A DNA stretch of 64,000 bases from Parafannyhessea umbonata (GTDB lineage: Bacteria; Actinomycetota; Coriobacteriia; Coriobacteriales; Atopobiaceae): positions 1-64,000 of the forward strand of contig NZ_JABAGR010000008.1 in assembly GCF_012844235.1 (NCBI RefSeq). The letters run 5' to 3'. Under the pieces are notes generated by a model. It saw only the letters and a program-made list of their open reading frames with translations. It was not told the DNA's origin and did no database searches. Made by a program: the position numbers and the translations under genes. This document shows positions 1 to 64,000 of this stretch, piece after piece (position 1 is the stretch's first letter; every line of letters starts with the position of its first letter).

Positions 1-42
1 AGGAAGAAGGGCGTGAAGGGAGCGAAGAGCGTTGCTGCCTAG
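1..42 (+). CDS. C-terminal end of an unidentified gene (partial)
   Basis: The first 39 bases can be read in one frame as thirteen codons ending in KGAKSVAA and a TAG stop. The Lys/Arg-rich tail resembles the end of a basic nucleic-acid-binding or ribosomal-type protein, but too little is present to name it. The adjacent IS remnant may have inserted just behind the gene. Without upstream sequence this could be chance open frame. Confidence 0.25.
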   Translation, partial: RKKGVKGAKSVAA

Positions 43-74
43 GCTAGCCCCTTGTCACACAAACTACCGAAGCC

Positions 75-542
75 TCATTTTTTTAGGTACGCCACCTGCG
101 CCTCGAGCCGCCTGACCTCGCGCTCGAGCTCCTGCTCGCGGGTCATCGGCGCGGCCTTCGCGCCGGACCCCCTCGGCCTGCCCTTCGGCTTGGGCCTCAG
201 GGCCTCGGCGCCTCCCTCGCGGTACAGCCTGCACCACTGCTTCAGCGTCGTCGCGCTCGCGATGCCGAAGCGCTCCATCGCCTCGGGCTTGGCCACTCTG
301 TCGTCGACCACGGCCCTGGCTGCGGCGACCTTGGTCTCGAAGTCGTATCTCAAGTGCTTCTCGCCCATTTTCAGCAGGCCGTCCCTCCCAGTCGCGCGGT
401 ACGTCTTCTGCCAGCTTCTCACAGCCTCGGCGGGCACGCCAAGCCCCCTTGCGACGGATCCGTAGCCGAGGCCCCTCTCGAACATCTCGGCCGCGCGCTC
501 GCGCAGCGACCGGTCGTGCCTCAATCTCAGGTCGACGGACAT
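75..542 (-). CDS. IS3/IS150-family transposase OrfA (HTH protein)
   Basis: A 155-residue protein with two helix-turn-helix segments: residues about 15-50 (ERAAEMFERGLGYGSVARGL, VRSWQKTY) and about 75-115 (RFGIASATTLKQWCRLYREG). It ends in a charged leucine-zipper-like helix, REQELEREVRRLEAQVAYLKK region, as in IS150 InsJ-type OrfA. In this family OrfA binds the element ends and is fused by minus-1 frameshifting to the OrfB integrase. The A7 slip site (LKK codons) is present but the OrfB frame is lost. It is probably a non-productive remnant; OrfA alone could still repress or bind related copies elsewhere. Confidence 0.8.
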   Translation of the reverse strand: MSVDLRLRHDRSLRERAAEMFERGLGYGSVARGLGVPAEAVRSWQKTYRATGRDGLLKMGEKHLRYDFETKVAAARAVVDDRVAKPEAMERFGIASATTLKQWCRLYREGGAEALRPKPKGRPRGSGAKAAPMTREQELEREVRRLEAQVAYLKK

Positions 543-547
543 GGAAA

Positions 548-595
548 GCCTCCCATTTCTCGGACTTCTATTTCCATGTCCAAGAAATGGGAGGC
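548..595. repeat. 13-bp inverted repeat at IS left end
   Basis: GCCTCCCATTTCT and its exact complement AGAAATGGGAGGC lie 22 bases apart between the IS end and the OrfA start. A transcript entering from outside would fold this into a hairpin that could hide the OrfA start, as in other IS elements protected from impinging transcription. Confidence 0.6.
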
Positions 596-675
596 AGTTC
601 AGTTGGTGCCATGACCGGGGCGCTGTCTATCACGTGCCTGCCGCGCGTTCGAGGGGCTTGCGCCCGAGGCGGTGC

Positions 676-1836
676 CTACAGCGCGGCGCGGTAGATCTCT
701 ACGATGTCGTCCTTCGACAGCGGGACGAAGGAGCCCTTGCAGCCATCGGCGGCCTTCTGGGCCATGACCTCGAAGTTCTTCTCGTCCGTGATGCCCACCT
801 CGCGAAGGTTCGCCGGCATGTGCATGGTCTGCGTGAAGAACTCGCGCGTGCGGACGATGGCCTCGCGCGCGACGGCCTCATCCTCCGTGCCGGTGAGGCC
901 CCAGACGTTGCGGCCGTACGTCGCGAAGAGGGCGACGGTGTCCGCGCTCAGCACGTGCTCCATCCACGCGGGCGTGAGGATGGCGAGGCCCTCGCCGTGA
1001 GTTATGTCATAAAACGCAGAGAGCTCGTGCTCCATGGGGTGGACGCACCACGCGGGGGAACAGCCGTCTCCCACCAGGCCGTTGATGGCGTGGCTGGCCG
1101 CCCACATGAGGTTTGCGCGCGCGTCGTAGTCGTCCGGGTGGGCAAGCGCGATGGGCCCGTAGTGGATCATGGTCTTAAGCAGGGCCTCGGCCATGCGCTT
1201 CTGCACGTAGGCGCCCTCGTCCATGCTGAAGTAGTTCTCGAACGTGTGGCTCATCATGTCCGCGGTGCCGGCAGCGGTCTGGCGCGCCGGGACGGAGAAC
1301 GTGTACGTGGGGTCGAGCACGGACATGGTGGGCTTGAGGCACTCGCCGGCGGTGCCCCACTTCTCGTTTTTGGTCATATCGGATATTACGGCAAACGCAT
1401 CCATTTCCGAACCCGTGGCGGAAAGGGTGAGGACCGAGAAGATCGGCAGCGCGTCCTTGATGAGCTCCGGCTTGATCACGAGATCCCACGCGTCGCCATC
1501 GTACTTTGCGCCGGCGGCGACCACCTTGGCGCAGTCGATGGTGGAGCCGCCGCCGATGGCGAGCACCATCTGGATGTCGTTCTGGTGGCAGAGCTCGACG
1601 CCGCGGCGCACGGTCTGGATGCGCGGGTTGGGCTCCACGCCGGAAAGCTCGAACACCTGGACGCCGGCATCCTTAAGGATGGAGAGCGCCTGGTCGTAGA
1701 TGCCGTTGCGCTTGATGGAGCCGCCGCCGTAGCACAGGAGCGCGCGGCTGCCGTAGTTGGCGAGCTCCGCCAGGTGCGAGATCTGGCCCTTGCCAAAGTG
1801 GATGGTGGTGGGAACGTGGAACGTGAAGTTGTACAT
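676..1836 (-). CDS. Iron-containing alcohol dehydrogenase (YqhD/BdhA-like)
   Basis: A 386-residue group III (Fe-dependent) alcohol dehydrogenase, predicted to reduce aldehydes such as butyraldehyde to alcohols with NAD(P)H in the cytoplasm. The N-terminal half holds the nucleotide-binding GGGS loop (IGGGSTIDCAKVV, about residues 92-104). The C-terminal helical half holds metal ligands (MMSHTFENY; HPMEHELSAFYDITHGEG). Length and motifs match NADH-dependent butanol dehydrogenases. The ATG (MYNFTFHVPT) was chosen because AAGGAG lies five bases upstream and the open frame above it has no family similarity. Monocistronic; substrate not determinable from sequence. Confidence 0.9.
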   Translation of the reverse strand: MYNFTFHVPTTIHFGKGQISHLAELANYGSRALLCYGGGSIKRNGIYDQALSILKDAGVQVFELSGVEPNPRIQTVRRGVELCHQNDIQMVLAIGGGSTIDCAKVVAAGAKYDGDAWDLVIKPELIKDALPIFSVLTLSATGSEMDAFAVISDMTKNEKWGTAGECLKPTMSVLDPTYTFSVPARQTAAGTADMMSHTFENYFSMDEGAYVQKRMAEALLKTMIHYGPIALAHPDDYDARANLMWAASHAINGLVGDGCSPAWCVHPMEHELSAFYDITHGEGLAILTPAWMEHVLSADTVALFATYGRNVWGLTGTEDEAVAREAIVRTREFFTQTMHMPANLREVGITDEKNFEVMAQKAADGCKGSFVPLSKDDIVEIYRAAL

Positions 1837-2059
1837 GCTGCTCCTTAGGGTCCGGCCGCGGCGCACGTCCTCGCGCCACGACGCCCGGCAGCGCGGCCGG
1901 GCTATGCCATGAACAGATTCGTTATACCCAGTTATAGAAGCAGATGTCTGCAAGATGCGCGGGCGGTGGCCTTCGCGCGACGAGCGCGGGCGCGCAGGCA
2001 AGAAACGCGGGCGCGCGGGCGAGAAACGCTGGGGTGCGGATGGGCGGCCTGCCTTTGGG

Positions 2060-2758
2060 CTACCTGCCCTGCGCCTGCGTTGCGGGATGCTCGTGCTCGC
2101 GGTCCTCGAACATGAGGAAGAAGGCAACAAGAAGGAACAGGCTGCTGGCCATGATCGCGTGCAGGGAGAACGCGCCCAGCAGGAAGTTGCCAAGGATCGC
2201 GCCGCAGACGAAGGTGAGGATCACGAGGTAGTACAAGAACGCTGTGCGGAGGTCGCGGCGACGGCGCTGGTGCACGTAGCTCACGAGCGCCTGCGTGCCG
2301 CTGCGCAGGTTGCCGATGCACATGGTCGTGGCGAACGGGCGGCCGTGCAGCTTGCGGAAGGCCTGCACCTGCATGCCGCAGGCAAGGGACGTGAGGCTGT
2401 TGGCGACGAGGTTGACGGAGCCCGGCATGAGCGAGACCGCGACGAGCAGGACGGCCTCCGCCGCGACGACGATCTGGCGCCAGTGCATCCCGCGACCCTT
2501 GTGGAGGCGAACCTCGTGCGCGACGGCGCATCCCGCCGCGAACCCGACGATGGGGCAGAGGTAGTGCGGCACGTTCTGCCACGCGCCGGTGGAGATGTTC
2601 ACGCCCAAGAGCAGGAGGTTTCCGGTCTGCGCGTTGGCGAAGACCTTGTCGCGCCCCAGGAAGGAGTACGCGTCCATGAGACCGCCGGAGCAGGCGAGGA
2701 CCATTGCGAGCCAAACGGACTCCGATGTCTGGGATGCGCGCTTCCTGAGCAGGTTCAT
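2060..2758 (-). CDS. DUF1275 (YoaK family) membrane protein
   Basis: A 232-residue polytopic membrane protein with about six hydrophobic segments. The family hallmarks are present: an N-terminal GGLMDAYSFL stretch and a central segment with FANAQTGNLLLLGV. DUF1275 proteins are inner-membrane proteins of unknown function, sometimes compared with small-molecule permeases. The ATG (MNLLRKRASQ) has AGAAGGAAG about six bases upstream; longer in-frame extensions run into non-coding AT-rich DNA. The Arg-rich loop (HQRRRRDLR) is cytoplasmic by the positive-inside rule. It stands alone, divergent from tatA. Confidence 0.85.
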   Translation of the reverse strand: MNLLRKRASQTSESVWLAMVLACSGGLMDAYSFLGRDKVFANAQTGNLLLLGVNISTGAWQNVPHYLCPIVGFAAGCAVAHEVRLHKGRGMHWRQIVVAAEAVLLVAVSLMPGSVNLVANSLTSLACGMQVQAFRKLHGRPFATTMCIGNLRSGTQALVSYVHQRRRRDLRTAFLYYLVILTFVCGAILGNFLLGAFSLHAIMASSLFLLVAFFLMFEDREHEHPATQAQGR

Positions 2759-3122
2759 GCTTGCTTCCTTCTGTTGGCGACGGCCGCTCGCTGGCGTTGC
2801 GCGGCGTGTCGCGACTCTTGGCAAAACAACTGATAGACGAGAGAGAAAGATACTACAGTCAAGCTGAATAAGGCGGGCGGTAGTGAAATTGTTGCGAAAG
2901 TAGCGTTGTGGCCAGTCGTAGAGAGTTGTCGTTGTACGTATGGTCGGTAGTTGCGATATCGCTACGTGCCGCCATTGTGCAGGTAGCTGCAAGTAGATTC
3001 AGCTCCCATACAAACAGTATATGGATGAAGCAAATACTTGTATTTTACCTATGGCAGCGCTGGCCCTACGATCTTGGGGACGGACGGGACGTCCGAGGTC
3101 CTCGTCAGAAAGGCAGGAAGCT
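2759..3122. other. AT-richer divergent intergenic region
   Basis: A 364-base gap between DUF1275 and tatA. It is clearly richer in A/T than its surroundings and must hold both promoters. Possible -10 hexamers can be picked (for example around TATTTT before tatA), but none has a convincing -35 partner, so no promoter is called. No open frame with protein-like content is visible. Confidence 0.4.
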
Positions 3123-3311
3123 ATGAATCCAGACCACCTCATCATGGCAGCCTTGTTTGCGCTGCTGCTAATCTACGGCCCCAACAAGCTGCCCCAGCTG
3201 GGAAACGCGCTTGGCAAGACGGTCAAGAACGTTCGCGACGGCATGGACGGCGTCGGCGACGACGAGACCGCAATCGTACATGACTCCGCGGCGGACGCCG
3301 ACAGGCAGTAG
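3123..3311 (+). CDS. tatA: Sec-independent translocase TatA/E-like protein
   Basis: A 62-residue protein: one N-terminal membrane helix (about residues 5-18, LIMAALFALLLIYG), then the Pro-containing hinge and amphipathic helix typical of TatA (GPNKLPQLGNALGKTVKNVRDGM), then an acidic tail. TatA oligomers form the pore of the twin-arginine pathway that exports folded proteins. AGGAAG six bases upstream supports the ATG. tatC and tatB are not nearby, so this is a solitary tatA-type gene. The fit to the TatA fold is good, though very short proteins carry some uncertainty. Confidence 0.85.
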   Translation: MNPDHLIMAALFALLLIYGPNKLPQLGNALGKTVKNVRDGMDGVGDDETAIVHDSAADADRQ

Positions 3312-3500
3312 GCTAGTGCGACGGAGCGCGGAACGTGGCATAAGGTGGCCATCAAGGTGTCGCGCCCTTCTCGTTCCCACTAAGACGAAAGACTAAATCA
3401 AGGTATGTGCCCTCGGCGGGATGGTCCTGCTGGGGGCGCGTTGCCATGCTGGAGTTCGCGATTCTTGCAACGATGCTTGCCACCTCGATTGTGTTGAAGA

Positions 3501-3563
3501 TGTTGACAACGCAACAATAGTGTCGAATCAAACCCACGCTGCTATTATGTTGACAAGTCAACA
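3501..3563. promoter_or_regulatory. Two MarR-type operator palindromes
   Basis: TGTTGACAACGCAACA (3501-3516) and the perfect palindrome TGTTGAC-AA-GTCAACA (3548-3563) share the half site TGTTG(AC). They lie 47 bases apart in the 337-base gap just before the MarR gene. Size and symmetry suit dimeric MarR binding. The natural reading is autorepression; the promoter hexamers themselves are not clear. Confidence 0.6.
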
Positions 3564-3648
3564 AGGGCATGCGTGCGCGCATGGTAGAATCAGGCTTGCG
3601 CACCTGGTGGAAAGTTCCGCCCGCGAGGGCCGAGCAGGGGAGAAGAGC

Positions 3649-4101
3649 GTGGCTAACCAGAGGTTCGAGAACTTCGTGGGCGTGATCTATGCGCTCAACA
3701 AGGAGGTCGGGCGCATCAAGACGCAGAAGATGGCGTCGCTTGGCCTGCGCGGGACCGACACCATGGTCCTGTACTACCTGGCCCATGAGGACGGGGACCT
3801 TACGGAGGCGGACCTGGCGCGCCTGATGCGACAGGACCGCGCCGCCGTGACGCGCATCGTGTCGCGGCTGGAGGCGCAGGGCCTGATCGCGCGAGGACAC
3901 GCGAGCGAGGACGCCAAGGCGCGCGGGTCCAGGTACCGTGCGCCGGTGATGCTCACGGAGGCGGGCCGCAAGGCGGCGCTCGAGATGGACCAGATCATAA
4001 GCGACGTGGTGTGCGAGGCGAGCGCGGACATAGGTCCCAAGGAGCGCGAGCGCATGTACACGTGGCTGACGCAGGTGCTGGAGTCGCTCGAGCGCATCTA
4101 G
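3649..4101 (+). CDS. MarR family transcriptional regulator
   Basis: A 150-residue winged-helix regulator. Residues about 35-95 carry the MarR signature: recognition helix in DLARLMRQDRAAVTRIVSRLEAQGL, then the wing (SEDAKARGSRYRAPVMLTEAG). Flanking helices form the dimer interface. A GTG start (VANQRFENFV) is chosen because GGGGAGAAG lies just upstream; the frame further upstream overlaps the operator region. Two symmetric operators upstream suggest self-control. Ligand unknown; the downstream DegV gene (120-bp gap) may be cotranscribed. Confidence 0.88.
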   Translation: MANQRFENFVGVIYALNKEVGRIKTQKMASLGLRGTDTMVLYYLAHEDGDLTEADLARLMRQDRAAVTRIVSRLEAQGLIARGHASEDAKARGSRYRAPVMLTEAGRKAALEMDQIISDVVCEASADIGPKERERMYTWLTQVLESLERI

Positions 4102-4220
4102 GCCTCGGCGCGGCGGCGGTCCCGCAAGCGCGGGCGACGCGGGCCGAGCGGGCGCAGGCGTCGCAAAGACATCCGAAATACAACCTAAAGACAGGAAACC
4201 AGGGCGCGAAAGGAGCGGCC

Positions 4221-5060
4221 ATGGCCACTCGCATCATCACGGACTACGCATCGGACATCGTGGACTTCCCCAACCCCAACCTCACCGTGCTGCCCATGAC
4301 GGTGGCGTTTGGCGACACCGTGTACCACGACGGCGTCGACCTCACGCACGAGCGGTTCTTCGACCTGCTGGTTGAGTCCGACGAGCTTCCCACCACGGGG
4401 GCGGTGTCGCCGGGCGTGTTTTCCCAGGCGTACGACGAGGCGCGGACGGCGGGGGAGGACGTCGTGGTTGTGGCGCTCTCGTCAAAGGTCTCTGCGACGT
4501 GCCAGAGCGCGTGCCTCGCGGCGGAGGGACGAGGCGACGTGCACGTGGTCGACTCCCTCAACGCGTGCATCGGCGAGCGCGCGCTGGTGGAGTACGCGCT
4601 CATGCTGGCGGAGCGGGGCCTTCCCGCGGCGGACATCGCGGCGCAGCTTGAGCGGGCGCGCTCCCGCGTGCGCATGCTCGCCCTGCTGGACACCTTGGAG
4701 TACCTGCGTCGCGGCGGGCGCATTGGGTCTGCGGCAGCGGCGGCGGGCGCGCTGCTTGCGCTGAAGCCCGTCATCACCATGGCGAACGGCGAGGCGGAGC
4801 TGCTGGGCAAGGCGCGCGGCTCCAAGAACGCAAGAAACCTGCTGGTTGAGCTTGTGAAAGAGCATCCCATCGACTTTGCCATGCCCTTCTCGCTCGCATG
4901 CACCGCCGGCGGCGAGGCCATGCTCAAGAAGTACGTGCGCGACTCCAGCGACCTGTGGGAGGGCATCGTGGACGCGCTGCCCATCTGCAGCGTGGGCGCC
5001 ACCATCGGCACGCACGTGGGTCCCGGCGCCATCGCCGTCGCGTACTTCGAGCGGGAGTAG
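4221..5060 (+). CDS. DegV family fatty-acid-binding protein (FakB-like)
   Basis: A 279-residue DegV/EDD-fold protein. The N-terminal ITDYASD motif and the TGAVSPGVF and DSLNACIGERALVEYA segments match the family. In Firmicutes such proteins (FakB) present fatty acids to the DhaK-like kinase FakA for incorporation into phospholipid. No FakA homologue is in the window, so the role is inferred from family only. AAAGGAG seven bases upstream supports the ATG. It follows the MarR gene and precedes the PrsW-type gene on the same strand. Confidence 0.88.
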   Translation: MATRIITDYASDIVDFPNPNLTVLPMTVAFGDTVYHDGVDLTHERFFDLLVESDELPTTGAVSPGVFSQAYDEARTAGEDVVVVALSSKVSATCQSACLAAEGRGDVHVVDSLNACIGERALVEYALMLAERGLPAADIAAQLERARSRVRMLALLDTLEYLRRGGRIGSAAAAAGALLALKPVITMANGEAELLGKARGSKNARNLLVELVKEHPIDFAMPFSLACTAGGEAMLKKYVRDSSDLWEGIVDALPICSVGATIGTHVGPGAIAVAYFERE

Positions 5061-5147
5061 CGCTCGGTCGGCCCTCTTGCCCGGATGTCCGCGCCGCGCC
5101 CGCAAGGGGTACATACTGGTGCAAGGCATCCCAACAAGGAGGGTCCC

Positions 5148-5882
5148 ATGTTCTTTCTGCTTTCGAACGGCCTGACGCTGTACCTTGCGATTTTTCTGGC
5201 GCTGGCGGTTGGGCCGGCCGTGGCGCTTGTTCGCTACGTCTACAACCTGGACGCACTGGAGCGCGAGCCCGCGGGGCTCCTGCTTGCGCTCTTCTGGCGC
5301 GGGGTTGTCGCGGCGCTTGTGGCCTCCGTGCTTGAGCAGGTGGGGATGGACGCGTTTGGCCTGCTCTCCGGCTTGGGGCGGCAGGACCCGTGGTTCTTGC
5401 TCCTTTCCGACTTCGCCGTCGTCGGCGTGATAGAGGAGGCGTGCAAGTACGTGCTCATGGCGCGCGCCACGTGGTGCGACCCCAACTTTAACTGCAGGTA
5501 CGACGGCGTGGTGTACGCCGTTACCACCTCGCTTGGCTTTGCCGCTGCCGAGAACGTGACGTACGGGCTCGCCTACGGGCCTGGTGTGCTGCTGGGCCGC
5601 GCCATGATGGCGATCCCGGCGCACATGGGCTTCGCCGTCGTGTTCGGCTTCCTGTACGGGGAGGCAAAGCTCCTCTCCGTCCGCGGGCACCGTATTGGCG
5701 CAGGCCTGTGCATCGCCTGCGGGTACCTGCTCTCCGTGCTGCTGCACGGGCTGTACGATTCCACCGCGACGCTCTATGGCAGCGGAGACGCTACGTTTCT
5801 GCTGGTGGTCGCAGTTATCTACCTGATCGTGTTCCCGGTTGTCCGCGCGATGGCCAGGCACGACCGCCGCTTCCTGTACTAG
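5148..5882 (+). CDS. PrsW-family intramembrane metalloprotease
   Basis: A 244-residue protein with seven or eight membrane segments and the three PrsW motifs in order: EEACK (E96, E97), FAAAEN (about 131-136) and HGLYD (H200, D204), plus AHMGFAV with a further histidine. PrsW in Bacillus makes the site-1 cut in the anti-sigma factor RsiW. The present protein probably cleaves a membrane substrate, possibly an anti-sigma factor such as the DUF4179 protein encoded near 32 kb, but that link is only inference. AAGGAGGG before the ATG is a strong ribosome-binding site. Confidence 0.88.
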   Translation: MFFLLSNGLTLYLAIFLALAVGPAVALVRYVYNLDALEREPAGLLLALFWRGVVAALVASVLEQVGMDAFGLLSGLGRQDPWFLLLSDFAVVGVIEEACKYVLMARATWCDPNFNCRYDGVVYAVTTSLGFAAAENVTYGLAYGPGVLLGRAMMAIPAHMGFAVVFGFLYGEAKLLSVRGHRIGAGLCIACGYLLSVLLHGLYDSTATLYGSGDATFLLVVAVIYLIVFPVVRAMARHDRRFLY

Positions 5883-5895
5883 CGCCGCGACCGCG

Positions 5896-7056
5896 CTACG
5901 GCATGGCGAGCCACGTGTCGGCGTTTCTCACCTGTGCGCCGTCCGCCTCGAAGTCTCCCTCCGCGCGCTCCACCACGAAGCGCCGCTCGCGGGGGATGCC
6001 GAGCTCGTCGCCCACGCTCGAAAGGTGCCGAGAAAAGCTGGGTCTGTAGGTTTTCGAAGACTTAATCTCTGCAAGCAGGCTCCCGTCGGGGTCGGTCAGA
6101 TCAATCAGGTCGACTTCAACTTTGCTCTCGTCGCGATAGAAGTAGAGATCGGGCTCCCTGCCCGCGTTGAGGTGGGCCTTCATCCTTTCCTCGATTACGA
6201 GGTTCTCGAACACCATGCCTAGATACGGGCTTTTCAGCAGCTGGTCAAGCGTTCTGATGCGCAGCAGGTAGCACAAAAGCCCCGTGTCATAGAAATAGAG
6301 CTTTGGCGTCCTGGTAAGTCTCTTGCGCAGGTTGGAATGATAAGGCCTCAGCCGAAACACGATGTAGCTCGATTCGAGCATTGACAGCCAGGAGCGTACT
6401 GATTCCCTCGAGACTCCGGCATCACTCGCCAGCCTGGTTTCGTTGAGCAGGCTTCCGGCGCGTTGGGCACACAGCTCCAGCAGGGTCCTGTAGGAGGAAA
6501 GGTCCCTCACGCCAAGGTAGCCTTGCACGTCGCGCTCCACGTACGTTCGGAGGTACGACGAGAAGAACGTGTCCTGCGGCATGTCAACGTCGTAGAGGCG
6601 CGGATATCCTCCGCGAAACATGAAGAGGTCGGTCGTCAGGTTCGCCCTTGCAGACTTCGCCTCGGAAAACGACAGGGGCAGCAGCCTCAGCATGCCGACC
6701 CGTCCAGCCAGCGATTGCGTTATCTGCTTAAGGAGAAGGAAGTTCAGCGATCCAGAGAGCACGTACTGTCCTGTCCGGTTGGTCTCGTCGGAAGCGACTT
6801 GAATCATCGAGAAGAGCTCCGGGGCTAGCTGGGCCTCGTCAATCACGAGTCGATTTGGCCTGCTCTCTATGAAGCCGACGGGATCCGCCAGGGCCTGTTG
6901 CCTGGTCTGAGGATTCTCCAGATTGACGTACTCGTAGTCGGGGAATACCTCCCGGACGAGGGTGGATTTGCCGCTCTGGCGTGGACCGGTGACCGAGACT
7001 ATGGGAAACCAGGTCGATAGCTGAATGGCGTGCGAGGCCATGCTTCGTGGAATCAT
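5896..7056 (-). CDS. AAA ATPase with C-terminal DUF4143 domain
   Basis: A 386-residue protein. The N-terminal ATPase has Walker A GPRQSGKST (about residues 23-31) and Walker B RLVIDEAQ (about 83-90). The C-terminal DUF4143 region has a PD-(D/E)XK-like pattern (VEVDLID...LLAEIKSSKTY). This family is common, often laterally moved, and of unknown role. Base composition is visibly lower in GC than in the neighbours, suggesting transfer. ATG (MIPRSMASH) is preceded by AGAGGAGA. Three 23-bp-spaced repeats lie directly upstream and are the likely control site. Confidence 0.88.
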   Translation of the reverse strand: MIPRSMASHAIQLSTWFPIVSVTGPRQSGKSTLVREVFPDYEYVNLENPQTRQQALADPVGFIESRPNRLVIDEAQLAPELFSMIQVASDETNRTGQYVLSGSLNFLLLKQITQSLAGRVGMLRLLPLSFSEAKSARANLTTDLFMFRGGYPRLYDVDMPQDTFFSSYLRTYVERDVQGYLGVRDLSSYRTLLELCAQRAGSLLNETRLASDAGVSRESVRSWLSMLESSYIVFRLRPYHSNLRKRLTRTPKLYFYDTGLLCYLLRIRTLDQLLKSPYLGMVFENLVIEERMKAHLNAGREPDLYFYRDESKVEVDLIDLTDPDGSLLAEIKSSKTYRPSFSRHLSSVGDELGIPRERRFVVERAEGDFEADGAQVRNADTWLAMP

Positions 7057-7108
7057 CAGATCTCCTCTTGTAATGCATGCCCAATTTATTGCACCTGGGA
7101 TTGAATTA

Positions 7109-7171
7109 CCGAAATTGTAAGGTAGAAAGCTCCGAGATTGTAAGGTAGGCGGGTCCACGATCGTATGGTAG
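7109..7171. repeat. Three 17-bp repeats at 23-bp spacing upstream of the DUF4143 ATPase
   Basis: CCGAAATTGTAAGGTAG (7109-7125), CCGAGATTGTAAGGTAG (7132-7148) and CCACGATCGTATGGTAG (7155-7171) are direct repeats starting exactly 23 bases apart, about two helical turns. The most gene-proximal two differ at one base; the distal one has drifted. Such regular phasing on one DNA face is typical of tandem operator sites. Confidence 0.7.
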
Positions 7172-7196
7172 CCCAGGGTTTGACCGAAAGGGTGTG

Positions 7197-7226
7197 GACC
7201 AGCTGCGCGGAGACCAGCTGCGCGGA
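7197..7226. repeat. 15-bp perfect tandem duplication
   Basis: GACCAGCTGCGCGGA occurs twice head to tail with no gap, between the phased repeats and the tRNA terminator. It probably arose by slippage; no function is evident. Confidence 0.7.
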
Positions 7227-7250
7227 TCGGGCGTGGACCAAACGTGGAGC

Positions 7251-7285
7251 AAAAGAAAGCAGCCCAGAGACATGGCCTCTGGGCT
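7251..7285 (-). terminator. Rho-independent terminator of tRNA-Val
   Basis: On the minus strand AGCCCAGAG pairs with CTCTGGGCT across an eight-base loop and is followed by GCTTTCTTTTG. It sits ten bases beyond the tRNA 3' end. Confidence 0.8.
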
Positions 7286-7294
7286 GCGAATGTA

Positions 7295-7369
7295 TGGTGG
7301 GCGTTAGAAGATTTGAACTTCTGACCTCTTCCGTGTCAGGGAAGCGCTCTCCCCCTGAGCTAAACGCCC
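7295..7369 (-). tRNA. tRNA-Val (anticodon GAC)
   Basis: A complete cloverleaf can be drawn: acceptor GGGCGTT/AACGCCC, D arm GCTC...GAGC, anticodon stem CTTCC/GGAAG around loop CTGACAC (anticodon GAC), T arm AGAAG-TTCAAAT-CTTCT, discriminator A and an encoded CCA. Length 75 bases. A terminator follows immediately, so it is a single-tRNA transcript. Confidence 0.95.
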
Positions 7370-7557
7370 GAATAGCTCGTCGCGACGCGACAAGAAAACA
7401 CTCTATGGCAAACGCGCCGCGCTGGCAAGCGCGAATGCGAGCAAAACGATTTCTCCGCAATTCGCGAGGCGAGAAGTACGTGCTGAATGGGGGAGAAGTA
7501 CGCGCTGCCATCCTCCGCGTCGTCTGCCCGCGGGGAGTGCCTGCGGGTTCGCGGACG

Positions 7558-7712
7558 TCAGAACTTCTCGGAGTTCGTGAGCTCCTCGCGCGGTGGCGTG
7601 ACCTCCTTGTTGGTCCAATGCTCCAAGACGCAACCGCCCTCTGCCGCGCGGAAGATGTCTGTGGTGACCCAGTGCGCTGCGCCGTTTTGTGTAATGTCGT
7701 TCAACGTGATAG
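7558..7712 (-). pseudogene. SnoaL-like (NTF2 fold) protein, 3' remnant
   Basis: Reading the minus strand gives a protein-like stretch, ...LNDITQNGAAHWVTTDIFRA then EGGCVLEHWTNKEVTPPREE and a TGA stop. The pattern HWVTxDIFR...EHWxNKEV matches the C-terminal half of SnoaL-like aldol-condensation/NTF2-fold enzymes. About 50 residues remain of an expected 120-150. An in-frame stop sits upstream with no good start, so the 5' part has been lost, apparently replaced by the present operon promoter. Confidence 0.6.
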
Positions 7713-7719
7713 AAAGTAT

Positions 7720-7756
7720 TTGACACGTTACATGTAATCAAATACATTACATGTAT
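7720..7756 (+). promoter_or_regulatory. Promoter with overlapping palindromic operators (osmoprotectant operon)
   Basis: TTGACA (7720-7725), a 17-base spacer and TACATT (7743-7748) form a good sigma-70 promoter. Two palindromes overlap it: TTACATGTAA (7728-7737) in the spacer and TTACATGTAT (7747-7756) across the -10. They are 19 bases apart. Occupancy would block RNA polymerase. The Rrf2 protein encoded at the end of the operon is the obvious candidate, by inference. Confidence 0.75.
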
Positions 7757-7779
7757 CGGACGACGACTGAGGAGGCGCC

Positions 7780-8391
7780 ATGGACGCGCAGGATTGCCTG
7801 GACACGCTGCGACAGATCAAGGACGTGTCGTTTGCGACGGTGGACCAGGAGGGACACCCGCAGATTCGCATCATCGATGTGATGCTGGTGGAGAAGGGCA
7901 GGCTCTACTTCTGCACCTCGCGCGGGAAGGACTTCCATGCGCAGCTGCTGCGCGACCCGCACGTGGCGATCGTGGGCATGACGCACGACTTCAAGATGGT
8001 CCGCCTGGCGGGGGAGGCCCGTCGCGTGGAGGTGGCGCCGCGCACCGTGATCGACCGCATCTTTAGCAAGAACCCCTCCATGAACGACGTGTACCCCGGC
8101 GACTCGCGCTACGTGCTGGATCCGTTTGTGATTGAGACCGGCTGCGTGGAACTATTTGACCTTGGGGTGAGCCCCATCTTCAGACAGACGTTCTCGCTGG
8201 GAGGCGCGCCCGTGCACGTGCAGGGCTTCAAGATCACGGACGCGTGCATTGGCTGTGGCACGTGCGCGCGCACGTGCCCGCAGCAGTGCATAGCGGCGGG
8301 CAGCCCGTTTGTTATAGACCAGGCGCACTGCCTGCACTGCGGGCTATGCTTCGAGTCGTGCCCGGTCAAGGCGATCGTGAGGAGGGCATAG
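7780..8391 (+). CDS. Pyridoxamine-phosphate-oxidase-like flavoprotein fused to a 2[4Fe-4S] ferredoxin
   Basis: A 203-residue fusion. Residues about 1-140 form a split-barrel flavin-binding domain (FATVDQEGHPQIRIIDVML, LYFCTSRGKDFHAQL). Residues about 150-200 carry two CxxCxxCxxxCP clusters, CIGCGTCARTCP and CLHCGLCFESCP, that should bind two [4Fe-4S] centres. It probably shuttles electrons between ferredoxin-type centres and flavin; the substrate is unknown. It is the first gene of an operon with an osmoprotectant ABC transporter (3-base gap) and an Rrf2 regulator, hinting at redox-linked control of compatible-solute uptake. GAGGAGG precedes the ATG. Confidence 0.88.
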   Translation: MDAQDCLDTLRQIKDVSFATVDQEGHPQIRIIDVMLVEKGRLYFCTSRGKDFHAQLLRDPHVAIVGMTHDFKMVRLAGEARRVEVAPRTVIDRIFSKNPSMNDVYPGDSRYVLDPFVIETGCVELFDLGVSPIFRQTFSLGGAPVHVQGFKITDACIGCGTCARTCPQQCIAAGSPFVIDQAHCLHCGLCFESCPVKAIVRRA

Positions 8392-8394
8392 TCC

Positions 8395-9939
8395 ATGCTT
8401 GTGCAGATGCTCGACCTTCTCGCCACAAGGCGGGACTTCTTCCTGGGACTGCTGCTAGAGCACGTACAGATATCTCTGGTGTCCATCGCCATCGCCATCG
8501 TGGTGGGCGGCATCGCGGGCATCCTCATAAGCGAGTTCCAGCGCGCGGCAAAGCCGACGCTTGCCGTGGTGAACTTTCTGTACACCATACCCTCCATCAG
8601 CATGCTCGGCTTTCTCATCCCGTTTTCCGGCGTGGGAGACGCCACCGCCGTAATCGCGCTCACCATATACGCGCTGCTCCCCATGGTGCGTGCCACGCAC
8701 ACGGGCATCACGAACGTCGAACCCGCCATTCTGGAGGCGGCGCGCGGCATGGGTGGTACCCGCATGCAGACGCTGCTGCGCGTGAGGCTGCCGCTGGCGC
8801 TGCCCGTGATCATGAGCGGCATCCGCAACATGGTTGTCATGACCATCGCGCTCGCCGGCATCGCGTCGTTCATTGGCGCGGGTGGCCTGGGCGTGGCCAT
8901 CTACCGCGGCATCACCACCAACAACGCCGCCATGACCATGGCGGGGAGCCTCCTGATCGCGGTGCTGGCCCTTGTGGTGGACTTCGTGCTGGGGTTTGTG
9001 GAGAAGCGCATGGGCATGCGCTCGAAGGCGGCAAAGAGGACCAACTGCCGGCTTGCCGTGGGCGCCCTGGTGGCGTGCGGCGTCGCCGCGGCGTGCGCCG
9101 TGGTGCCGGGCATGGTTGCCGCCGCGCCCGCGACCATCAACGTGGCGACGAAGCCCATGACGGAGCAGTACATCATGGGCAACATGCTGAAGGACCTGAT
9201 AGAGCAGGACACCAACCTCAAGGTGAAGGTGACGCAGGGCGTGGGCGGCGGCACCTCGAACATCGAGCCCGCCATGGAGTCCGGCGACTTCGACCTGTAC
9301 CCCGAGTACACCGGCACGGGCTGGGCCATGGTGCTCAAGAAGGGCGGCACGTACTCAGAGGACGAGTTTGGCCAGCTCAAGGCGGGGTACCGCAAGAAGG
9401 GCCTCAGCTGGGTGGGCATGTACGGCTTTGGCAACACGTACGGCATCGCCGTCAGGAGCGACGTTGCCAAGCGCTACGGCATCAAGACGTACTCCGACCT
9501 CGCGAAGGTGGCGGACCGGCTGAAGCTGGGCGCGGAGGCGGACTTCTTCGAGCGCGCGGACGGCTACGACGCGCTGTGCAAGGCGTACGGCATGCGCTTT
9601 GGCTCCACGATGCAGCTGGACATCGGCCTGAAGTACGACGCGCTGGAGCAGGGGAGCGTGGACGCGCTCATCATCTTCACGACGGATGGCAAGCTGAGTC
9701 ACGCGAGCGCGACGGTGCTGAAGGACGACAAGGGCTTCTTCCCCTCGTACGAGTGCGGTAACGTCGTGCGCACGAAGGTGCTCGAGCAGCACCCTGAGCT
9801 GCGCGCGGTGCTGAAGAAGCTGGACGGCACCATAACGGAGAGCGACATGGCGCGCATGAACTACCAGGTGGAGGAGAAGGGCAAGGACCCCGAGGACGTT
9901 GCCCGGGAGTACCTGCGTGCGAAGGGACTGCTGAAATGA
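8395..9939 (+). CDS. Osmoprotectant ABC transporter permease fused to substrate-binding domain (OpuFB-like)
   Basis: A 514-residue protein. The first ~210 residues are a BPD permease with five or six membrane segments and the EAA loop (EAARGMGGTRMQTLLRVRLPLALP). After a further transmembrane segment (about 225-248), an OpuCC/OsmX-type binding domain follows (ATKPMTEQYIMGNML, YPEYTGTGWAMVL). The YPEYTGT motif marks glycine betaine/carnitine/choline-type binders. One polypeptide therefore supplies channel and extracellular receptor, as in OpuF systems. It starts three bases after the flavin/ferredoxin gene and overlaps the ATPase gene by ATGA. Confidence 0.92.
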   Translation: MLVQMLDLLATRRDFFLGLLLEHVQISLVSIAIAIVVGGIAGILISEFQRAAKPTLAVVNFLYTIPSISMLGFLIPFSGVGDATAVIALTIYALLPMVRATHTGITNVEPAILEAARGMGGTRMQTLLRVRLPLALPVIMSGIRNMVVMTIALAGIASFIGAGGLGVAIYRGITTNNAAMTMAGSLLIAVLALVVDFVLGFVEKRMGMRSKAAKRTNCRLAVGALVACGVAAACAVVPGMVAAAPATINVATKPMTEQYIMGNMLKDLIEQDTNLKVKVTQGVGGGTSNIEPAMESGDFDLYPEYTGTGWAMVLKKGGTYSEDEFGQLKAGYRKKGLSWVGMYGFGNTYGIAVRSDVAKRYGIKTYSDLAKVADRLKLGAEADFFERADGYDALCKAYGMRFGSTMQLDIGLKYDALEQGSVDALIIFTTDGKLSHASATVLKDDKGFFPSYECGNVVRTKVLEQHPELRAVLKKLDGTITESDMARMNYQVEEKGKDPEDVAREYLRAKGLLK

Positions 9940-10781
9940 GCGAGACCACAGACATCGCCATCGAGTATCGCGACGTCACGAAGGCCTACGGCGAGAAGAC
10001 CGTGCTTTCCCACTTTGACCTTCGCGTGCAAAAGGGGGAGTTCCTCACGATCGTGGGGTCTTCCGGCTGCGGCAAGACGACGGCGCTGAAGATGGTGAAC
10101 CGGCTGATAGAGCCCACCTCCGGCGACGTGCTGGTGGGCGGCCGCAACGTGCGCGACGTGGACGCGATAGAGCTGCGTCGCAGCATTGGATACGCCATCC
10201 AGGGCAGCGTGCTCTTTCCCCACATGACCGTGGAGGAAAACGTGTCGTACGTGCCGAACCTGCTCAACCGGCGCGACCGCGCGCGCACGGAGCGGGCCGT
10301 CAGCAAGTGGATGGACATCGTGGGACTTCCGCAGGACATGCTGGATCGCTATCCCGCGGAGCTTTCCGGCGGGCAGCAACAGCGCGTGGGCATAGCGCGC
10401 GCACTTGCGGCCTCCCCGGACACCCTGCTGATGGACGAGCCGTTTGGCGCCGTGGACGAGATAACCCGCGGCCAGCTGCAGACGGAGATCGCGCGCATCC
10501 ACCGCGAGTGCGGCATCACCATCATGTTTGTGACGCACGACATTGGCGAGGCCTTGCGCCTGGGCACGCGGGTGCTGGTGTTGGACGCAGGGCGGATTCA
10601 GCAGTATGGTACGCCGCAGGAGATACTGGCCCGGCCGGCGACGGAGTTTGTCGAGCGCCTGGTGGCGCGCCAGCGGCACGCATGCGACCTTTCCGACGAG
10701 CGGCTGTGCGCATGCGAGCACAGCGGTGCCGCGCGCGCGGAGGCGGCGCTTCTCGCCCAGGGGGCAGACAAAGGAGAATGA
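9936..10781 (+). CDS. Osmoprotectant ABC transporter ATP-binding protein (OpuCA/OpuFA-like)
   Basis: A 281-residue ATPase with Walker A GSSGCGKTT (about residues 37-45), signature LSGGQQQRVGIARALA, Walker B LLMDEPFGAVD and a switch histidine (FVTHDIGEA). It powers uptake with the fused permease/receptor whose stop codon overlaps its start (ATGA), so translation is coupled. The C-terminal 40 residues are short and contain a Cys/His pattern (RHACDLSDERLCACEH) in place of the CBS pair of longer OpuCA proteins. A copy of the dispersed GCGAGAAG word overlaps the 3' end. Confidence 0.92.
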   Translation: MSETTDIAIEYRDVTKAYGEKTVLSHFDLRVQKGEFLTIVGSSGCGKTTALKMVNRLIEPTSGDVLVGGRNVRDVDAIELRRSIGYAIQGSVLFPHMTVEENVSYVPNLLNRRDRARTERAVSKWMDIVGLPQDMLDRYPAELSGGQQQRVGIARALAASPDTLLMDEPFGAVDEITRGQLQTEIARIHRECGITIMFVTHDIGEALRLGTRVLVLDAGRIQQYGTPQEILARPATEFVERLVARQRHACDLSDERLCACEHSGAARAEAALLAQGADKGE

Positions 10782-10782
10782 C

Positions 10783-11238
10783 ATGCAGATAACCAGCAGA
10801 CTCACCATGGCCGCACACATGGTGTGCGCAATCGACTACTTTGGCGACAAGCTTCCCGTGACGAGCACGTTTCTGGCGGGGAGCCTTGGCACGAGCCCGG
10901 TCATGGTGCGCACGATCATGGGCATGCTCAAGCAGGCGGGCATCATCAGCTCGAGCAAGGGGAAGTCGGGCATCACGCTGGCGCGCCCGCTTGAGGACAT
11001 CTCGTTGCTGGACCTGTGGCGCGCCGTGGACCAGACGGAGGCGAAGTCCCTCTTTCACTTTCATGAGGCCCCGTGCCCGCAGTGCCCCGTGGGCGGAAAC
11101 ATCCACGCCGCGCTGGACGGCCACCTCGAAGCCGCGCAGCGTGCGCTGGAAGACCAGCTTGCCGCGGTCTCGTTGGAGGAGGTCGAGGCAGAGGTGCGCC
11201 GCCGAGCGGACGCGGGCGCGGCGCGGCAAGGGGCGTAG
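10783..11238 (+). CDS. Rrf2 family transcriptional regulator
   Basis: A 151-residue winged-helix protein of the Rrf2 family (YwnA-like). Residues about 1-60 hold the DNA-binding domain (VTSTFLAGSLGTSPVMVRTIMGMLKQAGII). A later CPQCPVGGNI segment (about 98-107) supplies a CxxC pair where Fe-S or thiol-sensing Rrf2 members carry their cysteines. AAGGAGA precedes the ATG, one base after the ATPase stop. As the last gene of the operon it probably represses the palindromic promoter upstream of the flavin/ferredoxin gene. Confidence 0.85.
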   Translation: MQITSRLTMAAHMVCAIDYFGDKLPVTSTFLAGSLGTSPVMVRTIMGMLKQAGIISSSKGKSGITLARPLEDISLLDLWRAVDQTEAKSLFHFHEAPCPQCPVGGNIHAALDGHLEAAQRALEDQLAAVSLEEVEAEVRRRADAGAARQGA

Positions 11239-11326
11239 CGCCGCCGCGGGCGCGACACCGAGCGCGGGCGTGGTCCTTCTCGCCCGGCGCGGCGCGTGTC
11301 GATTCTGTGGCACGGCGCGCCGTGGA

Positions 11327-11490
11327 TGCTATGGTTGAGCGTGCGTGTAGCGCAAAGCCGTCGCGGTCGGGTGCCCCACAACGCCATCCTCCGCGACAAC
11401 AGGGTGTAGTTGGCAAAGCGTGCGGTTGCCCACGGGCGGCCGCACGCTTTTTGTGTCGCGGCAGGTCTGTGGAGGAAAGGGGAGAAGAGC
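11327..11490 (+). promoter_or_regulatory. Extended -10 promoter and structured leader (probable attenuator)
   Basis: TGC-TATGGT (11327-11335) is an extended -10. The following ~148-base untranslated leader ends in an intrinsic terminator only about 40 bases before the DUF2798 start. The word AGCGTGCG occurs in the early leader (11338-11345) and again as the terminator's 5' arm (11417-11424). Both can pair with CGCACGCT (11441-11448), allowing alternative folds. A central GTCGCGG/CCGCGAC stem is also possible. No known riboswitch class was recognised. Confidence 0.5.
11417..11452 (+). terminator. Intrinsic terminator inside the DUF2798 leader
   Basis: AGCGTGCGG pairs with CCGCACGCT around a 14-base loop and is followed by TTTTTGTG. 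It could end transcripts from the Rrf2 operon, but its position just before the DUF2798 ribosome-binding site points to conditional termination. Confidence 0.75.
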
Positions 11491-12039
11491 ATGCCACAAA
11501 ACAAGAAGCAGGGACTCATCTTTGGGATTCTGATGTCCGTCACGATGGCCTACGGCATGGAGGTCTACAACGTCGCGTGGAAGATGGGCATCCCCACCAT
11601 GCTGGGCGGGTTCTCTAACATGACGAACGACGTGTTCCTGGGGGCGCTCGTCGAGGCGTCGTACATGTGGCTGTTCGTGCTGCTGTTCTCGAACCTGTGG
11701 GGCACGCGCGGCGGGGCGGCTCTGGCGCGCCGCGTGGTCGATCCCAAGCGGGACGGCGCCCTCGTGCAGGGCGTCGCGCGGTCGTGCTGCACCGTGCTCG
11801 TGATGTGTCCCACCATGAGCCTTGTGGCCGCCATCCTGTTCAACGTGGTGCTTGGCGGCATGCCCGTAGCGCAGCTGCCGGCGATCTGGGTGGGCACGCT
11901 CATAAAGAACTTTCCGATGGCGCTCCTGTGGAACCTCTTTGCGGCGGGTCCCGTGTCGCGCTTCGTGTTTGCCAAGTGCTTCTCGCACGTGGGCGAGCCC
12001 GCGACGGCGCCGGGTGCCGTGCAAGAGGAGCGTGACTAG
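11491..12039 (+). CDS. DUF2798 family membrane protein
   Basis: A 182-residue protein with about four membrane segments (ILMSVTMAYGMEVYNVA; WLFVLLFSNLW; VLVMCPTMSLVAAILFNVVL; IKNFPMALLWNLFAAGPVSRFVF). The last one matches the family signature, in which NFPMALLWNLFxAGPxxR is conserved. DUF2798 proteins have no established function. The ATG follows GGAGGAAAGGGGAGAAG. Expression appears to be set by a leader with an internal terminator. Confidence 0.8.
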   Translation: MPQNKKQGLIFGILMSVTMAYGMEVYNVAWKMGIPTMLGGFSNMTNDVFLGALVEASYMWLFVLLFSNLWGTRGGAALARRVVDPKRDGALVQGVARSCCTVLVMCPTMSLVAAILFNVVLGGMPVAQLPAIWVGTLIKNFPMALLWNLFAAGPVSRFVFAKCFSHVGEPATAPGAVQEERD

Positions 12040-12094
12040 ATGCGACTGTAAGTACGTGCGGGCGAGAAGGGCCTCGCTCTTGCCCGCGCCCTCG

Positions 12095-12745
12095 CTACCA
12101 GGCCGCGAACCTCACGTTCTCCAGGGACCAGTGCACGTCGCGCACGTAGTCCTGCAGCGCGGCGCCGTCGCCCGCGCGGAAGAGCCCCAGCATGTGGCGG
12201 TGCTCCTCGTTCGCGGCGCGCATGTTGTCCAGGGCCTGTGCGTCGTCGCGCGCATACGATCGCGACGACAGCTGACCCATGAGCTCGGACAGGGCCCTCT
12301 GCAGGCGGGCGTTGCCGCAGCGGTCTATGTAGCGCTGGTGAAACTCGCGCTGCAGGTTGTAGTAGCGCTCCGTGAGCCCGCCTGCGATGGCCAGCTCCAT
12401 GGACTCGCACAGGAAGTCCATGTTCGCGAGGTCGTCCTCCGTCATGTGCGGCGCGGCCAACAGCGCGGCGCGCCCGTCAAGGGGGCCCAGCATCTCGAAC
12501 ACCTCGCGCGCGCTCTGCTCGTCAAAGCTCCGCACGCGGAACCCGCGGCGCGGTACACCCTCCAGGTAGCCGTCGGCCTCAAGCTGGATGAGCGCCTCTC
12601 GCACCGGCGTGCGGCTCACGCCCATGGCCTCGCTCACGGCAAGCTCGCCGACCTTCTCGCCCTGCGCAAGCTCCCCGCGCTCGATCTGTGCCCTCAGCTC
12701 TTGGTACACGCGCTGCTTAAGCGGCGCCAAGACGTGTCCCGCCAT
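12095..12745 (-). CDS. GntR family regulator, FadR subgroup (FCD domain)
   Basis: A 216-residue regulator. Residues about 8-75 are the GntR winged helix (GELAVSEAMGVSRTPVREALIQLEADGYL); the remainder is an all-helical FCD ligand/metal-binding domain with Asp/His positions (FHQRYID, NEEHRHML). GGGGAGG precedes the ATG. It is divergent from the dimethylargininase-like gene, and both share a region with two TTGTATACAT sites. It probably controls that gene and itself. An exact copy of the dispersed GGGCGAGAAGG word lies within the coding region (reads GEKVGE). Confidence 0.9.
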   Translation of the reverse strand: MAGHVLAPLKQRVYQELRAQIERGELAQGEKVGELAVSEAMGVSRTPVREALIQLEADGYLEGVPRRGFRVRSFDEQSAREVFEMLGPLDGRAALLAAPHMTEDDLANMDFLCESMELAIAGGLTERYYNLQREFHQRYIDRCGNARLQRALSELMGQLSSRSYARDDAQALDNMRAANEEHRHMLGLFRAGDGAALQDYVRDVHWSLENVRFAAW

Positions 12746-12770
12746 GGAACCTCCCCTCCGTTTTGAACGA

Positions 12771-12920
12771 TTGTATACATGTACAGGTGTGCATGCAATG
12801 GATGCGGCAGATGCAAAGGGCCTTGCAAAACCGCTTGTTACAGCCACATTACCGCTTGCAAAACAGTGCAACCCGTCCCGCGAGTCCGCTTGACCATTCA
12901 TGCATACATTTTGTATACAT
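12771..12920. promoter_or_regulatory. Paired GntR operators in the divergent promoter region
   Basis: The identical 10-mer TTGTATACAT occurs at 12771-12780 (25 bases above the GntR start) and at 12911-12920 (44 bases above the hydrolase start). The core TGTATACA is palindromic and fits the FadR-type TNGTNNNACNA consensus. A further TGCATACAT lies at 12901. Confidence 0.65.
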
Positions 12921-12963
12921 AAGGCATCGGCACGCGAGCAGCGCAAGAGCGAAAGGATGCCCC

Positions 12964-13749
12964 ATGGCAAGCAACTTCACCCACGCAATCGTCAGGCGCC
13001 CGTCGCATTCCGTGATCGACGGCATCGCGGACTTCACCAACAAGGGCAAGCCCGTGTACCAGAAGGCCATGGAGCAGCACGAGCAGTACGTCGAGGCGCT
13101 TAGGCAGGCCGGCCTCGAGGTCACGGTGCTGCCCGCGCTCGAGGACTACCCGGACTCCGTCTTCGTGGAGGACACCGCGGTCATCACGCCGAGCGGCGCC
13201 ATATCAGACCGCCCGGGCGCGCCCACCCGCCGCGAGGAGGCGGCGCTCATGCTGCCCACGCTGCACGAGTTCTTCTCGAGCGACCAGATCAAGGTCATGA
13301 CCGAGCCCGCGACCCTCGAGGGCGGCGACGTCATGATGGTGGGCGACCACTACTACGTGGGCCGCTCGCGCCGCACCAACGACGAGGGCTTCCGCCAGTT
13401 TTCCGGCTTCCTTGCGGAGTGGGGCTACACCGCCGAGCAGGTCCCCGTGGAGCACATTCTGCACCTCAAGACGGGCGGCACGTACGTGGAGGACGGAAAC
13501 CTGCTGGTCAGCGGCGAGTTCAAGACGAAGCCGGCCTACCGGCGCGGGCAGTTCAACATCTTCGAGGTGCCGGACGAGGAGGCGTACGGCGCGGACTGCG
13601 TGCGCATCAACGACTACGTGGTGATGGCGAAGGGGTATCCGCGCGTGAGGGCGCAGCTCGAGGCCTGGGGCTACAAGATCATCGAGGTCGAGATGACGGA
13701 GTTCGAGAAGATCGACGGCTCCAGCACGTGCCTGTCGCTGCGCTGGTAG
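12964..13749 (+). CDS. Dimethylarginine dimethylaminohydrolase/arginine deiminase-like hydrolase
   Basis: A 261-residue amidinotransferase-fold enzyme predicted to hydrolyse (methyl)arginine to citrulline and (methyl)amine. Motifs in order: DSVFVEDTAVI, LEGGDVMMVGDHYYVGRSRRTNDEG, HLKTGGTYVEDG with the catalytic H167, and the terminal SSTCLSLRW with nucleophile C256. Length fits DDAH rather than the ~400-residue ADI. The ATG was chosen on the GAAAGGA upstream. Probably regulated by the divergent GntR protein; substrate identity (methylarginine versus another guanidino compound) is open. Confidence 0.88.
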   Translation: MASNFTHAIVRRPSHSVIDGIADFTNKGKPVYQKAMEQHEQYVEALRQAGLEVTVLPALEDYPDSVFVEDTAVITPSGAISDRPGAPTRREEAALMLPTLHEFFSSDQIKVMTEPATLEGGDVMMVGDHYYVGRSRRTNDEGFRQFSGFLAEWGYTAEQVPVEHILHLKTGGTYVEDGNLLVSGEFKTKPAYRRGQFNIFEVPDEEAYGADCVRINDYVVMAKGYPRVRAQLEAWGYKIIEVEMTEFEKIDGSSTCLSLRW

Positions 13750-13839
13750 CTAAGATTCGCCCCAGGGGAGAGGAGCGGCTTCCTTTGCGGGTGGGTTACC
13801 ATGTGCGGCCTCCCAGATTCGCGTCGAAACTTTTTATAA

Positions 13840-13875
13840 CGAACGCTTGTTCGAATACGCTCCATCCGCTACAAT
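13840..13875 (+). promoter_or_regulatory. LexA (SOS) box overlapping a sigma-70 promoter
   Basis: CGAACGCTTGTTCG (13840-13853) is a perfect CGAAC-N4-GTTCG palindrome, the Gram-positive LexA box. Its right arm supplies the -35 (TTGTTC, 13847-13852). After 17 bases comes TACAAT (13870-13875). LexA binding would occlude the promoter of the UvrA2-like gene that starts 36 bases downstream. Confidence 0.88.
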
Positions 13876-13911
13876 CGTCACAAGGACGATGTCGCGGATT
13901 GGTGGCTGGGT

Positions 13912-16422
13912 ATGGTTGCACGCGTTCCGGAGGAAATCGAGGTCTACGGTGCCAGGGTGCATAACCTGCGCTCGGTCAACGTAAGGGTCCCGCTCCACAA
14001 GATCGTGGGGATTGCCGGGGTGTCGGGCTCGGGCAAGAGCTCGCTTGCGCTGGGGGTGCTCTACGCGGAGGGGTCACGCCGCTACCTCGAGGCGCTCTCA
14101 ACCTACACGCGCCGCCGCCTTACGCAGGCGGCACGTGCGGACGTCGACATCGTCAAATACGTGCCGGCGGCGCTGGCGCTGCACCAGCGGCCGCCCGTGC
14201 CGGGGGTGAGGTCCACCTTCGGGACCATGACGGAGGTCCTGAACTCGCTTCGCCTGCTCTTCTCGCGCGTTGGCTCCTACACCTGCCCAAACGGCCACAG
14301 GGTGCCGCCGTCGATGAACGTCGCGCTCGAGAAGCCCATGGTCTGTCCCGTCTGCGGCGAATCGTTCTACGGGCAGGGGGCGGAGGACCTCGCCTTCAAC
14401 AGCAACGGTGCCTGCCCCACGTGCGGAGGCACCGGCGTCATGCGCGTGGTGGACGAGTCGACGCTCGTGCCCGACGAGTCGAAGACGATAGACGAGGGCG
14501 CCGTTGCCCCGTGGGGGACGCTCATGTGGTCGCTCATGAAGGACGTCTGCCGTGAGATGGGGGTGCGCACCAACGTGCCCTTCTGCGAGCTCACGCCTCG
14601 GGAGCGCGAGATCGTGTTTCACGGTCCGGCGGAGAAGCGTCACGTGGTCGTGCCGATGAAGAGCTCCGACACCGCCACGGAGCTCGACTTCACGTACTAC
14701 TCCGCGACGCGCTCCGTTGAGAACGCACTTGCGAAGGCGAAGACCGACAGCGCCTACCAGCGCATCGCCCGGTTCCTTAAGGAGGAGCCATGTCCCGACT
14801 GTCACGGGACGCGGCTTTCCGCAAAGGCACGTGACCCACAGGTGCTTGGCATCAACCTTGCAGAGGTAACCGAGAAGACCCTGGACGAGCTTGCCGCATG
14901 GCTTCCGCAGGTAGAGCCAAGCCTCCCCGAGGAGGTGAGGCCGATGGCTCACACGGTGATAGCGACGCTGGACGAGCCCATCGCGCGCCTGCGGGAGCTG
15001 GGGCTTGGGTACCTCTCGCTCGACCGCGCGGGAAGTACGCTCTCCACGGGCGAGCGGCAGAGGGTGCAGCTGGCGCGTGCCGTGCGCAATCGCACGACCG
15101 GCGTTTTGTACGTGCTGGACGAGCCATCGATTGGTCTGCACCCCGCGAACGTGGAGGGGCTGCTTGGCGTGATGGATGACCTCCTTTCGGACGGCAACTC
15201 GGTGGTCGTGGTGGACCATGACGTTAGCGTGCTGAGGCATGCGGACCACCTGATCGAGGTCGGGCCGGGGTCCGGCGCCGACGGAGGGCGGATCGTGGCG
15301 CAGGGGAGCGTCGCCGAGGTCGAGGGAAGCCCCTCGTCGCGCATCGCCCCCTATCTGCTGGCAAAGGAGCCCAAGCGCCTGCGTGCTGTCCGCCCGGAGG
15401 GGGAGCTCTTCTCGCAGGGCGCGATAGCGATGGAGACCAAGGCGGTCCACACCGTGCACCCGCTCTCCATCCGGATTCCCCGGGGCGCGCTCACGGTCGT
15501 GACGGGAGTCTCGGGCTCGGGCAAGACCACCATGGTGCTGGAGTGCCTGGTTCCGGCCCTGGTCGCCCGCTCGAAGGGGCAGCGGCTGCCACGGCAGGTC
15601 GAATCCCTGGACGCAGACGGCATCCAGAGGGTGCACCTGATCGACTCCACGCCAATCGGCGCCAACGTGCGCTCCACCGTCGCCACGTACTCCGGCGTGA
15701 TGGACGAGCTCCGCCGTGCGTTTGCGCAGTCTGCGGGCGCGAAGGTGCGCGGACTGAGGGCAGGGGACTTCTCGTACAACACGGGGTCGCTGCGTTGCCC
15801 GACGTGCGACGGAACGGGAACCATATCGCTTGACGTGCAGTTTTTGCCAGACGTCGAGGTGACGTGCCCGGACTGCCACGGATCGCGCTTCTCTGGCGTC
15901 GCGTGGCAGGTGAGAAGGGCGCTCGCGCGCGCCCGCAAGGACGCCCCCGCCCCCCGCGAGCACAGCCTGCCCGAGCTCATGGCGATGACCGTCGACGAGG
16001 CGCTCGGCTGCGTGGAGTCGCTCAAGAAGGTGCGCGGGAAGCTCGGCGTGCTGCACGACCTTGGGCTTGGCTACCTGACGCTTGGCGAGGCGACGCCGGC
16101 GCTCTCCGGGGGCGAGGCGCAGCGCCTGAAGCTTGCGGGGGAGATGGGCCGCGACCAGACCGATGCGCTCTTTGTGTTTGACGAGCCCACGATCGGCCTT
16201 CACCCCCACGACGTGGAAGTGCTCGAGGGGGTGCTCGACACGCTTGTGTCGCATGGGGCGACCGTCGTGGTGATCGAGCACGACCTGGACATGATTGCGA
16301 ACGCGGACTGGATGATCGACATGGGGCCTGGCGGAGGAGAGGCGGGAGGCAAGATCGTGTATGCGGGGACGCCTTCCGGGGCGAAGGGGTGCGCGCGCTC
16401 CATTACGGGCCGATACCTCTGA
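13912..16422 (+). CDS. UvrA2-like excinuclease ATPase (class II ABC protein)
   Basis: An 836-residue UvrA paralogue, about 100 residues shorter than UvrA, as expected for UvrA2 proteins that lack the UvrB-interaction region. Two ABC modules are present: Walker A GVSGSGKSS (K42) and GVSGSGKTT; signatures STGERQRVQLARA and LSGGEAQRLKLAGE; Walker B VLDEPSIGLHP and VFDEPTIGLHP. Zinc-type motifs occur in both halves (CPTCGGTG, CPDCHGTR; CPTCDGTG, CPDCHGSR). An extra CPNGH...CPVCG pair sits near residue 125. It binds damaged DNA or drug-DNA adducts. The LexA box upstream puts it in the SOS response. Confidence 0.9.
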   Translation: MVARVPEEIEVYGARVHNLRSVNVRVPLHKIVGIAGVSGSGKSSLALGVLYAEGSRRYLEALSTYTRRRLTQAARADVDIVKYVPAALALHQRPPVPGVRSTFGTMTEVLNSLRLLFSRVGSYTCPNGHRVPPSMNVALEKPMVCPVCGESFYGQGAEDLAFNSNGACPTCGGTGVMRVVDESTLVPDESKTIDEGAVAPWGTLMWSLMKDVCREMGVRTNVPFCELTPREREIVFHGPAEKRHVVVPMKSSDTATELDFTYYSATRSVENALAKAKTDSAYQRIARFLKEEPCPDCHGTRLSAKARDPQVLGINLAEVTEKTLDELAAWLPQVEPSLPEEVRPMAHTVIATLDEPIARLRELGLGYLSLDRAGSTLSTGERQRVQLARAVRNRTTGVLYVLDEPSIGLHPANVEGLLGVMDDLLSDGNSVVVVDHDVSVLRHADHLIEVGPGSGADGGRIVAQGSVAEVEGSPSSRIAPYLLAKEPKRLRAVRPEGELFSQGAIAMETKAVHTVHPLSIRIPRGALTVVTGVSGSGKTTMVLECLVPALVARSKGQRLPRQVESLDADGIQRVHLIDSTPIGANVRSTVATYSGVMDELRRAFAQSAGAKVRGLRAGDFSYNTGSLRCPTCDGTGTISLDVQFLPDVEVTCPDCHGSRFSGVAWQVRRALARARKDAPAPREHSLPELMAMTVDEALGCVESLKKVRGKLGVLHDLGLGYLTLGEATPALSGGEAQRLKLAGEMGRDQTDALFVFDEPTIGLHPHDVEVLEGVLDTLVSHGATVVVIEHDLDMIANADWMIDMGPGGGEAGGKIVYAGTPSGAKGCARSITGRYL

Positions 16423-16492
16423 CGGGCTGGGGCAATGGATCGGGGTATGCCGTGCTACATTGGCAAGCAATGGGTACGTTGGAGGGGGAGCA

Positions 16493-17536
16493 ATGGCGTC
16501 ATTGGACGAGAAGTGCCAGAGTCCCGAGGTGGAGGACGAGCTGCGCAGGCTGAGGGTGTTCGACCTGCACTGCGACACGCTGGACTCGCTGTGCATGAGG
16601 GACGTCGAGCCCTTTGCGACGCAGCTTGCGAACACGCTGGGCGGAGACATGGTCGAAAACGACCTTGCGCTTGCGGCGGGACGCATGGCGAAGGCGGCGC
16701 CCGGGGGATGGACGCAATGCTATGCCGTGTGGGTGCCGGACGACCTCTCGCACACGCCGTTCACGCCGCTGGAGTTCTATCGCCACGTGAGGGACTACTT
16801 CAAGCGGCAGACAGCCACGAACTCGTGCAGCCTCGCGCGTACTGAGGACGCCCGCAGCGCGCAGGCGGCCCATGCGTGGGGGAGCGTCGCCGCGATGCTC
16901 ACGGTAGAGAACGGGTCTCTCATCGGGCGCGACCTTGCCGTGGTGGACGAGCTCGCGGCGGATGGCGTGAAGATGCTGACGCTCACGTGGAACGGGAAGA
17001 ACGACATCGCGTCCGGCAACGACACGGCTGATGGCATGTCCGACTTCGGCCGCGAGGTCGTGCGCGCGCTGGAGGACCGCCGCATCGTGGTGGACGTGAG
17101 CCACCTGAACGATGCGGGCTTCGCGGACCTGCTGCGCGTGGCGACGCGACCGTTCGTGGCGTCGCACTCCAACAGCCGCGCCGTGTGCCCGCACCCGCGC
17201 AACCTGACGGACGCCCAGTTTGGCGAGATCCGCGACCGCGGCGGCCTTGTGGGCATCAACTACTACCGCGCGTTCGTCGCGGACGAACCTGCGGGCAAGG
17301 ACGTGACGTTCGACCAGCTCAGCAGGCATATCGACCACTTCCTCTCCCTCGGGGGCGAGAAGGTCCTCGCCCTGGGCAGCGACTTCGACGGGTCGGACAC
17401 CCCCGCCTGGCTCGCACGCTGCGACGACGTGCCCGCGCTCTTCTCGCGCGTCGCGTCGCGCTTTGGGCTGGACCTCGCGCGGCGCATGTTCTGCCAGAAC
17501 GCGCAGGAGTTCTTCGAGCGCAACGAGACGCGGTAG
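16493..17536 (+). CDS. Membrane dipeptidase-type peptidase (M19 family)
   Basis: A 347-residue zinc peptidase of the M19 (renal dipeptidase) family. Metal ligands: FDLHCDTLD near residue 25 (HxD), a bridging Glu in the LTVENG segment (about 140) and histidines in VVDVSHLND and FVASHSNSRA. The final GSDFDGSD motif is also typical. It should cleave dipeptides in the cytoplasm. GGAGGGGGAG precedes the ATG, 70 bases after the uvrA2 gene. An exact GGGCGAGAAGG word encodes the conserved GGEKVLALGSDFDG, showing that part of the word's usage reflects ordinary coding. Confidence 0.9.
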   Translation: MASLDEKCQSPEVEDELRRLRVFDLHCDTLDSLCMRDVEPFATQLANTLGGDMVENDLALAAGRMAKAAPGGWTQCYAVWVPDDLSHTPFTPLEFYRHVRDYFKRQTATNSCSLARTEDARSAQAAHAWGSVAAMLTVENGSLIGRDLAVVDELAADGVKMLTLTWNGKNDIASGNDTADGMSDFGREVVRALEDRRIVVDVSHLNDAGFADLLRVATRPFVASHSNSRAVCPHPRNLTDAQFGEIRDRGGLVGINYYRAFVADEPAGKDVTFDQLSRHIDHFLSLGGEKVLALGSDFDGSDTPAWLARCDDVPALFSRVASRFGLDLARRMFCQNAQEFFERNETR

Positions 17537-17638
17537 CGAGACGCCTCCTGTGCCGGTCGCACGCGGCGGCGCCCGTCGTCCCGCGGGCGGCGTGGGTTGC
17601 GCCGCCTGTCGGACGGTGCTGGACGTCCCCTCCCATAA

Positions 17639-17660
17639 ATGCTATTGATGTAGTAGCAAT
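17639..17660. promoter_or_regulatory. 22-bp palindrome ATGCTAT-N7-GTAGCAAT upstream of nox
   Basis: The inverted repeat TGCTA-N9-TAGCA lies about 100 bases before the NADH oxidase start. The same outer sequence with a different N7 occurs in front of nrdA (27561-27582). Conservation of arms but not spacer is what a shared operator would show. Confidence 0.65.
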
Positions 17661-17757
17661 TATGGCGACAGTCGGGACGGCCGTGGGTCACATCCTGGGG
17701 TCGCCTACGTCTTGGCGGCGTCGGCCACTGCCGCGCCAACGGAGGGAGACCACCACC

Positions 17758-19110
17758 ATGAGCAGGATCGTTATCGTCGGCGCAAACCACGCGGGCACCG
17801 CTGCGGCAAACACCATTCTGGACAACTACCCGGAAAACGAGGTCGTGATCTTCGACCAGAACAGCAACATCAGCTTCCTGGGATGCGGCATGGCGCTGTG
17901 GATCGGCGGGCAGATCTCCAAGCCGGACGGACTGTTCTACCAGACGAAGGAGGGCTTCGAGGCGAAGGGCGCGACCGTCCACATGGAGACCCGCGTGGAG
18001 TCGATCGACTACTACGCCCACGTGGTGCATGCGGTCGCGGCGGACGGCACCGCCATCGACCAGCCGTACGACAAGCTGATACTGGCCACCGGCTCCGAGC
18101 CCATCATCCCACCCGTCGAGGGGATGGACCTCCAGAACATCCAGCGCGTCAAGCTCTTCCAGCAGGCGGAGGAGGTCGTCCACAAGCTTAAGGACCCTGC
18201 GATCCGTCGCGTCGCGGTGGTGGGTGCCGGCTACATTGGTGTGGAGCTTGCGGAGGCCTTCCGGCGCAACGGCCGCGACGTGACGCTCATCGACATGGCT
18301 GACACCTGCGTGGCAGGAAACTTTGACCCGGAGTTCAGCGCGCTCATGGAGAAGAACCTGGCGGACCATGGGATCGGACTCGCCTTCGGCGAGCGCGTGC
18401 TGCGTTACGAGGGCGAGGGTGGCAAGGTCACGCGCGTAGTGACGGACAAGGGTACGCACGAGACCGACATGGTATGCGTCTGCATTGGCTTCAAGCCGAA
18501 CACGGAGATGTTCCGCTACGTTGGCTTCGAGATGATGAAGAACGGTGCGCTGCTTGTGGACCACCACCAGGAGACGTCCAAGCCGGGCGTCTACGCCGCG
18601 GGTGACTGCTCCAGCTGCTTCTATAACGCGGCCGACGGCGAGCCGGCGTACATCGCGCTTGCGACGAACGCGGTGCGCTCCGGCATCGTGGCAGCACACA
18701 ACGCGTGCGGCACGGCGGTCGACGGCATCGGCGTGCAGGGCTCCTCTGGCATCTGCATCTACGACCTGAAGATGGTGGCGACCGGACTTACCCAGAAGAA
18801 GGCGCTTGCCGCCGGCTACGACGCGCGCGTGAGCGACTTTGCGCAGGTGCAGAAGGCGACGTTTGTAGAAACGCCGAACCCCGAGGTCAAGGTACGCATC
18901 GTGTACGACGGCACCACGCGCAAGGTGCTGGGCGCGCAGATGGCGTCCACCTACGACATGAGCGCGGGCATCCACATGTTCTCGCTCGCGATCCAGGAGG
19001 GGGTCACGATAGACCGCCTGGCGCTTCTCGACGTGTTCTTCCTTCCGCACTTCAACCAGCCGTACAACTACTACACGATGGCCGCGTACAACGCGATGCT
19101 GGGGAAGTAG
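17758..19110 (+). CDS. nox: NADH oxidase / CoA-disulfide reductase family flavoprotein
   Basis: A 450-residue pyridine nucleotide-disulfide oxidoreductase. It has an N-terminal FAD motif (IVIVGANHAGTAAA), a single redox cysteine in SFLGCGMALW (about C44), an NAD motif (VAVVGAGYIGVELAEAF), a second FAD motif (GVYAAGDC) and a dimerisation domain. The lone Cys (Cys-sulfenic type) indicates water-forming NADH oxidase or CoA-disulfide reductase rather than a CxxxxC reductase. It removes oxygen and recycles NAD in an anaerobe. GGAGGGAG precedes the ATG; a strong terminator follows; the upstream palindrome is shared with nrdA. Confidence 0.88.
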   Translation: MSRIVIVGANHAGTAAANTILDNYPENEVVIFDQNSNISFLGCGMALWIGGQISKPDGLFYQTKEGFEAKGATVHMETRVESIDYYAHVVHAVAADGTAIDQPYDKLILATGSEPIIPPVEGMDLQNIQRVKLFQQAEEVVHKLKDPAIRRVAVVGAGYIGVELAEAFRRNGRDVTLIDMADTCVAGNFDPEFSALMEKNLADHGIGLAFGERVLRYEGEGGKVTRVVTDKGTHETDMVCVCIGFKPNTEMFRYVGFEMMKNGALLVDHHQETSKPGVYAAGDCSSCFYNAADGEPAYIALATNAVRSGIVAAHNACGTAVDGIGVQGSSGICIYDLKMVATGLTQKKALAAGYDARVSDFAQVQKATFVETPNPEVKVRIVYDGTTRKVLGAQMASTYDMSAGIHMFSLAIQEGVTIDRLALLDVFFLPHFNQPYNYYTMAAYNAMLGK

Positions 19111-19166
19111 GCTAGGCGCGTCTGCGTGAAAACGCCGTGACGGCGGTTGCGGATAGGCAAATCGAG

Positions 19167-19206
19167 CGGGAGGCCGGCATGTTGCCCGGCCTCCCGTCTT
19201 GTTGTC
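19167..19206 (+). terminator. Rho-independent terminator of nox
   Basis: CGGGAGGCCGG (19167-19177) pairs perfectly with CCGGCCTCCCG (19186-19196) and is followed by TCTTGTTGTC. Confidence 0.85.
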
Positions 19207-19271
19207 GTGCTACCTGCGACGCACATCGGTAGGTGATGGAAACTCACCCTGCCAACTGCGAATTTGCGAGG

Positions 19272-19700
19272 CTATGCCGCCTGCTGGCGAAGCATCCACA
19301 GCGTCTTGGACAGGCTCGCGATGTACTCGTCCATCTTGGCGCTCACGAGGTGGTTGGACTCCGCGTCCGCCTGGTCCTTTATCGCAGATACCTGCTCGAG
19401 GAGGTGCGAGAAGTCCTCGCGCACGCTGGCGAAGGCCTCGGCACTCGCAAGCGGCTCGTCTGCGCGCTCAGCGATGTCGGCGGTGGAGAGGACTTCCGCG
19501 AGCGACGCGATGGGCTTTCCGCCCAGCTGCAGCAGGAGTTCAGCCACGTCGTCGATGGCGGGAAGCAGCCCGTCGTAGAGTTCCTCGAGCTGGGCGTGCG
19601 CCTGGAAGAAATCGCTTCCGGCTACGTACCAGTGCTGGTTCTGGAGCTTGTGGTACTCGACGGTGAGGTTGGCGAGAAGGGCGTTGAGCTTGGATTCCAT
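19272..19700 (-). CDS. dps: Dps/ferritin-like DNA protection protein
   Basis: A 142-residue four-helix Dps-family protein that oxidises and stores iron and shields DNA from peroxide. The ferroxidase-site pattern is visible: NQHWYVAGSDFFQAHAQLEELYD (about residues 21-43) with H, D and E ligands, then DDVAELLLQLGGKPIASLAE. The N terminus is short, without a Lys-rich DNA-binding tail. AAAGGATCC precedes the ATG. A good sigma-70 promoter with flanking inverted operator arms lies upstream, as expected for an iron- or peroxide-controlled gene. Confidence 0.88.
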   Translation of the reverse strand: MESKLNALLANLTVEYHKLQNQHWYVAGSDFFQAHAQLEELYDGLLPAIDDVAELLLQLGGKPIASLAEVLSTADIAERADEPLASAEAFASVREDFSHLLEQVSAIKDQADAESNHLVSAKMDEYIASLSKTLWMLRQQAA

Positions 19701-19738
19701 GGTGGATCCTTTCTGTCGTGTCCCGTTTGGCTGAGCCT

Positions 19739-19813
19739 TTATTAGGACAATTTCTTGTTAGTGGAACTATACCCGATTGGAGTGCGGTAGTAAACAGGAA
19801 TTTGTCCTAATAA
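19739..19813 (-). promoter_or_regulatory. dps promoter bracketed by a 12-bp inverted repeat
   Basis: On the minus strand TTTACT (19794-19789), a 17-base spacer and TATAGT (19771-19766) form a promoter for dps. The perfect inverted arms TTATTAGGACAA (19739-19750) and TTGTCCTAATAA (19802-19813) bracket it, 51 bases apart. The arms slightly recall DtxR-type TTAGG half-sites, but the regulator is not identified. Confidence 0.7.
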
Positions 19814-19832
19814 ATTCTTCACACCCGAGTTC

Positions 19833-20699
19833 TTGGAAAGGTTCCCGCTAGACATCACGGACGACTTCATGTTTGGGACCGTCTTCCAGGACTTGGGGCT
19901 CTGCCGCGGGCTTGTGGAGGTCCTCCTTGGGATCAAGGTAAGGGACCTCAGGATGGTCGAGCGGCAGGAGCTCGTGGACTTTGGCCCCGCGTCGCGGGCC
20001 GGGGTAGTGGATCTGCTGGTGTGGGACGTCGACGGCAACGTCTACGACGTGGAGATGCAGAACGGCGCGGACCCGGACATCGCGCGAAGGGCGCGCAGGT
20101 ACCTCTCGCTGGTGGATGCGAGCCTGTTGGACCGAGGCCAACGCTTTGGCGACGCGGGAAACGTCGTCGTGGTGTTCATCTGTGCTCACGACCCGTTTGG
20201 GCGGGGATGGAAGCGCTACAACTACCCGCGGCAATGCGAGCAGGACGGCGAGCCACTGGGAGACGGGACGAGCATCGTGTTCGTGAACGCGGAGGGTACG
20301 AAGGGCGACTTCGGCGACGGATTCGACGCGTTCATGAGCTACCTGCGGGATGATAATGTGATTGGAAGCGACTTCGTCCGAAGCGTGGACGACGCCGTGT
20401 GCGGCTTTCGCGACGACCCCAGGTGGAGGCGATTCAGGATGCTTTGGTCCGAGAAGTACCGTAACGAGTTTGCGGACGCGCGCGACGAAGGCAGGGCCGA
20501 AGGTATGGCTGCAGGTAGGGCAGAAGGCATAGCCGAGGGCAAGGCCGAAGGCAACGAAGAGGGCTTCTCAAGGGCCATGGCCCTGACGTCCAGACTCATG
20601 GCGGACGGCCGCGAGCGGGAGCTCGAGGAGGCAATGCGAGATCCGGAGATGATGAGGCGACTCCTCGAGGAGTACGGGCTCTCGAACGATTGCGTATGA
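19833..20699 (+). CDS. Rpn/PD-(D/E)XK nuclease family transposase-like protein
   Basis: A 288-residue member of the Rpn (recombination-promoting nuclease) family. The N terminus has the typical PLDITDDFMFGTVFQD. The nuclease core is visible as VVDLLVWDVDGNVYDVEMQN (D...ExQ variant of PD-(D/E)XK). The C terminus is a Glu/Gly helical repeat (EGMAAGRAEGIAEGKAEG) common to the family. No ATG or clear ribosome-binding site is present: the best start is TTG, yet in-frame codons upstream (NKFFTPEF) also look family-like, so the 5' end may be truncated or use a rare start. Confidence 0.8.
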   Translation: MERFPLDITDDFMFGTVFQDLGLCRGLVEVLLGIKVRDLRMVERQELVDFGPASRAGVVDLLVWDVDGNVYDVEMQNGADPDIARRARRYLSLVDASLLDRGQRFGDAGNVVVVFICAHDPFGRGWKRYNYPRQCEQDGEPLGDGTSIVFVNAEGTKGDFGDGFDAFMSYLRDDNVIGSDFVRSVDDAVCGFRDDPRWRRFRMLWSEKYRNEFADARDEGRAEGMAAGRAEGIAEGKAEGNEEGFSRAMALTSRLMADGRERELEEAMRDPEMMRRLLEEYGLSNDCV

Positions 20700-20767
20700 C
20701 GCTCCGCGGGGTTGAGAGCGGCGTGTGGGAGATGCGGCATGTAGGAGAATGGCGAACGATATGAGCG

Positions 20768-20798
20768 GGCGGGGCATCCGGAATCCGGAAACCCCGCC
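20768..20798. terminator. Bidirectional terminator-like hairpin
   Basis: GGCGGGG (20768-20774) pairs with CCCCGCC (20792-20798), with an inner CCGG/CCGG stem, between the convergent rpn and flavoenzyme genes. There is no U tract. A CCTTCTCGCC copy of the dispersed word follows at 20813. Confidence 0.5.
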
Positions 20799-20833
20799 AG
20801 CGGCTGCATCGTCCTTCTCGCCGCGCGCCTTTG

Positions 20834-22819
20834 CTAGATCGTGTGCGCGGCCTCGTACGCGTCCCAAATGGCCGTGAGGATGTTGCCCACGTGGCGCCCG
20901 TCGCCGATCTCGAACACCTCGTACCCGTGTCCGCGCAGGTCAGGTGCCATGGACGGGTTGGGCCTGAAGCCGACCGCGATTACCACGGTGTCGGCGGGCA
21001 GTGTCCTGACGCCATCCGGACCCTGGACCACGGCGCCCGCGTCCGTCACGGAGGAGATGCGCGTGTTCGTGAGGACGGGCGTGCCGTGGTGGGCGAACGC
21101 GTCGCGCAGGTACATGGCATTTGGCAGCGGCACCGCCGGGCCGGAGCTCAGGATCTGCGGCAGCGCCTCCACGATGGTGACGTCGTGCCCCTTGTTTACG
21201 AGGTCGAGCGAGATCTCGCAGCCCACGAGGCCGCCTCCCACCACGACGACGCGCCGGCCGACGCGCTCCTCATGCAGGAGGGCGTCGATGCAGCCGAGGG
21301 TCTTGGGGTGGTCGATGCCCGGGATGGGCGGCATCACGGCGGAGGAGCCGCTCGCCAGGATGACGGCGTCCGGTGCGAGGCCGTCGACCAGCTCCGGCGT
21401 GGCCTCGACGCCCATGCGCACGTCGACGCCCCAGTCGTCCAGCTCGCCCTGGTACCAGAGGTTGAGCTCGCGGACCTCGCCCTTGAAGTCGTGCGCACCG
21501 CCGCTGATGAGGTGTCCGCCGAGCTCGTCGCCCTTCTCGAGCAGCGTTACGCGGTGGCCGCGCATGGCACAGGTGCGCGCCGCCTCCATGCCGGCGACGC
21601 CGCCGCCCACCACCACGACGCTCTTGCGCACGAGCGCCGGCGTGGGCGCGTAGTCCTTGTCGCGGCCGATGAGGGGGTTCACGGCGCAGCCGCTGGGAAG
21701 TCCCTGGAACAGGCGGAGCAGGCAGCCCTGGTTGCAGGCTATGCAGGGGCGGATCTTGTCCGGGCGGCCTATGGCGACCTTCTTGGGGAGGTCGGGGTCG
21801 GCGAGCATGGGCCTGCCGATGGCGATGGCGTCGAAGGCGCCCTCCTCGATGCAGCGCTCGTCCGCGTCGACGTCGCCCATGCGGCTGCCGCAGATGATGG
21901 GAATGCCCACGGCCTCCTTCGCGGCGCGCGCGATGTCCTCCATGTAGCCGCGCTTCACGTACATGGGTGGGCAGGCGTAGTAGAAGCTGTCGTACACGCC
22001 GGTGTCCACGTCGAGCGCGTCTACGCCCGCCTCCTCCAGGATGCGGCAGATCTGGACGCCCTCCTCGAGCGTGCGCCAGGCCTCGCCCTCGCCGTCGATC
22101 GAGCCCTGGTTAAAGCCCCTGGCGTACGCCTTCAGCCCCAGGCGCACCGTCACGGCGAAGTCGTCGCCGCACGACTCCTTTATGCCCTGGACGATCTGCG
22201 TGCACATGCGCATGCGGCCGCGCAGGTCTCCGCCGTACTCGTCCGTGCGGCGGTTCGTGAGAGAGGACGCCATCTGGTCAAGCAGGTAGCCCCAGTGTAT
22301 GGCGTGAAGCTCGACGCCGGGGTATCCCGCCTGCTGTACCACGCGGGCCGCGTCCACCATCATCTTGATCTTCTCGCGCACGTCCTCCGTCGTGAGGACC
22401 GGGTTCATCTTGTCCGTGGTGCCAAAGTACGGGTTGGCGCTGGGGCCATAGGAGCCGGGGCTGTTGCGTCCGAGGCCTGCGGATATCTGGATGAACATCT
22501 TGGCGCCGTACGCCTCGAGCCGGGCGAGAAGTGCGGCGGAGCTTACGATGAACGCCTGGCGGGATGCGGGCGTCGCCATGAACGAGGGACCGAGGGCGCC
22601 GGGCTCGTCGATCTTGTAGTCCGTCATGAGGGCGCCGGTCTGCACGAGGCCCATGCCGCCCTGGGCGCGGCGCACGAAGTACTCGATCCCCTCCTTGCTG
22701 AAGGACCCGTCCGGCGCGAGGTAGGCGCCCGTGGTGGTCGGCGCCATCACGAAGCGGTTCTTGATTTTGATCTTTCCTATGGCAAACGGGCTGTTGAGGG
22801 CTGCGTAGCTGTCTTGCAT
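20834..22819 (-). CDS. NADH:flavin oxidoreductase, enoate reductase / BaiCD-BaiH-like
   Basis: A 661-residue old-yellow-enzyme-type reductase. Residues about 1-330 are the FMN TIM barrel (RFVMAPTTTGAYLAPDG; VELHAIHWGYLLDQ active-site His pair). Next comes a [4Fe-4S] segment (CIACNQGCLLRLFQGLPSGC), then FAD and NADH Rossmann motifs (VVVVGGGVAGMEAARTC; VVVVGGGLVGCEISLDLV). The architecture matches 2-enoate reductases, 2,4-dienoyl-CoA reductases and the bile-acid enzymes BaiCD/BaiH. It should reduce an activated C=C bond; substrate unknown. AGGAGGAGT precedes the ATG. Monocistronic. Confidence 0.9.
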   Translation of the reverse strand: MQDSYAALNSPFAIGKIKIKNRFVMAPTTTGAYLAPDGSFSKEGIEYFVRRAQGGMGLVQTGALMTDYKIDEPGALGPSFMATPASRQAFIVSSAALLARLEAYGAKMFIQISAGLGRNSPGSYGPSANPYFGTTDKMNPVLTTEDVREKIKMMVDAARVVQQAGYPGVELHAIHWGYLLDQMASSLTNRRTDEYGGDLRGRMRMCTQIVQGIKESCGDDFAVTVRLGLKAYARGFNQGSIDGEGEAWRTLEEGVQICRILEEAGVDALDVDTGVYDSFYYACPPMYVKRGYMEDIARAAKEAVGIPIICGSRMGDVDADERCIEEGAFDAIAIGRPMLADPDLPKKVAIGRPDKIRPCIACNQGCLLRLFQGLPSGCAVNPLIGRDKDYAPTPALVRKSVVVVGGGVAGMEAARTCAMRGHRVTLLEKGDELGGHLISGGAHDFKGEVRELNLWYQGELDDWGVDVRMGVEATPELVDGLAPDAVILASGSSAVMPPIPGIDHPKTLGCIDALLHEERVGRRVVVVGGGLVGCEISLDLVNKGHDVTIVEALPQILSSGPAVPLPNAMYLRDAFAHHGTPVLTNTRISSVTDAGAVVQGPDGVRTLPADTVVIAVGFRPNPSMAPDLRGHGYEVFEIGDGRHVGNILTAIWDAYEAAHTI

Positions 22820-23056
22820 TACTCCTCCTAAAGGGACGTGGGTGGCCTGATTCTAGAAGGGGCACGCCGTGTGGGCGGCATCGTTTCGGTAGGTGACGGC
22901 GTCGCCGCGCCTACCGCGTAAACGCGACGAGCGTCTGGCCTCCCACGAGGTCGTGCCGCGCTCGATGCCGTGCGCGAGGTCAGCCGACCACGCGACCTGC
23001 AGGTCCGAGAGACTGCCGAACACGTGGAACGCCTCCGACCACCCGGCTCCCGGCTG

Positions 23057-23703
23057 GTCATGGGCTCGTGGGGCGTCTCGGTCGCCGCAGTCATCGCGCT
23101 TCTCGCCGCCCGCGCGGCCGCGACCGCGTTTCAGGCGCCCGCGATGCAGGCCATGGTCCCACAGATCGTTCCGGAGGAGTCGCTCGTGGAGGCCGGCGGC
23201 ATGTCGCAGGCCATCAGCAGCGCCTCGTACGTCCTGGGACCCGTGGTCGGCGGCGCGCAAAGGGGGAGCGCCCAAGGCTCCATCCCGTCCGCGAGCTGCG
23301 CGACGGCCTCGCGGTCGCGAAGGCGAACTTCGCAAACGAGGTGCGCGCGTCGTTTAAGGCGACGGTGGCACTGGGCGCCACCTGCCTCGCCTGCGGCCTG
23401 CTGCCCAAGAGCTTCGGCGGTTGGGTGGCGTTTGCGGTGCTCTGCGGCGCGATGGGGGCAACGGCCACCTGCTACGACGTGCCCATCGTGGCGTACATGC
23501 AGAAGAGCATCGCTCCCCAGAAGCTCGGCCGGGCGTTCTCGGCGTTCCAGATCGTATCGATGGTGTCGACTCCCGTCGGCCTTGCGGTGGCGTCGCCCGT
23601 GGCGGAGGCGCTTGGCGTGAGCGCATGGTTTGGCATCAGCGGCGTCGCCATCGTCCTTCTCGGCGCGGTGATGCTGGTGCTTGAGGGCAAGGCGCGCAGG
23701 TAG
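23057..23703 (+). pseudogene. MFS transporter, decayed
   Basis: Two pieces of one major-facilitator protein are found in different frames. The first (frame 2, about 23060-23260) reads VAAVIALLAARAAATAFQAP and SLVEAGGMSQAISSASYVLG. The second (frame 1, about 23300-23700) reads FANEVRASFKATVALGATCL and QKLGRAFSAFQIVSMVSTPV, ending LVLEGKARR-stop. These match the middle and C-terminal parts of macrolide/siderophore-exporter-like MFS proteins (DHA3 group). The N-terminal helices and at least one internal block are missing, so it is non-functional. Confidence 0.75.
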
Positions 23704-23742
23704 GCGAGAAGGACGCGCCCCCGTCCTCGCGTCCCTCTCGCC
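23703..23742. terminator. Terminator hairpin built from two inverted GGCGAGA words
   Basis: GGCGAGAAGGACGCG (23703-23717) faces CGCGTCCCTCTCGCC (23728-23742), pairing at 14 of 15 positions, in the gap between the convergent MFS remnant and nrdB. The left arm is a copy of the dispersed word. Confidence 0.6.
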
Positions 23743-23754
23743 CGTCCCCCTGCC

Positions 23755-24813
23755 TTACAGGTCGTCCACCAGCGCGGTCGACTTTGCGTACGCGGTCGAG
23801 CGCGCCTCGAAGAAGTCCGTCTTCACCATGTTGGCGTCGCTGTACTGCGAGACCCACGCCATGTCTGGCGGCTCCTGCGCGTGCTCCGGCCACAGCGTGC
23901 CGAAGCCCAGGGAGCTCCAGCGCAGGTTTCCCAGGTAGTGGATGTAGTCGCTCACCTGCCGGCTCGTGAGGCCGGCGATGTCGTCGCCTATCACGTACGT
24001 TCCCCAGGCCACCTCCTGGCGCACCCCCTCCACGAGCATCTGCCGCAGGTCCTCGATGGCCTCGGGCGTAAACAGCCCCGGCTCCTCCTTCTGCAGCTCC
24101 AGGATCATGTTGCGGAACAGCCACAGGTGGGTGTTCTCGTCGCGGTTGATGTAGCGGATCTCCTGCGCGCTGCCGGGCATCTTGCCGTTGCGCGCGAGGT
24201 TATAGAAGAACATGAAGCCAGAGTAGAAGTACACGCCCTCCAGGATGAAGTTCGCCATCATCACGCGAAGCAGCGCGGGCGCGTCGCGCCGCTCCTGGAA
24301 CTCGTTGTAGAGGTTGCCGATGAACGTGTTTCTCGCCAGGAGGCGCTCGTCGGTGCGCCACTGGTACAGGATGTCGTTGCGCTGCTCCGGGCTGCAGATG
24401 GTGTCCAGCATGTACGAGTAGCTCTGCGAGTGCACGCATTCCTGGAACGTCTGGATGTGCAGGCACAGGTTCACCTCGTTCGCGGTGATGAACTCGCCCA
24501 CGTTGGGGAGGTTCGCCGTCTGCAGCGAGTCCAGAAACACCAGAAACGAGAGGATCTTGTCGTACGCGGTACGCTCCGCGGGCGTGAGGTTGGGGTAGTC
24601 CTTCGCGTCCTGGGATAGGTTGATCTCCTCCGGGATCCAGAAGTTGTTCATGGCCTGGCGGTACCAGTCCGTGGTCCACGCGTACCTCACGTTGTTGAAG
24701 TCGTTCAGGTTGGTGGTGTTGCCGCCTATGAGGCGCCGCCGGCGCACGTCCGTGTCGCCGTTGGGGTTGAAGAGCGCCTTGGGCGAGAGGGGCGTGGCGT
24801 TCGTGTGCTGCAT
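23755..24813 (-). CDS. nrdB: Ribonucleotide reductase, small (beta) subunit
   Basis: A 352-residue class I RNR beta chain, which houses the di-iron/tyrosyl radical cofactor used by NrdA to reduce ribonucleotides. Carboxylate/His ligands occur in order: LVFLDSLQ (D), QECVHSQSYSYML (E, H and the radical-position Tyr in SYS) and later FILEGVYFYSGF and RDENTHLWLF (E, H). Length fits. It lies 79 bases downstream of nrdA on the same strand with an intervening stem-loop. Because class I RNR needs oxygen, it implies tolerance of or exposure to air. Confidence 0.93.
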   Translation of the reverse strand: MQHTNATPLSPKALFNPNGDTDVRRRRLIGGNTTNLNDFNNVRYAWTTDWYRQAMNNFWIPEEINLSQDAKDYPNLTPAERTAYDKILSFLVFLDSLQTANLPNVGEFITANEVNLCLHIQTFQECVHSQSYSYMLDTICSPEQRNDILYQWRTDERLLARNTFIGNLYNEFQERRDAPALLRVMMANFILEGVYFYSGFMFFYNLARNGKMPGSAQEIRYINRDENTHLWLFRNMILELQKEEPGLFTPEAIEDLRQMLVEGVRQEVAWGTYVIGDDIAGLTSRQVSDYIHYLGNLRWSSLGFGTLWPEHAQEPPDMAWVSQYSDANMVKTDFFEARSTAYAKSTALVDDL

Positions 24814-24858
24814 GGTCTTCCCTTCGTGTGTGTGGTTGTGCCTGTCGTCGCGCCGCGT

Positions 24859-24880
24859 GCCGGCAGGCGGGTCTGCCGGC
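24859..24880 (-). other. Stem-loop between nrdA and nrdB
   Basis: GCCGGCAG and CTGCCGGC pair around a six-base loop in the 79-base intercistronic gap. There is no U run, so it is more likely a stability or partial-termination element than a full terminator. Confidence 0.45.
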
Positions 24881-24892
24881 CGTGGTGGCCCG

Positions 24893-27538
24893 CTAGCTGG
24901 AGCAGCTCTCGCACTCGTCCACCTCGAGCGACTTGCTGCGGACGTAGTAGACGGTCTTCACGCCGTCGCGCCACGCCTCGAGGTAGAGGCCCAGCACCTG
25001 GCGCATGGTGTACTCGTTCGTGATGTAGAGGTTCACGGACTGGGCCTGGTCGATGTGGCGCTGGCGCACGCCGGCCGCGCGCATGCTCCACGTCTGGTCG
25101 ATGTAGTGGGCGGGCTTGTAGTACCACCACGTCCTGGGCGAGAGCTCCGGCGCGACGCGCGGGAGCATGGCGCCCTTCTTCTCCTCCAGGAAGAACTTGC
25201 GCATCACGGGGTCGAGGCCGGCCGTGGTGCCCGCGATGATCGAGGTGGAGCTCGTAGGAGCTATGGCGATGAGGTAGGCGTTGCGCAGGCCGTGCCTGGC
25301 CACGCGCGCGGCGAGCTCGCGCCACGCCGGGGACGTGTAGCCGCGCTTGGCGAAGTAGGCGCCCGTCTGCCAGTCCGAGCCCTCGAACTTCTCGTATGCG
25401 CCTCGCTCGCGCGCAAGGTCGCACGACGCCTCGATGGCGTGGCGGTTTATGCGCTCGAACACGTCGTCCGCGAAGTCGAGGTGCGCCTGCGTCTCCCAGC
25501 CGATGCCGCGCCTCGCGAGCATGTGGTGGTAGCCGGAGACGCCGAGCCCGATGGAGCGGTAGCGGCGGTTCGTGACCTTCGCGTACGGCAGCGCATAGAA
25601 GTTGAGGTCTATCACGTTGTCCAGCGCGCGCACGGCCGTGCGCACGGTCTGCGCCAGGTACGCGTCGTCCTCCACCGGCAGCCGCCCGAGCGACAGGCTC
25701 GCGAGGTTGCACACCACGAAGTCGCCGGGGCGCGTGGTGGTGACGACCACGGTGTCGCCGCCTTCCGTCACGACCTCCTGGCTCACGCCCTGGATCTCGC
25801 TCGTGTTCTGGGCGATCTCGGTGCAGAGGTTCGAGCAGTAGATCATGCCGGCGTGCGGGTTGGGGTTCGCGCGGTTCACGGCGTCGCGCATGAACGCGAA
25901 CGGCGTGCCGGTCTCCACGGCGCTGCGCAGCACCAGGCGGACTACGTCCTTCACCGTGACGGTGCGCTTGGGTATGCGCGGGTCGGCCACGCACTCCAGG
26001 TAGCGGCGCTCCCACTCCTCGCCATAGTAGTCCTCAAGCGCGTATCCGCGCGCCACCAGGATGTCGTGCGGGCACATGAGGTGCCATGGCTGGTTAAGGT
26101 CCTCCTGCGCCATACGCCAGAACAGGTCCGGGTAGCACACCGCGGGGAACACGTCGTGCGCCTTCATGCGGTCGTCGCCGTTGTTGGTGCGCAGCTGCAG
26201 GAACTCGGGCAGGTCGCGGTGCCACGCGTCCAGGTACACCGCGACGGCGCCCGCGCGCACGCCCAGCTGGTCCACGGCGACGGCCGTGTCGTTTATCACG
26301 CGTATCCAGCGCACGACGCCGCCGGCCGCGCCCCTAAAGCCGCGGATGCTGCCGCCCTTGGCACGCACCTTCCCCAGGTACATGCCCATGCCGCCGCCGT
26401 ACTTGGACACCTGGGCAAAGTTGTCCACGCTGCGGTAGATGCCCTCCAGGCTGTCGGGAACGGTGTCGATGAAGCAGCTGGACAGCTGGTGGTGGGGCTT
26501 GCGCGCGTTCGAGAGGGTCGGCGTGGCCATGGTGACCTCAAGCCGGCTCAGCATGTCGTAGAAGCGCCTGACCCACCCCATGCGGGCGCCCGCCTCCTCG
26601 CGAAGCGCCAGGTGCAGCGCGATGCCCATGAACATCTCCTGCGGGGACTCCAGCGGCACGTGGTCGTGGCTGGATACCACGTAGCGCTTCAGCAGCAGGT
26701 CGAGGCCGGGGTAGTCCAGAAGGTCGTCGCGGCCGGCGTCGATCCACGTGGCCGCGAGCTCTATCTCGTCGCGCGTGTAGCCCTCAAGTACGTACGACCC
26801 GTACAGCCCCTGGTCCGTGAGGTAGCGGAGCTTGCCATAGAGGCCGTCGATGCCGCGGGCGCGCTCCTGCCGGCGAAGGCGCCACGCCGCCACAAGCGCC
26901 AGCAGCCTGCCCGCTATGCGCGACCACTCAGGCGCCTCGGCGCTCGTGAGCTCCACGGCGGCCCGCACCAGGGCGTCCGCCCGCTCGTCCGCCCCCATGG
27001 ACGGCTTCGCGAAGCCTGAGAACTTCGCCGCGAGAGCGGAGAGCGGGTAGGTCGCGGGGTCGAACTCCCGCGAGACCCTGTCCAGCACGGCGTCGAGCGC
27101 GCGCGACATTCCCTCGGCCCCGTCGGGCGAGAAGGACGCGCCGCCCTCGCCCGCGGCCGCGTCCCGGGTATAGGGGAACGCGAGCTCGCAGATCGCCCGC
27201 CGTGCGGCCCTGAGCTCGGAGCGGCGGTGGCGGTACAGGATGTACGCCTTCGCGGCGTCGTAGTGGCCCCTCTCCATCAGGGTGCGCTCCACGAGGTCCT
27301 GGATGGACTCGACGTCCTGCGCGTCGTCCGCGCCCAGGCGCGCCTCCACCGCCGCAAGCAGCGCCTCGAGCGCGCCGGCGTCCTCTGCCGTGCCGTCGCC
27401 CACCTCCGCGAGCGCCTTTCGCATGGCGGCGCCGATCTTGCGCCTGTCGTAGGGCTCGACCCTTCCGTCTCGCTTCGTTACCACCGTCGTGTTCCCATCT
27501 GCCAGCGCGCCGTGCCGGCGCGTACACTCGTCAGTCAC
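24893..27538 (-). CDS. nrdA: Ribonucleotide reductase, large (alpha) subunit
   Basis: An 881-residue class I RNR alpha chain. An N-terminal ATP-cone (TKRDGRVEPYDRRKIGAAM, about residues 20-38) gives allosteric control. The catalytic barrel carries the cysteine-bearing FVVCNLASLSLGRL and NPHAGMIYCSNLCTEIAQ (finger loop) and PTSSTSIIAGTTAGLDP motifs. The C-terminal tail ends ECESCSS, the redox pair re-reduced by thioredoxin or a redoxin. The GTG start (VTDECTRRHG) is chosen as the first plausible one; a second GTG 18 codons later, just before the cone, is possible. The start lies 23 bases from a palindrome shared with nox. Confidence 0.92.
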   Translation of the reverse strand: MTDECTRRHGALADGNTTVVTKRDGRVEPYDRRKIGAAMRKALAEVGDGTAEDAGALEALLAAVEARLGADDAQDVESIQDLVERTLMERGHYDAAKAYILYRHRRSELRAARRAICELAFPYTRDAAAGEGGASFSPDGAEGMSRALDAVLDRVSREFDPATYPLSALAAKFSGFAKPSMGADERADALVRAAVELTSAEAPEWSRIAGRLLALVAAWRLRRQERARGIDGLYGKLRYLTDQGLYGSYVLEGYTRDEIELAATWIDAGRDDLLDYPGLDLLLKRYVVSSHDHVPLESPQEMFMGIALHLALREEAGARMGWVRRFYDMLSRLEVTMATPTLSNARKPHHQLSSCFIDTVPDSLEGIYRSVDNFAQVSKYGGGMGMYLGKVRAKGGSIRGFRGAAGGVVRWIRVINDTAVAVDQLGVRAGAVAVYLDAWHRDLPEFLQLRTNNGDDRMKAHDVFPAVCYPDLFWRMAQEDLNQPWHLMCPHDILVARGYALEDYYGEEWERRYLECVADPRIPKRTVTVKDVVRLVLRSAVETGTPFAFMRDAVNRANPNPHAGMIYCSNLCTEIAQNTSEIQGVSQEVVTEGGDTVVVTTTRPGDFVVCNLASLSLGRLPVEDDAYLAQTVRTAVRALDNVIDLNFYALPYAKVTNRRYRSIGLGVSGYHHMLARRGIGWETQAHLDFADDVFERINRHAIEASCDLARERGAYEKFEGSDWQTGAYFAKRGYTSPAWRELAARVARHGLRNAYLIAIAPTSSTSIIAGTTAGLDPVMRKFFLEEKKGAMLPRVAPELSPRTWWYYKPAHYIDQTWSMRAAGVRQRHIDQAQSVNLYITNEYTMRQVLGLYLEAWRDGVKTVYYVRSKSLEVDECESCSS

Positions 27539-27560
27539 ATGGGGCGTCGCCCCGAAACAA

Positions 27561-27582
27561 ATGCTATCAAACAAGTAGCAAT
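27561..27582. promoter_or_regulatory. 22-bp palindrome ATGCTAT-N7-GTAGCAAT upstream of nrdA
   Basis: Same arms as the site before nox (17639-17660) with a different seven-base spacer (CAAACAA). It is not the NrdR box (ACACTATATNTAGT type) and is single rather than paired. The likely role is a common operator for oxygen-related genes. Confidence 0.65.
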
Positions 27583-27706
27583 AAAGGCGGCACAAGTGGT
27601 GGCGTGGAGCCATCTACATACCGCATGTTGTGTTTGTGAGGTGCGCAACGATGCTTGCGAGGGCGTCGGGCGTCATGTAGGCGCGCTGCCGGCGGGCGAG
27701 AAGGGC

Positions 27707-27750
27707 GGGACGCCCCGGCCGGCGCGTTCGCGTCCGGTCCGGGGCGTCCC
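27707..27750 (-). terminator. Terminator hairpin after the acyl-CoA dehydrogenase gene
   Basis: GGGACGCCCCGG (27707-27718) pairs perfectly with CCGGGGCGTCCC (27739-27750). On the minus strand the stem is followed by GCCCTTCTCGCC, the reverse of the dispersed word, rather than a plain U tract. Confidence 0.65.
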
Positions 27751-27793
27751 TCGTCCACGGGATGTCACGGCCTGGGAGGCCGTCTCGCCCACG

Positions 27794-28738
27794 CTACTGC
27801 TTCGGGTACTCGTAGAATCCCTTGCCCGCGTTGAGCCCCAGCTCGCCGCGGTCGATCTTCTCCTTCAGCTTTGCCGCGACCCTCGCCTGGACGGTGCTGG
27901 GGTCCTTGGCGCGCGGGTCCATGATGCCGATGTTGTACGCCGTGGTCAGGCCCACGATGTCCAGGATGCGGAACGGGCCGGCGGGGGCGCCCGTGCCCAG
28001 CGTCCAGGCGCGGTCGATGTCCTCCGGCGTCGCGACGTCGTTGGCCCACAGGGCCTCGGCGGAGCTCAGGAACGGCACGAGCATGGAGTTCAGCAGGTAG
28101 CCCGGCTGCTCCTTGTTCACGCGCAGCGGGATCATGCGGATGGACGCCGCAAACGCGATCGTGGCCTCGAACGCCTCGTCGCCGGTGCCGGCGTGGCGCA
28201 TGACCTCGGCCGTGGGGTGCGACCAGATCTCGTTCGCGAAGTGCAGCGCCAGGAACTTCTCCGGACGGCCGGTGGCCTCGGCAAACTGCGAGGGCAGCAG
28301 GGTGGAGGAGTTCGTGTCGATGATGGTGCGCTCGGGCAGGTGCTTCGCGAGCTCGGTGTAGAACGCCACCTTCTGCTCCACGTTCTCCGCCACGGCCTCG
28401 ATCACCAGGTCCGCGTCGCCAAACGCCTCGTCCCAGTCCGTGGTGAGCCTGATGTTGGCGTATGCCGCCTCAACCTTCGCCTTCGCGTCCTCGCAGCTCT
28501 GCGGGGTCACGTCCTCACGCGGCATGAGGCCGTACGCGTAGGCGGCCGGGCTCTCCTTCATGGCGTCGAGCGTCTTGAGGTACGTGGCGTGCAGGTAGTC
28601 GAGCTTCGGCTGGCAGCGTCCGATGGAGGCCTCCGTGCGCAGCCAGATGGTGACGTCGTATCCGCTGTACGCGCTCTGGAACGCGATCTGGCTCCCCAGC
28701 ACGCCGCCGCCGGCGACGGTTACCTTCTTGATGTCCAT
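27794..28738 (-). CDS. 3-hydroxyacyl-CoA dehydrogenase (3-hydroxybutyryl-CoA dehydrogenase-like)
   Basis: A 314-residue NAD(P)-dependent dehydrogenase. The N-terminal Rossmann motif VTVAGGGVLGSQIAFQSA (about residues 6-23) is followed by the family pattern DADLVIEAVAEN and the TNSSTLLPSQFAE, ALHFANEIW and NKEQPGYLLNSML segments of the 3HCDH domain. It interconverts acetoacetyl-CoA-type and 3-hydroxyacyl-CoA substrates. An insert of about 25 residues relative to Hbd lies after the dinucleotide fold (LDAMKESPAAYAYG). ATG (MDIKKVTV) is preceded by AGAAAGGAAA. Other butyrate-pathway genes are absent here. Confidence 0.88.
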   Translation of the reverse strand: MDIKKVTVAGGGVLGSQIAFQSAYSGYDVTIWLRTEASIGRCQPKLDYLHATYLKTLDAMKESPAAYAYGLMPREDVTPQSCEDAKAKVEAAYANIRLTTDWDEAFGDADLVIEAVAENVEQKVAFYTELAKHLPERTIIDTNSSTLLPSQFAEATGRPEKFLALHFANEIWSHPTAEVMRHAGTGDEAFEATIAFAASIRMIPLRVNKEQPGYLLNSMLVPFLSSAEALWANDVATPEDIDRAWTLGTGAPAGPFRILDIVGLTTAYNIGIMDPRAKDPSTVQARVAAKLKEKIDRGELGLNAGKGFYEYPKQ

Positions 28739-29339
28739 GCGGTTTCCTTTCTGCGGCATGGCCGCTCTGACAGCAATGTTCCTCTCTTACCCAGCGGCCC
28801 ACCGAGCGTTCCCAAACCGGTCGGAATCGTCGGTGGACGGTTGTTTGCGCAGGTAGTTGCGGTGCGCAAAATGCGATGACGCCCGTGTCAAATGCAAGGC
28901 CGCAAAGGCTTCGGCCCGCCATCGCGCGCACCGAACGCCCGCGATCGAAAATGCCGAACGCACCCAAGGTTGACCGGCGCCGCGGGAGGCGGTATAACGG
29001 GTGTCAACAAATTCCTAGTTAGCAAGTAGGTATTAGGCTACGGGGGTTTGCGGGACATCGCCCCGAAAGGGTTCACGAGGGACCACGGCCAGGGCCGCGG
29101 CCGGCGCGTGAGCACGGCGACGAATCACTCTCCTCTCCCGTCGCCGGTGCCCTCCCAGCGCGCGTGCCGGGCGCAGGTCGTGGGTCCCGGACGACAGGCG
29201 GCGCGGGTGCACGGCAGGCGACCGGGCACCCGCGCCTGCCATGTCTCGCGCGGACGCCGTGCGCGCCGCCTTGCGCCGCCCGCGCCCCGCCCCGAACGGC
29301 TAGACTGGACAGTCCGTTACGGAAGGCGAGGGGAGTGCG
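28739..29339. other. 601-base intergenic region with an orphan promoter
   Basis: Between the dehydrogenase (minus) and the MFS gene (plus). It contains a textbook promoter (28970-28998) followed by about 340 bases with no protein-like open frame, then a second possible -10 (TAGACT, near 29301) with a small palindrome ACTGGACAGT just before the MFS start. The left part should hold the dehydrogenase promoter; none is obvious. Confidence 0.45.
28970..28998 (+). promoter_or_regulatory. Strong sigma-70-type promoter without an adjacent gene
   Basis: TTGACC (28970-28975), a 17-base spacer and TATAAC (28993-28998). The predicted transcript starts near 29005 and would run through CCTAGTTAGCAAGTAGG-like direct elements towards the MFS gene. 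It either gives a long leader or an unannotated small RNA. Confidence 0.65.
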
Positions 29340-30590
29340 ATGGCGGCATCTGGCAGGAGCGGCGCCCGTGGAGGGGCGGCGGGCGCCGCGGGCGAGAAGG
29401 ATGGGCGGATCCAGCCCAGGCAGTGGCTGGCGCTCGCGGGGCTCGCGGTCGCGGCGTTCGTGTTCAACACGTCGGAGTTCGTCCCGATCGGGCTGCTCAC
29501 GGACATCGGCGCGTCCTTCTCGCTTGCGGAGGAGGGCGCCGCGCACATGATCTCGGTGTACGCGTGGGGCGTCATGCTCATGTCGCTGCCGCTCATGGTG
29601 CTCGCGTCCCGCGTGGGGTTCAGGCGGCTCATGCTGGGGTTGCTCGCGGTGTTCGCTGCCGGGCAGTTCCTGTGCGCCGCCGCGCCCACGTTCTGGCTGC
29701 TGGTGGCGGCGCGCCTGGTGGTGGCCGCCGCGCACAGCGTGTTCTGGGCCGTGGTGATGGTGGTGGCCGCGCGCGTGGTGGACCCGCGCGCGTCGTCCGC
29801 GGCCATTGGCCTCGTGGCCACGGGCAGCTCCGTCGCGCAGATCGTGGGCATGCCGCTGGGGCGCGCCATCGGCCTCGCGCTGGGCTGGCGCATGACGTTT
29901 GCCGCCATGGGCGCGGCGGCGGTCGCCACGCTCGCATACCTTGCGCTCGTCTTTCCGTCCATGGGGCCGGGGGAGCGCTTTCGCGTGGGTCAGCTGCCGG
30001 GGCTCCTTCGCAACGGGTCTCTCGTGGCGCTGTACGTGGTGACGGTCTTCCTGGCGGCCGGTCAGTTCGCGGCGTACAGCTACGTGGAGCCGTTCCTGCT
30101 GCGCGTGGCGGGGCTCCCCGCGCGCGGCGTCACGCTGGCGCTCTCTGCGTTTGGCTGCGCGGGCCTGCTGGGAAGCGTGCTCTTCTCGCGCCTGTACGAC
30201 GGCAACCGACGCGTCTTCCTGGCGGCGAGCCTTCTGGGCGAGTCCGCCGTGCTGTTCTTGCTGCTGCCTGCTGCCGCGTCGCCGGCGAGCATGGTCGCGG
30301 CGCTCGTGGCGTGGGGCGCGTGCCAGATGGGCTACGGCATCGCGTTCCAGGCGGTGCTCATAGACTTCGCGCGCCCGGAGGAGGCCACGGTGGCCATGGC
30401 CATATACTCCGGCCTGTACAACCTGGGCATAGGGGGCGGCACCGCGCTCGGCGGCGTTGCCGTGGCGCGGCTGGGCGTCGCGTCCGTGGGCGTGGTGGGA
30501 GGTGCGCTTGCGGCCGCGGGCACCGCCGTGGCGCTTGCGCTCCTGCTGCCGCGCATGCGGTGCGGCAGGGGCGGGGCCGGCCCGCGCTGA
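29340..30590 (+). CDS. MFS transporter, sugar-efflux/AraJ-like (DHA1)
   Basis: A 416-residue, 12-helix major-facilitator protein. FNTSEFVPIGLLTDI in helix 1 is the signature of the SotB/AraJ/YdhP sugar-efflux group. The loop 2-3 motif (ASRVGFRRLML) and the helix 4-5 LVATGSSVAQIVGMPLGR are typical of DHA1 drug/sugar exporters. The ~25-residue N-terminal tail is Gly/Ala-rich and holds an exact copy of the dispersed word, read GEKD. AGGGGAG precedes the ATG. Substrate not predictable. Confidence 0.88.
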   Translation: MAASGRSGARGGAAGAAGEKDGRIQPRQWLALAGLAVAAFVFNTSEFVPIGLLTDIGASFSLAEEGAAHMISVYAWGVMLMSLPLMVLASRVGFRRLMLGLLAVFAAGQFLCAAAPTFWLLVAARLVVAAAHSVFWAVVMVVAARVVDPRASSAAIGLVATGSSVAQIVGMPLGRAIGLALGWRMTFAAMGAAAVATLAYLALVFPSMGPGERFRVGQLPGLLRNGSLVALYVVTVFLAAGQFAAYSYVEPFLLRVAGLPARGVTLALSAFGCAGLLGSVLFSRLYDGNRRVFLAASLLGESAVLFLLLPAAASPASMVAALVAWGACQMGYGIAFQAVLIDFARPEEATVAMAIYSGLYNLGIGGGTALGGVAVARLGVASVGVVGGALAAAGTAVALALLLPRMRCGRGGAGPR

Positions 30591-30672
30591 CGCCTGTGCC
30601 GTCGCGCCCACCGCGGCGCGGGTCGCTTGCCGCCGGCCGCCGGCGCGGTCTGGCACCTGCCTTCCGCCGCGT

Positions 30673-31068
30673 TTACAGGTTCTTCTCGCCCCAGTCCCTC
30701 AGCTGCATCAGTATGGGCACCAGCTCGCGCGCCTGCGGCGTCAGGCTGTACTCCACGCGGACCGGCATCTCGGCGTACTGCGTGCGCAGCACCAGGCCGT
30801 CGGCCTCCAGCTCCCTGAGCGAGGCCGCCAGCATGGTGTTGGTGATGCCAAACACCAGGCGGCGCAGCTCGCCGTAGCGCAGCTCGTCCGCCTGCGACAG
30901 CGCCACGATCAGCAGGATCTTCCACTTGCCTCCCACCGCGTCCAGCACGCGCCGCAGCGCGCAGCCGGACCCGGTGACGCTGGGGTCCGCGCTCGCCAGG
31001 CAGGGCGACGGATTCTTCACATGTGCCGCCGTTGTCGTGCGGGCGGCATTCTTGCTGGTGGCTGCCAT
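30673..31068 (-). CDS. HxlR family redox-type transcriptional regulator
   Basis: A 131-residue winged-helix regulator. The HxlR core is clear: CALRRVLDAVGGKWKILLIV, LRYGELRRLVFGITNTMLAASLRELEADGLV and the wing VEYSLTPQARELVPIL. The Cys immediately before the first helix (GSGCAL) is at the position of the sensing Cys of YodB/HypR-type members; another Cys lies in the short N-terminal tail. It is divergent from thioredoxin with a palindrome between, suggesting thiol-stress control of trxA. GGAAAG precedes the ATG. Confidence 0.88.
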   Translation of the reverse strand: MAATSKNAARTTTAAHVKNPSPCLASADPSVTGSGCALRRVLDAVGGKWKILLIVALSQADELRYGELRRLVFGITNTMLAASLRELEADGLVLRTQYAEMPVRVEYSLTPQARELVPILMQLRDWGEKNL

Positions 31069-31123
31069 GGTCAGTCTTTCCTTACCACGTATATCCAAAC
31101 TGCGTACTTGCTCAGGAAAATAT

Positions 31124-31138
31124 ACCACGTACAGTGGT
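31124..31138. promoter_or_regulatory. Palindromic operator ACCAC-N5-GTGGT between HxlR and trxA
   Basis: ACCACGTACAGTGGT is symmetric in its five-base arms. A related half-site, ACCACGTA, lies at 31084. Location 44 bases before trxA and 56 before the regulator start suits control of both. Confidence 0.55.
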
Positions 31139-31181
31139 GTCAACGACCAAGGCGCAAGGCGCCAACAAGAGAGGAGCGACC

Positions 31182-31499
31182 ATGGAGTACAGGTTCACGA
31201 AGGAGAACTTCGAGTCAGAGGTGCTTGGGAGCGACGTCCCCGTGCTGGTGGACTTCTATGCGGACTGGTGCGGGCCCTGCCGCGCGATGATGCCGGTGGT
31301 GGAGCAGCTCGCGGAAGAGTATGACGGCCGCCTCAAGGTGGGCAAGGTCAACTCCGACGAGCAGCCGGAGCTTGCGTCTGCCTTTGGCGTGATGAGCATC
31401 CCCAGCTTCTTCATCATCAAGGACGGCAAGGTCGTCGACCGGCTGGTGGGTGGCATGCCGAAGGAGATGCTCGCCCAGCACGTCGACGCCCAGCTGTAG
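31182..31499 (+). CDS. trxA: Thioredoxin
   Basis: A 105-residue thioredoxin with the canonical active site WCGPC (C30, C33), upstream VLVDFYAD, the cis-proline loop SIPSFFIIKDGKVVDR and a C-terminal amphipathic helix. It reduces protein disulfides and probably the RNR C-terminal pair. GAGAGGAGCGACC precedes the ATG. Divergent HxlR regulator and shared palindrome imply redox regulation. A terminator lies about 100 bases downstream. No thioredoxin reductase gene is adjacent. Confidence 0.95.
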   Translation: MEYRFTKENFESEVLGSDVPVLVDFYADWCGPCRAMMPVVEQLAEEYDGRLKVGKVNSDEQPELASAFGVMSIPSFFIIKDGKVVDRLVGGMPKEMLAQHVDAQL

Positions 31500-31598
31500 C
31501 GCCGGCCAAGCGGCGCCTCGCACGTGGGTGCGCCGGCGGTGGCGCCTGCCTCCAGACAGTCTACATCCCCGCGGCGCACTCGCGCGCGGCACGCGAAA

Positions 31599-31631
31599 GG
31601 CCCCGCCGGAACGTCCGACGGGGTCTTGTCC
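31599..31631. terminator. Terminator after trxA
   Basis: GGCCCCGCCGGA pairs with TCCGACGGGGTC (one G-T pair and one mismatch) around ACG, followed by TTGTCC. It lies between convergent trxA and the DUF4179 gene and may serve both. Confidence 0.65.
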
Positions 31632-31685
31632 GTGCTCTGTCCTACATTCACGCCCCCTGGGCGAGAAGTGCCGCCGCCTTGCCCC

Positions 31686-32792
31686 CTACGCCGTCGCGGT
31701 GACGCCGGCGAAGCTTACGGACACGACGTCGCTCGGGTCGACCACGCCGTCGAAGAAGGAACCCATGCTCACCACGGTCTTCCCGTCCTTCTCGCTCGAG
31801 CTCGCGGCGCCGGTGGGCACGGTCATGGTGGTGCCGTCCCTCATCGTGACGGTGATGTCGCCCAGGTCAAGGTACTTTGGCGACCACCTGCCGCTCGCGG
31901 GCGCCTTCTCGGTGCCGTTCACGGTGTAGTCGATCGTGACGCCTACGGGCGATACGCTCACGCCCTGCACGCTGCCGCTGGTCCCGGCGACCGTGAGGCT
32001 GCCCGTGGGCTTCAGGCTCACGGAGTTGCTCTCGTAGTTGAGCTTGAACTTCAGGTCCCAGCTGCCCGTGGCGATGGTGCCTGCATCGCGGTAGCCCTCG
32101 TCCTGCAGGGTGATGCCCCTGAAGCTCGTCCTTATGGTGGCGCCGATCACGTTTGCGTCCGTCGTCATCTTCGTGACCATCTGGATGGCGTTGTCGCTGG
32201 GGTTCGCGTCGTAGAAGTAGCTCTCTCCGCCTGCGCCGGATGTGCCGTCCACGCTCTGGTCGAAGTCCGCGTTCGGAGTCTTGCCGTCGATCGTGAGCGT
32301 GCCGTTCGCGTTCGTCGCGACCTTGCCCAGGGGCTTGCCGTCCGCACGGCGGATACTGTACACCACGGCGTAGTTGTGCTCGTCTCCCATGATGGCGTCC
32401 GCGCTGATGGTCACGCCGTCGCTCGTGGCGACCGCGTCCACCGGGCGCCCGACCTTGTTCCTCACCTTGGTCGGCGCCGTCGACCCCAGGAACACGTCGT
32501 CGAAGGCGCTTGCCACGCTCACCAGCTGTCCGCTCGCGTAGGCGTAGCCGCCCATGCCCACGGCAAGCGCGAGGCCGGCGGCAACGGCCGCGACGGCAAA
32601 CCTCGGGCGCCTGCGCGCGCCCGCCGCCCTGCAGCGAACCCCCGGGCGACGCGCGCCGCCCCTCTCGCCCTGCGCGGCGTCAGTCGCAGACAGCGCGGCC
32701 GAGGCCACGGCCTGGGCCATCTGGCTCATCCTTTTGGAAGAAAGAGAGACCCGATCCATCTCGTCCCGATACGCCCTCATCGTGGTTTCCAT
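31686..32792 (-). CDS. DUF4179 membrane protein, probable anti-sigma factor
   Basis: A 368-residue protein. The first ~70 residues are a cytoplasmic Arg-rich segment, one membrane helix follows (about 65-87, FAVAAVAAGLALAVGMGGYA), and the remaining ~280 residues are an extracytoplasmic beta-rich DUF4179-type region (TKVRNKVGRPVDAVATSDGV, SYFYDANPSDNAIQMV). The pairing with a sigma factor gene immediately upstream is the standard sigma/anti-sigma order. GGAGGAGAAG precedes the ATG. The reading frame overlaps the sigma gene by 113 bases. A dispersed-word variant near the 3' end encodes SSSEKDGK. Confidence 0.82.
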   Translation of the reverse strand: METTMRAYRDEMDRVSLSSKRMSQMAQAVASAALSATDAAQGERGGARRPGVRCRAAGARRRPRFAVAAVAAGLALAVGMGGYAYASGQLVSVASAFDDVFLGSTAPTKVRNKVGRPVDAVATSDGVTISADAIMGDEHNYAVVYSIRRADGKPLGKVATNANGTLTIDGKTPNADFDQSVDGTSGAGGESYFYDANPSDNAIQMVTKMTTDANVIGATIRTSFRGITLQDEGYRDAGTIATGSWDLKFKLNYESNSVSLKPTGSLTVAGTSGSVQGVSVSPVGVTIDYTVNGTEKAPASGRWSPKYLDLGDITVTMRDGTTMTVPTGAASSSEKDGKTVVSMGSFFDGVVDPSDVVSVSFAGVTATA

Positions 32793-33318
32793 CGCTCTTC
32801 TCCTCCAAGCTCTTGCGCAGCTCCGCGCGGGCGCGGCTTAGCCTCTTCGTGATGGCGGCCTCCGTCGCCCCCGTGGCTCGCGCTATCTGCCTGATGCTCA
32901 TCCCCTCGTAGTAGTACAGGTACACCGCCTCGCGGTACGGGGGAGATAGGCGCATCACCGCGGCGGTCACCCGCCCGAGAAGCTCGCTCTTCTCCACCAG
33001 GTCCTCCACCTGGGCGGACTGGTCCGCGACCTCGCCCGCCGCCGTCAGGGCGACGTTGCGGCTCCTGGCCGCGCTGCGGAGCTCGTCCTTGCAGGCGTTC
33101 GCGGTGCAGCGGATGACCCACGCCTTCTCGTGCTCCGGGCTCTCGAACGGCCGACGCCTGCAGATGAGCTTGCAGAGCACGTCCTGGCTCACGTCCTCCG
33201 CGTCCCGCCGCGAGCCCAGGTAGGTGTAGGCAAGCCGCATGGCGAGGTTGCCGTACGTCTCCACGAGGCGCCGGGCCTCCCGCTGCACCTCCTCCTCGCG
33301 GCCTCTTGTTCTAGGCAT
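32680..33318 (-). CDS. RNA polymerase sigma factor, sigma-70/ECF family
   Basis: A 212-residue sigma factor. Region 2 is YGNLAMRLAYTYLGSRRDAEDVSQDVLCKLI...AWVIRCTANACKD (about residues 22-80). Region 4 is RLSPPYREAVYLYYYEGMSIRQIARATGATEAAITKRLSRARAEL (about 120-168). A ~40-residue tail (KSDGNHDEGVSGRDGSG...) follows and is encoded in the stretch overlapping the DUF4179 gene in another frame. It directs polymerase to a stress or envelope regulon. AGAGGACATC precedes the ATG. Confidence 0.88.
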   Translation of the reverse strand: MPRTRGREEEVQREARRLVETYGNLAMRLAYTYLGSRRDAEDVSQDVLCKLICRRRPFESPEHEKAWVIRCTANACKDELRSAARSRNVALTAAGEVADQSAQVEDLVEKSELLGRVTAAVMRLSPPYREAVYLYYYEGMSIRQIARATGATEAAITKRLSRARAELRKSLEEKSDGNHDEGVSGRDGSGLSFFQKDEPDGPGRGLGRAVCD

Positions 33319-33512
33319 GATGTCCTCTTTTCCGTTTGTGAGCGCTCGCCTACAACACGAGCGTGGGCCAAAAACCTGACGGCGGGCCTTGGGGAGGCGC
33401 GGCTCCACATTGTGCGCACGCGCCCGGGCACGGCGGTGGCGCCGCGTGGCGCGCGCCGTGGACATGGGCTATAGTTTCCAGCGTTTGCAGGAATCTGGCA
33501 GCCAGGGGTCGC

Positions 33513-34193
33513 ATGAGGGAAAAGGTCGTGAGCGAAAGGCGCCTTCGGGGCGTGGAGCTCGTGGGGCAGATCGTGGCGCACGAGCGCTTCCTGCGCTGCG
33601 AGTTCGTGGGCTGCGTCGCGGACGGGTGCTCGTTTGGGGGCTGCACGTTCGAGGAGTGCAGCTTCGTGGGGTGCCGCATAGCGGACCCGCGCGCGCAGAA
33701 CAGCTTCCTGCGCGCGTGCGACTTCGAGGACTGCGAGCTTTGCGGCGTGGACTGGGCGCTCTGGTGGCCGGAGGACCGGGGCGGCTCCGCGCTTTCCGGC
33801 GTGCGCTCTTGCCGCTTGGAGCGAAACGCGTTCGACGGGCTCAACCTGCGCGGGGGCACCTTCGCGGGCAGCAGCGTGCGCAACAGCCGCTTCGACGCGT
33901 GCGACCTGCGCGACTGCGACCTGCGCGGCTGCGATCTTTCCGGCACCTGCTTTGCGGACTGCCGCATGCAGCGGGCGGACCTCACGGGCGCCCGCGGCTA
34001 CCGCCTGAGCCTCCTGCGCAACCGCGTGCAGGGAGCGCGCTTCACCTACCCGGACTGCCTGGCGCTCCTCGAGGGCACGGGCGCCGTCGTGGTGCCGGGC
34101 GAGCGCGACGCCGCGCCTGCGGACGGATCGTGTGCGAACGCAGCGCCTGCGGGCGAGAAGGACGGTCGTCCCGACGCGCCGGCATCCGCGTAG
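33513..34193 (+). CDS. Cys-rich pentapeptide-repeat protein
   Basis: A 226-residue pentapeptide-repeat protein predicted to form a right-handed quadrilateral beta-helix. Repeats run from about residue 8 (LRGVELVGQ) to about 175, with a central break (WALWWPEDRGG, 77-87) where Qnr proteins have a loop. Many repeats carry Cys at the outward position (CDLRDCDLRGCDLSGTCF). The layout resembles Qnr/McbG-type DNA mimics that protect gyrase, but Cys richness is unusual, so function is open. The Ala/Pro tail holds an exact dispersed word (AGEKDG). AGGGG precedes the ATG. Confidence 0.85.
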   Translation: MREKVVSERRLRGVELVGQIVAHERFLRCEFVGCVADGCSFGGCTFEECSFVGCRIADPRAQNSFLRACDFEDCELCGVDWALWWPEDRGGSALSGVRSCRLERNAFDGLNLRGGTFAGSSVRNSRFDACDLRDCDLRGCDLSGTCFADCRMQRADLTGARGYRLSLLRNRVQGARFTYPDCLALLEGTGAVVVPGERDAAPADGSCANAAPAGEKDGRPDAPASA

Positions 34194-34223
34194 GCCACGC
34201 CCTTCTCGCCCCGCGCAAGGCGA

Positions 34224-34266
34224 GGCCCGGCCCCCGCGGTGGCTTTCGCGTCGCGGGGGCCGGGCC
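34224..34266. terminator. Bidirectional terminator between pentapeptide and glycogen synthase genes
   Basis: GGCCCGGCCCCCGCG (34224-34238) and CGCGGGGGCCGGGCC (34252-34266) are a perfect 15-bp inverted repeat around a 13-base loop. It separates two convergent genes. Just to its left an inverted pair of the dispersed word spans 34151-34211. Confidence 0.7.
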
Positions 34267-34332
34267 ATGTGATGCCGTGGGCCCTCTGTCGGGTGCGGGC
34301 CCGCCGTGGGGCCGCGTGCGGTCGCGCCGCGG

Positions 34333-36615
34333 CTACTGCGTCAGCTCGAGGTACAGGTCGCGGTACTGCCTCGCGGACCTCTCCCAGCTCACGTCCTTCG
34401 CCATGTCGCGCTGGACCATCTCGTCCCAGCAGAAGCGGTTCGTGAAGAACAGCGTCTTCGCGCGGTTGATGGCGTCGTACAGCAGGCCGGCGTCGTAGCG
34501 GTCGAACGTGAAGCCGTTGCCCTGGTTGCTGAACTTGTTGTACGGCTCGACCGTGTCCTTCAGGCCGCCGGTCTCGCGCACGATGGGGATGGTGCCGTAG
34601 CGCATGGCGATGAGCTGCGTCAGGCCGCAGGGCTCGAAGCGCGACGGTACCATGAGCGCGTCGACGCCGGCGTAGATCTGGTGCGAGCGCGCCTCGTCGT
34701 ACATGATGTTCGAGCAGACGGTGCCCTTGTAGGCGTTCTCGTAGTAGCGGAACGAGTCCTCGTACTGCGCGTCGCCCGTGCCCAGAAGCACGATCTGCGT
34801 GTTGCCGTCAACGAGGCCGGGGATGACGGCGTTCACCAGGTCCAGGCCCTTCTGGTCGGTCAGGCGCGATATCAGGCCAAGGATCATCTTGCCGTCGTCC
34901 ACCTCCAGGCCAAGCTCCTCCTGCAGGGCGCGCTTGTCCTCGCGCTTCTTCTGGATAACGTCCTCGCCGTCGTACGGCGTGGCGATGAACTTGTCGCGCG
35001 CCGGGTCCCAGATGTCCACGTCGATGCCGTTCACGATGCCGCGCAGCTTCCAGGAGTGGTAGCGAAGGTGCGCGTCCAGCCCCTCGCCGTACTCCGGGCT
35101 CTGGATCTCCTGCGCGTAGGTGCCGCTCACGGTCGATATCATGTCCGCGTACGCCAGGCCGCCCTTCAGGATGTTCGCCTCGGTCCAGTCCTGCTGCAGC
35201 GCGCCCTCGTTGAAGACGTAGTCGGGCAGGTTCGTCCAGTACTTGATGGTGGGGATGTTGTACTTGCCCTGGAAGCGCAGGTTGTGGATGGTGAGGACCA
35301 CCTTGGAGCGGCCGAGTTCCGTGTTCTGGAACATGGTCTTCAGGAACAGCGGCACGAGCCCCGCCTGCCAGTCGTGGCAGTGGATCACGTCGGGCGTCCA
35401 GTCCAGGAAGTTGAGCGCGGCGAGCGCGGCCTTGCTGAAGTAGCAGAACCTGGGGATGTCGTCCACCAGGTTGGTGTACGGGTTGCCATAGCTGAAGAAG
35501 TCCTGGTTGTCGATGAAGTCGTACACCACGCCGGACTCATCCACGTACTCCATGATGCCCACGTAGAAGCTGCGCCCGTCGGAGCAAAGGTCCATGTCGA
35601 ACGCCCCGCGATACACCATCTTCTCCTGCCACTCCTGCTTGATGCAGGCGTAGCGCGGCAGGATTACCTTAACGTCGCAGTTCTGCTTCACGAGGGCCTT
35701 CGGCAGCGCATACATGACGTCGCCCAGGCCGCCCGTCTTCACGAACGGGTAGCACTCGGACCCTATGAAGGCGATGGAGCGGCGCGGCTGGGGGAGAGGA
35801 GCGGGCTCCGGCTTTGGCGCCGGTGCGGCCTTCGGCTCCGGCTTCGCCGCGGCCTTGGGCTCTGCCTTCGGCGCCGGCTTGGCCGCGGCCTTGGGCGCGG
35901 CCTTTGTTGCGGGCTTGGGCTCGGCCTTTGCAGGCGCCTTCTCGGCCGGCTTCGCCTTCTGCTCAACCTTCGCGGCAGCGGGCTTTGCGGCCGGCTTCGC
36001 CGCAGGCTTGGGCTCGGCCTTTGCTGCGGGCTTTGCCTCGGCTTTTGCAGGCGCCTTCTCGGCCGGCTTCGCCTTCTGCTCAACCTTCGCGGCAGCGGGC
36101 TTCGGCGCGGCAGCGGGCTTTGCGGCCGGCTTCGATGCAGGCTTGGGCTCCGTCTTCGGCTTCGGCTTTGCGGCGGCGACGGGCTCGGCCTTCGCCGCAG
36201 GCTTTGCGGCTGGCTTCGCCGCAGGCTTGGGCTCGGCCTTCTCGGCTAGCTTCGCCGCGGCCTTCGGGGCACTCTTTGCCTCGGACTTTGCGGGTGCCTT
36301 CTCGGCCGGCTTCGCCTCGCTCTTCTCGCCCGCGGGCTTTACGGCCGGCTTGGGATCCACCTTCGCAGGTGCCTTCGCCGCGGGAGTCGCCTTTGCCGCG
36401 GACTTGGGGGCTGCCGGCTTGGCCGCAGGCTTCGCAGCGGGCTTGGGGGATGCGGGCTTCGGGGTTGCGGTGGCTTTCACGGTGGCCTTCGCCGCCGGCT
36501 TCGTGGCGGCCTTGGGCTCCTCGGTCGCCTTTGGCGCCGGCGCGGGCGCCGATGCCTTGGGCGACGCCTTTGAGGCTGACTTTGCTGTGGAGGAGGTCCT
36601 CTTCTTGGTAGCCAT
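34333..36615 (-). CDS. glgA: Glycogen synthase with histone-H1-like N-terminal extension
   Basis: A 760-residue protein. Residues about 285-760 are a complete GT5 glycogen synthase that elongates alpha-1,4-glucan from ADP-glucose: IAFIGSECYPFVKTGGLGDV (substrate-binding KTGGL), HCHDWQAGLVPLFL, SRLTDQKGLDLV and PSRFEPCGLTQLIAMRYGT. The first ~280 residues are almost only Ala, Lys, Pro and Glu (KPAAKPAAKAEPK-type), like the tail of histone H1 or HctB, with an internal 39-residue duplication. Normal GlgA is about 480 residues. The ATG (MATKKRTSS) begins the tail directly. The tail may bind nucleic acid, glycogen or other polyanions; this is inference. Confidence 0.9.
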   Translation of the reverse strand: MATKKRTSSTAKSASKASPKASAPAPAPKATEEPKAATKPAAKATVKATATPKPASPKPAAKPAAKPAAPKSAAKATPAAKAPAKVDPKPAVKPAGEKSEAKPAEKAPAKSEAKSAPKAAAKLAEKAEPKPAAKPAAKPAAKAEPVAAAKPKPKTEPKPASKPAAKPAAAPKPAAAKVEQKAKPAEKAPAKAEAKPAAKAEPKPAAKPAAKPAAAKVEQKAKPAEKAPAKAEPKPATKAAPKAAAKPAPKAEPKAAAKPEPKAAPAPKPEPAPLPQPRRSIAFIGSECYPFVKTGGLGDVMYALPKALVKQNCDVKVILPRYACIKQEWQEKMVYRGAFDMDLCSDGRSFYVGIMEYVDESGVVYDFIDNQDFFSYGNPYTNLVDDIPRFCYFSKAALAALNFLDWTPDVIHCHDWQAGLVPLFLKTMFQNTELGRSKVVLTIHNLRFQGKYNIPTIKYWTNLPDYVFNEGALQQDWTEANILKGGLAYADMISTVSGTYAQEIQSPEYGEGLDAHLRYHSWKLRGIVNGIDVDIWDPARDKFIATPYDGEDVIQKKREDKRALQEELGLEVDDGKMILGLISRLTDQKGLDLVNAVIPGLVDGNTQIVLLGTGDAQYEDSFRYYENAYKGTVCSNIMYDEARSHQIYAGVDALMVPSRFEPCGLTQLIAMRYGTIPIVRETGGLKDTVEPYNKFSNQGNGFTFDRYDAGLLYDAINRAKTLFFTNRFCWDEMVQRDMAKDVSWERSARQYRDLYLELTQ
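35926..36102 (-). repeat. 117-bp internal duplication in the glgA tail
   Basis: A ~60-base block including GCAGGCGCCTTCTCGGCCGG is repeated nearly perfectly with an offset of 117 bases (39 codons), encoding AAAKVEQKAKPAEKAPAKAE twice. The whole tail is low-complexity and should be length-variable between strains. Confidence 0.8.
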
Positions 36616-36887
36616 GTGCATTCCCCTTATCCAGATCAACGGTTCTGGCGGCCAAACGCGCCCGGCACCTGCCGTGGGACGGCCGCTCGCATCCCCTCCA
36701 TTGTACTTAATGGCGGCGCGCCAGAGGCGTCTTGGGGTTGTCTGGTGGCTGTTTGCCCCTGTGCGTAGCGTGCGCCGCCGCCCAGAAATGCCGCATATCG
36801 CCGCTGCGTCGCCCGGGCCTTCTCGGCGGCGTTTGGGGTCGCGTTGGGCGCTTGCGCGGGCGCGCCGCCACGCGCTACAGTGGGCGC

Positions 36888-37598
36888 ATGGACGCGATTC
36901 TGTTTGACATGGACGACACCCTGTACGACCAGGCGCTGCCCTTCGCGCGCGCCGTTCGCAGGGTGCTGGGAGAGGTGCCGGGCGCCACGGCCGAGGGCCT
37001 GTACCTTGCGAGCCGCCGCCACTCCGGCGAGGTGTTCGCGGCGTACGCGGCCGGCGAGCGCCCGACGGATGCCATGTACGTGCGGCGCATGCAGCGCACC
37101 ATGGCGGAGTTTGGCGTGCGCGTGGACGAGGCGTGCGCCCTCAGGCTGCAGCGCGCCTACACCGTGCGCGACGACGCGGGCATGGTGCTTTCCCCAGCGA
37201 TGGCGTCCGCACTTGACTGGTGCCTTGCGCACGCGCGTTGCGGCGTGGGTGTCGTCACGAACGGCACGCCGGACCGGCAGATGGACAAGTGGCGCGCGCT
37301 CGGCCTGGGCAGGTGGATACGGCCGGAGCACGTGTTTGTCTCGGATGCGCTCGGCGTGGCGAAGCCGGACCCCGCCATCTTCCGCGAGGCGCTTTCCGCC
37401 ATGGGCGCCCGCGCTGCGCAGTCGCTGTACGTGGGCGACGCGTTCCAGACGGACGTGGTGGGCGCCCGCGCGGCCGGCATGCGCGTGGTGTGGCTCAACC
37501 GCAGACGCCGCGCCGTGCCAGGGGACGCCCGCGTGCGGCCGGACGCGGAGGTCCGTTCCGACGAGGGGCTTCTGGACCTCCTGCGCACGTCCTTCTAG
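36888..37598 (+). CDS. HAD family hydrolase (phosphatase-like)
   Basis: A 236-residue haloacid-dehalogenase superfamily protein. Motif I DMDDTLYD (about residues 7-14) has the two catalytic Asp. Motif II is in VGVVTNGTPD, motif III in AKPDPAIF and motif IV in YVGDAFQTDVVGA. The cap is of the C1 helical type (YVRRMQRTMAEFGV). It should dephosphorylate a small phosphoester; the substrate is unknown. No strong ribosome-binding site is visible, but TACAGT upstream could be a -10 for a near-leaderless transcript. Confidence 0.9.
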   Translation: MDAILFDMDDTLYDQALPFARAVRRVLGEVPGATAEGLYLASRRHSGEVFAAYAAGERPTDAMYVRRMQRTMAEFGVRVDEACALRLQRAYTVRDDAGMVLSPAMASALDWCLAHARCGVGVVTNGTPDRQMDKWRALGLGRWIRPEHVFVSDALGVAKPDPAIFREALSAMGARAAQSLYVGDAFQTDVVGARAAGMRVVWLNRRRRAVPGDARVRPDAEVRSDEGLLDLLRTSF

Positions 37599-37667
37599 CA
37601 GGCGCCGCGGGGTGCCGTGGCCGGTTGCCGCAGCCGTGTGCCGCGTACGGGCACCGCGGACGGTCCC

Positions 37668-38297
37668 TTAGCTCAGCGCGTCCGCCACGCGGCGGCGCAG
37701 CTCCGGCACCACGTCCTCCTCAAACCACGGGTTCTTCTTCATCCAGATCTGGTTTCGGGGCGAGGGGTGCACCAGAGGGAAGCGCTCCGGCAGGTACGAG
37801 CGGTAGTCGCGCACGACGTCCGTCAGCTTTGCTGAGCTCTTAAGCCCCAGGTAGCGCCTCGTGGCGTACGAGCCAATCAGCACGGTCAGCCTCACGTCGC
37901 CCATGAGCTCCAAGAGCTGCGGGTGCCACTTTTCCGCAAAGCCCTTGCGCGGAGGCAGGTCGCCGCTTCTGCCCTTGCCCGGGAAGTAGAAGTCCATCGG
38001 CATGATCGATACCCGTGCTGGGTCGTAGAACGTCCGTGCGTCCATCCCCAGCCAGTCGCGCAGGCGCTCGCCGCTCTTGTCGTTCCACGGGATGCGCGTG
38101 TCCTGCGCCACCCTGCCGGGCGCCTGCCCAATGATCACGATGCGTGCGGTCGCGCTCGCGGTGTACAGCGGGTTGATCCCCGCCTGCGTGTACGACTCGT
38201 TCTGCGGGTCCGCCTTGATCGCCTGGAATATACGCTCGAACCTCGGGTCTTCCTCGCCCGACTCGCCCTGTGCCTGCCGCGCATCTTCCTGCTGCAT
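37668..38297 (-). CDS. Uracil-DNA glycosylase family protein
   Basis: A 209-residue protein of the UDG superfamily. Motif A is IVIIGQAPGRVAQDTRIPWND (about residues 53-73) and motif B is HPSPRNQIW (about 178-186). These loops bind and excise deaminated bases from DNA. The middle MPMDFYFPGKGRSGDLPP is typical of the bacterial subgroup annotated simply as UDG family. ATG (MQQEDA) is taken, though a GTG four codons upstream is closer to the AGAAGGA that is part of a dispersed-word copy. Confidence 0.85.
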   Translation of the reverse strand: MQQEDARQAQGESGEEDPRFERIFQAIKADPQNESYTQAGINPLYTASATARIVIIGQAPGRVAQDTRIPWNDKSGERLRDWLGMDARTFYDPARVSIMPMDFYFPGKGRSGDLPPRKGFAEKWHPQLLELMGDVRLTVLIGSYATRRYLGLKSSAKLTDVVRDYRSYLPERFPLVHPSPRNQIWMKKNPWFEEDVVPELRRRVADALS

Positions 38298-38598
38298 GTG
38301 CCGTCGCACCGTCCTTCTCGCCAATCGCCCGGCGGGCCCGTCGCGGGTCCGCGCCGCCTGCGGGCACGCGCCCGCACCACCCAGTGTAGGACGCCGCCGG
38401 CAGTCATTCCGTTGCAGGCGCAACGCAGCGTGTGCCCGTGGCAGCGCGCGTCTCCCTTGCCTGCGGGTGCGCCGGCAACCGACGCGGGCGAGAAGTGCGC
38501 CGCCCGCGGTTTAGGCCGCGCCATACGGGATAGAATCACCTCGACCACGAACATGGCGGCGCGCGGACGCCTGCGCGCCGAGGCGATGGAGGCGAGGC
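38298..38598. other. 301-base divergent gap between UDG and DUF389 genes
   Basis: It holds near-copies of the dispersed word in opposite orientations (38313-38323 and 38486-38496, each one mismatch) and a short GTTGCAGGCGCAAC palindrome near 38411. No convincing promoter or open frame was found. Confidence 0.4.
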
Positions 38599-39771
38599 AT
38601 GGGCGAGGTCGGGTCGGGCGGTCCGTCGGCGGGGCCGGGAGTCGCGGACAAGTCGCGCGCGGGCGCATCCGCCGCGCGCCGTCGCGCCGCGCATGGGGCA
38701 AACCCGCTTGCGCGGGCACTGTCCAGCGTGTTCAACCTGCGGGCGGGGCGCGCCAGCTACCAGGACATCCGCCGGCGCTTCGTAAACGGCTCCAAGCTCA
38801 ACGGCACGCACCTGTGCATCCTCATCGTGGCGATGCTCATAGCGTCCATCGGCCTGAACACGGACTCGACGGAGTGCATCGTGGGAGCCATGCTCATCTG
38901 CCCGCTCATGGGCTCCGTGCTCGCCATCTCGTACTCCGTGGCCACGGCGGACGTGCGCCTGCTGCGCGACGCGATCGTGGGTCTCCTCGTCCAGGTCTGC
39001 ATCTGCCTTGCCACGTCCACCCTGTACTTCGTGCTGTCGCCCCTGAGCGGCGTCACGAACGAGCTGCTCGCGAACTCCAACCCCACGGTGTGGGACATCC
39101 TGGTGGCGCTTGCGGGCGGATTCGCGGGCGGCCTGGGCAACTCGCGCAGGCAGGAGCCGTCCACCCTCATCGCGGGCGTCGCCGTGGCCACGGCCCTCAT
39201 GCCGCCGCTGTGCGCCGCGGGCTACGGCATCGCCGCGCGCGACCCGGCGCGCTTCGCGAGCGCGTTCTACGAGTTCGCGCTGAACGTGGTGTTCATAGCG
39301 CTGGCGGCAGAGATCGTCCTTCTCATCCTGCGCGTGCCCCTGCACCGCGAGGTGGGCCCGGACGGCGTGGTCGCCCTTGAGGAGGAGGTCGCGGAGGAGC
39401 GGCTCTCGCGCCGCATGAAGCGCTTCATCCTGGTGGCGACCATCGTGTTCATGATCCCGTGCGTGCTCGCGACGGCCGACATGGTGCGCCAGGCGGCGGG
39501 CCCCGGCACCGCGGGCGCGCAGAGCGCGGACGAGTACCAGGTAGACCTGACGACGCGCGAGCTTTCCGCCGTATGCCCGTCGCTCGTGGAGTACCGCGTG
39601 GGCACGGAGTACGTTGCCGAGGCCGGCCACGCGACGGCCACGCGCCGCGTGGTCGCCACGGTGAGGACGAGCGCGCCGCTTGACGCCACGCAGAGGTCGC
39701 GCCTGCGCGCGCTCATTCGCGTACACGTGAAGAACCTGGACGGCGTCACGTTCGAGGTCGCCGGCGGCTAG
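38599..39771 (+). CDS. DUF389 membrane protein
   Basis: A 390-residue membrane protein with about six helices. The family signature is present: ILIVAMLIASIGLNTDSTECIVGAMLICPLMGSVLAIS (about residues 73-110) and the STLIAGVAVATALMPPLCAAGYG block. DUF389/TIGR00341 proteins are widespread and of unknown function. The soluble C-terminal ~100 residues after the last helix are probably extracytoplasmic. The first ~50 residues are Gly/Ala/Arg-rich linker, so a later start is possible, but GAGGCG before this ATG is acceptable. Confidence 0.85.
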   Translation: MGEVGSGGPSAGPGVADKSRAGASAARRRAAHGANPLARALSSVFNLRAGRASYQDIRRRFVNGSKLNGTHLCILIVAMLIASIGLNTDSTECIVGAMLICPLMGSVLAISYSVATADVRLLRDAIVGLLVQVCICLATSTLYFVLSPLSGVTNELLANSNPTVWDILVALAGGFAGGLGNSRRQEPSTLIAGVAVATALMPPLCAAGYGIAARDPARFASAFYEFALNVVFIALAAEIVLLILRVPLHREVGPDGVVALEEEVAEERLSRRMKRFILVATIVFMIPCVLATADMVRQAAGPGTAGAQSADEYQVDLTTRELSAVCPSLVEYRVGTEYVAEAGHATATRRVVATVRTSAPLDATQRSRLRALIRVHVKNLDGVTFEVAGG

Positions 39772-39780
39772 GCCGCGCGC

Positions 39781-40671
39781 CTACTGCAACAGGTCCGCGT
39801 TGTCCGGGCTCGTCAGGAACCCGACGAACGTGCGCGCCACCGCCGTGAGGCCGGCCGGGTCCAGGGTCGCGATGCCGATGGTGCGCCAGCGCGCGGGCGA
39901 GAAGGGCCTGACCTCCACGTCGAAGGCGGAGTTGCGCAGGATCAGCTCCGGCATGACCGAGACACCAAAGCCGTGCTCCACCATGGCGAGGGCCGAGAAG
40001 TCGTCGTTCAGGGCGTAGCGCACGTTGAGCGGGCTCGGCGAATCCGCGAGCGCCGCGCGGATGTCCTGCTCGGATCCGCGCAGGGGCATGACCAGCTCCT
40101 CGCGGGCCACCTGCCCCACGCTCACGCGCCGGCGCGCAGCGAGCGGGTGGTCGCGCGGGAGGATGGCCATCATCTGGTCGCGGCGCAGCGCGTGGAAGCA
40201 GAGCTGCGGGCTGCGCACCACGGACGTGAGGAAGCCCAGGTCCGCGCGGCCCTCCTGGACGCGCTCCGCGATGTCCTCGTAGCCGCCGGCGTAGATCTGG
40301 AACTCCACCTGGGGATAGCTCCTCTGGAATCGCTCGATCATGCCGGGCAGCCACTGCGTGGAGACGGACGTGAACGTGCCGATGCGCAGCGTGCCGGCGA
40401 CCACGTGGTTGACCTCGTGTATGGCCTGCTCGAGCGCGCGCTGCTGGTTTACGAGCGCCTGGATGCGCGGCAGCAGCAGCCGGCCGTTCTCCGTGAGGGC
40501 GACGCCCGCCTTGCCGCGCGTGAGCAGCGCGACGCCGCACTCCTGCTCAAGCGCGCGGACGGCGTGGCTCACGCCGGACTGCGTGTAGCTGAGCGACTCC
40601 GCCGCGCGCGTGATGTTGCCGAGCTCGACGACCCTCAAAAAGATCTGGTAGCGCTCCATGCCTGCGGCCAT
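39781..40671 (-). CDS. LysR family transcriptional regulator
   Basis: A 296-residue LysR regulator. N-terminal winged helix: FLRVVELGNITRAAESLSYTQSGVSHAVRALEQECGVALLTR (about residues 11-52). The rest is the periplasmic-binding-protein-like effector domain (TLRIGTFTSVSTQWLPGMI, GRADLGFLTS). GGAGG five bases before the ATG fixes the start at MAAGMERY rather than MERY. It is divergent from an EamA permease gene, the usual LysR arrangement for controlling an exporter. Ligand unknown. Exact dispersed-word copies overlap its C-terminal coding part and its upstream gap. Confidence 0.92.
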   Translation of the reverse strand: MAAGMERYQIFLRVVELGNITRAAESLSYTQSGVSHAVRALEQECGVALLTRGKAGVALTENGRLLLPRIQALVNQQRALEQAIHEVNHVVAGTLRIGTFTSVSTQWLPGMIERFQRSYPQVEFQIYAGGYEDIAERVQEGRADLGFLTSVVRSPQLCFHALRRDQMMAILPRDHPLAARRRVSVGQVAREELVMPLRGSEQDIRAALADSPSPLNVRYALNDDFSALAMVEHGFGVSVMPELILRNSAFDVEVRPFSPARWRTIGIATLDPAGLTAVARTFVGFLTSPDNADLLQ

Positions 40672-40878
40672 GCGTGCCTCCGGTTGCGTTTTGCCTGGTA
40701 TGAGGGCATGCCGCGGGCGGGTGCGCGCGTCCTTCTCGCCCGGGGGCGCGCCGGCGGCATAACCAGTACACAGTGTAATGGATGCAAGTACAAAGATGAA
40801 GTTAACAAATGGCTGGGAGGCGCGTAAAACTGTTCGCGGAACGTTTTTGGCGGGCGTGCTCACGGGACGGAGAGCTTG

Positions 40879-41877
40879 ATGGAAGTTGCGCGCAGGGCGG
40901 GCGTCGGCGCAGGCTGGACGCAGAGGCAGGCAGACCTCATGATCGCGGTCATCGCGTGCGCGTGGGGCAGCTCCTACCTCATGATGCAGGTGGGGCTCTC
41001 TTCCATCCCGCCGTTTGGCATGGTGGCGCTGCGCTTTGGCATCGCGTTCGTCGCGGTCGCGGTCATCTTCCGCAAGAGGCTGCGCGAGCTGACGGCCTCC
41101 GTCGTGGCGCGCGGCGCCGTGCTCGGGCTGCTGCTGTGCGTGTTCTTCGGGCTGCTGATGTATGGCCTGAAGACGACGCCCGCCTCGACCGCCGGCTTTC
41201 TTACCAGCGCAAAGGTCATCTTCGTGCCGCTTATCGTCGCGGTGGCCACGCGCAGGGCGCCCAGCCGCGCCACGCTCGCGGGCATCGGGATCTGCGTCGC
41301 GGGGCTTGCGCTGCTGACGCTGAGCGGGCCGGTCTCCCTGGGCGGCGGCGCCGGGCTGTGCCTGGCGGGCTCTGCGGTGTACGCGCTGCAGATCGTGGCG
41401 ACGGACACGTTCTCGCGCTCCGACGACGCGCTGCTGCTGGGCATCTGCCAGCTGGGCTTTGCGGCCGTGTTCGGCGCCGCGTTCAACCTCGCGTTCGAGG
41501 GGCCGGTGCTTCCGCAGTCGAGCGCGGAGTGGGGCGCCGTGCTCGGCCTCGCCCTCGTGTGCAGCGCGTTTGGCTTCGCGATGCAGCCGGTGGCGCAGAG
41601 CCGCACAACCGCGACGCACGCGGGCCTGCTGTTCTCGCTCGAGTCCGTGTCCTCCGCGGTGCTCTCGTTCGTGTTCCTGGGAGAGGTCATGGCGCCCCAG
41701 TGCTACCTGGGCTGCGCGCTCATCCTGGCGGCCGTGCTCCTGAGCTCGCTTGCGGACGGCGGGTCCGAGGCCAGGGACGCCGCGGCGGGCGTGCCCGCGT
41801 ACTCCGCCCCCTCGCACGGCGGCATCGCGCGCGGCCTTGCGACGGCGCGCGCCCACGCGAAGCGCGTGCAGCAGTAG
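40879..41877 (+). CDS. DMT superfamily (EamA/RhaT) permease
   Basis: A 332-residue membrane protein with ten predicted helices in two EamA repeats. The first repeat has AVIACAWGSSYLMMQVGL and PPFGMVALRFGIAF; the second has FAMQPVAQSRTTATHAGLLFSLESVSSAVLSFVFLGE, the classic EamA signature. Members export amino acids or other metabolites. ATG with GGAGA six bases upstream is preferred to the adjacent TTG. Probably regulated by the divergent LysR protein. Confidence 0.9.
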   Translation: MEVARRAGVGAGWTQRQADLMIAVIACAWGSSYLMMQVGLSSIPPFGMVALRFGIAFVAVAVIFRKRLRELTASVVARGAVLGLLLCVFFGLLMYGLKTTPASTAGFLTSAKVIFVPLIVAVATRRAPSRATLAGIGICVAGLALLTLSGPVSLGGGAGLCLAGSAVYALQIVATDTFSRSDDALLLGICQLGFAAVFGAAFNLAFEGPVLPQSSAEWGAVLGLALVCSAFGFAMQPVAQSRTTATHAGLLFSLESVSSAVLSFVFLGEVMAPQCYLGCALILAAVLLSSLADGGSEARDAAAGVPAYSAPSHGGIARGLATARAHAKRVQQ

Positions 41878-41915
41878 CGCTCGACGCGCCCGCGCGGCGC
41901 CTGCGATGCGCGGAA

Positions 41916-42064
41916 GCTGTCAGATTGTGGTGCCTCGCACTACGGAATTGCCCGCTCCCGTCAGATAGTGGTACCACTATCTGACGGGAGCTATTTCTGT
42001 CAGTTGGTGAGCCCACCGCGGCACCACTAACTGACAAGAGCAGCTTCTGTCAGTTAGTGAGGCC
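41916..42064. repeat. Six alternating inverted repeats upstream of the DUF262 gene
   Basis: A ~20-bp unit of consensus GCTYCYGTCAGWTAGTGGTGCC occurs six times: plus at 41916-41934, 41954-41975, 41995-42013 and 42043-42064; minus at 41970-41991 and 42021-42041. Units 2 and 3 form a perfect 38-bp palindrome (41954-41991); units 4/5 and 5/6 form imperfect hairpins. The array ends 60 bases before the start codon. It is the most structured non-coding stretch in the window. Confidence 0.8.
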
Positions 42065-42124
42065 ATTCGGGACGCCACGGGCCGCCGGCACCGCCCGGCG
42101 CGGCGGCGGGAGGGAAAGCGCAGC

Positions 42125-44269
42125 ATGGACGCAGGCGTACGCAGGGTCATGGGGCTCATCAGCGAGATGAACGTCCGGTACGTGGTGCCGGTGTACCAGA
42201 GGCCGTACTCGTGGGGAGAGGAGCAGTGCCTCCAGCTGTGGGACGACATCCTGGCGTGCGGGCGCTCGCGCGAGCAGACGCACTTCACGGGCTCCATCGT
42301 CACCATGCAGGACGGCACCGCCTCGCCGCAGGGCGTCGCGGCGCTCGCCGTGATCGACGGCCAGCAGCGCATCACCACCATCGCGCTGCTGCTGGTGGCG
42401 CTCGCGCGCTACGCGGACGCGCACGAGGCGGATCTCCTGCCGTTCTCGCGCCAGGAGATCCTGATGAGCGGCTACCTCACGAACCCGTTCCGCTCTGGCG
42501 ACGACCACTACAAGCTCACGCTTTCCAAGGGCGACCGCGCGACGTTCCGTGCCGTTATCGACCACCTGGAGGATCCGTCGCGACCCGCTCCGGAGGGGCC
42601 GTCCAGGATCCTGGACAACCTCACGCTCTTCGAGCGGCGGCTGGGCGCGCTCGCGGACGTCGCGCTCGTGTGGGAGGGGTTGCGCCGCCTGGAGGTCGTG
42701 TCCGTGACCATGGCGCAGGGGCGCGACAACGCGCAGCTCATCTTCGAGTCCATGAACTCGACCGGCAAGGACCTCAGCGCCGCTGACCTCATCCGCAACT
42801 TCGTGCTCATGAAGTACCCGCTGGACCGCCAGGCCCAGGCGTACCAAACCTACTGGAGGCCGCTCGAGGACGTGCTGGCGCCGCTGGGCGACGAGGGTGC
42901 GTTCGACGACTTCGTCCGCTGCTTCTTCCAGATGGCCTACGCGCCGGAGCGCCTGGGCGACGCGGACCTGTACCAGGTGTTCAAGCGCTACGTCAGCGCG
43001 AACGCGTACGACGCGAACGATCGCATGGGCTTCCTCTGCCTTCGGCTGAAGGACTTCGCCGGCTACTACGTGGACGCGGTGCGCGGCGGCCTTTCCGGCG
43101 CGGACGCCGCGGACCCCGTGGCCAGGAGGACGTCGTTCCACCTGGCGGCCGTCGCGCGCCTCGGCGGCGCCGCGGCGCGCCCGCTCGTGCTGGAGCTCTT
43201 CCGCAGCTGCCGCCGCCGCGAGTGCACGCGCGAGCAGCTGGCGGACATGCTCGGCGTGCTCGAGTCGTACCTGCTGCGTCGCGCGGTGTGCGACTGCGAG
43301 GGCAGCGCGCAGGAGCACTTCCTGCGCCACCTCGTGGCCAAGCTCGCGGCGGTGCGCAGCGCGGGCGAGAAGTACTACGAGTCCTACGTGGCGCTCTTCC
43401 TTGTGGAGGAGGGCACCCCGCGCCGCTTCCCCACGGACGACGAGTTCCGCCGCGCCCTCCTCACGCGCGACTGCTTTGGCTTCGCGCAGGCGCCGTTCCT
43501 GCTCGCGCGCCTGAACGCGCACCTCGCCGTGGGCAACGGCTCGGACGGCTCGGCGACGGACTCGGCCGCGGCTGCCGCGCAGGCGGGCGTGCCGGGGTCT
43601 GCCGCGGACGCCTCCGCGCTGCCCGAGGGCTGGGGCGTGGAGCACGTCATGCCCGTGGGCGCGCTTGCGGACCCCGCATGGGCGCAGGCGCTGGGGCAAG
43701 GCGCCAGGCTCGCGTTCGAGCGCGGCGTGAACGCGCTCGGCAACCTCGCGCCTTCCGCGTACCCGTACGACCTGCAGGACGGCACCCTCGCGCAGAAGCA
43801 GGGGCGCCTCGCGCGCGACGGTGAGGGGCGTCCCGTGGACGTGCCGCTCTGCCGCGACGTGCTCGCCGCGAAGTCGTGGGGCCCTGCGCAGATAGAGGCC
43901 CGCGGCCGCGCCCTCGCGGACGTCGCCGTGGGCGCGTGGCCGCTGCCGCGCATGGACGCGGCCGCGCTCGAGGCGTTCAGGCCGTCGCGCCGCGCGGCGC
44001 AGGTGAAGACCGTCACGTGGCAGGACCTGGTGGACGCCGGCGTCGTGCAGATGGACGACGTGCTCGTGAGCGCGAGCCCCATGTACCAGGGACGCGCGAC
44101 CGTCACGTCCACGGGCAGGATCATGCTCGCCACCGGCGAGACGTTCGAAGAGCCCACCGCCGCCTACGAGCGCTTCCTCGGCTCCGTCGGCGCGCACGAG
44201 ACGGGGCTGAACGGCTGGACGCACTGGCGCCTGGGCGAGGGCGGCCCGCTCTTGGACCAGCTGCGCTAG
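42125..44269 (+). CDS. DUF262-DUF1524 (GmrSD-like) protein with C-terminal RAMA domain
   Basis: A 714-residue protein. Residues about 1-230 are DUF262, a ParB-like NTPase/nickase fold, with YVVPVYQRPYSWGEEQC and IDGQQRITT (77-85). Residues about 430-590 are DUF1524, an HNH nuclease, with VEHVMPVG (E505, H506) and the ALGNLAP segment. Residues about 625-714 look like a RAMA domain (TWQDLVDAGVVQMDDVLVSA, STGRIMLATGETFEEPTAAY, GLNGWTHWRL). DUF262+DUF1524 proteins (GmrSD, BrxU) are type IV restriction enzymes against modified phage DNA. RAMA domains are thought to sense DNA modification. Standalone gene, no methylase adjacent. Confidence 0.85.
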   Translation: MDAGVRRVMGLISEMNVRYVVPVYQRPYSWGEEQCLQLWDDILACGRSREQTHFTGSIVTMQDGTASPQGVAALAVIDGQQRITTIALLLVALARYADAHEADLLPFSRQEILMSGYLTNPFRSGDDHYKLTLSKGDRATFRAVIDHLEDPSRPAPEGPSRILDNLTLFERRLGALADVALVWEGLRRLEVVSVTMAQGRDNAQLIFESMNSTGKDLSAADLIRNFVLMKYPLDRQAQAYQTYWRPLEDVLAPLGDEGAFDDFVRCFFQMAYAPERLGDADLYQVFKRYVSANAYDANDRMGFLCLRLKDFAGYYVDAVRGGLSGADAADPVARRTSFHLAAVARLGGAAARPLVLELFRSCRRRECTREQLADMLGVLESYLLRRAVCDCEGSAQEHFLRHLVAKLAAVRSAGEKYYESYVALFLVEEGTPRRFPTDDEFRRALLTRDCFGFAQAPFLLARLNAHLAVGNGSDGSATDSAAAAAQAGVPGSAADASALPEGWGVEHVMPVGALADPAWAQALGQGARLAFERGVNALGNLAPSAYPYDLQDGTLAQKQGRLARDGEGRPVDVPLCRDVLAAKSWGPAQIEARGRALADVAVGAWPLPRMDAAALEAFRPSRRAAQVKTVTWQDLVDAGVVQMDDVLVSASPMYQGRATVTSTGRIMLATGETFEEPTAAYERFLGSVGAHETGLNGWTHWRLGEGGPLLDQLR

Positions 44270-44278
44270 GCGCGGGCC

Positions 44279-44309
44279 CGGGCGCCTTCGGGCGTCTGCT
44301 GCTTTTTTG
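44279..44309 (+). terminator. Rho-independent terminator after the DUF262 gene
   Basis: A GGGCGCC-TTCG-GGCGTCT stem (with G-U pairs) is followed by GCTGC and a run of six T (44303-44308). Confidence 0.7.
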
Positions 44310-44437
44310 TTACCCGCGCGCAGGCGCCGCGGCGCCCGGGACTGCAAAGCGCTAATCTGTGCTAGTAATCGTGGCAGGGCACGGCGATGCGCCGGCACAC
44401 GGGACGCGCGCACGCGCGGCAGAGGGGGACCATCGAC

Positions 44438-45964
<1,527 letters not shown>

Positions 45965-46338
45965 CGCGACCAGCGCCCGGGCGAACTGCCCATGACGCCC
46001 GCGGGCAGAGGGCGTGGGCCGAGGGCACGGGCGAGAAGAACGGCGGCGAGAAGAACGGCAGCCCCTGCGGGCGCGGCCACGGGGTCGCGCCCGCTTCTTG
46101 TTGGCGGACCCCGTTGCGGAGGCGCGAGGCCGCGGCGTTTCGCCCCTGCGCCGCCCACATGTGAGGACGCGGCTTTTCTCACCTATCTACCTGCGCGTAT
46201 TTCGATTGCGCTACGTGCGCGCTACCCGTTCGTGTCAGGGTCATTATGATTTTGGCAATCGGGCCCCTCCGGGCGGGGCCGGCCGTAAACTAGGCTGGAC
46301 CACATCTGCCACCCATGGCACAGGCGAGAGGAGACCCG
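45965..46338. other. 374-base gap between purF and gltB
   Basis: The left part holds two GGCGAGAAGAACGG copies of the dispersed-word type (46029-46055) and the purF terminator. The right part is a more AT-rich promoter zone (around 46190-46260) and a GGGCCCC/GGGGCC hairpin at about 46259-46280, just before the gltB leader. No specific promoter is called. Confidence 0.45.
46067..46102 (+). terminator. Rho-independent terminator of purF
   Basis: GCGGGCGCG (46067-46075) pairs with CGCGCCCGC (46086-46094) and is followed by TTCTTGTT. Confidence 0.75.
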
Positions 46339-49300
46339 ATGTCAGGCCATGATTCCCAGGAGGCCGCCCAGATGCCGCGGACGCGCCGCAACGGGGAGGG
46401 ATACGAGCCCCAGGGGCTGTACAGACCGGAGTACGAGCACGACGCGTGCGGCATCGGCGCGCTGGCGAGCCTACGCGGCGAGCGCTCGCACGCGATGCTC
46501 GACGACGCGCTCGCGGTGCTCATGAACCTGGAGCACCGCGGCGGCAAAGGCCTGGAGAAGAACACGGGCGACGGCGCCGGCGTGCTGCTGCAGATCCCGC
46601 ACCGGCTGTTCCGCAGGGAGGCCCAGCGCGAGGGCCACATCCTGCCGGCCGAGGGCGACTACGGCGTCGCCATGCTGTTCTTCCCGCAGGACGCCGAGGG
46701 CTACCGCGACGCGCGCCGCGTGTTCGAGGACGGCTGCGCGCAGGAGGGCGTGCCCCTGCTGTTCTGGCGCGAGGTGCCCGTCGACCCGCACGACCTGGGC
46801 GACACGGCGAACCGCTGCCGCCCGCACATCGTGCAGGCGTTCTTGGGCAGGCCCGACGCGACGGCCGCCGGCCAGGACTTCGAGCGCCAGCTGTACGTGA
46901 CGCGCCGCGTGGTCGAGAAGATGGCCGAGCAGGAGGGCGCGCTTGCGGGCAAGACGTTCTACGTGTGCTCCATGAGCGCCCACACCATCGTGTACAAGGG
47001 CATGCTCGTGGCGACGCAGCTGCGCTCGTTCTACCGCGACCTGGGCGACGCCTGGGCCGAGACGGCCATCGCGCTCGTGCACTCGCGCTACTCCACGAAC
47101 ACGACGCCGAGCTGGGAGCGCGCGCACCCCAACCGCTACATCATCCACAACGGCGAGATCAACACGCTGCGCGGCAACGTGAACGGCGTCCGCGCGCGCG
47201 AGCCCGAGCTGTACTCGCCCGTGATGGGCGCCGAGCTCAAGAAGGTCATGCCCGTCATCAGGAGCGAGGGCTCCGACTCCGCGGTGCTCGACAACGTGCT
47301 GGAGTTCCTCGTGATGAACGGCCGCTCGCTGCCGCGCGCGGTCTCGATGCTGCTGCCCGAGCCGTGGGACAAGAACACCCAGCTCTCCCAGGAGCGCCGC
47401 GCGTTCGGCGCGTACCAGTCCATGCTGTCCGAGGCGTGGGACGGACCCGCCGCCATCGCGTACACCGACGGCCACTACATGGGCGCTGCGCTCGACCGCA
47501 ACGGCCTGCGCCCCGCGCGCTACTACGTCACGCGCGACGACCGCCTCATCCTCTCGTCCGAGGCGGGCGCCTGCAACATCGAGCCGGAGGACATCGTCCA
47601 GGCCGGCTCGCTCGGCCCCGGCCAGATGCTCCTCGTCGACCCCGACAAGGGCCGCGTCGTCTGGGACGACGAGCTGAAGGATGCGCTTGCGCGCGAGAAG
47701 CCCTATCGCGACTGGGTCGCGCAGGAGACGCTGGGCGTGGACGACCTCGCGCCCGCGGCCGAGGGAGACGAGGAGGGCGAGGCCGCCGACGCGCAGACCC
47801 CGCTGCCGATCCGCCTGGCGCGCCACGGCTACCACTTCGACGACGTCGAGGAGGCCATCGGCCCCATGGCCGTCACGGGCAAGCGCCCCGGCGCCTCCAT
47901 GGGCGCGGACATGCCGCTCGCCGTGCTGTCCAGGCGCTCCCGCTCGTTCTTCGACTACTTCAACCAGCTGTTTGCCCAGGTCACGAACCCGCCCATCGAC
48001 GCGCTTCGCGAGGACTTCGTCACGTCGTCCATCCTGTACCTCGGCAATCACGGCAACCTGCTCGAGGACCAGCGCAGCAGCTGCCGCCTCATCAGGCTGA
48101 GGACCCCCATCCTCACGCAGGACGAGTTCAACCGCATCCTGCACGTGGACATGGTCGGCTTCGGCTGCCGCCGCTTCGTCGCGTCGTTCGACCGCGACGG
48201 GGGAGAGCACGCGCTCGCCGAGGCGCTCGACCGCCTGAACAACGAGGTGGAGGCCGCGGTCCGCGAGGGCGTGAACATCATCGTGCTCTCCGACCGCGTC
48301 CCGGACGGGCAGGTGCCCGTGCCGTCGCTCCTCTCGCTCGGCTCCGTGCACAGTCACCTCATCAGGCACGGCCTGCGCATGCGCGGTGACATCGTGGTCG
48401 AGACCGGCGACGCCATGACGCCGCACGACTACGCGTGCCTCGTCGGCTACGGCGCGTCCGCGATCTACCCGTACCTTGCGCACCAGCTCATCCGCGAGAT
48501 GTCCGCGGACGGCCGCATCAAGGTCGACGCGAAGACGGGCGTCGAGAACTACAACAAGGCGTTGACCGCCGGCATCGTGACCATCATGTCCAAGATGGGC
48601 ATCTCTACGATGCAGGGCTACCACTCCGCGCAGATCTTCGAGATCATCGGCCTTGCGCCGGAGGTCGTGAGGGGCTGCTTCGAGGGCACTCCGAGCCCGG
48701 TGGGCGGCCTTACCATGGACGACATCCAGCGCGAGTGCGAGGGCCGCTACGACGAGGGCGAGGCGCAGCGCAGGAGCCCGTCCCCCGACCAGCTGGCGAG
48801 CTCTGGCATCACGAAGTGGCGCCCGCTGGGCGGCGAGCAGCACATGCTGACCCCCGAGGTCATCTACCTGCTGCAGCGCGCCGTCCGCGAGGGCAGCTAC
48901 GACCTGTTCAAGCAGTACAGCGCCGCGCTGCACAGGCCCGGCCGCTCCATCGTGCTCTCCGACCTTCTCTCCTTCGTACCCCTGGCGTCCGGCCCCGTGC
49001 CGATAGACGAGGTCGAGTCCGCGAGCGAGATCGTGAAGCGCTTCACGAGCGCGGCCATGTCCTACGGCGCCATCAGCGAGGAGGCCCACGAGGCGCTCGC
49101 CATCGCGATGAACCGCCTGGGCGGCAAGTCCAACACGGGTGAGGGCGGCGAGAACCCCATCCGCGAGACGACGCTGCCGAACGGCGACTCCACGAACTCC
49201 GCGATCAAGCAGGTCGCGTCCGCGCGCTTTGGCGTGACGAGCCGCTACCTGCGCAGCGCGAAGGAGATCCAGATCAAGATGGCCCAGGGCGCGAAGCCCG

Positions 49301-50997
49301 GCCAGGGCGGAAACCTGCCCGGCAAGAAGGTATGGCCTTGGGTCGCGGAGGTCAGGAACTCCACGCCCGGCGTCGGCCTGATCTCGCCCCCGCCCCACCA
49401 CGACATCTACTCCATCGAGGACCTGGCGGAGCTCATCTTCGACCTGAAGAACGCGAACCCGGACGCGATGGTCTCCGTGAAGCTCGTGAGCGAGGCCGGC
49501 GTCGGCACGATTGCGACCGGCGTCGCGAAGGGCGGCGCGGACAAGATCCTGATCTCCGGCGCGAACGGCGGCACGGGTTCCGCCCCGCGCGACTCCATCT
49601 ACCACGCCGGCCTGCCCCTGGAGCTTGGCCTTGCCGAGACGCAGCAGACGCTGCTCCTGAACGGCCTGCGCTCCCGCGTGGTGGTCGAGGCCGACTCGAA
49701 GCTCATGGACGGCCGTGACGTTGCGATCGCGTGCCTCCTGGGCGCCGAGGAGTTTGGCTTCGGCACGCCGGCGCTCGTCTCGCTTGGCTGCCTCATGCAG
49801 CGCGACTGCCAGCAGGACACCTGCCCCGTGGGCATCGCGACGCAGAACGCGTGCCTGAGGAAGCGCTTCGCGGGCAAGCCGGAGCACGTGATGAACTTCA
49901 TGCTGTACACGGCCGAGGAGCTTCGCGAGGTCATGGCGAGCCTGGGCTTCCGCACCGTCGAGGAGATGGTGGGCCACGTGGAGTGCCTGCGCCAGACCGG
50001 CGTCGAGGACAACTGGAAGGCCTCGAGGATCGACCTGAGCCCGATGCTCCAGAAGGTCGAGAACGACCTGGGCAAGTCCTTCCCGGGCGCCGAGGTGCCG
50101 CACTTCGTGCCGAGCATGGCGCCGGACGTGGGCCTCGACCGCACCCTGGACGCGACCCTGCTGATCCCGTACACCAAGGAGTGCCGCGCGACCATGGGCC
50201 GCATGCGCTTCTCGGTGGACATCGCGAACGTCGACCGCTGCACCGGCACCATGCTGGGCTCGGTCATCACGAAGGAGCACCCGAAGGGCCTGCCCGACGG
50301 CTCCATCGAGATCGACTGCGCGGGCTCGGCCGGCCAGAGCTTCGGCGCGTTTTTGCCCGCGGGCGTGACGCTTAACGTCCACGGCGACGCGAACGACTAC
50401 TTTGGCAAGGGCCTCTCCGGCGGCATCCTGACCGTGGCGCCCGCCGAGACCGCGACGTACAAGTTCGACGAGAACGTGGCCGTGGGCAACGTCGCGTTCT
50501 ACGGCGCGACCGCGGGCAAGGGATTCATCAACGGCCTTGCGGGCCAGCGCTTTGGCGTGCGCAACTCCGGCGCGACCATCGTGTGCGAGGGCGTGGGCAA
50601 CCACGGCTGCGAGTACATGACGGGCGGGCGCGCCCTGATCCTGGGCCCCGTGGGCGTGAACTTCGCCGCGGGCATGAGCGGCGGCATCGCGTTCGTGTAC
50701 GACGAGAGACACGTCCTCTCCGCCCGCGTGAACCGTGACATGGTGCTCCTGGAGAAGCCGACCGAGGATGACCTGGAGTACGTGCGCGCGCTCATCCGCG
50801 AGCACGCGGACCGCACGAAGAGCCCGCGCGGCATCAAGATGCTCTATCAGTTCGACGACATCAAGGACGACTTCGTGAAGGTCATCCCGCGCGAGTACAA
50901 GCGGGTGCTCGACCTCACTGCCGAGGCGAAGGCCGCAGGCATGAGCGACGAGGCTGCGGCCGAGCACGCCTTCGAGGTCATGAGGGAGGGGATGTAG
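46339..50997 (+). CDS. gltB: Glutamate synthase, large (alpha) subunit
   Basis: A 1552-residue GltB that moves the amide of glutamine to 2-oxoglutarate. Domains: class II glutaminase with nucleophile in EHDACGIGA (C37, so a ~36-residue propeptide), the central domain, the FMN barrel (GEGGENPIRET, QGAKPGQGGNLPG, ISPPPHHDIYSIEDL), a [3Fe-4S] motif (CLMQRDCQQDTCPVGIATQ) and the C-terminal beta-helix (GSAGQSFGAF, GGILTVAP). AGAGGAGACC precedes the ATG; an ATG eight codons earlier is less well placed. gltD starts three bases after the stop. Confidence 0.97.
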   Translation: MSGHDSQEAAQMPRTRRNGEGYEPQGLYRPEYEHDACGIGALASLRGERSHAMLDDALAVLMNLEHRGGKGLEKNTGDGAGVLLQIPHRLFRREAQREGHILPAEGDYGVAMLFFPQDAEGYRDARRVFEDGCAQEGVPLLFWREVPVDPHDLGDTANRCRPHIVQAFLGRPDATAAGQDFERQLYVTRRVVEKMAEQEGALAGKTFYVCSMSAHTIVYKGMLVATQLRSFYRDLGDAWAETAIALVHSRYSTNTTPSWERAHPNRYIIHNGEINTLRGNVNGVRAREPELYSPVMGAELKKVMPVIRSEGSDSAVLDNVLEFLVMNGRSLPRAVSMLLPEPWDKNTQLSQERRAFGAYQSMLSEAWDGPAAIAYTDGHYMGAALDRNGLRPARYYVTRDDRLILSSEAGACNIEPEDIVQAGSLGPGQMLLVDPDKGRVVWDDELKDALAREKPYRDWVAQETLGVDDLAPAAEGDEEGEAADAQTPLPIRLARHGYHFDDVEEAIGPMAVTGKRPGASMGADMPLAVLSRRSRSFFDYFNQLFAQVTNPPIDALREDFVTSSILYLGNHGNLLEDQRSSCRLIRLRTPILTQDEFNRILHVDMVGFGCRRFVASFDRDGGEHALAEALDRLNNEVEAAVREGVNIIVLSDRVPDGQVPVPSLLSLGSVHSHLIRHGLRMRGDIVVETGDAMTPHDYACLVGYGASAIYPYLAHQLIREMSADGRIKVDAKTGVENYNKALTAGIVTIMSKMGISTMQGYHSAQIFEIIGLAPEVVRGCFEGTPSPVGGLTMDDIQRECEGRYDEGEAQRRSPSPDQLASSGITKWRPLGGEQHMLTPEVIYLLQRAVREGSYDLFKQYSAALHRPGRSIVLSDLLSFVPLASGPVPIDEVESASEIVKRFTSAAMSYGAISEEAHEALAIAMNRLGGKSNTGEGGENPIRETTLPNGDSTNSAIKQVASARFGVTSRYLRSAKEIQIKMAQGAKPGQGGNLPGKKVWPWVAEVRNSTPGVGLISPPPHHDIYSIEDLAELIFDLKNANPDAMVSVKLVSEAGVGTIATGVAKGGADKILISGANGGTGSAPRDSIYHAGLPLELGLAETQQTLLLNGLRSRVVVEADSKLMDGRDVAIACLLGAEEFGFGTPALVSLGCLMQRDCQQDTCPVGIATQNACLRKRFAGKPEHVMNFMLYTAEELREVMASLGFRTVEEMVGHVECLRQTGVEDNWKASRIDLSPMLQKVENDLGKSFPGAEVPHFVPSMAPDVGLDRTLDATLLIPYTKECRATMGRMRFSVDIANVDRCTGTMLGSVITKEHPKGLPDGSIEIDCAGSAGQSFGAFLPAGVTLNVHGDANDYFGKGLSGGILTVAPAETATYKFDENVAVGNVAFYGATAGKGFINGLAGQRFGVRNSGATIVCEGVGNHGCEYMTGGRALILGPVGVNFAAGMSGGIAFVYDERHVLSARVNRDMVLLEKPTEDDLEYVRALIREHADRTKSPRGIKMLYQFDDIKDDFVKVIPREYKRVLDLTAEAKAAGMSDEAAAEHAFEVMREGM

Positions 50998-51000
50998 CCC

Positions 51001-52461
51001 ATGGGCCAGGTAGGAGGATTCCTCGAGCACGGCCGCAAGGAACACGGTCAGCGCCCGATAGCCGAGCGCGTGCACGACTACGACGACCTTGCCGTGACGC
51101 TGCCCGCCGAGGAGCAGCGCGTGCAGGCCGGACGCTGCATGTACTGCGGCGTTGCGTTCTGCCAGACCGGAGCCGGCTTTGGCAAGGCGCGCACGAGCGG
51201 CTGCCCGCTGCACAACCTCATCCCCGAGTGGAACGACCTGCTGTGGCGGGGCCTGTGGGACCAGGCGGCGGAGCGCATGGCGCTCACGAACCCGCTGCCG
51301 GAGTTCACGGGAAGGGTCTGCCCCGCGCTGTGCGAGGCAGCCTGCAACCTGGGCCTGCACGACGACCCCACGACCATCCGCGACGACGAGCGCGCCATCA
51401 GCGACTGGCAGTGGGAGCACGGCGGGCCGAAGCCCCTGGCGCCCGCGCCTGAGGGCGCTCCGCTCGTGACCGTGGTGGGCTCCGGCCCCGCGGGCCTGGC
51501 CTGCGCGTGGGAGCTTGCCCGCCGCGGCCTGCGCGTGCGCATGGTGGAGAAGAGCGACCGAGCCGGTGGCCTGCTCATGTACGGCATCCCGAACATGAAG
51601 CTCCCGAAGGAGGTCGTGGAGCGCAGGATCGACCTGATGCGCGAGAGCGGCATCGACGTGGAGTGCGGCGTGGACGCGTCCGACCCCGACGTGGCGGCGC
51701 GCCTGGCGAAGGAGAGCGACGCCGTCGTGCTGGCCGCAGGCACGGGCAACGCCCGCACGCTAAGGGTGCCTGGCGCGGACCTCGACGGCGTGACGCTTGC
51801 GGTGCCGTACCTGACGGCGCAGACGAAGGCCGTGCTGGACGGCGGAAAGAGCGCCATCAGCGCCGAGGGCAAGGACGTCGTGGTCATCGGCGGCGGTGAC
51901 ACCGGCACCGACTGCGTCGCGACGGCGCTGCGCCAGGGCGCGCGCAGCATCATGCAGCTGGAGTTCCTGCCCGAGCCGCCCGAGAAGCCGCTGCCCACGA
52001 ACCAGTGGCCGGAGTGGCCGATGGTCAAGAAGACCGACTACGGCCAGCAGGAAGCCATCGAGGAGTTCGACGCGGACCGCAGGCTGTGGGCCACGGACAC
52101 GCTCGAGGTCCTGGGCGAGGGCTCGGTCGAGGGGCTGAAGATCGTGTCGCTCGACTGGTCGAACGGCAAGCCCGAGCGCAAGGAGGACAGCGTGCGCACG
52201 CTGCCGGCGCAGCTGGTGATCCTGGCCATGGGCTTCGTGGGCCCGGAGGCGAGCCTCGTCGAGGCGTTCGGCGGCGGCCTCGCGAAGCAGGGAAGGCCGC
52301 TTCCCGTTGTCGAGGGCAAGGGGCACGGGCTTTCCGGCGCCGACGGCAAGGCGCGCGTGTACTGCGCGGGCGACACGAGGAACGGCTCGACCATCGTGGT
52401 GAACGCCATATCGGACGGCCTTGCCTGCGCGGCTGAGGTCGCGGACGACCTGATGGGGTAG
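51001..52461 (+). CDS. gltD: Glutamate synthase, small (beta) subunit
   Basis: A 486-residue NADPH-oxidising FAD subunit that feeds electrons to GltB. N-terminal Fe-S cysteines are in CMYCGVAFCQTG and GRVCPALCEAACN (about residues 46-54 and 100-116). FAD motif: VTVVGSGPAGLACAWELAR; NADPH motif: VVVIGGGDTGTDCVATALR; final FAD motif: RVYCAGDTRNGSTIVVNAI. It lies three bases after gltB with its Shine-Dalgarno (GAGGGGATG) inside the end of that gene, so translation is coupled. Together with the type III glutamine synthetase next door it forms the GS-GOGAT pathway. Confidence 0.97.
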   Translation: MGQVGGFLEHGRKEHGQRPIAERVHDYDDLAVTLPAEEQRVQAGRCMYCGVAFCQTGAGFGKARTSGCPLHNLIPEWNDLLWRGLWDQAAERMALTNPLPEFTGRVCPALCEAACNLGLHDDPTTIRDDERAISDWQWEHGGPKPLAPAPEGAPLVTVVGSGPAGLACAWELARRGLRVRMVEKSDRAGGLLMYGIPNMKLPKEVVERRIDLMRESGIDVECGVDASDPDVAARLAKESDAVVLAAGTGNARTLRVPGADLDGVTLAVPYLTAQTKAVLDGGKSAISAEGKDVVVIGGGDTGTDCVATALRQGARSIMQLEFLPEPPEKPLPTNQWPEWPMVKKTDYGQQEAIEEFDADRRLWATDTLEVLGEGSVEGLKIVSLDWSNGKPERKEDSVRTLPAQLVILAMGFVGPEASLVEAFGGGLAKQGRPLPVVEGKGHGLSGADGKARVYCAGDTRNGSTIVVNAISDGLACAAEVADDLMG

Positions 52462-52495
52462 CGGTTGCGAGCCCGACGTTGAGGCGTGTTTAGTG

Positions 52496-52534
52496 GGGCG
52501 GTCCAGGCATGAGCCTGGGCCGCCCTCTACGTGT
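52496..52534 (+). terminator. Terminator after gltBD
   Basis: GGGCGGTCCAGGC (52496-52508) pairs with GCCTGGGCCGCCC (52513-52525, one G-U) around ATGA and is followed by TCTACGTGTTT. Confidence 0.7.
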
Positions 52535-52573
52535 TTGAGCAGTGCAATGCGAGCTGAAGGAGGAAGGCCCCTC

Positions 52574-52623
52574 CTCAAGCGACGTCGCTTGAGATTGCGG
52601 GCCTCAATCGGCGTCGCTTGAGG
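52574..52623. repeat. Two related palindromes between gltD and glutamine synthetase
   Basis: CTCAAGCGACGTCGCTTGAG (52574-52593) is a perfect 20-bp palindrome. CCTCAATCGGCGTCGCTTGAGG (52602-52623) is an imperfect one with the same right arm, followed by TTTTGC. The pair lies in a 303-base gap otherwise filled with terminators. It may be an extra terminator, a protein-binding site or a small dispersed repeat. Confidence 0.55.
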
Positions 52624-52686
52624 TTTTGCAGGGGCGTGCCTACGGAATGAACGTGGACCGTGACCGTGCAGGGGACTGACAAAAGG

Positions 52687-52726
52687 GCGACCCCCGTCTC
52701 GCATCGGGCTGCGAGACGGGGGTCGC
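52687..52726 (-). terminator. Strong terminator of glutamine synthetase
   Basis: GCGACCCCCGTCTCGCA (52687-52703) pairs perfectly over 17 bp with its complement (52710-52726) around TCGGGC. On the minus strand CCCTTTTGTC follows. Confidence 0.88.
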
Positions 52727-52764
52727 TTGTGCTGCTGGGCCGACCGAGGGTCGGGGTTTCGTCG

Positions 52765-54855
<2,091 letters not shown>

Positions 54856-55095
54856 CAGTCCTCCTCTGCAAAGTCGACTGGGCCGCGTCCGCGGACCCTT
54901 CGTACATATTGCATGATAGCGGGGACTGGTTGCATTTGAATTTCCCCAACGTGACGGTTACGAATGCGAAACCGTTTCAAAACCATTGCCCGCGCCGGCG
55001 TCCGCGCGTACGTGCGCGGTCCCGACGCGGGCCTGGACCTTGGAAAAAACGTGCATGTGCGTGGGCGAGAAGAACGTGGCGTCGCGCCTCGCGCC

Positions 55096-56661
55096 CTAGC
55101 GCTCCGCGAAGTGGTCGCGCGCAAATCCCATGGGTTGCACACACTCGAGCGTGCCGAGGTAGTTGCCCTCGCGGTCGCGCACTGCCATGTAGCGCACGAG
55201 CACGGGCTCGCCCTTCTTCTGCATCCACACGTCGACGGAGTCTCGCTGGCCACTGCGAAGCATGTCTATCACGTTTCGAACCATGTACTCGATCTTTGGC
55301 GGGTGGCACGACCACACCTCGCGCCCGAGCGCGCTTGCAGGACGCTTGAAGAGCTTCAGCTTGCCGTCGTCGTTCCAGTAGCGGTTGATGTTCTTCTCGT
55401 CCACAAACGTGAGCTCCATGGGGATGGTGTTCAGCACGGCATCCAGCTGCGCGGCAGAAAGCGTGCCCGTGGGAAGCGAGACGTCGCCACCACCCAGCGT
55501 CGCGCGCGCGTCCAGGGAGGCCGCGTACTTCTCGCCCTCGCCCCAGCGGCCGACCTCGGAGGGGTCCAGCATGCAAAGCTCGTAGCCGCGAAGGTCGACG
55601 TAGGCCTGCAGCCACTCCTGGTCCGTGAAGCACCGCACGCACAGCGGGAACAGGATGTTCGCCTCCTTGTAGCACATCTCGTCCGCGCGACGGACCACGG
55701 CGGCGGCGCGGTCGCGCCACGAGGCGTCGCGCGCTTCCGGCGCGGCCGCCACCAGGGCGCGCAGCTCGTCGCGGATTTCGTCGTCCACACCCCACATCAC
55801 GTCCGCGGGGCCAGAGTAGCCGTGGCGCACCTTCAGCACGGGGTACAGCAGGTCGCCCTTCTTGGCGTAGTGGCCGCCTACCTTGGCGAGAAGCGCAAGC
55901 TCCTTTGCCGTTGCCTCGTCGTCGGCAGCGTCCAGCGCCTGCTGCGCCGCGGCGACCTGGCGCGCGATGGCCTTGTTCTCGAGCGAAAGGACGTTCACGG
56001 GGTGGCCTTTCAGCGCCGCGAGCACGCGCGTCTTGAAGTCGCCCTCGCCGGTGCCGCCCGCGATGGAGTCCATCACCGCGGCCTCGGCGTTCGCGATGCG
56101 CTCCTCGCGCGTGGCGCCGTGGAACAGCGCGGAGTGCACGTCGCACAGGCGCTGCACGTCCTCCACCTTCGCGCCGCCCTCGATCAGGCCCTGCTCCGCG
56201 CGTGCGATCTCCGCTGCGTCCACGTCGCTGAAGTTCGCCACGAACTCGCGGCGCACGCTCTCCAGGTCCTCGCCGGCGGAAAGGCGGCTCACGTAGCTCG
56301 AGAGCAGGCGCGCGCGGCCGGCCTCGTCCGTCGCGACGGCGGCAGGGCCCGCGTCCGTGGCGCCGTCCGCGGCACCGGCGGCCGCGTCCTTCTCGCCCGC
56401 GGGCGCCGCCGTCGGTGCGGCCACGGGCGCGGGCTGGCCTGCCACCTCGAAGCCGGCCGCCTCGAGCGCGTCCACCACCTTGGCAATGTCGATGCCCTTT
56501 ATCTGGGCGCCCCGGGGGATGGTCATCACGCGGCCCACGGTCTCGAGCGCCATGGGCTTCGCGATGTCCGCAAAGCCCAGGTCCCTCATGATGTCAACCA
56601 CCTCGGGGTAGTCGCTCGCGAGGTCGTGCACGGTGCGCGAGAGGTCGATCGTCTTCGGCAT
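55096..56661 (-). CDS. DUF1858-DUF438-PAS sensor protein
   Basis: A 521-residue cytoplasmic protein. N-terminal DUF1858 (IDLSRTVHDLASDYPEVVDI, about residues 5-72); a flexible Ala-rich linker (about 75-110) that contains an exact dispersed word (AGEKDA); DUF438 (RLSAGEDLESVRREFVANFS, about 120-185); a hemerythrin-like helical part with His residues (HPVNVLSLENKAI, GGHYAKKGDLLYPVL, about 210-330); and a C-terminal PAS_10 domain (MELTFVDEKNINRYWNDDGK, about 405-515). Such proteins are thought to sense redox or oxygen. Its DUF1858 has a paralogue at 57816. AGGAGCAACC precedes the ATG. Confidence 0.88.
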   Translation of the reverse strand: MPKTIDLSRTVHDLASDYPEVVDIMRDLGFADIAKPMALETVGRVMTIPRGAQIKGIDIAKVVDALEAAGFEVAGQPAPVAAPTAAPAGEKDAAAGAADGATDAGPAAVATDEAGRARLLSSYVSRLSAGEDLESVRREFVANFSDVDAAEIARAEQGLIEGGAKVEDVQRLCDVHSALFHGATREERIANAEAAVMDSIAGGTGEGDFKTRVLAALKGHPVNVLSLENKAIARQVAAAQQALDAADDEATAKELALLAKVGGHYAKKGDLLYPVLKVRHGYSGPADVMWGVDDEIRDELRALVAAAPEARDASWRDRAAAVVRRADEMCYKEANILFPLCVRCFTDQEWLQAYVDLRGYELCMLDPSEVGRWGEGEKYAASLDARATLGGGDVSLPTGTLSAAQLDAVLNTIPMELTFVDEKNINRYWNDDGKLKLFKRPASALGREVWSCHPPKIEYMVRNVIDMLRSGQRDSVDVWMQKKGEPVLVRYMAVRDREGNYLGTLECVQPMGFARDHFAER

Positions 56662-56772
56662 GGTTGCTCCTATCTGCCGCCGGCCATGCCGGCGCTTGCT
56701 GCTGCCTTGCGCCGCGGCGATCCCGGGCGCCCTTCACGCAAACGATGGTAGGGGAGGTGTCGTCGCGCCGCT

Positions 56773-56786
56773 GTTGCATTTGCAAC
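56773..56786. promoter_or_regulatory. Palindrome GTTGCATTTGCAAC in a divergent promoter gap
   Basis: A perfect GTTGCA-TT-TGCAAC inverted repeat, with another CTGTTGCAT at 56817, between the DUF438 sensor gene and the methyltransferase-like gene. Similar TTGCAT words lie before the glutamine synthetase gene. Regulator unknown. Confidence 0.45.
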
Positions 56787-56912
56787 GCAACTAGGCAGCC
56801 AAAAAACCGCCACAAACTGTTGCATCGGACACGTCCGCGGCGCGGGTCGTTTGGCTATGCTTAATCTTGAAAAAGTTTCAAATGCTAGGCACGTGAGGTC
56901 GTGAGGCTCAAG

Positions 56913-57707
56913 ATGCAGGGGTTCCTGGTTCTGCTTGCGGTTGCGCTCGTTGCAAGCGCATGCGGGTTCAAGAAGTACGTGTGGTTCATCTCCATCGGGT
57001 ACGGTGCTGCCGTCGCCGCCATTGGCGTGGCGCTCCTCGTCATGTTTGGCGCTCGCTCGAGCGCGCCTGTAGTGGTGCAGGCTCTGCTCTTTGTGGCGTA
57101 TGGCTGCCGCCTCGCCGGCTACCTCTCGTATCGCGAGCTGCGCAGCCGCAGCTACAACCAGAAGATGAAAGGCGAGGTCAAGGGTAACGACAGCGTGACT
57201 CTTGGCGTGCGCTTCGCCATCTGGGCCTCGGCGGCGCTCCTGTACGCGTGCCAGACGTCGCCCGTGCTCTTTCGCATGGCGGCGGGCGGCCGCGCGGACG
57301 CCTTCCTCGCGGCGGGGCTTCTTGTCTCGGTCTTCGGCCTCGCGTTCGAGACCACGGCAGACATTCAGAAGAACGCGGCCAAGCGCAGGAACCCGCGCCG
57401 CTTCGTGGACACCGGCCTGTTCCGCATCGTGCGCTGCCCCAACTACCTGGGCGAGATGCTGTTCTGGACCGGCGTCTTCGTAAGCGGCATCGGCGTGTAC
57501 GCCGGCATCGCGCAGTGGGCGGCGGCGCTCGTGGGCTACCTCGGCATCGTCTACGTGATGTTCGGCGGCGCGCGTCGCCTCGAGATCCGCCAGAACCGCA
57601 GCTACGGCAAGGACCCCGCCTACCAGCGCTACGTCCGCACCACGCCGATCATGCTGCCGTTCGTGCCGCTGTACTCCGTCGAGAAGCACAAGTGGCTCGT
57701 CGCGTAG
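56913..57707 (+). CDS. DUF1295/isoprenylcysteine methyltransferase-like membrane protein
   Basis: A 264-residue membrane protein with about seven helices. The C-terminal half carries the DUF1295/ICMT pattern: ETTADIQKNAAKRRNPRRFVDTGLFRIVRCPNYLGEMLFWTG (about residues 150-192) and ARRLEIRQNRSYGKDPAYQRYVRTTP. In relatives the RxPNYxGE motif binds SAM or a reductant. Membrane methyltransferase or steroid-reductase-like activity is possible but unproven. ATG with GAGG six bases upstream is preferred to the GTG four codons earlier. Confidence 0.85.
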   Translation: MQGFLVLLAVALVASACGFKKYVWFISIGYGAAVAAIGVALLVMFGARSSAPVVVQALLFVAYGCRLAGYLSYRELRSRSYNQKMKGEVKGNDSVTLGVRFAIWASAALLYACQTSPVLFRMAAGGRADAFLAAGLLVSVFGLAFETTADIQKNAAKRRNPRRFVDTGLFRIVRCPNYLGEMLFWTGVFVSGIGVYAGIAQWAAALVGYLGIVYVMFGGARRLEIRQNRSYGKDPAYQRYVRTTPIMLPFVPLYSVEKHKWLVA

Positions 57708-57745
57708 GCGCCTCGGCCCCGGACGTCGCCTGCGGCCCCTAGCTA

Positions 57746-57751
57746 TATAAT
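57746..57751 (+). promoter_or_regulatory. Likely -10 element (TATAAT) of the DUF1858/ABC operon
   Basis: A consensus TATAAT 65 bases before the DUF1858 start, in otherwise GC-rich DNA. The -35 position (ACGTCG) is poor, so an activator may be needed. ATGCATGC lies just downstream. Confidence 0.5.
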
Positions 57752-57815
57752 CTTCAGATCCAACATGCATGCGATGCCGCGGCCACAAGGCGCCGTGGCA
57801 GACGGGAGCAGAGAC

Positions 57816-58244
57816 ATGTCAGACAGCACCACCAAACCCACGACCGCGACGGACGCGGCGGCAGGCGCGGGCGAGAAGGTCGTGGACGTATCGGTCGAGC
57901 TCGCCCGCACGCTCGAGGCGCAGCCCAAGGTCGGGGGAATCCTTCGCGAGCTCGGCTTCGAGGAGCTTCCCGGGGACAAGACCATCCTCGAGGTCTGCAC
58001 GGACGCCGGCGTCGACCCGTCCATCGTCACGCTCGCGCTCGCCGCGGAGGGCTTCGAGACCCGCGGCTACGTGAGCGAGGACGGCGGCGTCGCCGCGAAG
58101 ACGTTCGAGAACGTGCTGAGCGCCCTGTTCGACCCCACGAGCACGCTCATGCCGAACGCCTCCCCGTCGCAGGCGCCCATGCTAAACCACATGGAAGCGG
58201 CCATTCGCCGAGCGCAGGACAGGGGAGACCTTCCCAAGGAGTAA
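57816..58244 (+). CDS. DUF1858 domain protein
   Basis: A 142-residue protein. After an Ala/Thr-rich leader that includes an exact copy of the dispersed word (AGEKVV), residues about 22-90 form a DUF1858 domain (VDVSVELARTLEAQPKVGGI, LRELGF), clearly related to the N terminus of the DUF438 sensor. The C terminus is short and uncharacterised (LNHMEAAIRRAQDRGDLPKE). DUF1858 occurs beside hybrid-cluster and Fe-S proteins; role unknown. It starts the operon that continues with a lipoprotein and a fused ABC transporter. GGGAGCAG precedes the ATG. Confidence 0.8.
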   Translation: MSDSTTKPTTATDAAAGAGEKVVDVSVELARTLEAQPKVGGILRELGFEELPGDKTILEVCTDAGVDPSIVTLALAAEGFETRGYVSEDGGVAAKTFENVLSALFDPTSTLMPNASPSQAPMLNHMEAAIRRAQDRGDLPKE

Positions 58245-58347
58245 GGTCGACCCCATGTGTGCGGGCGCCGGCCGGCTCGGGCGGCTCCGCACGACGGCAC
58301 GAATCCGCGGCACGAGCCTTGCGTCGCGGCAGAAGGGAGCAGCACCA

Positions 58348-59445
58348 ATGCAGAAGAACATGACCCGTCGCGAGGCCCTTGCGACGCTGGCCGGCCTTGG
58401 CCTCACGGGCGTCCTCGCCGGCTGCGGCACGGGCGCAAGCGACTCGTCCGCGTCCGACTCCTCCAAGTCGGGCGGCGCCAAGGCGTCCAAGGCCAAGGCG
58501 TCAGACGACGTCGTCGTACGCGTCGCGTCCCTGAAGGGGCCCACCACCATCGGCCTCGTCAAGATGATGGACACGACCTCCGGCATCCCCGCCGACGGCT
58601 CGACGCTGCCGCAGGACAACTCCGCGAAGAAGGGCTCCGGCATCCAGTACGCCTATGCCGTGAGCGCGTCTCCCGACGAGCTCCTTCCCCAGATCATCCA
58701 GGGCAAGGTCGACATCGCGTGCGTGCCGTCCAACGTCGGCAGCGTCCTGTACAACAAGACGGAGGGCAAGATCCGCGTGATCGACGTCAACACGCTCGGC
58801 GTGCTGTCCGTCGTCACGGGCGACTCCTCCGTCAAGGGGTTCGAGGACCTCGCCGGCAAGACGGTCTACGTCTCGGGCAAGGGGTCGAGCCCGGAGTACG
58901 TCCTCGACTTCCTGCTGGGCAAGGCCGGCATCGCAGACAAGGTCACGGTGGAGTGGAAGAGCGAGCACGCGGAGGTCGCCGCGGTCCTCGCGTCCGACCC
59001 CACCGCCGTCGGCATCCTGCCCCAGCCGTTCACGACGGCGACGCTCGTCCAGAACGGCTCGCTCAAGGCCCCGGTCGACCTCACGGACGTCTGGAAGAAG
59101 TACGCCACCGACGGCAGCGAGTTCGTGATGGGCACCACCATCGTGCGCGCGGAGTTCGCCGACGAGCACCCTGCGGCAGTCGCAGACTTCCTCAAGCGCC
59201 ACGCCAAGTCCGTCAAGCAGGTCAACGCCGACCCGAAGGCGGCCGCGCCCCTCGTGGTGAAGGCCGGCATCGTCCCGAAGGAGCCCATCGCGGTCAAGGC
59301 CATCCCGCAGTGCAACGTCGTGTGCATCACGGGCAAGAAGATGAAGCGCGCCCTCGAGGGCTACCTCAAGGTGCTCTACGACGCCAACAAGGCGTCCGTC
59401 GGCGGTGCCCTTCCCGCGGACGACTTCTACTACCAGCAGGCCTAG
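58348..59445 (+). CDS. ABC transporter substrate-binding lipoprotein (NitT/TauT type)
   Basis: A 365-residue exported lipoprotein. The signal peptide has TRREALATLAGLGLTGVLAGC with a lipobox ending at C26; the twin-Arg start is Tat-like but not a full consensus. A Ser/Lys/Ala linker follows, then a two-lobed binding domain of the NMT1/SsuA group (VRVASLKGPTTIGLVKMMD, IIQGKVDIACVPSNVGSVLY, EHAEVAAVLASDPTAVGILP). It probably delivers an aromatic, pyrimidine-like or sulfonate-type ligand to the fused transporter encoded 12 bases downstream; the ligand is not predictable. AGAAGGGAGCAG precedes the ATG. Confidence 0.9.
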   Translation: MQKNMTRREALATLAGLGLTGVLAGCGTGASDSSASDSSKSGGAKASKAKASDDVVVRVASLKGPTTIGLVKMMDTTSGIPADGSTLPQDNSAKKGSGIQYAYAVSASPDELLPQIIQGKVDIACVPSNVGSVLYNKTEGKIRVIDVNTLGVLSVVTGDSSVKGFEDLAGKTVYVSGKGSSPEYVLDFLLGKAGIADKVTVEWKSEHAEVAAVLASDPTAVGILPQPFTTATLVQNGSLKAPVDLTDVWKKYATDGSEFVMGTTIVRAEFADEHPAAVADFLKRHAKSVKQVNADPKAAAPLVVKAGIVPKEPIAVKAIPQCNVVCITGKKMKRALEGYLKVLYDANKASVGGALPADDFYYQQA

Positions 59446-59457
59446 CGGGCAGGTCGC

Positions 59458-60882
59458 GTGACCCGTCGCCCCAGCGACATACTCAAGAGGCTCGCCCCCG
59501 TCGTGCCGTGGATCGTGGCATGGCAGGTGGCGAGCCTCGTCGTAGGGAGCTCAATCCTCCTTGCGGGCCCCGTGGACACGGCGCTCCGCCTTCTCGCCCT
59601 TCTGGGCGAGAAGGACTTCCTCGCTACCGTGGGCTTCTCGCTCGCGCGCATCGCCCTCGGCTTCCTGCTCGCGTTCGCGCTCGCGGTCGTCCTCGCGCTT
59701 GCGGGGCGACGCCATCCGCTCGTTGATGGGCTCCTCGCCCCGGGCGTCTCCGCGCTGAAGAGCGTGCCCATCGTCTGCGTCATCGTCCTCCTGCTCATGT
59801 TGGTCGGCTCGCGGAGCGTCTCTGCCATCGCCGTGTTCCTCGCGGTGTTCCCGGCGGTGTACTTCAGCTGCCGCGAGGCGCTTGCGCACGTCGACCCCAA
59901 GGTGTCCCAGATGCTGGGCGTCTTCGGCGTCGCGCCCGTGCGCCGGTTCCTCGCGCACACGTGGCCGCAGGTGCTGCCGTACCTCGTGGGAACCAGCAGG
60001 AACGTCTGCGGCATGGCCTGGAAGGCCGGCGTCGCGGCCGAGCTCATCGGCAGCCCCATGGGGTCTATAGGCGAGCGGATCTACAACTCAAAGCTCCTGC
60101 TCGACACGGCGGGGCTCTTCGCGTGGACCATCGTGATCGTCGCGGCGTCGTGGCTGTGCGAGCGCGCGTTCGTCGCGGTGCTCGCGCGCACCGGCTCGTG
60201 GGCGCGGCGCCTGAGCCTGCGCGTGGGCCGCCCACGGGGCCCCCGCTCCCAGGCGGACGCGCGGGGGCAGGCGGTCCGGCCGGCTTCGGCCGGCCCGACG
60301 ATCCTCCTTCGCGACGCGTCGATTGGCTACGGGGGGACGGTCGTGGCGTCCGGGCTGGACCTCGAGGTGCTCCCGGGCGACCGCGTGCTGCTGGCCGACC
60401 GCTCCGGCGCGGGCAAGACCACGCTCCTGCGCACGGTCGCGGGACTGCAGGACGTCCTTGCCGGCACGTGCAGGCGCCCGGTGCGGCCCACCATGGCGTT
60501 CCAGGAGCCGCGCCTGGTTGAGGACATGTCCGCCGTGCAGAACGTCCTGCTCGTGACGGGGTCCGTCCGCGACGCGTCAGCGTGCTCGCGCGTGCGCTCG
60601 CTGCTGCTCGAGCTCCTGCCGGAGACCGTGATCGACGTCCCCGTACGCGAGCTCTCCGGCGGTCAGCGCCGCAGGGCAGAGATCGTCCGCGCGCTTGCGG
60701 CCTCGGGGGACGCCGTCCTCCTGGACGAGCCGTTCTCCTCGCTCGACGCCGCCTCGCATGCGCGGGCGGCGGCGTTCGTGACGCGCCACCTCGACGGTCG
60801 CGCGCTCGTGGTCGCCTCGCATCTGCCCGACGACGTGCGACTTCTGGATGCCACGTCCTTCTCGCTCGAAAACAGCAGGTAA
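59458..60882 (+). CDS. ABC transporter permease and ATPase fused in one protein (SsuC-SsuB-like)
   Basis: A 474-residue fusion. Residues about 1-255 are a BPD permease with six helices and the EAA-type loop (KVSQMLGVFGVAPVRRFLAHTWPQVLPYL). An Arg/Gly linker leads to an ATPase from about 282: Walker A DRSGAGKTT (K320; the usual first Gly is Asp), signature LSGGQRRRAEIVRALA (about 399-414), Walker B VLLDEPFSSLD (D423), and a switch His in ASHLPDD. NitT/TauT systems normally encode these parts separately. The ATPase is short (~190 residues). GTG start with AGG upstream. The operon's lipoprotein supplies substrate. Confidence 0.85.
   Translation: MTRRPSDILKRLAPVVPWIVAWQVASLVVGSSILLAGPVDTALRLLALLGEKDFLATVGFSLARIALGFLLAFALAVVLALAGRRHPLVDGLLAPGVSALKSVPIVCVIVLLLMLVGSRSVSAIAVFLAVFPAVYFSCREALAHVDPKVSQMLGVFGVAPVRRFLAHTWPQVLPYLVGTSRNVCGMAWKAGVAAELIGSPMGSIGERIYNSKLLLDTAGLFAWTIVIVAASWLCERAFVAVLARTGSWARRLSLRVGRPRGPRSQADARGQAVRPASAGPTILLRDASIGYGGTVVASGLDLEVLPGDRVLLADRSGAGKTTLLRTVAGLQDVLAGTCRRPVRPTMAFQEPRLVEDMSAVQNVLLVTGSVRDASACSRVRSLLLELLPETVIDVPVRELSGGQRRRAEIVRALAASGDAVLLDEPFSSLDAASHARAAAFVTRHLDGRALVVASHLPDDVRLLDATSFSLENSR
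59589..59614. repeat. Head-to-head pair of the dispersed word inside the ABC fusion gene
   Basis: CCTTCTCGCCC (59589-59599) and GGGCGAGAAGG (59604-59614) are exact complements four bases apart, a perfect 11-bp hairpin within the coding region, encoding LLALLGEKDF. Confidence 0.85.
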
Positions 60883-61064
60883 GAGAACGATTCCTTATTG
60901 TTCTGACGTATCGAGAGATGCGTTCGTTCCAGAAATTGTGATGTTCGGTCCAGTTGGCGGAAAGTGTTCCCTACGTGAACGGCGCGTGTGGCGTCTATGT
61001 AGCCACTTATTGCCGCGGTTCCTTTAGGGTATCTTCTTTCGGTCGCCAACAGGAAGGAACGACC

Positions 61065-61838
61065 ATGTGTATGATGCTTGGCATCGATACCAAGGAGCCC
61101 GTTAGAGCGAACGAGCTGATGGGTGCCCTTTATTCGCACGGCAACGAGCACCCCAACGGCTGGGGCCTCGCGTACCTGCCCGCAGGGGACGGCGTGCAGC
61201 CTACGATCATCCGTGAAGCACAGAACGCGGCCGTGAGCGAGCGCGTGCAGGCGATCCTGCGCGAGCCGGTCATGACGGCGCACCTCATAGCACACATCCG
61301 CCGCGCTTCCGTGGGGTCCACGGCGCTGGAGAACTGCCATCCCTTCTTGAGGGAGGACCGCGCGGGCAGGCGCTGGGTGCTCGCGCACAACGGAACGCTC
61401 TTCGACCCGCGGAAGACCGTCAACTACCTGGGCGAGCGCCAGGGCTCGACGGACAGCGAGGCGATTCTGCCGTACCTGATGGACGCGTCCAACACCGCGG
61501 ACGGCCAGGGGCTTGGCGTGGAGGGTCGCCTCGAGGCCATCGACCGCGCCGTCAGCGCGCTCGCGCCCGGAAACAAGCTGAACCTCCTCTTCACGGACGG
61601 GATCCACACGTTCGCGTACACGAACGACGCGAACAGGACGCTCTGGCGCCTTCGCCTTGAGGACGGCTGGGCGTTTGCGACCGCGCCGCTCGACGAGCGT
61701 GATTGGAAGCCGATGCCCGTGTGCCAGCTCCTGGCCGTGCGCGACGGCTCCGTCGTCTTCGAGGGCAAGGTGGGCGAGGGCGCCTTCACCGCCGACGAGG
61801 CCGAGTACGAGAGCATGATCGAGCACATGAGGGGCTAG
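61065..61838 (+). CDS. Class II glutamine amidotransferase
   Basis: A 257-residue Ntn-type glutaminase (YafJ/EgtC-like). Cys2, exposed once the initiator Met is removed (MCMMLGI), is the nucleophile. Other motifs: HPNGWGLAYLP, AHIRRASVGSTALENCHPF (Arg for substrate carboxylate) and LAHNGTLFDPRK, then STDSEAILPYLM. It hydrolyses a gamma-glutamyl amide; whether it acts alone or with a partner enzyme is unknown. GGAAGGAACGACC precedes the ATG. Monocistronic, after a ~180-base AT-richer gap with no clear promoter consensus. Confidence 0.88.
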   Translation: MCMMLGIDTKEPVRANELMGALYSHGNEHPNGWGLAYLPAGDGVQPTIIREAQNAAVSERVQAILREPVMTAHLIAHIRRASVGSTALENCHPFLREDRAGRRWVLAHNGTLFDPRKTVNYLGERQGSTDSEAILPYLMDASNTADGQGLGVEGRLEAIDRAVSALAPGNKLNLLFTDGIHTFAYTNDANRTLWRLRLEDGWAFATAPLDERDWKPMPVCQLLAVRDGSVVFEGKVGEGAFTADEAEYESMIEHMRG

Positions 61839-61925
61839 GCGCCCCAAGTCGCCTCCGCGCGACGCCTGCGTTGGGCGATGCGGTACGGCGACGCGCCACA
61901 CAAAGCGATATTGAGAAGCGACATC

Positions 61926-61957
61926 ATGGCCGGGCGTCCCGCGGGGCGTCCGGCCAT
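61926..61957 (-). terminator. Terminator hairpin after the Sel1-repeat gene
   Basis: ATGGCCGGGCGTCC pairs with GGGCGTCCGGCCAT (two G-U pairs) around CGCG, five bases beyond the Sel1 gene stop and before a GATGTCGCTTCTC tail on the minus strand. It may also end the convergent amidotransferase transcript. Confidence 0.65.
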
Positions 61958-61961
61958 CCCT

Positions 61962-62831
61962 CTAGAAGTCGAGGTCGGAGTCCTCTTCATCCAAGAGCGC
62001 GCGTGCGACCTCCTGCCCCTCGATCGCCTCGCGCAGCCGCCTCTTGTAGTAGTGCTGGCCGTCCGCGATGTCGATGCGCAGGCCGACCTCGGCGTCTTGG
62101 AACAGCTTCAGCGCGCGAAGGGGGTCGGCGTCGATTCCCCACCTCTCGCACTCCGGGTCGACGAGCAGCTGCGCGATGCGGACGGCCGGCTGTGCGCGCT
62201 CCACGACGCCCTGGGAGAGCTCGAGGCTGTGCTCCCAGAGCATGTGGGCCCTGCGCATGTCGCGCTCGACGGCCTTGCCGCGCGCGTACATGTCTCCCAG
62301 CTTGTACGCGGCCTCGAACGAGGGGGCGAGCGCGGCGGCGAGCGAGTAGCACTCGTACGCCTTCTGGTAGTCCGGCTTGCCCGTGCGGACGTACTCGTAG
62401 ATGTATCCCAGGTTGACGAGCGACTGGAGGTTGCCGTGGTCCACGGCCATCTGGTAGAGCTCCTTCGCCTTGGCGAAGTCCTGCTCGAAGAAGTCGCCGA
62501 GGTAGTAGTGCGCGCCGAGTGCGTTCATGCACGCGTCGCTCCCAAACGCGATGCCGACGCGGTACCCCGCGAGGAGCACGTCTTCCACCGAGGGGTCCTG
62601 GGCGAGCGCCTCCAGCACGTCGTCCTGGTTCTTCGTCACGAAGTCCGTGAACTCGTTCGGGTCGGGCGATATCGCCGCCTTGGCGAGGTCTTCGAGGAAG
62701 GAGTCGAGGTCGAGCGCGGGCTCCTCCTCGTCCGGGGCCTCGTCCTCCTCGCTGACCGAGAAGTCAACCTTTGCGAGGGTTGCGAGCCTCTTGAAGTCGT
62801 CCACGTTCGCAGTCCAGTCGTCTAAGCTCAT
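61962..62831 (-). CDS. Sel1-like/TPR repeat protein
   Basis: A 289-residue acidic protein. Residues about 20-50 are Asp/Glu-rich (SEEDEAPDEEEPALDLD). From about 95 there are Sel1-type helical repeats: ALGAHYYLGDFFEQDFAKAKELYQMAVDHGN, LVNLGYIYEYVRTGKPDYQKAYECYSLAAAL and KLGDMYARGKAVERDMRRAHMLWEHSLEL. Such repeats bind protein partners; no enzymatic motif and no signal peptide are visible. GGGAGGAAGCC precedes the ATG. It is usually annotated as a tetratricopeptide protein in Coriobacteriia; role unknown. Confidence 0.85.
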   Translation of the reverse strand: MSLDDWTANVDDFKRLATLAKVDFSVSEEDEAPDEEEPALDLDSFLEDLAKAAISPDPNEFTDFVTKNQDDVLEALAQDPSVEDVLLAGYRVGIAFGSDACMNALGAHYYLGDFFEQDFAKAKELYQMAVDHGNLQSLVNLGYIYEYVRTGKPDYQKAYECYSLAAALAPSFEAAYKLGDMYARGKAVERDMRRAHMLWEHSLELSQGVVERAQPAVRIAQLLVDPECERWGIDADPLRALKLFQDAEVGLRIDIADGQHYYKRRLREAIEGQEVARALLDEEDSDLDF

Positions 62832-63164
62832 GGCTTCCTCCCATCCGCGCCGCGCGCACATGCTTGACACGAGTTTCATGATGGGCCATGCGCCCGCGCG
62901 CGGCGTCGTCGCATCGGCGACCGCGGGTTCACGCCCCGCCGTGGCGCGTCGTCTGGTGCCCGCCGGGTGCCCCAAACAACAAATCTCGATTTGTTGTTTG
63001 GGCCGGTTGTGCCTCTAGCTGCGAAAACGTGATTTTGGGGCTTACAACAAATCGCGATTTGCTGTTTGGCGATGTGCGGGATGACGATTGTGCGCGGAGG
63101 TTTGGCACGAGGGGCCGCGCTGCGGCAACGAACGAGGCGGCCTCGTGCGCAGGCCGGGCCGGCG
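62832..63164. other. 333-base gap with two palindromes
   Basis: Between the AI-2E permease end and the Sel1 gene start (both minus). It holds two related AACAAATC...GATTTG palindromes and, to their left, the presumed Sel1 promoter. No open frame of interest. Confidence 0.45.
62971..63068. repeat. Two copies of a CAACAAATC-N-CGATTTGTTG-type palindrome
   Basis: Copy 1 (62971-63002) is a 14-bp perfect stem, CCCAAACAACAAAT / ATTTGTTGTTTGGG, around CTCG. Copy 2 (63044-63068) is ACAACAAATCGCGATTTGCTGT followed by TTGGC, with one mismatch. The two start about 70 bases apart and share AACAAATC and CGATTTG cores. They are strikingly AT-rich for this genome. Confidence 0.75.
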
Positions 63165-64000
63165 CTAGTTTCGCGCGTTGCGCCAGGCCACGTACTTCTC
63201 GAAGTAGATCTTTGCGAGCGCGGCGCACGGGACGGCGACGAACATGCCGACGACGCCTCCCACCTTGCCGCCGACGACGAGGGCGACTATCACGAGGATC
63301 GGGTGCACCTCGACGGAATCGGCCAGGATCTTTGGGTTCACGATCTGGCCGTCCACGAACTGTATGACGGCGAGCACGACGACGGCGAGCGCGAACGTGC
63401 GGACGTCGCCCGCGACGAGGCACGAGACCGCGGTGGACGCGTACGCCACGATGGGGCCGACGTAGGGGATGAGGTTGCCGATGCCCGTGGCGAGCCCGAT
63501 GAGGACGGCGTAGCGCACGCCGACGAGCTCGAGCGCGATGGTGACGGCGACGCCCATGAGCAGGGCGTCGATGAACTGCCCGCGCATGTAGCCCGCGAAC
63601 GCGTGGCGCACGTCGAGCGCGAACGCGTGCAGGTGGCCGTAGGCGCGTGTGCCCATAAGGGAGCGCAGCGTGCGGTCCCAGTACGTGGCGAGGTTGTGCG
63701 CGTCGATGAGGAAGTAGACGCAGAATATGACCGCGAGCACGCCGTTGGCGACGAAGTCCCTCACGGCGCCGACGCCGTCGGTCACGGTCTGGCCGAAGCT
63801 CGCGCCCGACGTGCCGAACACGCCGGCGACGGCCGACGCGGCATGCTCGAGCTCCGCCCTCGAGAACCCGAGCGTGGTGGCGGCGCGCGCGATGCCGTCG
63901 TAGGCGCGCGACATGCTGCGGGCGACGTAGTCCGCGAGCTCCGCGAGGTTGCCGAGCGAGACCGAGCGCACGCTGTCCGTGACGAAGGCGAGAAGGACGG
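63165..64000 (-). CDS. AI-2E family transporter (5' end outside window)
   Basis: The C-terminal ~278 residues of an AI-2E/PerM family permease. Visible helices include AVIFCVYFLIDAHNLATYW, ALLMGVAVTIALELVGVRYAVLIGLATGIGNLIPYVGPIVAY and the family-typical VVLAVIQFVDGQIVNPKILADSVEVHPILVIVALVVGGKVGGVVGMFVAVPCAA. Members export signalling or other small molecules, or exchange ions; substrate unknown. Full-length proteins are ~350-400 residues, so ~80-120 N-terminal residues lie beyond the window. Confidence 0.9.
   Translation of the reverse strand, partial: VLLAFVTDSVRSVSLGNLAELADYVARSMSRAYDGIARAATTLGFSRAELEHAASAVAGVFGTSGASFGQTVTDGVGAVRDFVANGVLAVIFCVYFLIDAHNLATYWDRTLRSLMGTRAYGHLHAFALDVRHAFAGYMRGQFIDALLMGVAVTIALELVGVRYAVLIGLATGIGNLIPYVGPIVAYASTAVSCLVAGDVRTFALAVVVLAVIQFVDGQIVNPKILADSVEVHPILVIVALVVGGKVGGVVGMFVAVPCAALAKIYFEKYVAWRNARN

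What the first reader, a model, noticed from the sequence alone, without database searches (positions are those of the whole stretch)
10748..63996. Over-represented 11-bp word GGGCGAGAAGG: candidate uptake sequence, Chi-like site or dispersed regulatory module
Fifteen exact copies plus about 20 one-mismatch copies occur in 53 kb, on both strands. A hand estimate assuming independent bases at two-thirds GC gives about 0.1 exact copy by chance in 64 kb. Copies sit in many unrelated contexts: intergenic gaps (11275, 27694, 34201, 40731), gene ends and linkers. Presence on both strands and in non-coding DNA rules out pure codon usage or Shine-Dalgarno signals, although GAG AAG is a common codon pair. 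Uptake sequences (Neisseria, Pasteurellaceae) and Chi sites behave like this; I know of none described for this group, but could not search.
Basis: partly seen in the sequence, partly recalled or inferred. Interest (0 to 1): 0.85.

Follow-up and report, generated by a model that had tools for sequence, protein, structure and literature searches.

The report
Candidate DNA-uptake word in Olsenella-like bacteria
A short DNA word is repeated about once per kilobase, on both strands, throughout the genomes of a group of Gram-positive gut bacteria and is preserved while the DNA around it changes, which is how the 'self' labels used by Neisseria and Haemophilus to choose which DNA to import behave, and no such label was found described for this phylum.

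Summary
The window has 15 exact and 29 one-mismatch copies of GGGCGAGAAGG (2.7 expected); the genome has 319 exact (3 for the reversed word). The real unit is GGGCGAGAAGNNC (RRC preferred) in the window's genus, with a family-wide core CGAGAAGNNC: the final C is present in 143 of 149 copies, including all 40 intergenic ones. The core occurs 2,286 times in 2.3 Mb (1 per kb), and 1 per 0.65-0.7 kb in another genus. Codon usage cannot explain it: antisense copies exceed a synonymous-codon shuffle fivefold, and intergenic copies are as dense as coding ones. Intergenic copies show no significant leading-strand bias. Between two species, fixed positions are about 95% conserved, while the two free positions (75%) and flanks (81%) drift. 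Other genera prefer other flanks. Sampled Actinomycetota outside the order sit at a codon-like baseline. The genome has ComEA, ComEC, DprA and a single Tad pilus locus, the parts list of Micrococcus luteus competence. Best reading: a DNA uptake sequence, read by an unknown receptor of a Tad/ComEA system. Uptake is untested; a chromosome-organising protein's site is the main rival, and Chi/KOPS are disfavoured.

The parts
354..366 (-). 13-mer GGGCGAGAAGCAC, sense in a gene
10746..10758 (-). 13-mer GGGCGAGAAGCGC, antisense in a gene
11273..11285 (-). 13-mer GGGCGAGAAGGAC, intergenic
12060..12072 (+). 13-mer GGGCGAGAAGGGC, intergenic, between convergent genes
12650..12662 (-). 13-mer GGGCGAGAAGGTC, sense in a gene
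17353..17365 (+). 13-mer GGGCGAGAAGGTC, sense in a gene
22522..22534 (+). 13-mer GGGCGAGAAGTGC, antisense in a gene
27125..27137 (+). 13-mer GGGCGAGAAGGAC, antisense in the ribonucleotide reductase gene
27694..27706 (+). 13-mer GGGCGAGAAGGGC, intergenic; the relative G001 has AGGCGAGAAGAGC here
29390..29400 (+). exact 11-mer GGGCGAGAAGG without the +12 C (followed by AT): not a full 13-mer
30679..30691 (-). 13-mer GGGCGAGAAGAAC, sense in a gene
31659..31671 (+). 13-mer GGGCGAGAAGTGC, intergenic, convergent
34151..34163 (+). 13-mer GGGCGAGAAGGAC, sense near a gene end; forms an inverted pair with the next copy
34199..34211 (-). 13-mer GGGCGAGAAGGGC, intergenic, convergent
36319..36331 (-). 13-mer GGGCGAGAAGAGC, sense in a starch-synthase-like gene
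38486..38498 (+). 13-mer GGGCGAGAAGTGC, intergenic, divergent
39895..39907 (+). 13-mer GGGCGAGAAGGGC, antisense in a gene
40729..40741 (-). 13-mer GGGCGAGAAGGAC, intergenic, divergent
43363..43375 (+). 13-mer GGGCGAGAAGTAC, sense in the GmrSD/RAMA gene
46029..46041 (+). 13-mer GGGCGAGAAGAAC, intergenic
55063..55075 (+). 13-mer GGGCGAGAAGAAC, listed as sense only because of a called 14-aa ORF (55055-55099), so probably effectively intergenic
55525..55537 (-). 13-mer GGGCGAGAAGTAC, sense in a gene
56386..56398 (-). 13-mer GGGCGAGAAGGAC, sense in a gene
57869..57881 (+). 13-mer GGGCGAGAAGGTC, sense in a gene
59589..59599 (-). exact 11-mer GGGCGAGAAGG without the +12 C; left arm of an inverted pair with a 4-base loop, inside an ABC transporter gene
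59604..59616 (+). 13-mer GGGCGAGAAGGAC, right arm of that inverted pair

Best explanation
A DNA uptake sequence (self-recognition word) of a naturally competent monoderm actinomycete. SHOWN: an asymmetric motif, core 5'-CGAGAAGNNC-3', extended in the window's genus to 5'-GGGCGAGAAGRRC-3', occurs about once per kb on both strands, inside and between genes, beyond codon usage, without replichore bias between genes, conserved base by base while its free positions and flanks drift, with other flank preferences in related genera; the genome encodes ComEA, ComEC, DprA and one Tad-type pilus locus. INFERRED: a DNA receptor on the Tad pilus (a minor pilin or TadE/TadG-like protein) or ComEA prefers DNA carrying the word; preferential import and homologous recombination of tagged fragments spread and repair the word (molecular drive) and bias exchange toward kin; different flanks act as dialects that limit exchange between genera.
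For: Abundance: 319 exact 11-mers and 565 13-mers against 3 and 15 for the reversed words; core 2,286 copies against 542 reversed in G000, and 3,333 in G005. Single-base specificity between genes: core 84 copies, substituted words mostly 0-14 and at most 28 each. Not codons: synonymous-codon shuffle gives 145 sense and 31 antisense against 265 and 152 observed in G000; in G005 sense equals antisense at 65 and 64. No replichore bias between genes in the complete genome G001: 11 leading to 16 lagging (13-mer), 42 to 30 (core). Conservation footprint against G001: intergenic fixed columns 93-98%, free columns 75-76%, flanks 81%; all fixed bases kept at 81% of intergenic and 88% of antisense sites against 65% and 64% for one-substitution words. 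Spacing in G001 more even than Poisson and than all 88 control words at 2 kb (0.59 against a control minimum of 0.61). Different flank preferences in g4. Machinery: ComEA-ComEC operon, DprA, Tad locus and no other T2SSF-type filament. Published uptake sequences show the same traits: PMC2397512, PMC1939737, PMC3630211; M. luteus uses ComEA/ComEC with Flp/Tad pili and no comG cluster, PMC6370729.
Against: No uptake data and no identified receptor. ComEC is in all 151 and T2SSF in 150 of 151 sampled genomes of the order, including those without the motif, so the machinery does not correlate with the motif. Inverted pairs are only mildly in excess and mostly inside genes, without evidence of terminators. 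Depletion in accessory DNA is seen in G000 (0.48 against 1.05 per kb) but not in G001. Spacing in G000 C1 is not clearly more even than in controls.
Confidence: 0.6

Rival explanations
1. Binding site of an abundant intracellular DNA-binding protein that organises, marks or protects the chromosome (a nucleoid-associated or condensin-loading factor), placed roughly evenly along it.
For: Near-even spacing in G001, strand balance, and conservation inside and outside genes would fit. Even spacing of Haemophilus USS was once read this way (Karlin et al., as discussed in PMC1939737).
Against: An asymmetric motif of 8 fixed bases repeated about once per kb, with flank preferences that change between genera, is unusual for nucleoid proteins, whose sites are usually degenerate or palindromic (own knowledge). 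No candidate protein was identified or looked for.
Confidence: 0.2
2. A Chi-like recombination hotspot read by the end-resection helicase-nuclease (AddAB, RecBCD or AdnAB type).
For: Over-represented, asymmetric, short, tied to exchange of homologous DNA; would also be kept by selection.
Against: Chi sites are leading-strand biased (about 75% in E. coli, own knowledge); here intergenic copies are 11 leading to 16 lagging, or 42 to 30 for the core, and the bias of sense copies mirrors gene orientation while antisense copies lean the other way (30 to 79). One Chi is not expected to be as dense between genes as within them. Which resection enzyme is present was not determined.
Confidence: 0.1
3. 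FtsK/SpoIIIE polarity sequence (KOPS or SRS type); the word contains GAGAAGG, close to the B. subtilis SRS GAGAAGGG (own knowledge).
For: Partial sequence resemblance only.
Against: Such sequences must be strongly polar toward the terminus. The motif is not polar between genes, and the enriched unit ends in NNC and extends 5', unlike GAGAAGGG.
Confidence: 0.02
4. Codon usage or a common Gly-Glu-Lys-Asp/Gly/Asn/Ser peptide, a dispersed mobile element, or an assembly artefact.
For: Many sense copies read GGC-GAG-AAG-RRC in one frame, and codon usage yields about half of the sense cores.
Against: Antisense and intergenic excess; conserved only over the motif with unrelated flanks; present in complete and draft genomes of several genera.
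Confidence: 0.02

Closest known systems
Neisseriaceae DNA uptake sequence (DUS, for example GCCGTCTGAA, read by the minor pilin ComP)
   Same: Short asymmetric word, thousands per genome, both strands, in and between genes, much better conserved than flanks that are themselves more divergent than average, dialects with an invariant core (PMC3630211, PMC2397512).
   Different: Unrelated sequence; monoderm Actinomycetota; Tad/Flp locus instead of a type IVa pilus; inverted pairs less prominent and not clearly terminators; no receptor or uptake shown.
Pasteurellaceae uptake signal sequence (USS, AAGTGCGGT or ACAAGCGGT)
   Same: About one per kb, no orientation bias, even spacing, excess between genes, core plus weaker flanks (PMC1939737).
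   Different: Unrelated sequence and phylum; 10-13 bases with two free positions instead of a 9-base core.
Micrococcus luteus Tad/Flp-pilus competence
   Same: ComEA, ComEC and a Tad locus without a comG cluster (PMC6370729).
   Different: No uptake sequence turned up for M. luteus in the text searched; competence of the window's organism is only predicted.
Chi sites and KOPS/SRS
   Same: Short over-represented asymmetric words.
   Different: Those are polar along replichores; this one is not between genes.

Membership tests
DNA uptake sequence (DUS/USS) | Strongly over-represented, asymmetric short word throughout the genome | tested here: met
[quoted passage not shown]
   (intergenic copies; gene copies follow gene orientation)
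DNA uptake sequence (DUS/USS) | Inside and between genes, relatively frequent between genes | tested here: met
   13-mer 0.55 per kb between genes against 0.26 in genes; core about 1.05 against about 1.0 per kb
DNA uptake sequence (DUS/USS) | Word better conserved than its flanks between species | tested here: met
DNA uptake sequence (DUS/USS) | Even spacing | tested here: inconclusive
   clear in G001, weak in G000 C1
DNA uptake sequence (DUS/USS) | Frequent inverted pairs | tested here: inconclusive
   8 outward pairs within 30 bp against about 3 expected in each of two genomes; most inside genes
DNA uptake sequence (DUS/USS) | Depleted in recently acquired DNA | tested here: inconclusive
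   yes in G000, no in G001; unaligned runs may include rearranged core DNA
DNA uptake sequence (DUS/USS) | Dialects sharing a core in related genera | tested here: met
   GGG..RRC in g1, weaker GG with AA-C in g4, same core; modest samples for other genera
DNA uptake sequence (DUS/USS) | Natural competence machinery | tested here: met
   ComEA, ComEC, DprA, Tad locus; not discriminating, as the whole order has ComEC
DNA uptake sequence (DUS/USS) | Sequence-specific uptake through a receptor | not testable with these tools
   needs experiments
Chi site | Leading-strand bias | tested here: not met
Chi site | Attenuates a resection helicase-nuclease | not testable with these tools
   needs biochemistry
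KOPS/SRS | Strong polarity from origin to terminus | tested here: not met

The most novel reading that the evidence does not exclude
A self-DNA recognition system of natural transformation in monoderm Actinomycetota, working through a Tad pilus and ComEA, with genus-level dialects built on CGAGAAGNNC: a third lineage of uptake sequences that evolved independently of Neisseriaceae and Pasteurellaceae, and the first in a Gram-positive lineage as far as the held literature shows.
Probability: 0.55. Interest if true: 0.92.

Novelty: new variant of a known kind. Interest (0 to 1): 0.85.

Why it matters
Uptake sequences have been described as a peculiarity of two Gram-negative families (PMC3630211; PMC7811141 abstract). 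An independent, unrelated one in Gram-positive bacteria that have a Tad locus and no comG-type or other type IV pilus locus would show that self-recognition in transformation has evolved repeatedly, predict natural transformability and a route to genetics for a gut group with few tools, and give a new receptor to find. If it is not an uptake sequence, a strictly conserved word about once per kb points to an undescribed genome-wide DNA-binding system. Either way it is directly testable.

Tried and rejected
Iterative PWM refinement at a low threshold drifted toward codon background and was replaced by class-separated counts. Machinery presence as a correlate: ComEC 151/151 and T2SSF 150/151, so uninformative. 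Inverted pairs as terminators: weak, mostly inside genes; the window's own pair at 59589-59616 is inside an ABC transporter gene and one arm lacks the C. Accessory-DNA depletion: mixed. The first control-word script failed because no permuted word was abundant enough; repeated with other words, where the opposite-orientation preference of close neighbours was within control scatter and was dropped. The inverted-pair scan of public genomes served only to obtain names; many of its single hits in unrelated taxa look like chance. Rfam search of the second repeat: no match beyond a tRNA. An NCBIfam scan of competence proteins failed on a malformed input and was not repeated. Literature: no uptake sequence found for Coriobacteriia or other Actinobacteria (the literal word only in unrelated papers among those listed); only open-licence PMC text could be searched, so absence is weak evidence.
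Full report
OBSERVATION. The window contains 15 exact and 29 one-mismatch copies of GGGCGAGAAGG (expected 2.7), and the 2.316-Mb genome 319 exact copies against 3 of the reversed word. In 464 kb the count is 85 against 1.8 (Markov-3) and 2.8 (Markov-4) expected. The word is therefore a genome-wide feature, not a local one.

WHAT THE WORD IS. Aligning copies showed an undetected fixed base: position +12 is C in 96% of 11-mer copies and 143 of 149 GGGCGAGAAG copies (76/80 sense, 27/29 antisense, 40/40 intergenic). In the relative G001 it is 83 of 84. Positions +10 and +11 prefer purines but are free. Separating copies by location gave a core CGAGAAGNNC with GG before it (83% and 76% G between genes in G000). 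Replacing any one fixed base between genes drops the count from 84 to 0-28, mostly below 10; the highest, GGAGAAGNNC with 27-28, is Shine-Dalgarno-like (and my reading).

NOT CODON USAGE. Sense copies share one frame, GGC-GAG-AAG-RRC, so codons contribute. Shuffling synonymous codons across all called genes predicts 145 sense and 31 antisense cores in G000; 265 and 152 are seen. For G001 it is 118 and 26 against 230 and 131, for G005 34 and 10 against 65 and 64. Intergenic density (about 1.05 per kb) equals coding density. Gene calls come from my own simple caller, so single assignments can be wrong, but the class totals are robust to that.

NOT POLAR. G001 is a single contig of 2.353 Mb with gene orientation and GC skew that switch near 0.95 and 2.1 Mb (origin and terminus inferred from this). 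Intergenic copies: 11 leading to 16 lagging for the 13-mer, 42 to 30 for the core (z about 1.4, my arithmetic, not significant). Sense copies follow genes (163 to 43), antisense mirror them (30 to 79). Chi and KOPS/SRS would be polar.

CONSERVED BASE BY BASE. Aligned to G001 (92.7% identical), intergenic cores keep 93-98% at each fixed column but 75-76% at the two free columns, with 81% identity in the 30-base flanks; all fixed bases are kept at 81% of sites against 65% for one-substitution words whose flanks are better conserved (90%). Antisense sites: 88% against 64%; sense 87% against 69%. Neisserial DUS behave alike: highly conserved inside more divergent surroundings (PMC2397512).

SPACING AND PAIRS. 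In 400 contiguous kb of G001 the core is under-dispersed (variance/mean 0.59 in 2-kb bins; 7 empty bins against 23 expected), below all 88 control words (minimum 0.61). In G000 C1 the effect is weak (0.80 against a control mean of 1.12 and 5th percentile of 0.78) and lost above 5 kb, partly because of low-density islands. Outward-facing pairs within 30 bp are about 2-3-fold in excess (8 against about 3) in both genomes but mostly lie in genes. Accessory stretches are depleted in G000 but not G001.

DISTRIBUTION AND DIALECTS. The 13-mer counts across 104 family genomes are 555-782 in the window's genus g1, 84-555 in g4, 129-185 in g12, g27, g30 and g6 (78-95 at the low end of neighbouring genera), and about 20-30 in several others, with reversed controls of about 5-20. 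The fraction of CGAGAAG followed by NNC is a cleaner index: 83-86% in g1, 88-90% in the richest g4 genomes, about 70-79% in g15, g18, g27, g30 and in genus g70 of another family (f10), about 70% in single genomes G038 and G052 of two further families, and about 50% or less in most of f2 and f10 (ratios computed by me). Sampled Actinomycetota outside the order stay at or below about 59%. In G212 (g70) the excess is also seen between genes (32 CGAGAAG in 15 kb, 72% with C). Flank preferences differ: GGG with RRC in g1, weaker GG with AA-C in g4. Names were reachable only through one public scan: Olsenella sp. SW781 and Olsenella uli An733 loci carry the core at 1.4-1.8 per kb with 84-91% C, and a MAG labelled Coriobacteriaceae COR2 aligns to the window's genome at 76-86% over kilobases. 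The window is therefore probably from an Olsenella-like member of Atopobiaceae; this is inference.

MACHINERY. ComEA (SLBB plus helix-hairpin-helix) and ComEC form an operon (C12). DprA is present. A Tad locus with CpaB/RcpC-like, CpaE-like, TadA, TadB, TadC and TadE genes lies on C24, and the only T2SSF proteins in the genome are its TadB and TadC, so no comG-type or other type IV pilus locus is evident. Micrococcus luteus transforms with ComEA/ComEC and Flp/Tad pili without comG (PMC6370729). ComEC is universal in the order and T2SSF nearly so: machinery is necessary for the model but does not separate motif-bearing from motif-free genera.

MECHANISM. Most likely a surface receptor, a Tad minor pilin or ComEA, prefers tagged DNA; import and recombination then enrich and repair tags. 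The receptor and the uptake step are inference. Confidence is 0.6 because all evidence is comparative; a chromosome-organising protein (0.2) and a Chi-like role (0.1) remain possible.

NOVELTY. Uptake sequences are described for Neisseriaceae and Pasteurellaceae (PMC3630211; PMC7811141 abstract); my searches of open PMC text found none for Coriobacteriia or other Actinobacteria. It works like an uptake sequence; membership awaits an uptake assay.

Noticed in passing
G000 C1 at about 13.1, 51.7, 243.3, 257.5 and 360.1 kb (L009, L011, L021, L022, L027): A dispersed intergenic composite repeat of about 0.6-0.9 kb, built of 63- and 73-bp units rich in GTGTACCGG/CCGGTACAC palindromes and AAACTCGGG; at least five places in 400 kb, no Rfam match.
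   Followed up: partly
window 42125-44269: A 714-aa protein with GmrSD N-terminal and RAMA domains, of the kind found in anti-phage or modification-dependent restriction systems.
   Followed up: no
G212, G168, G222 (genus g70, family f10): The core CGAGAAGNNC is strongly enriched in one genus of another family while sister genera in that family are at baseline: ancestral retention, independent gain or transfer between families.
   Followed up: partly
G007 stretches L047-L049, L130-L131: A different abundant word, GGGGAGTACCCCC, and AAACACAGGG, apparently another dispersed repeat.
   Followed up: no
G023 stretches L137-L141: Repeated word GGGACAAAAGTG (7-8 copies in 100 kb), nature not examined.
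   Followed up: no
L027 and C1 302213-308313, 72438-85684: C1 stretches absent from the aligned part of G001 with few or no motif copies (0 in 6.1 kb, 4 in 13.2 kb), possible recently acquired islands.
   Followed up: no
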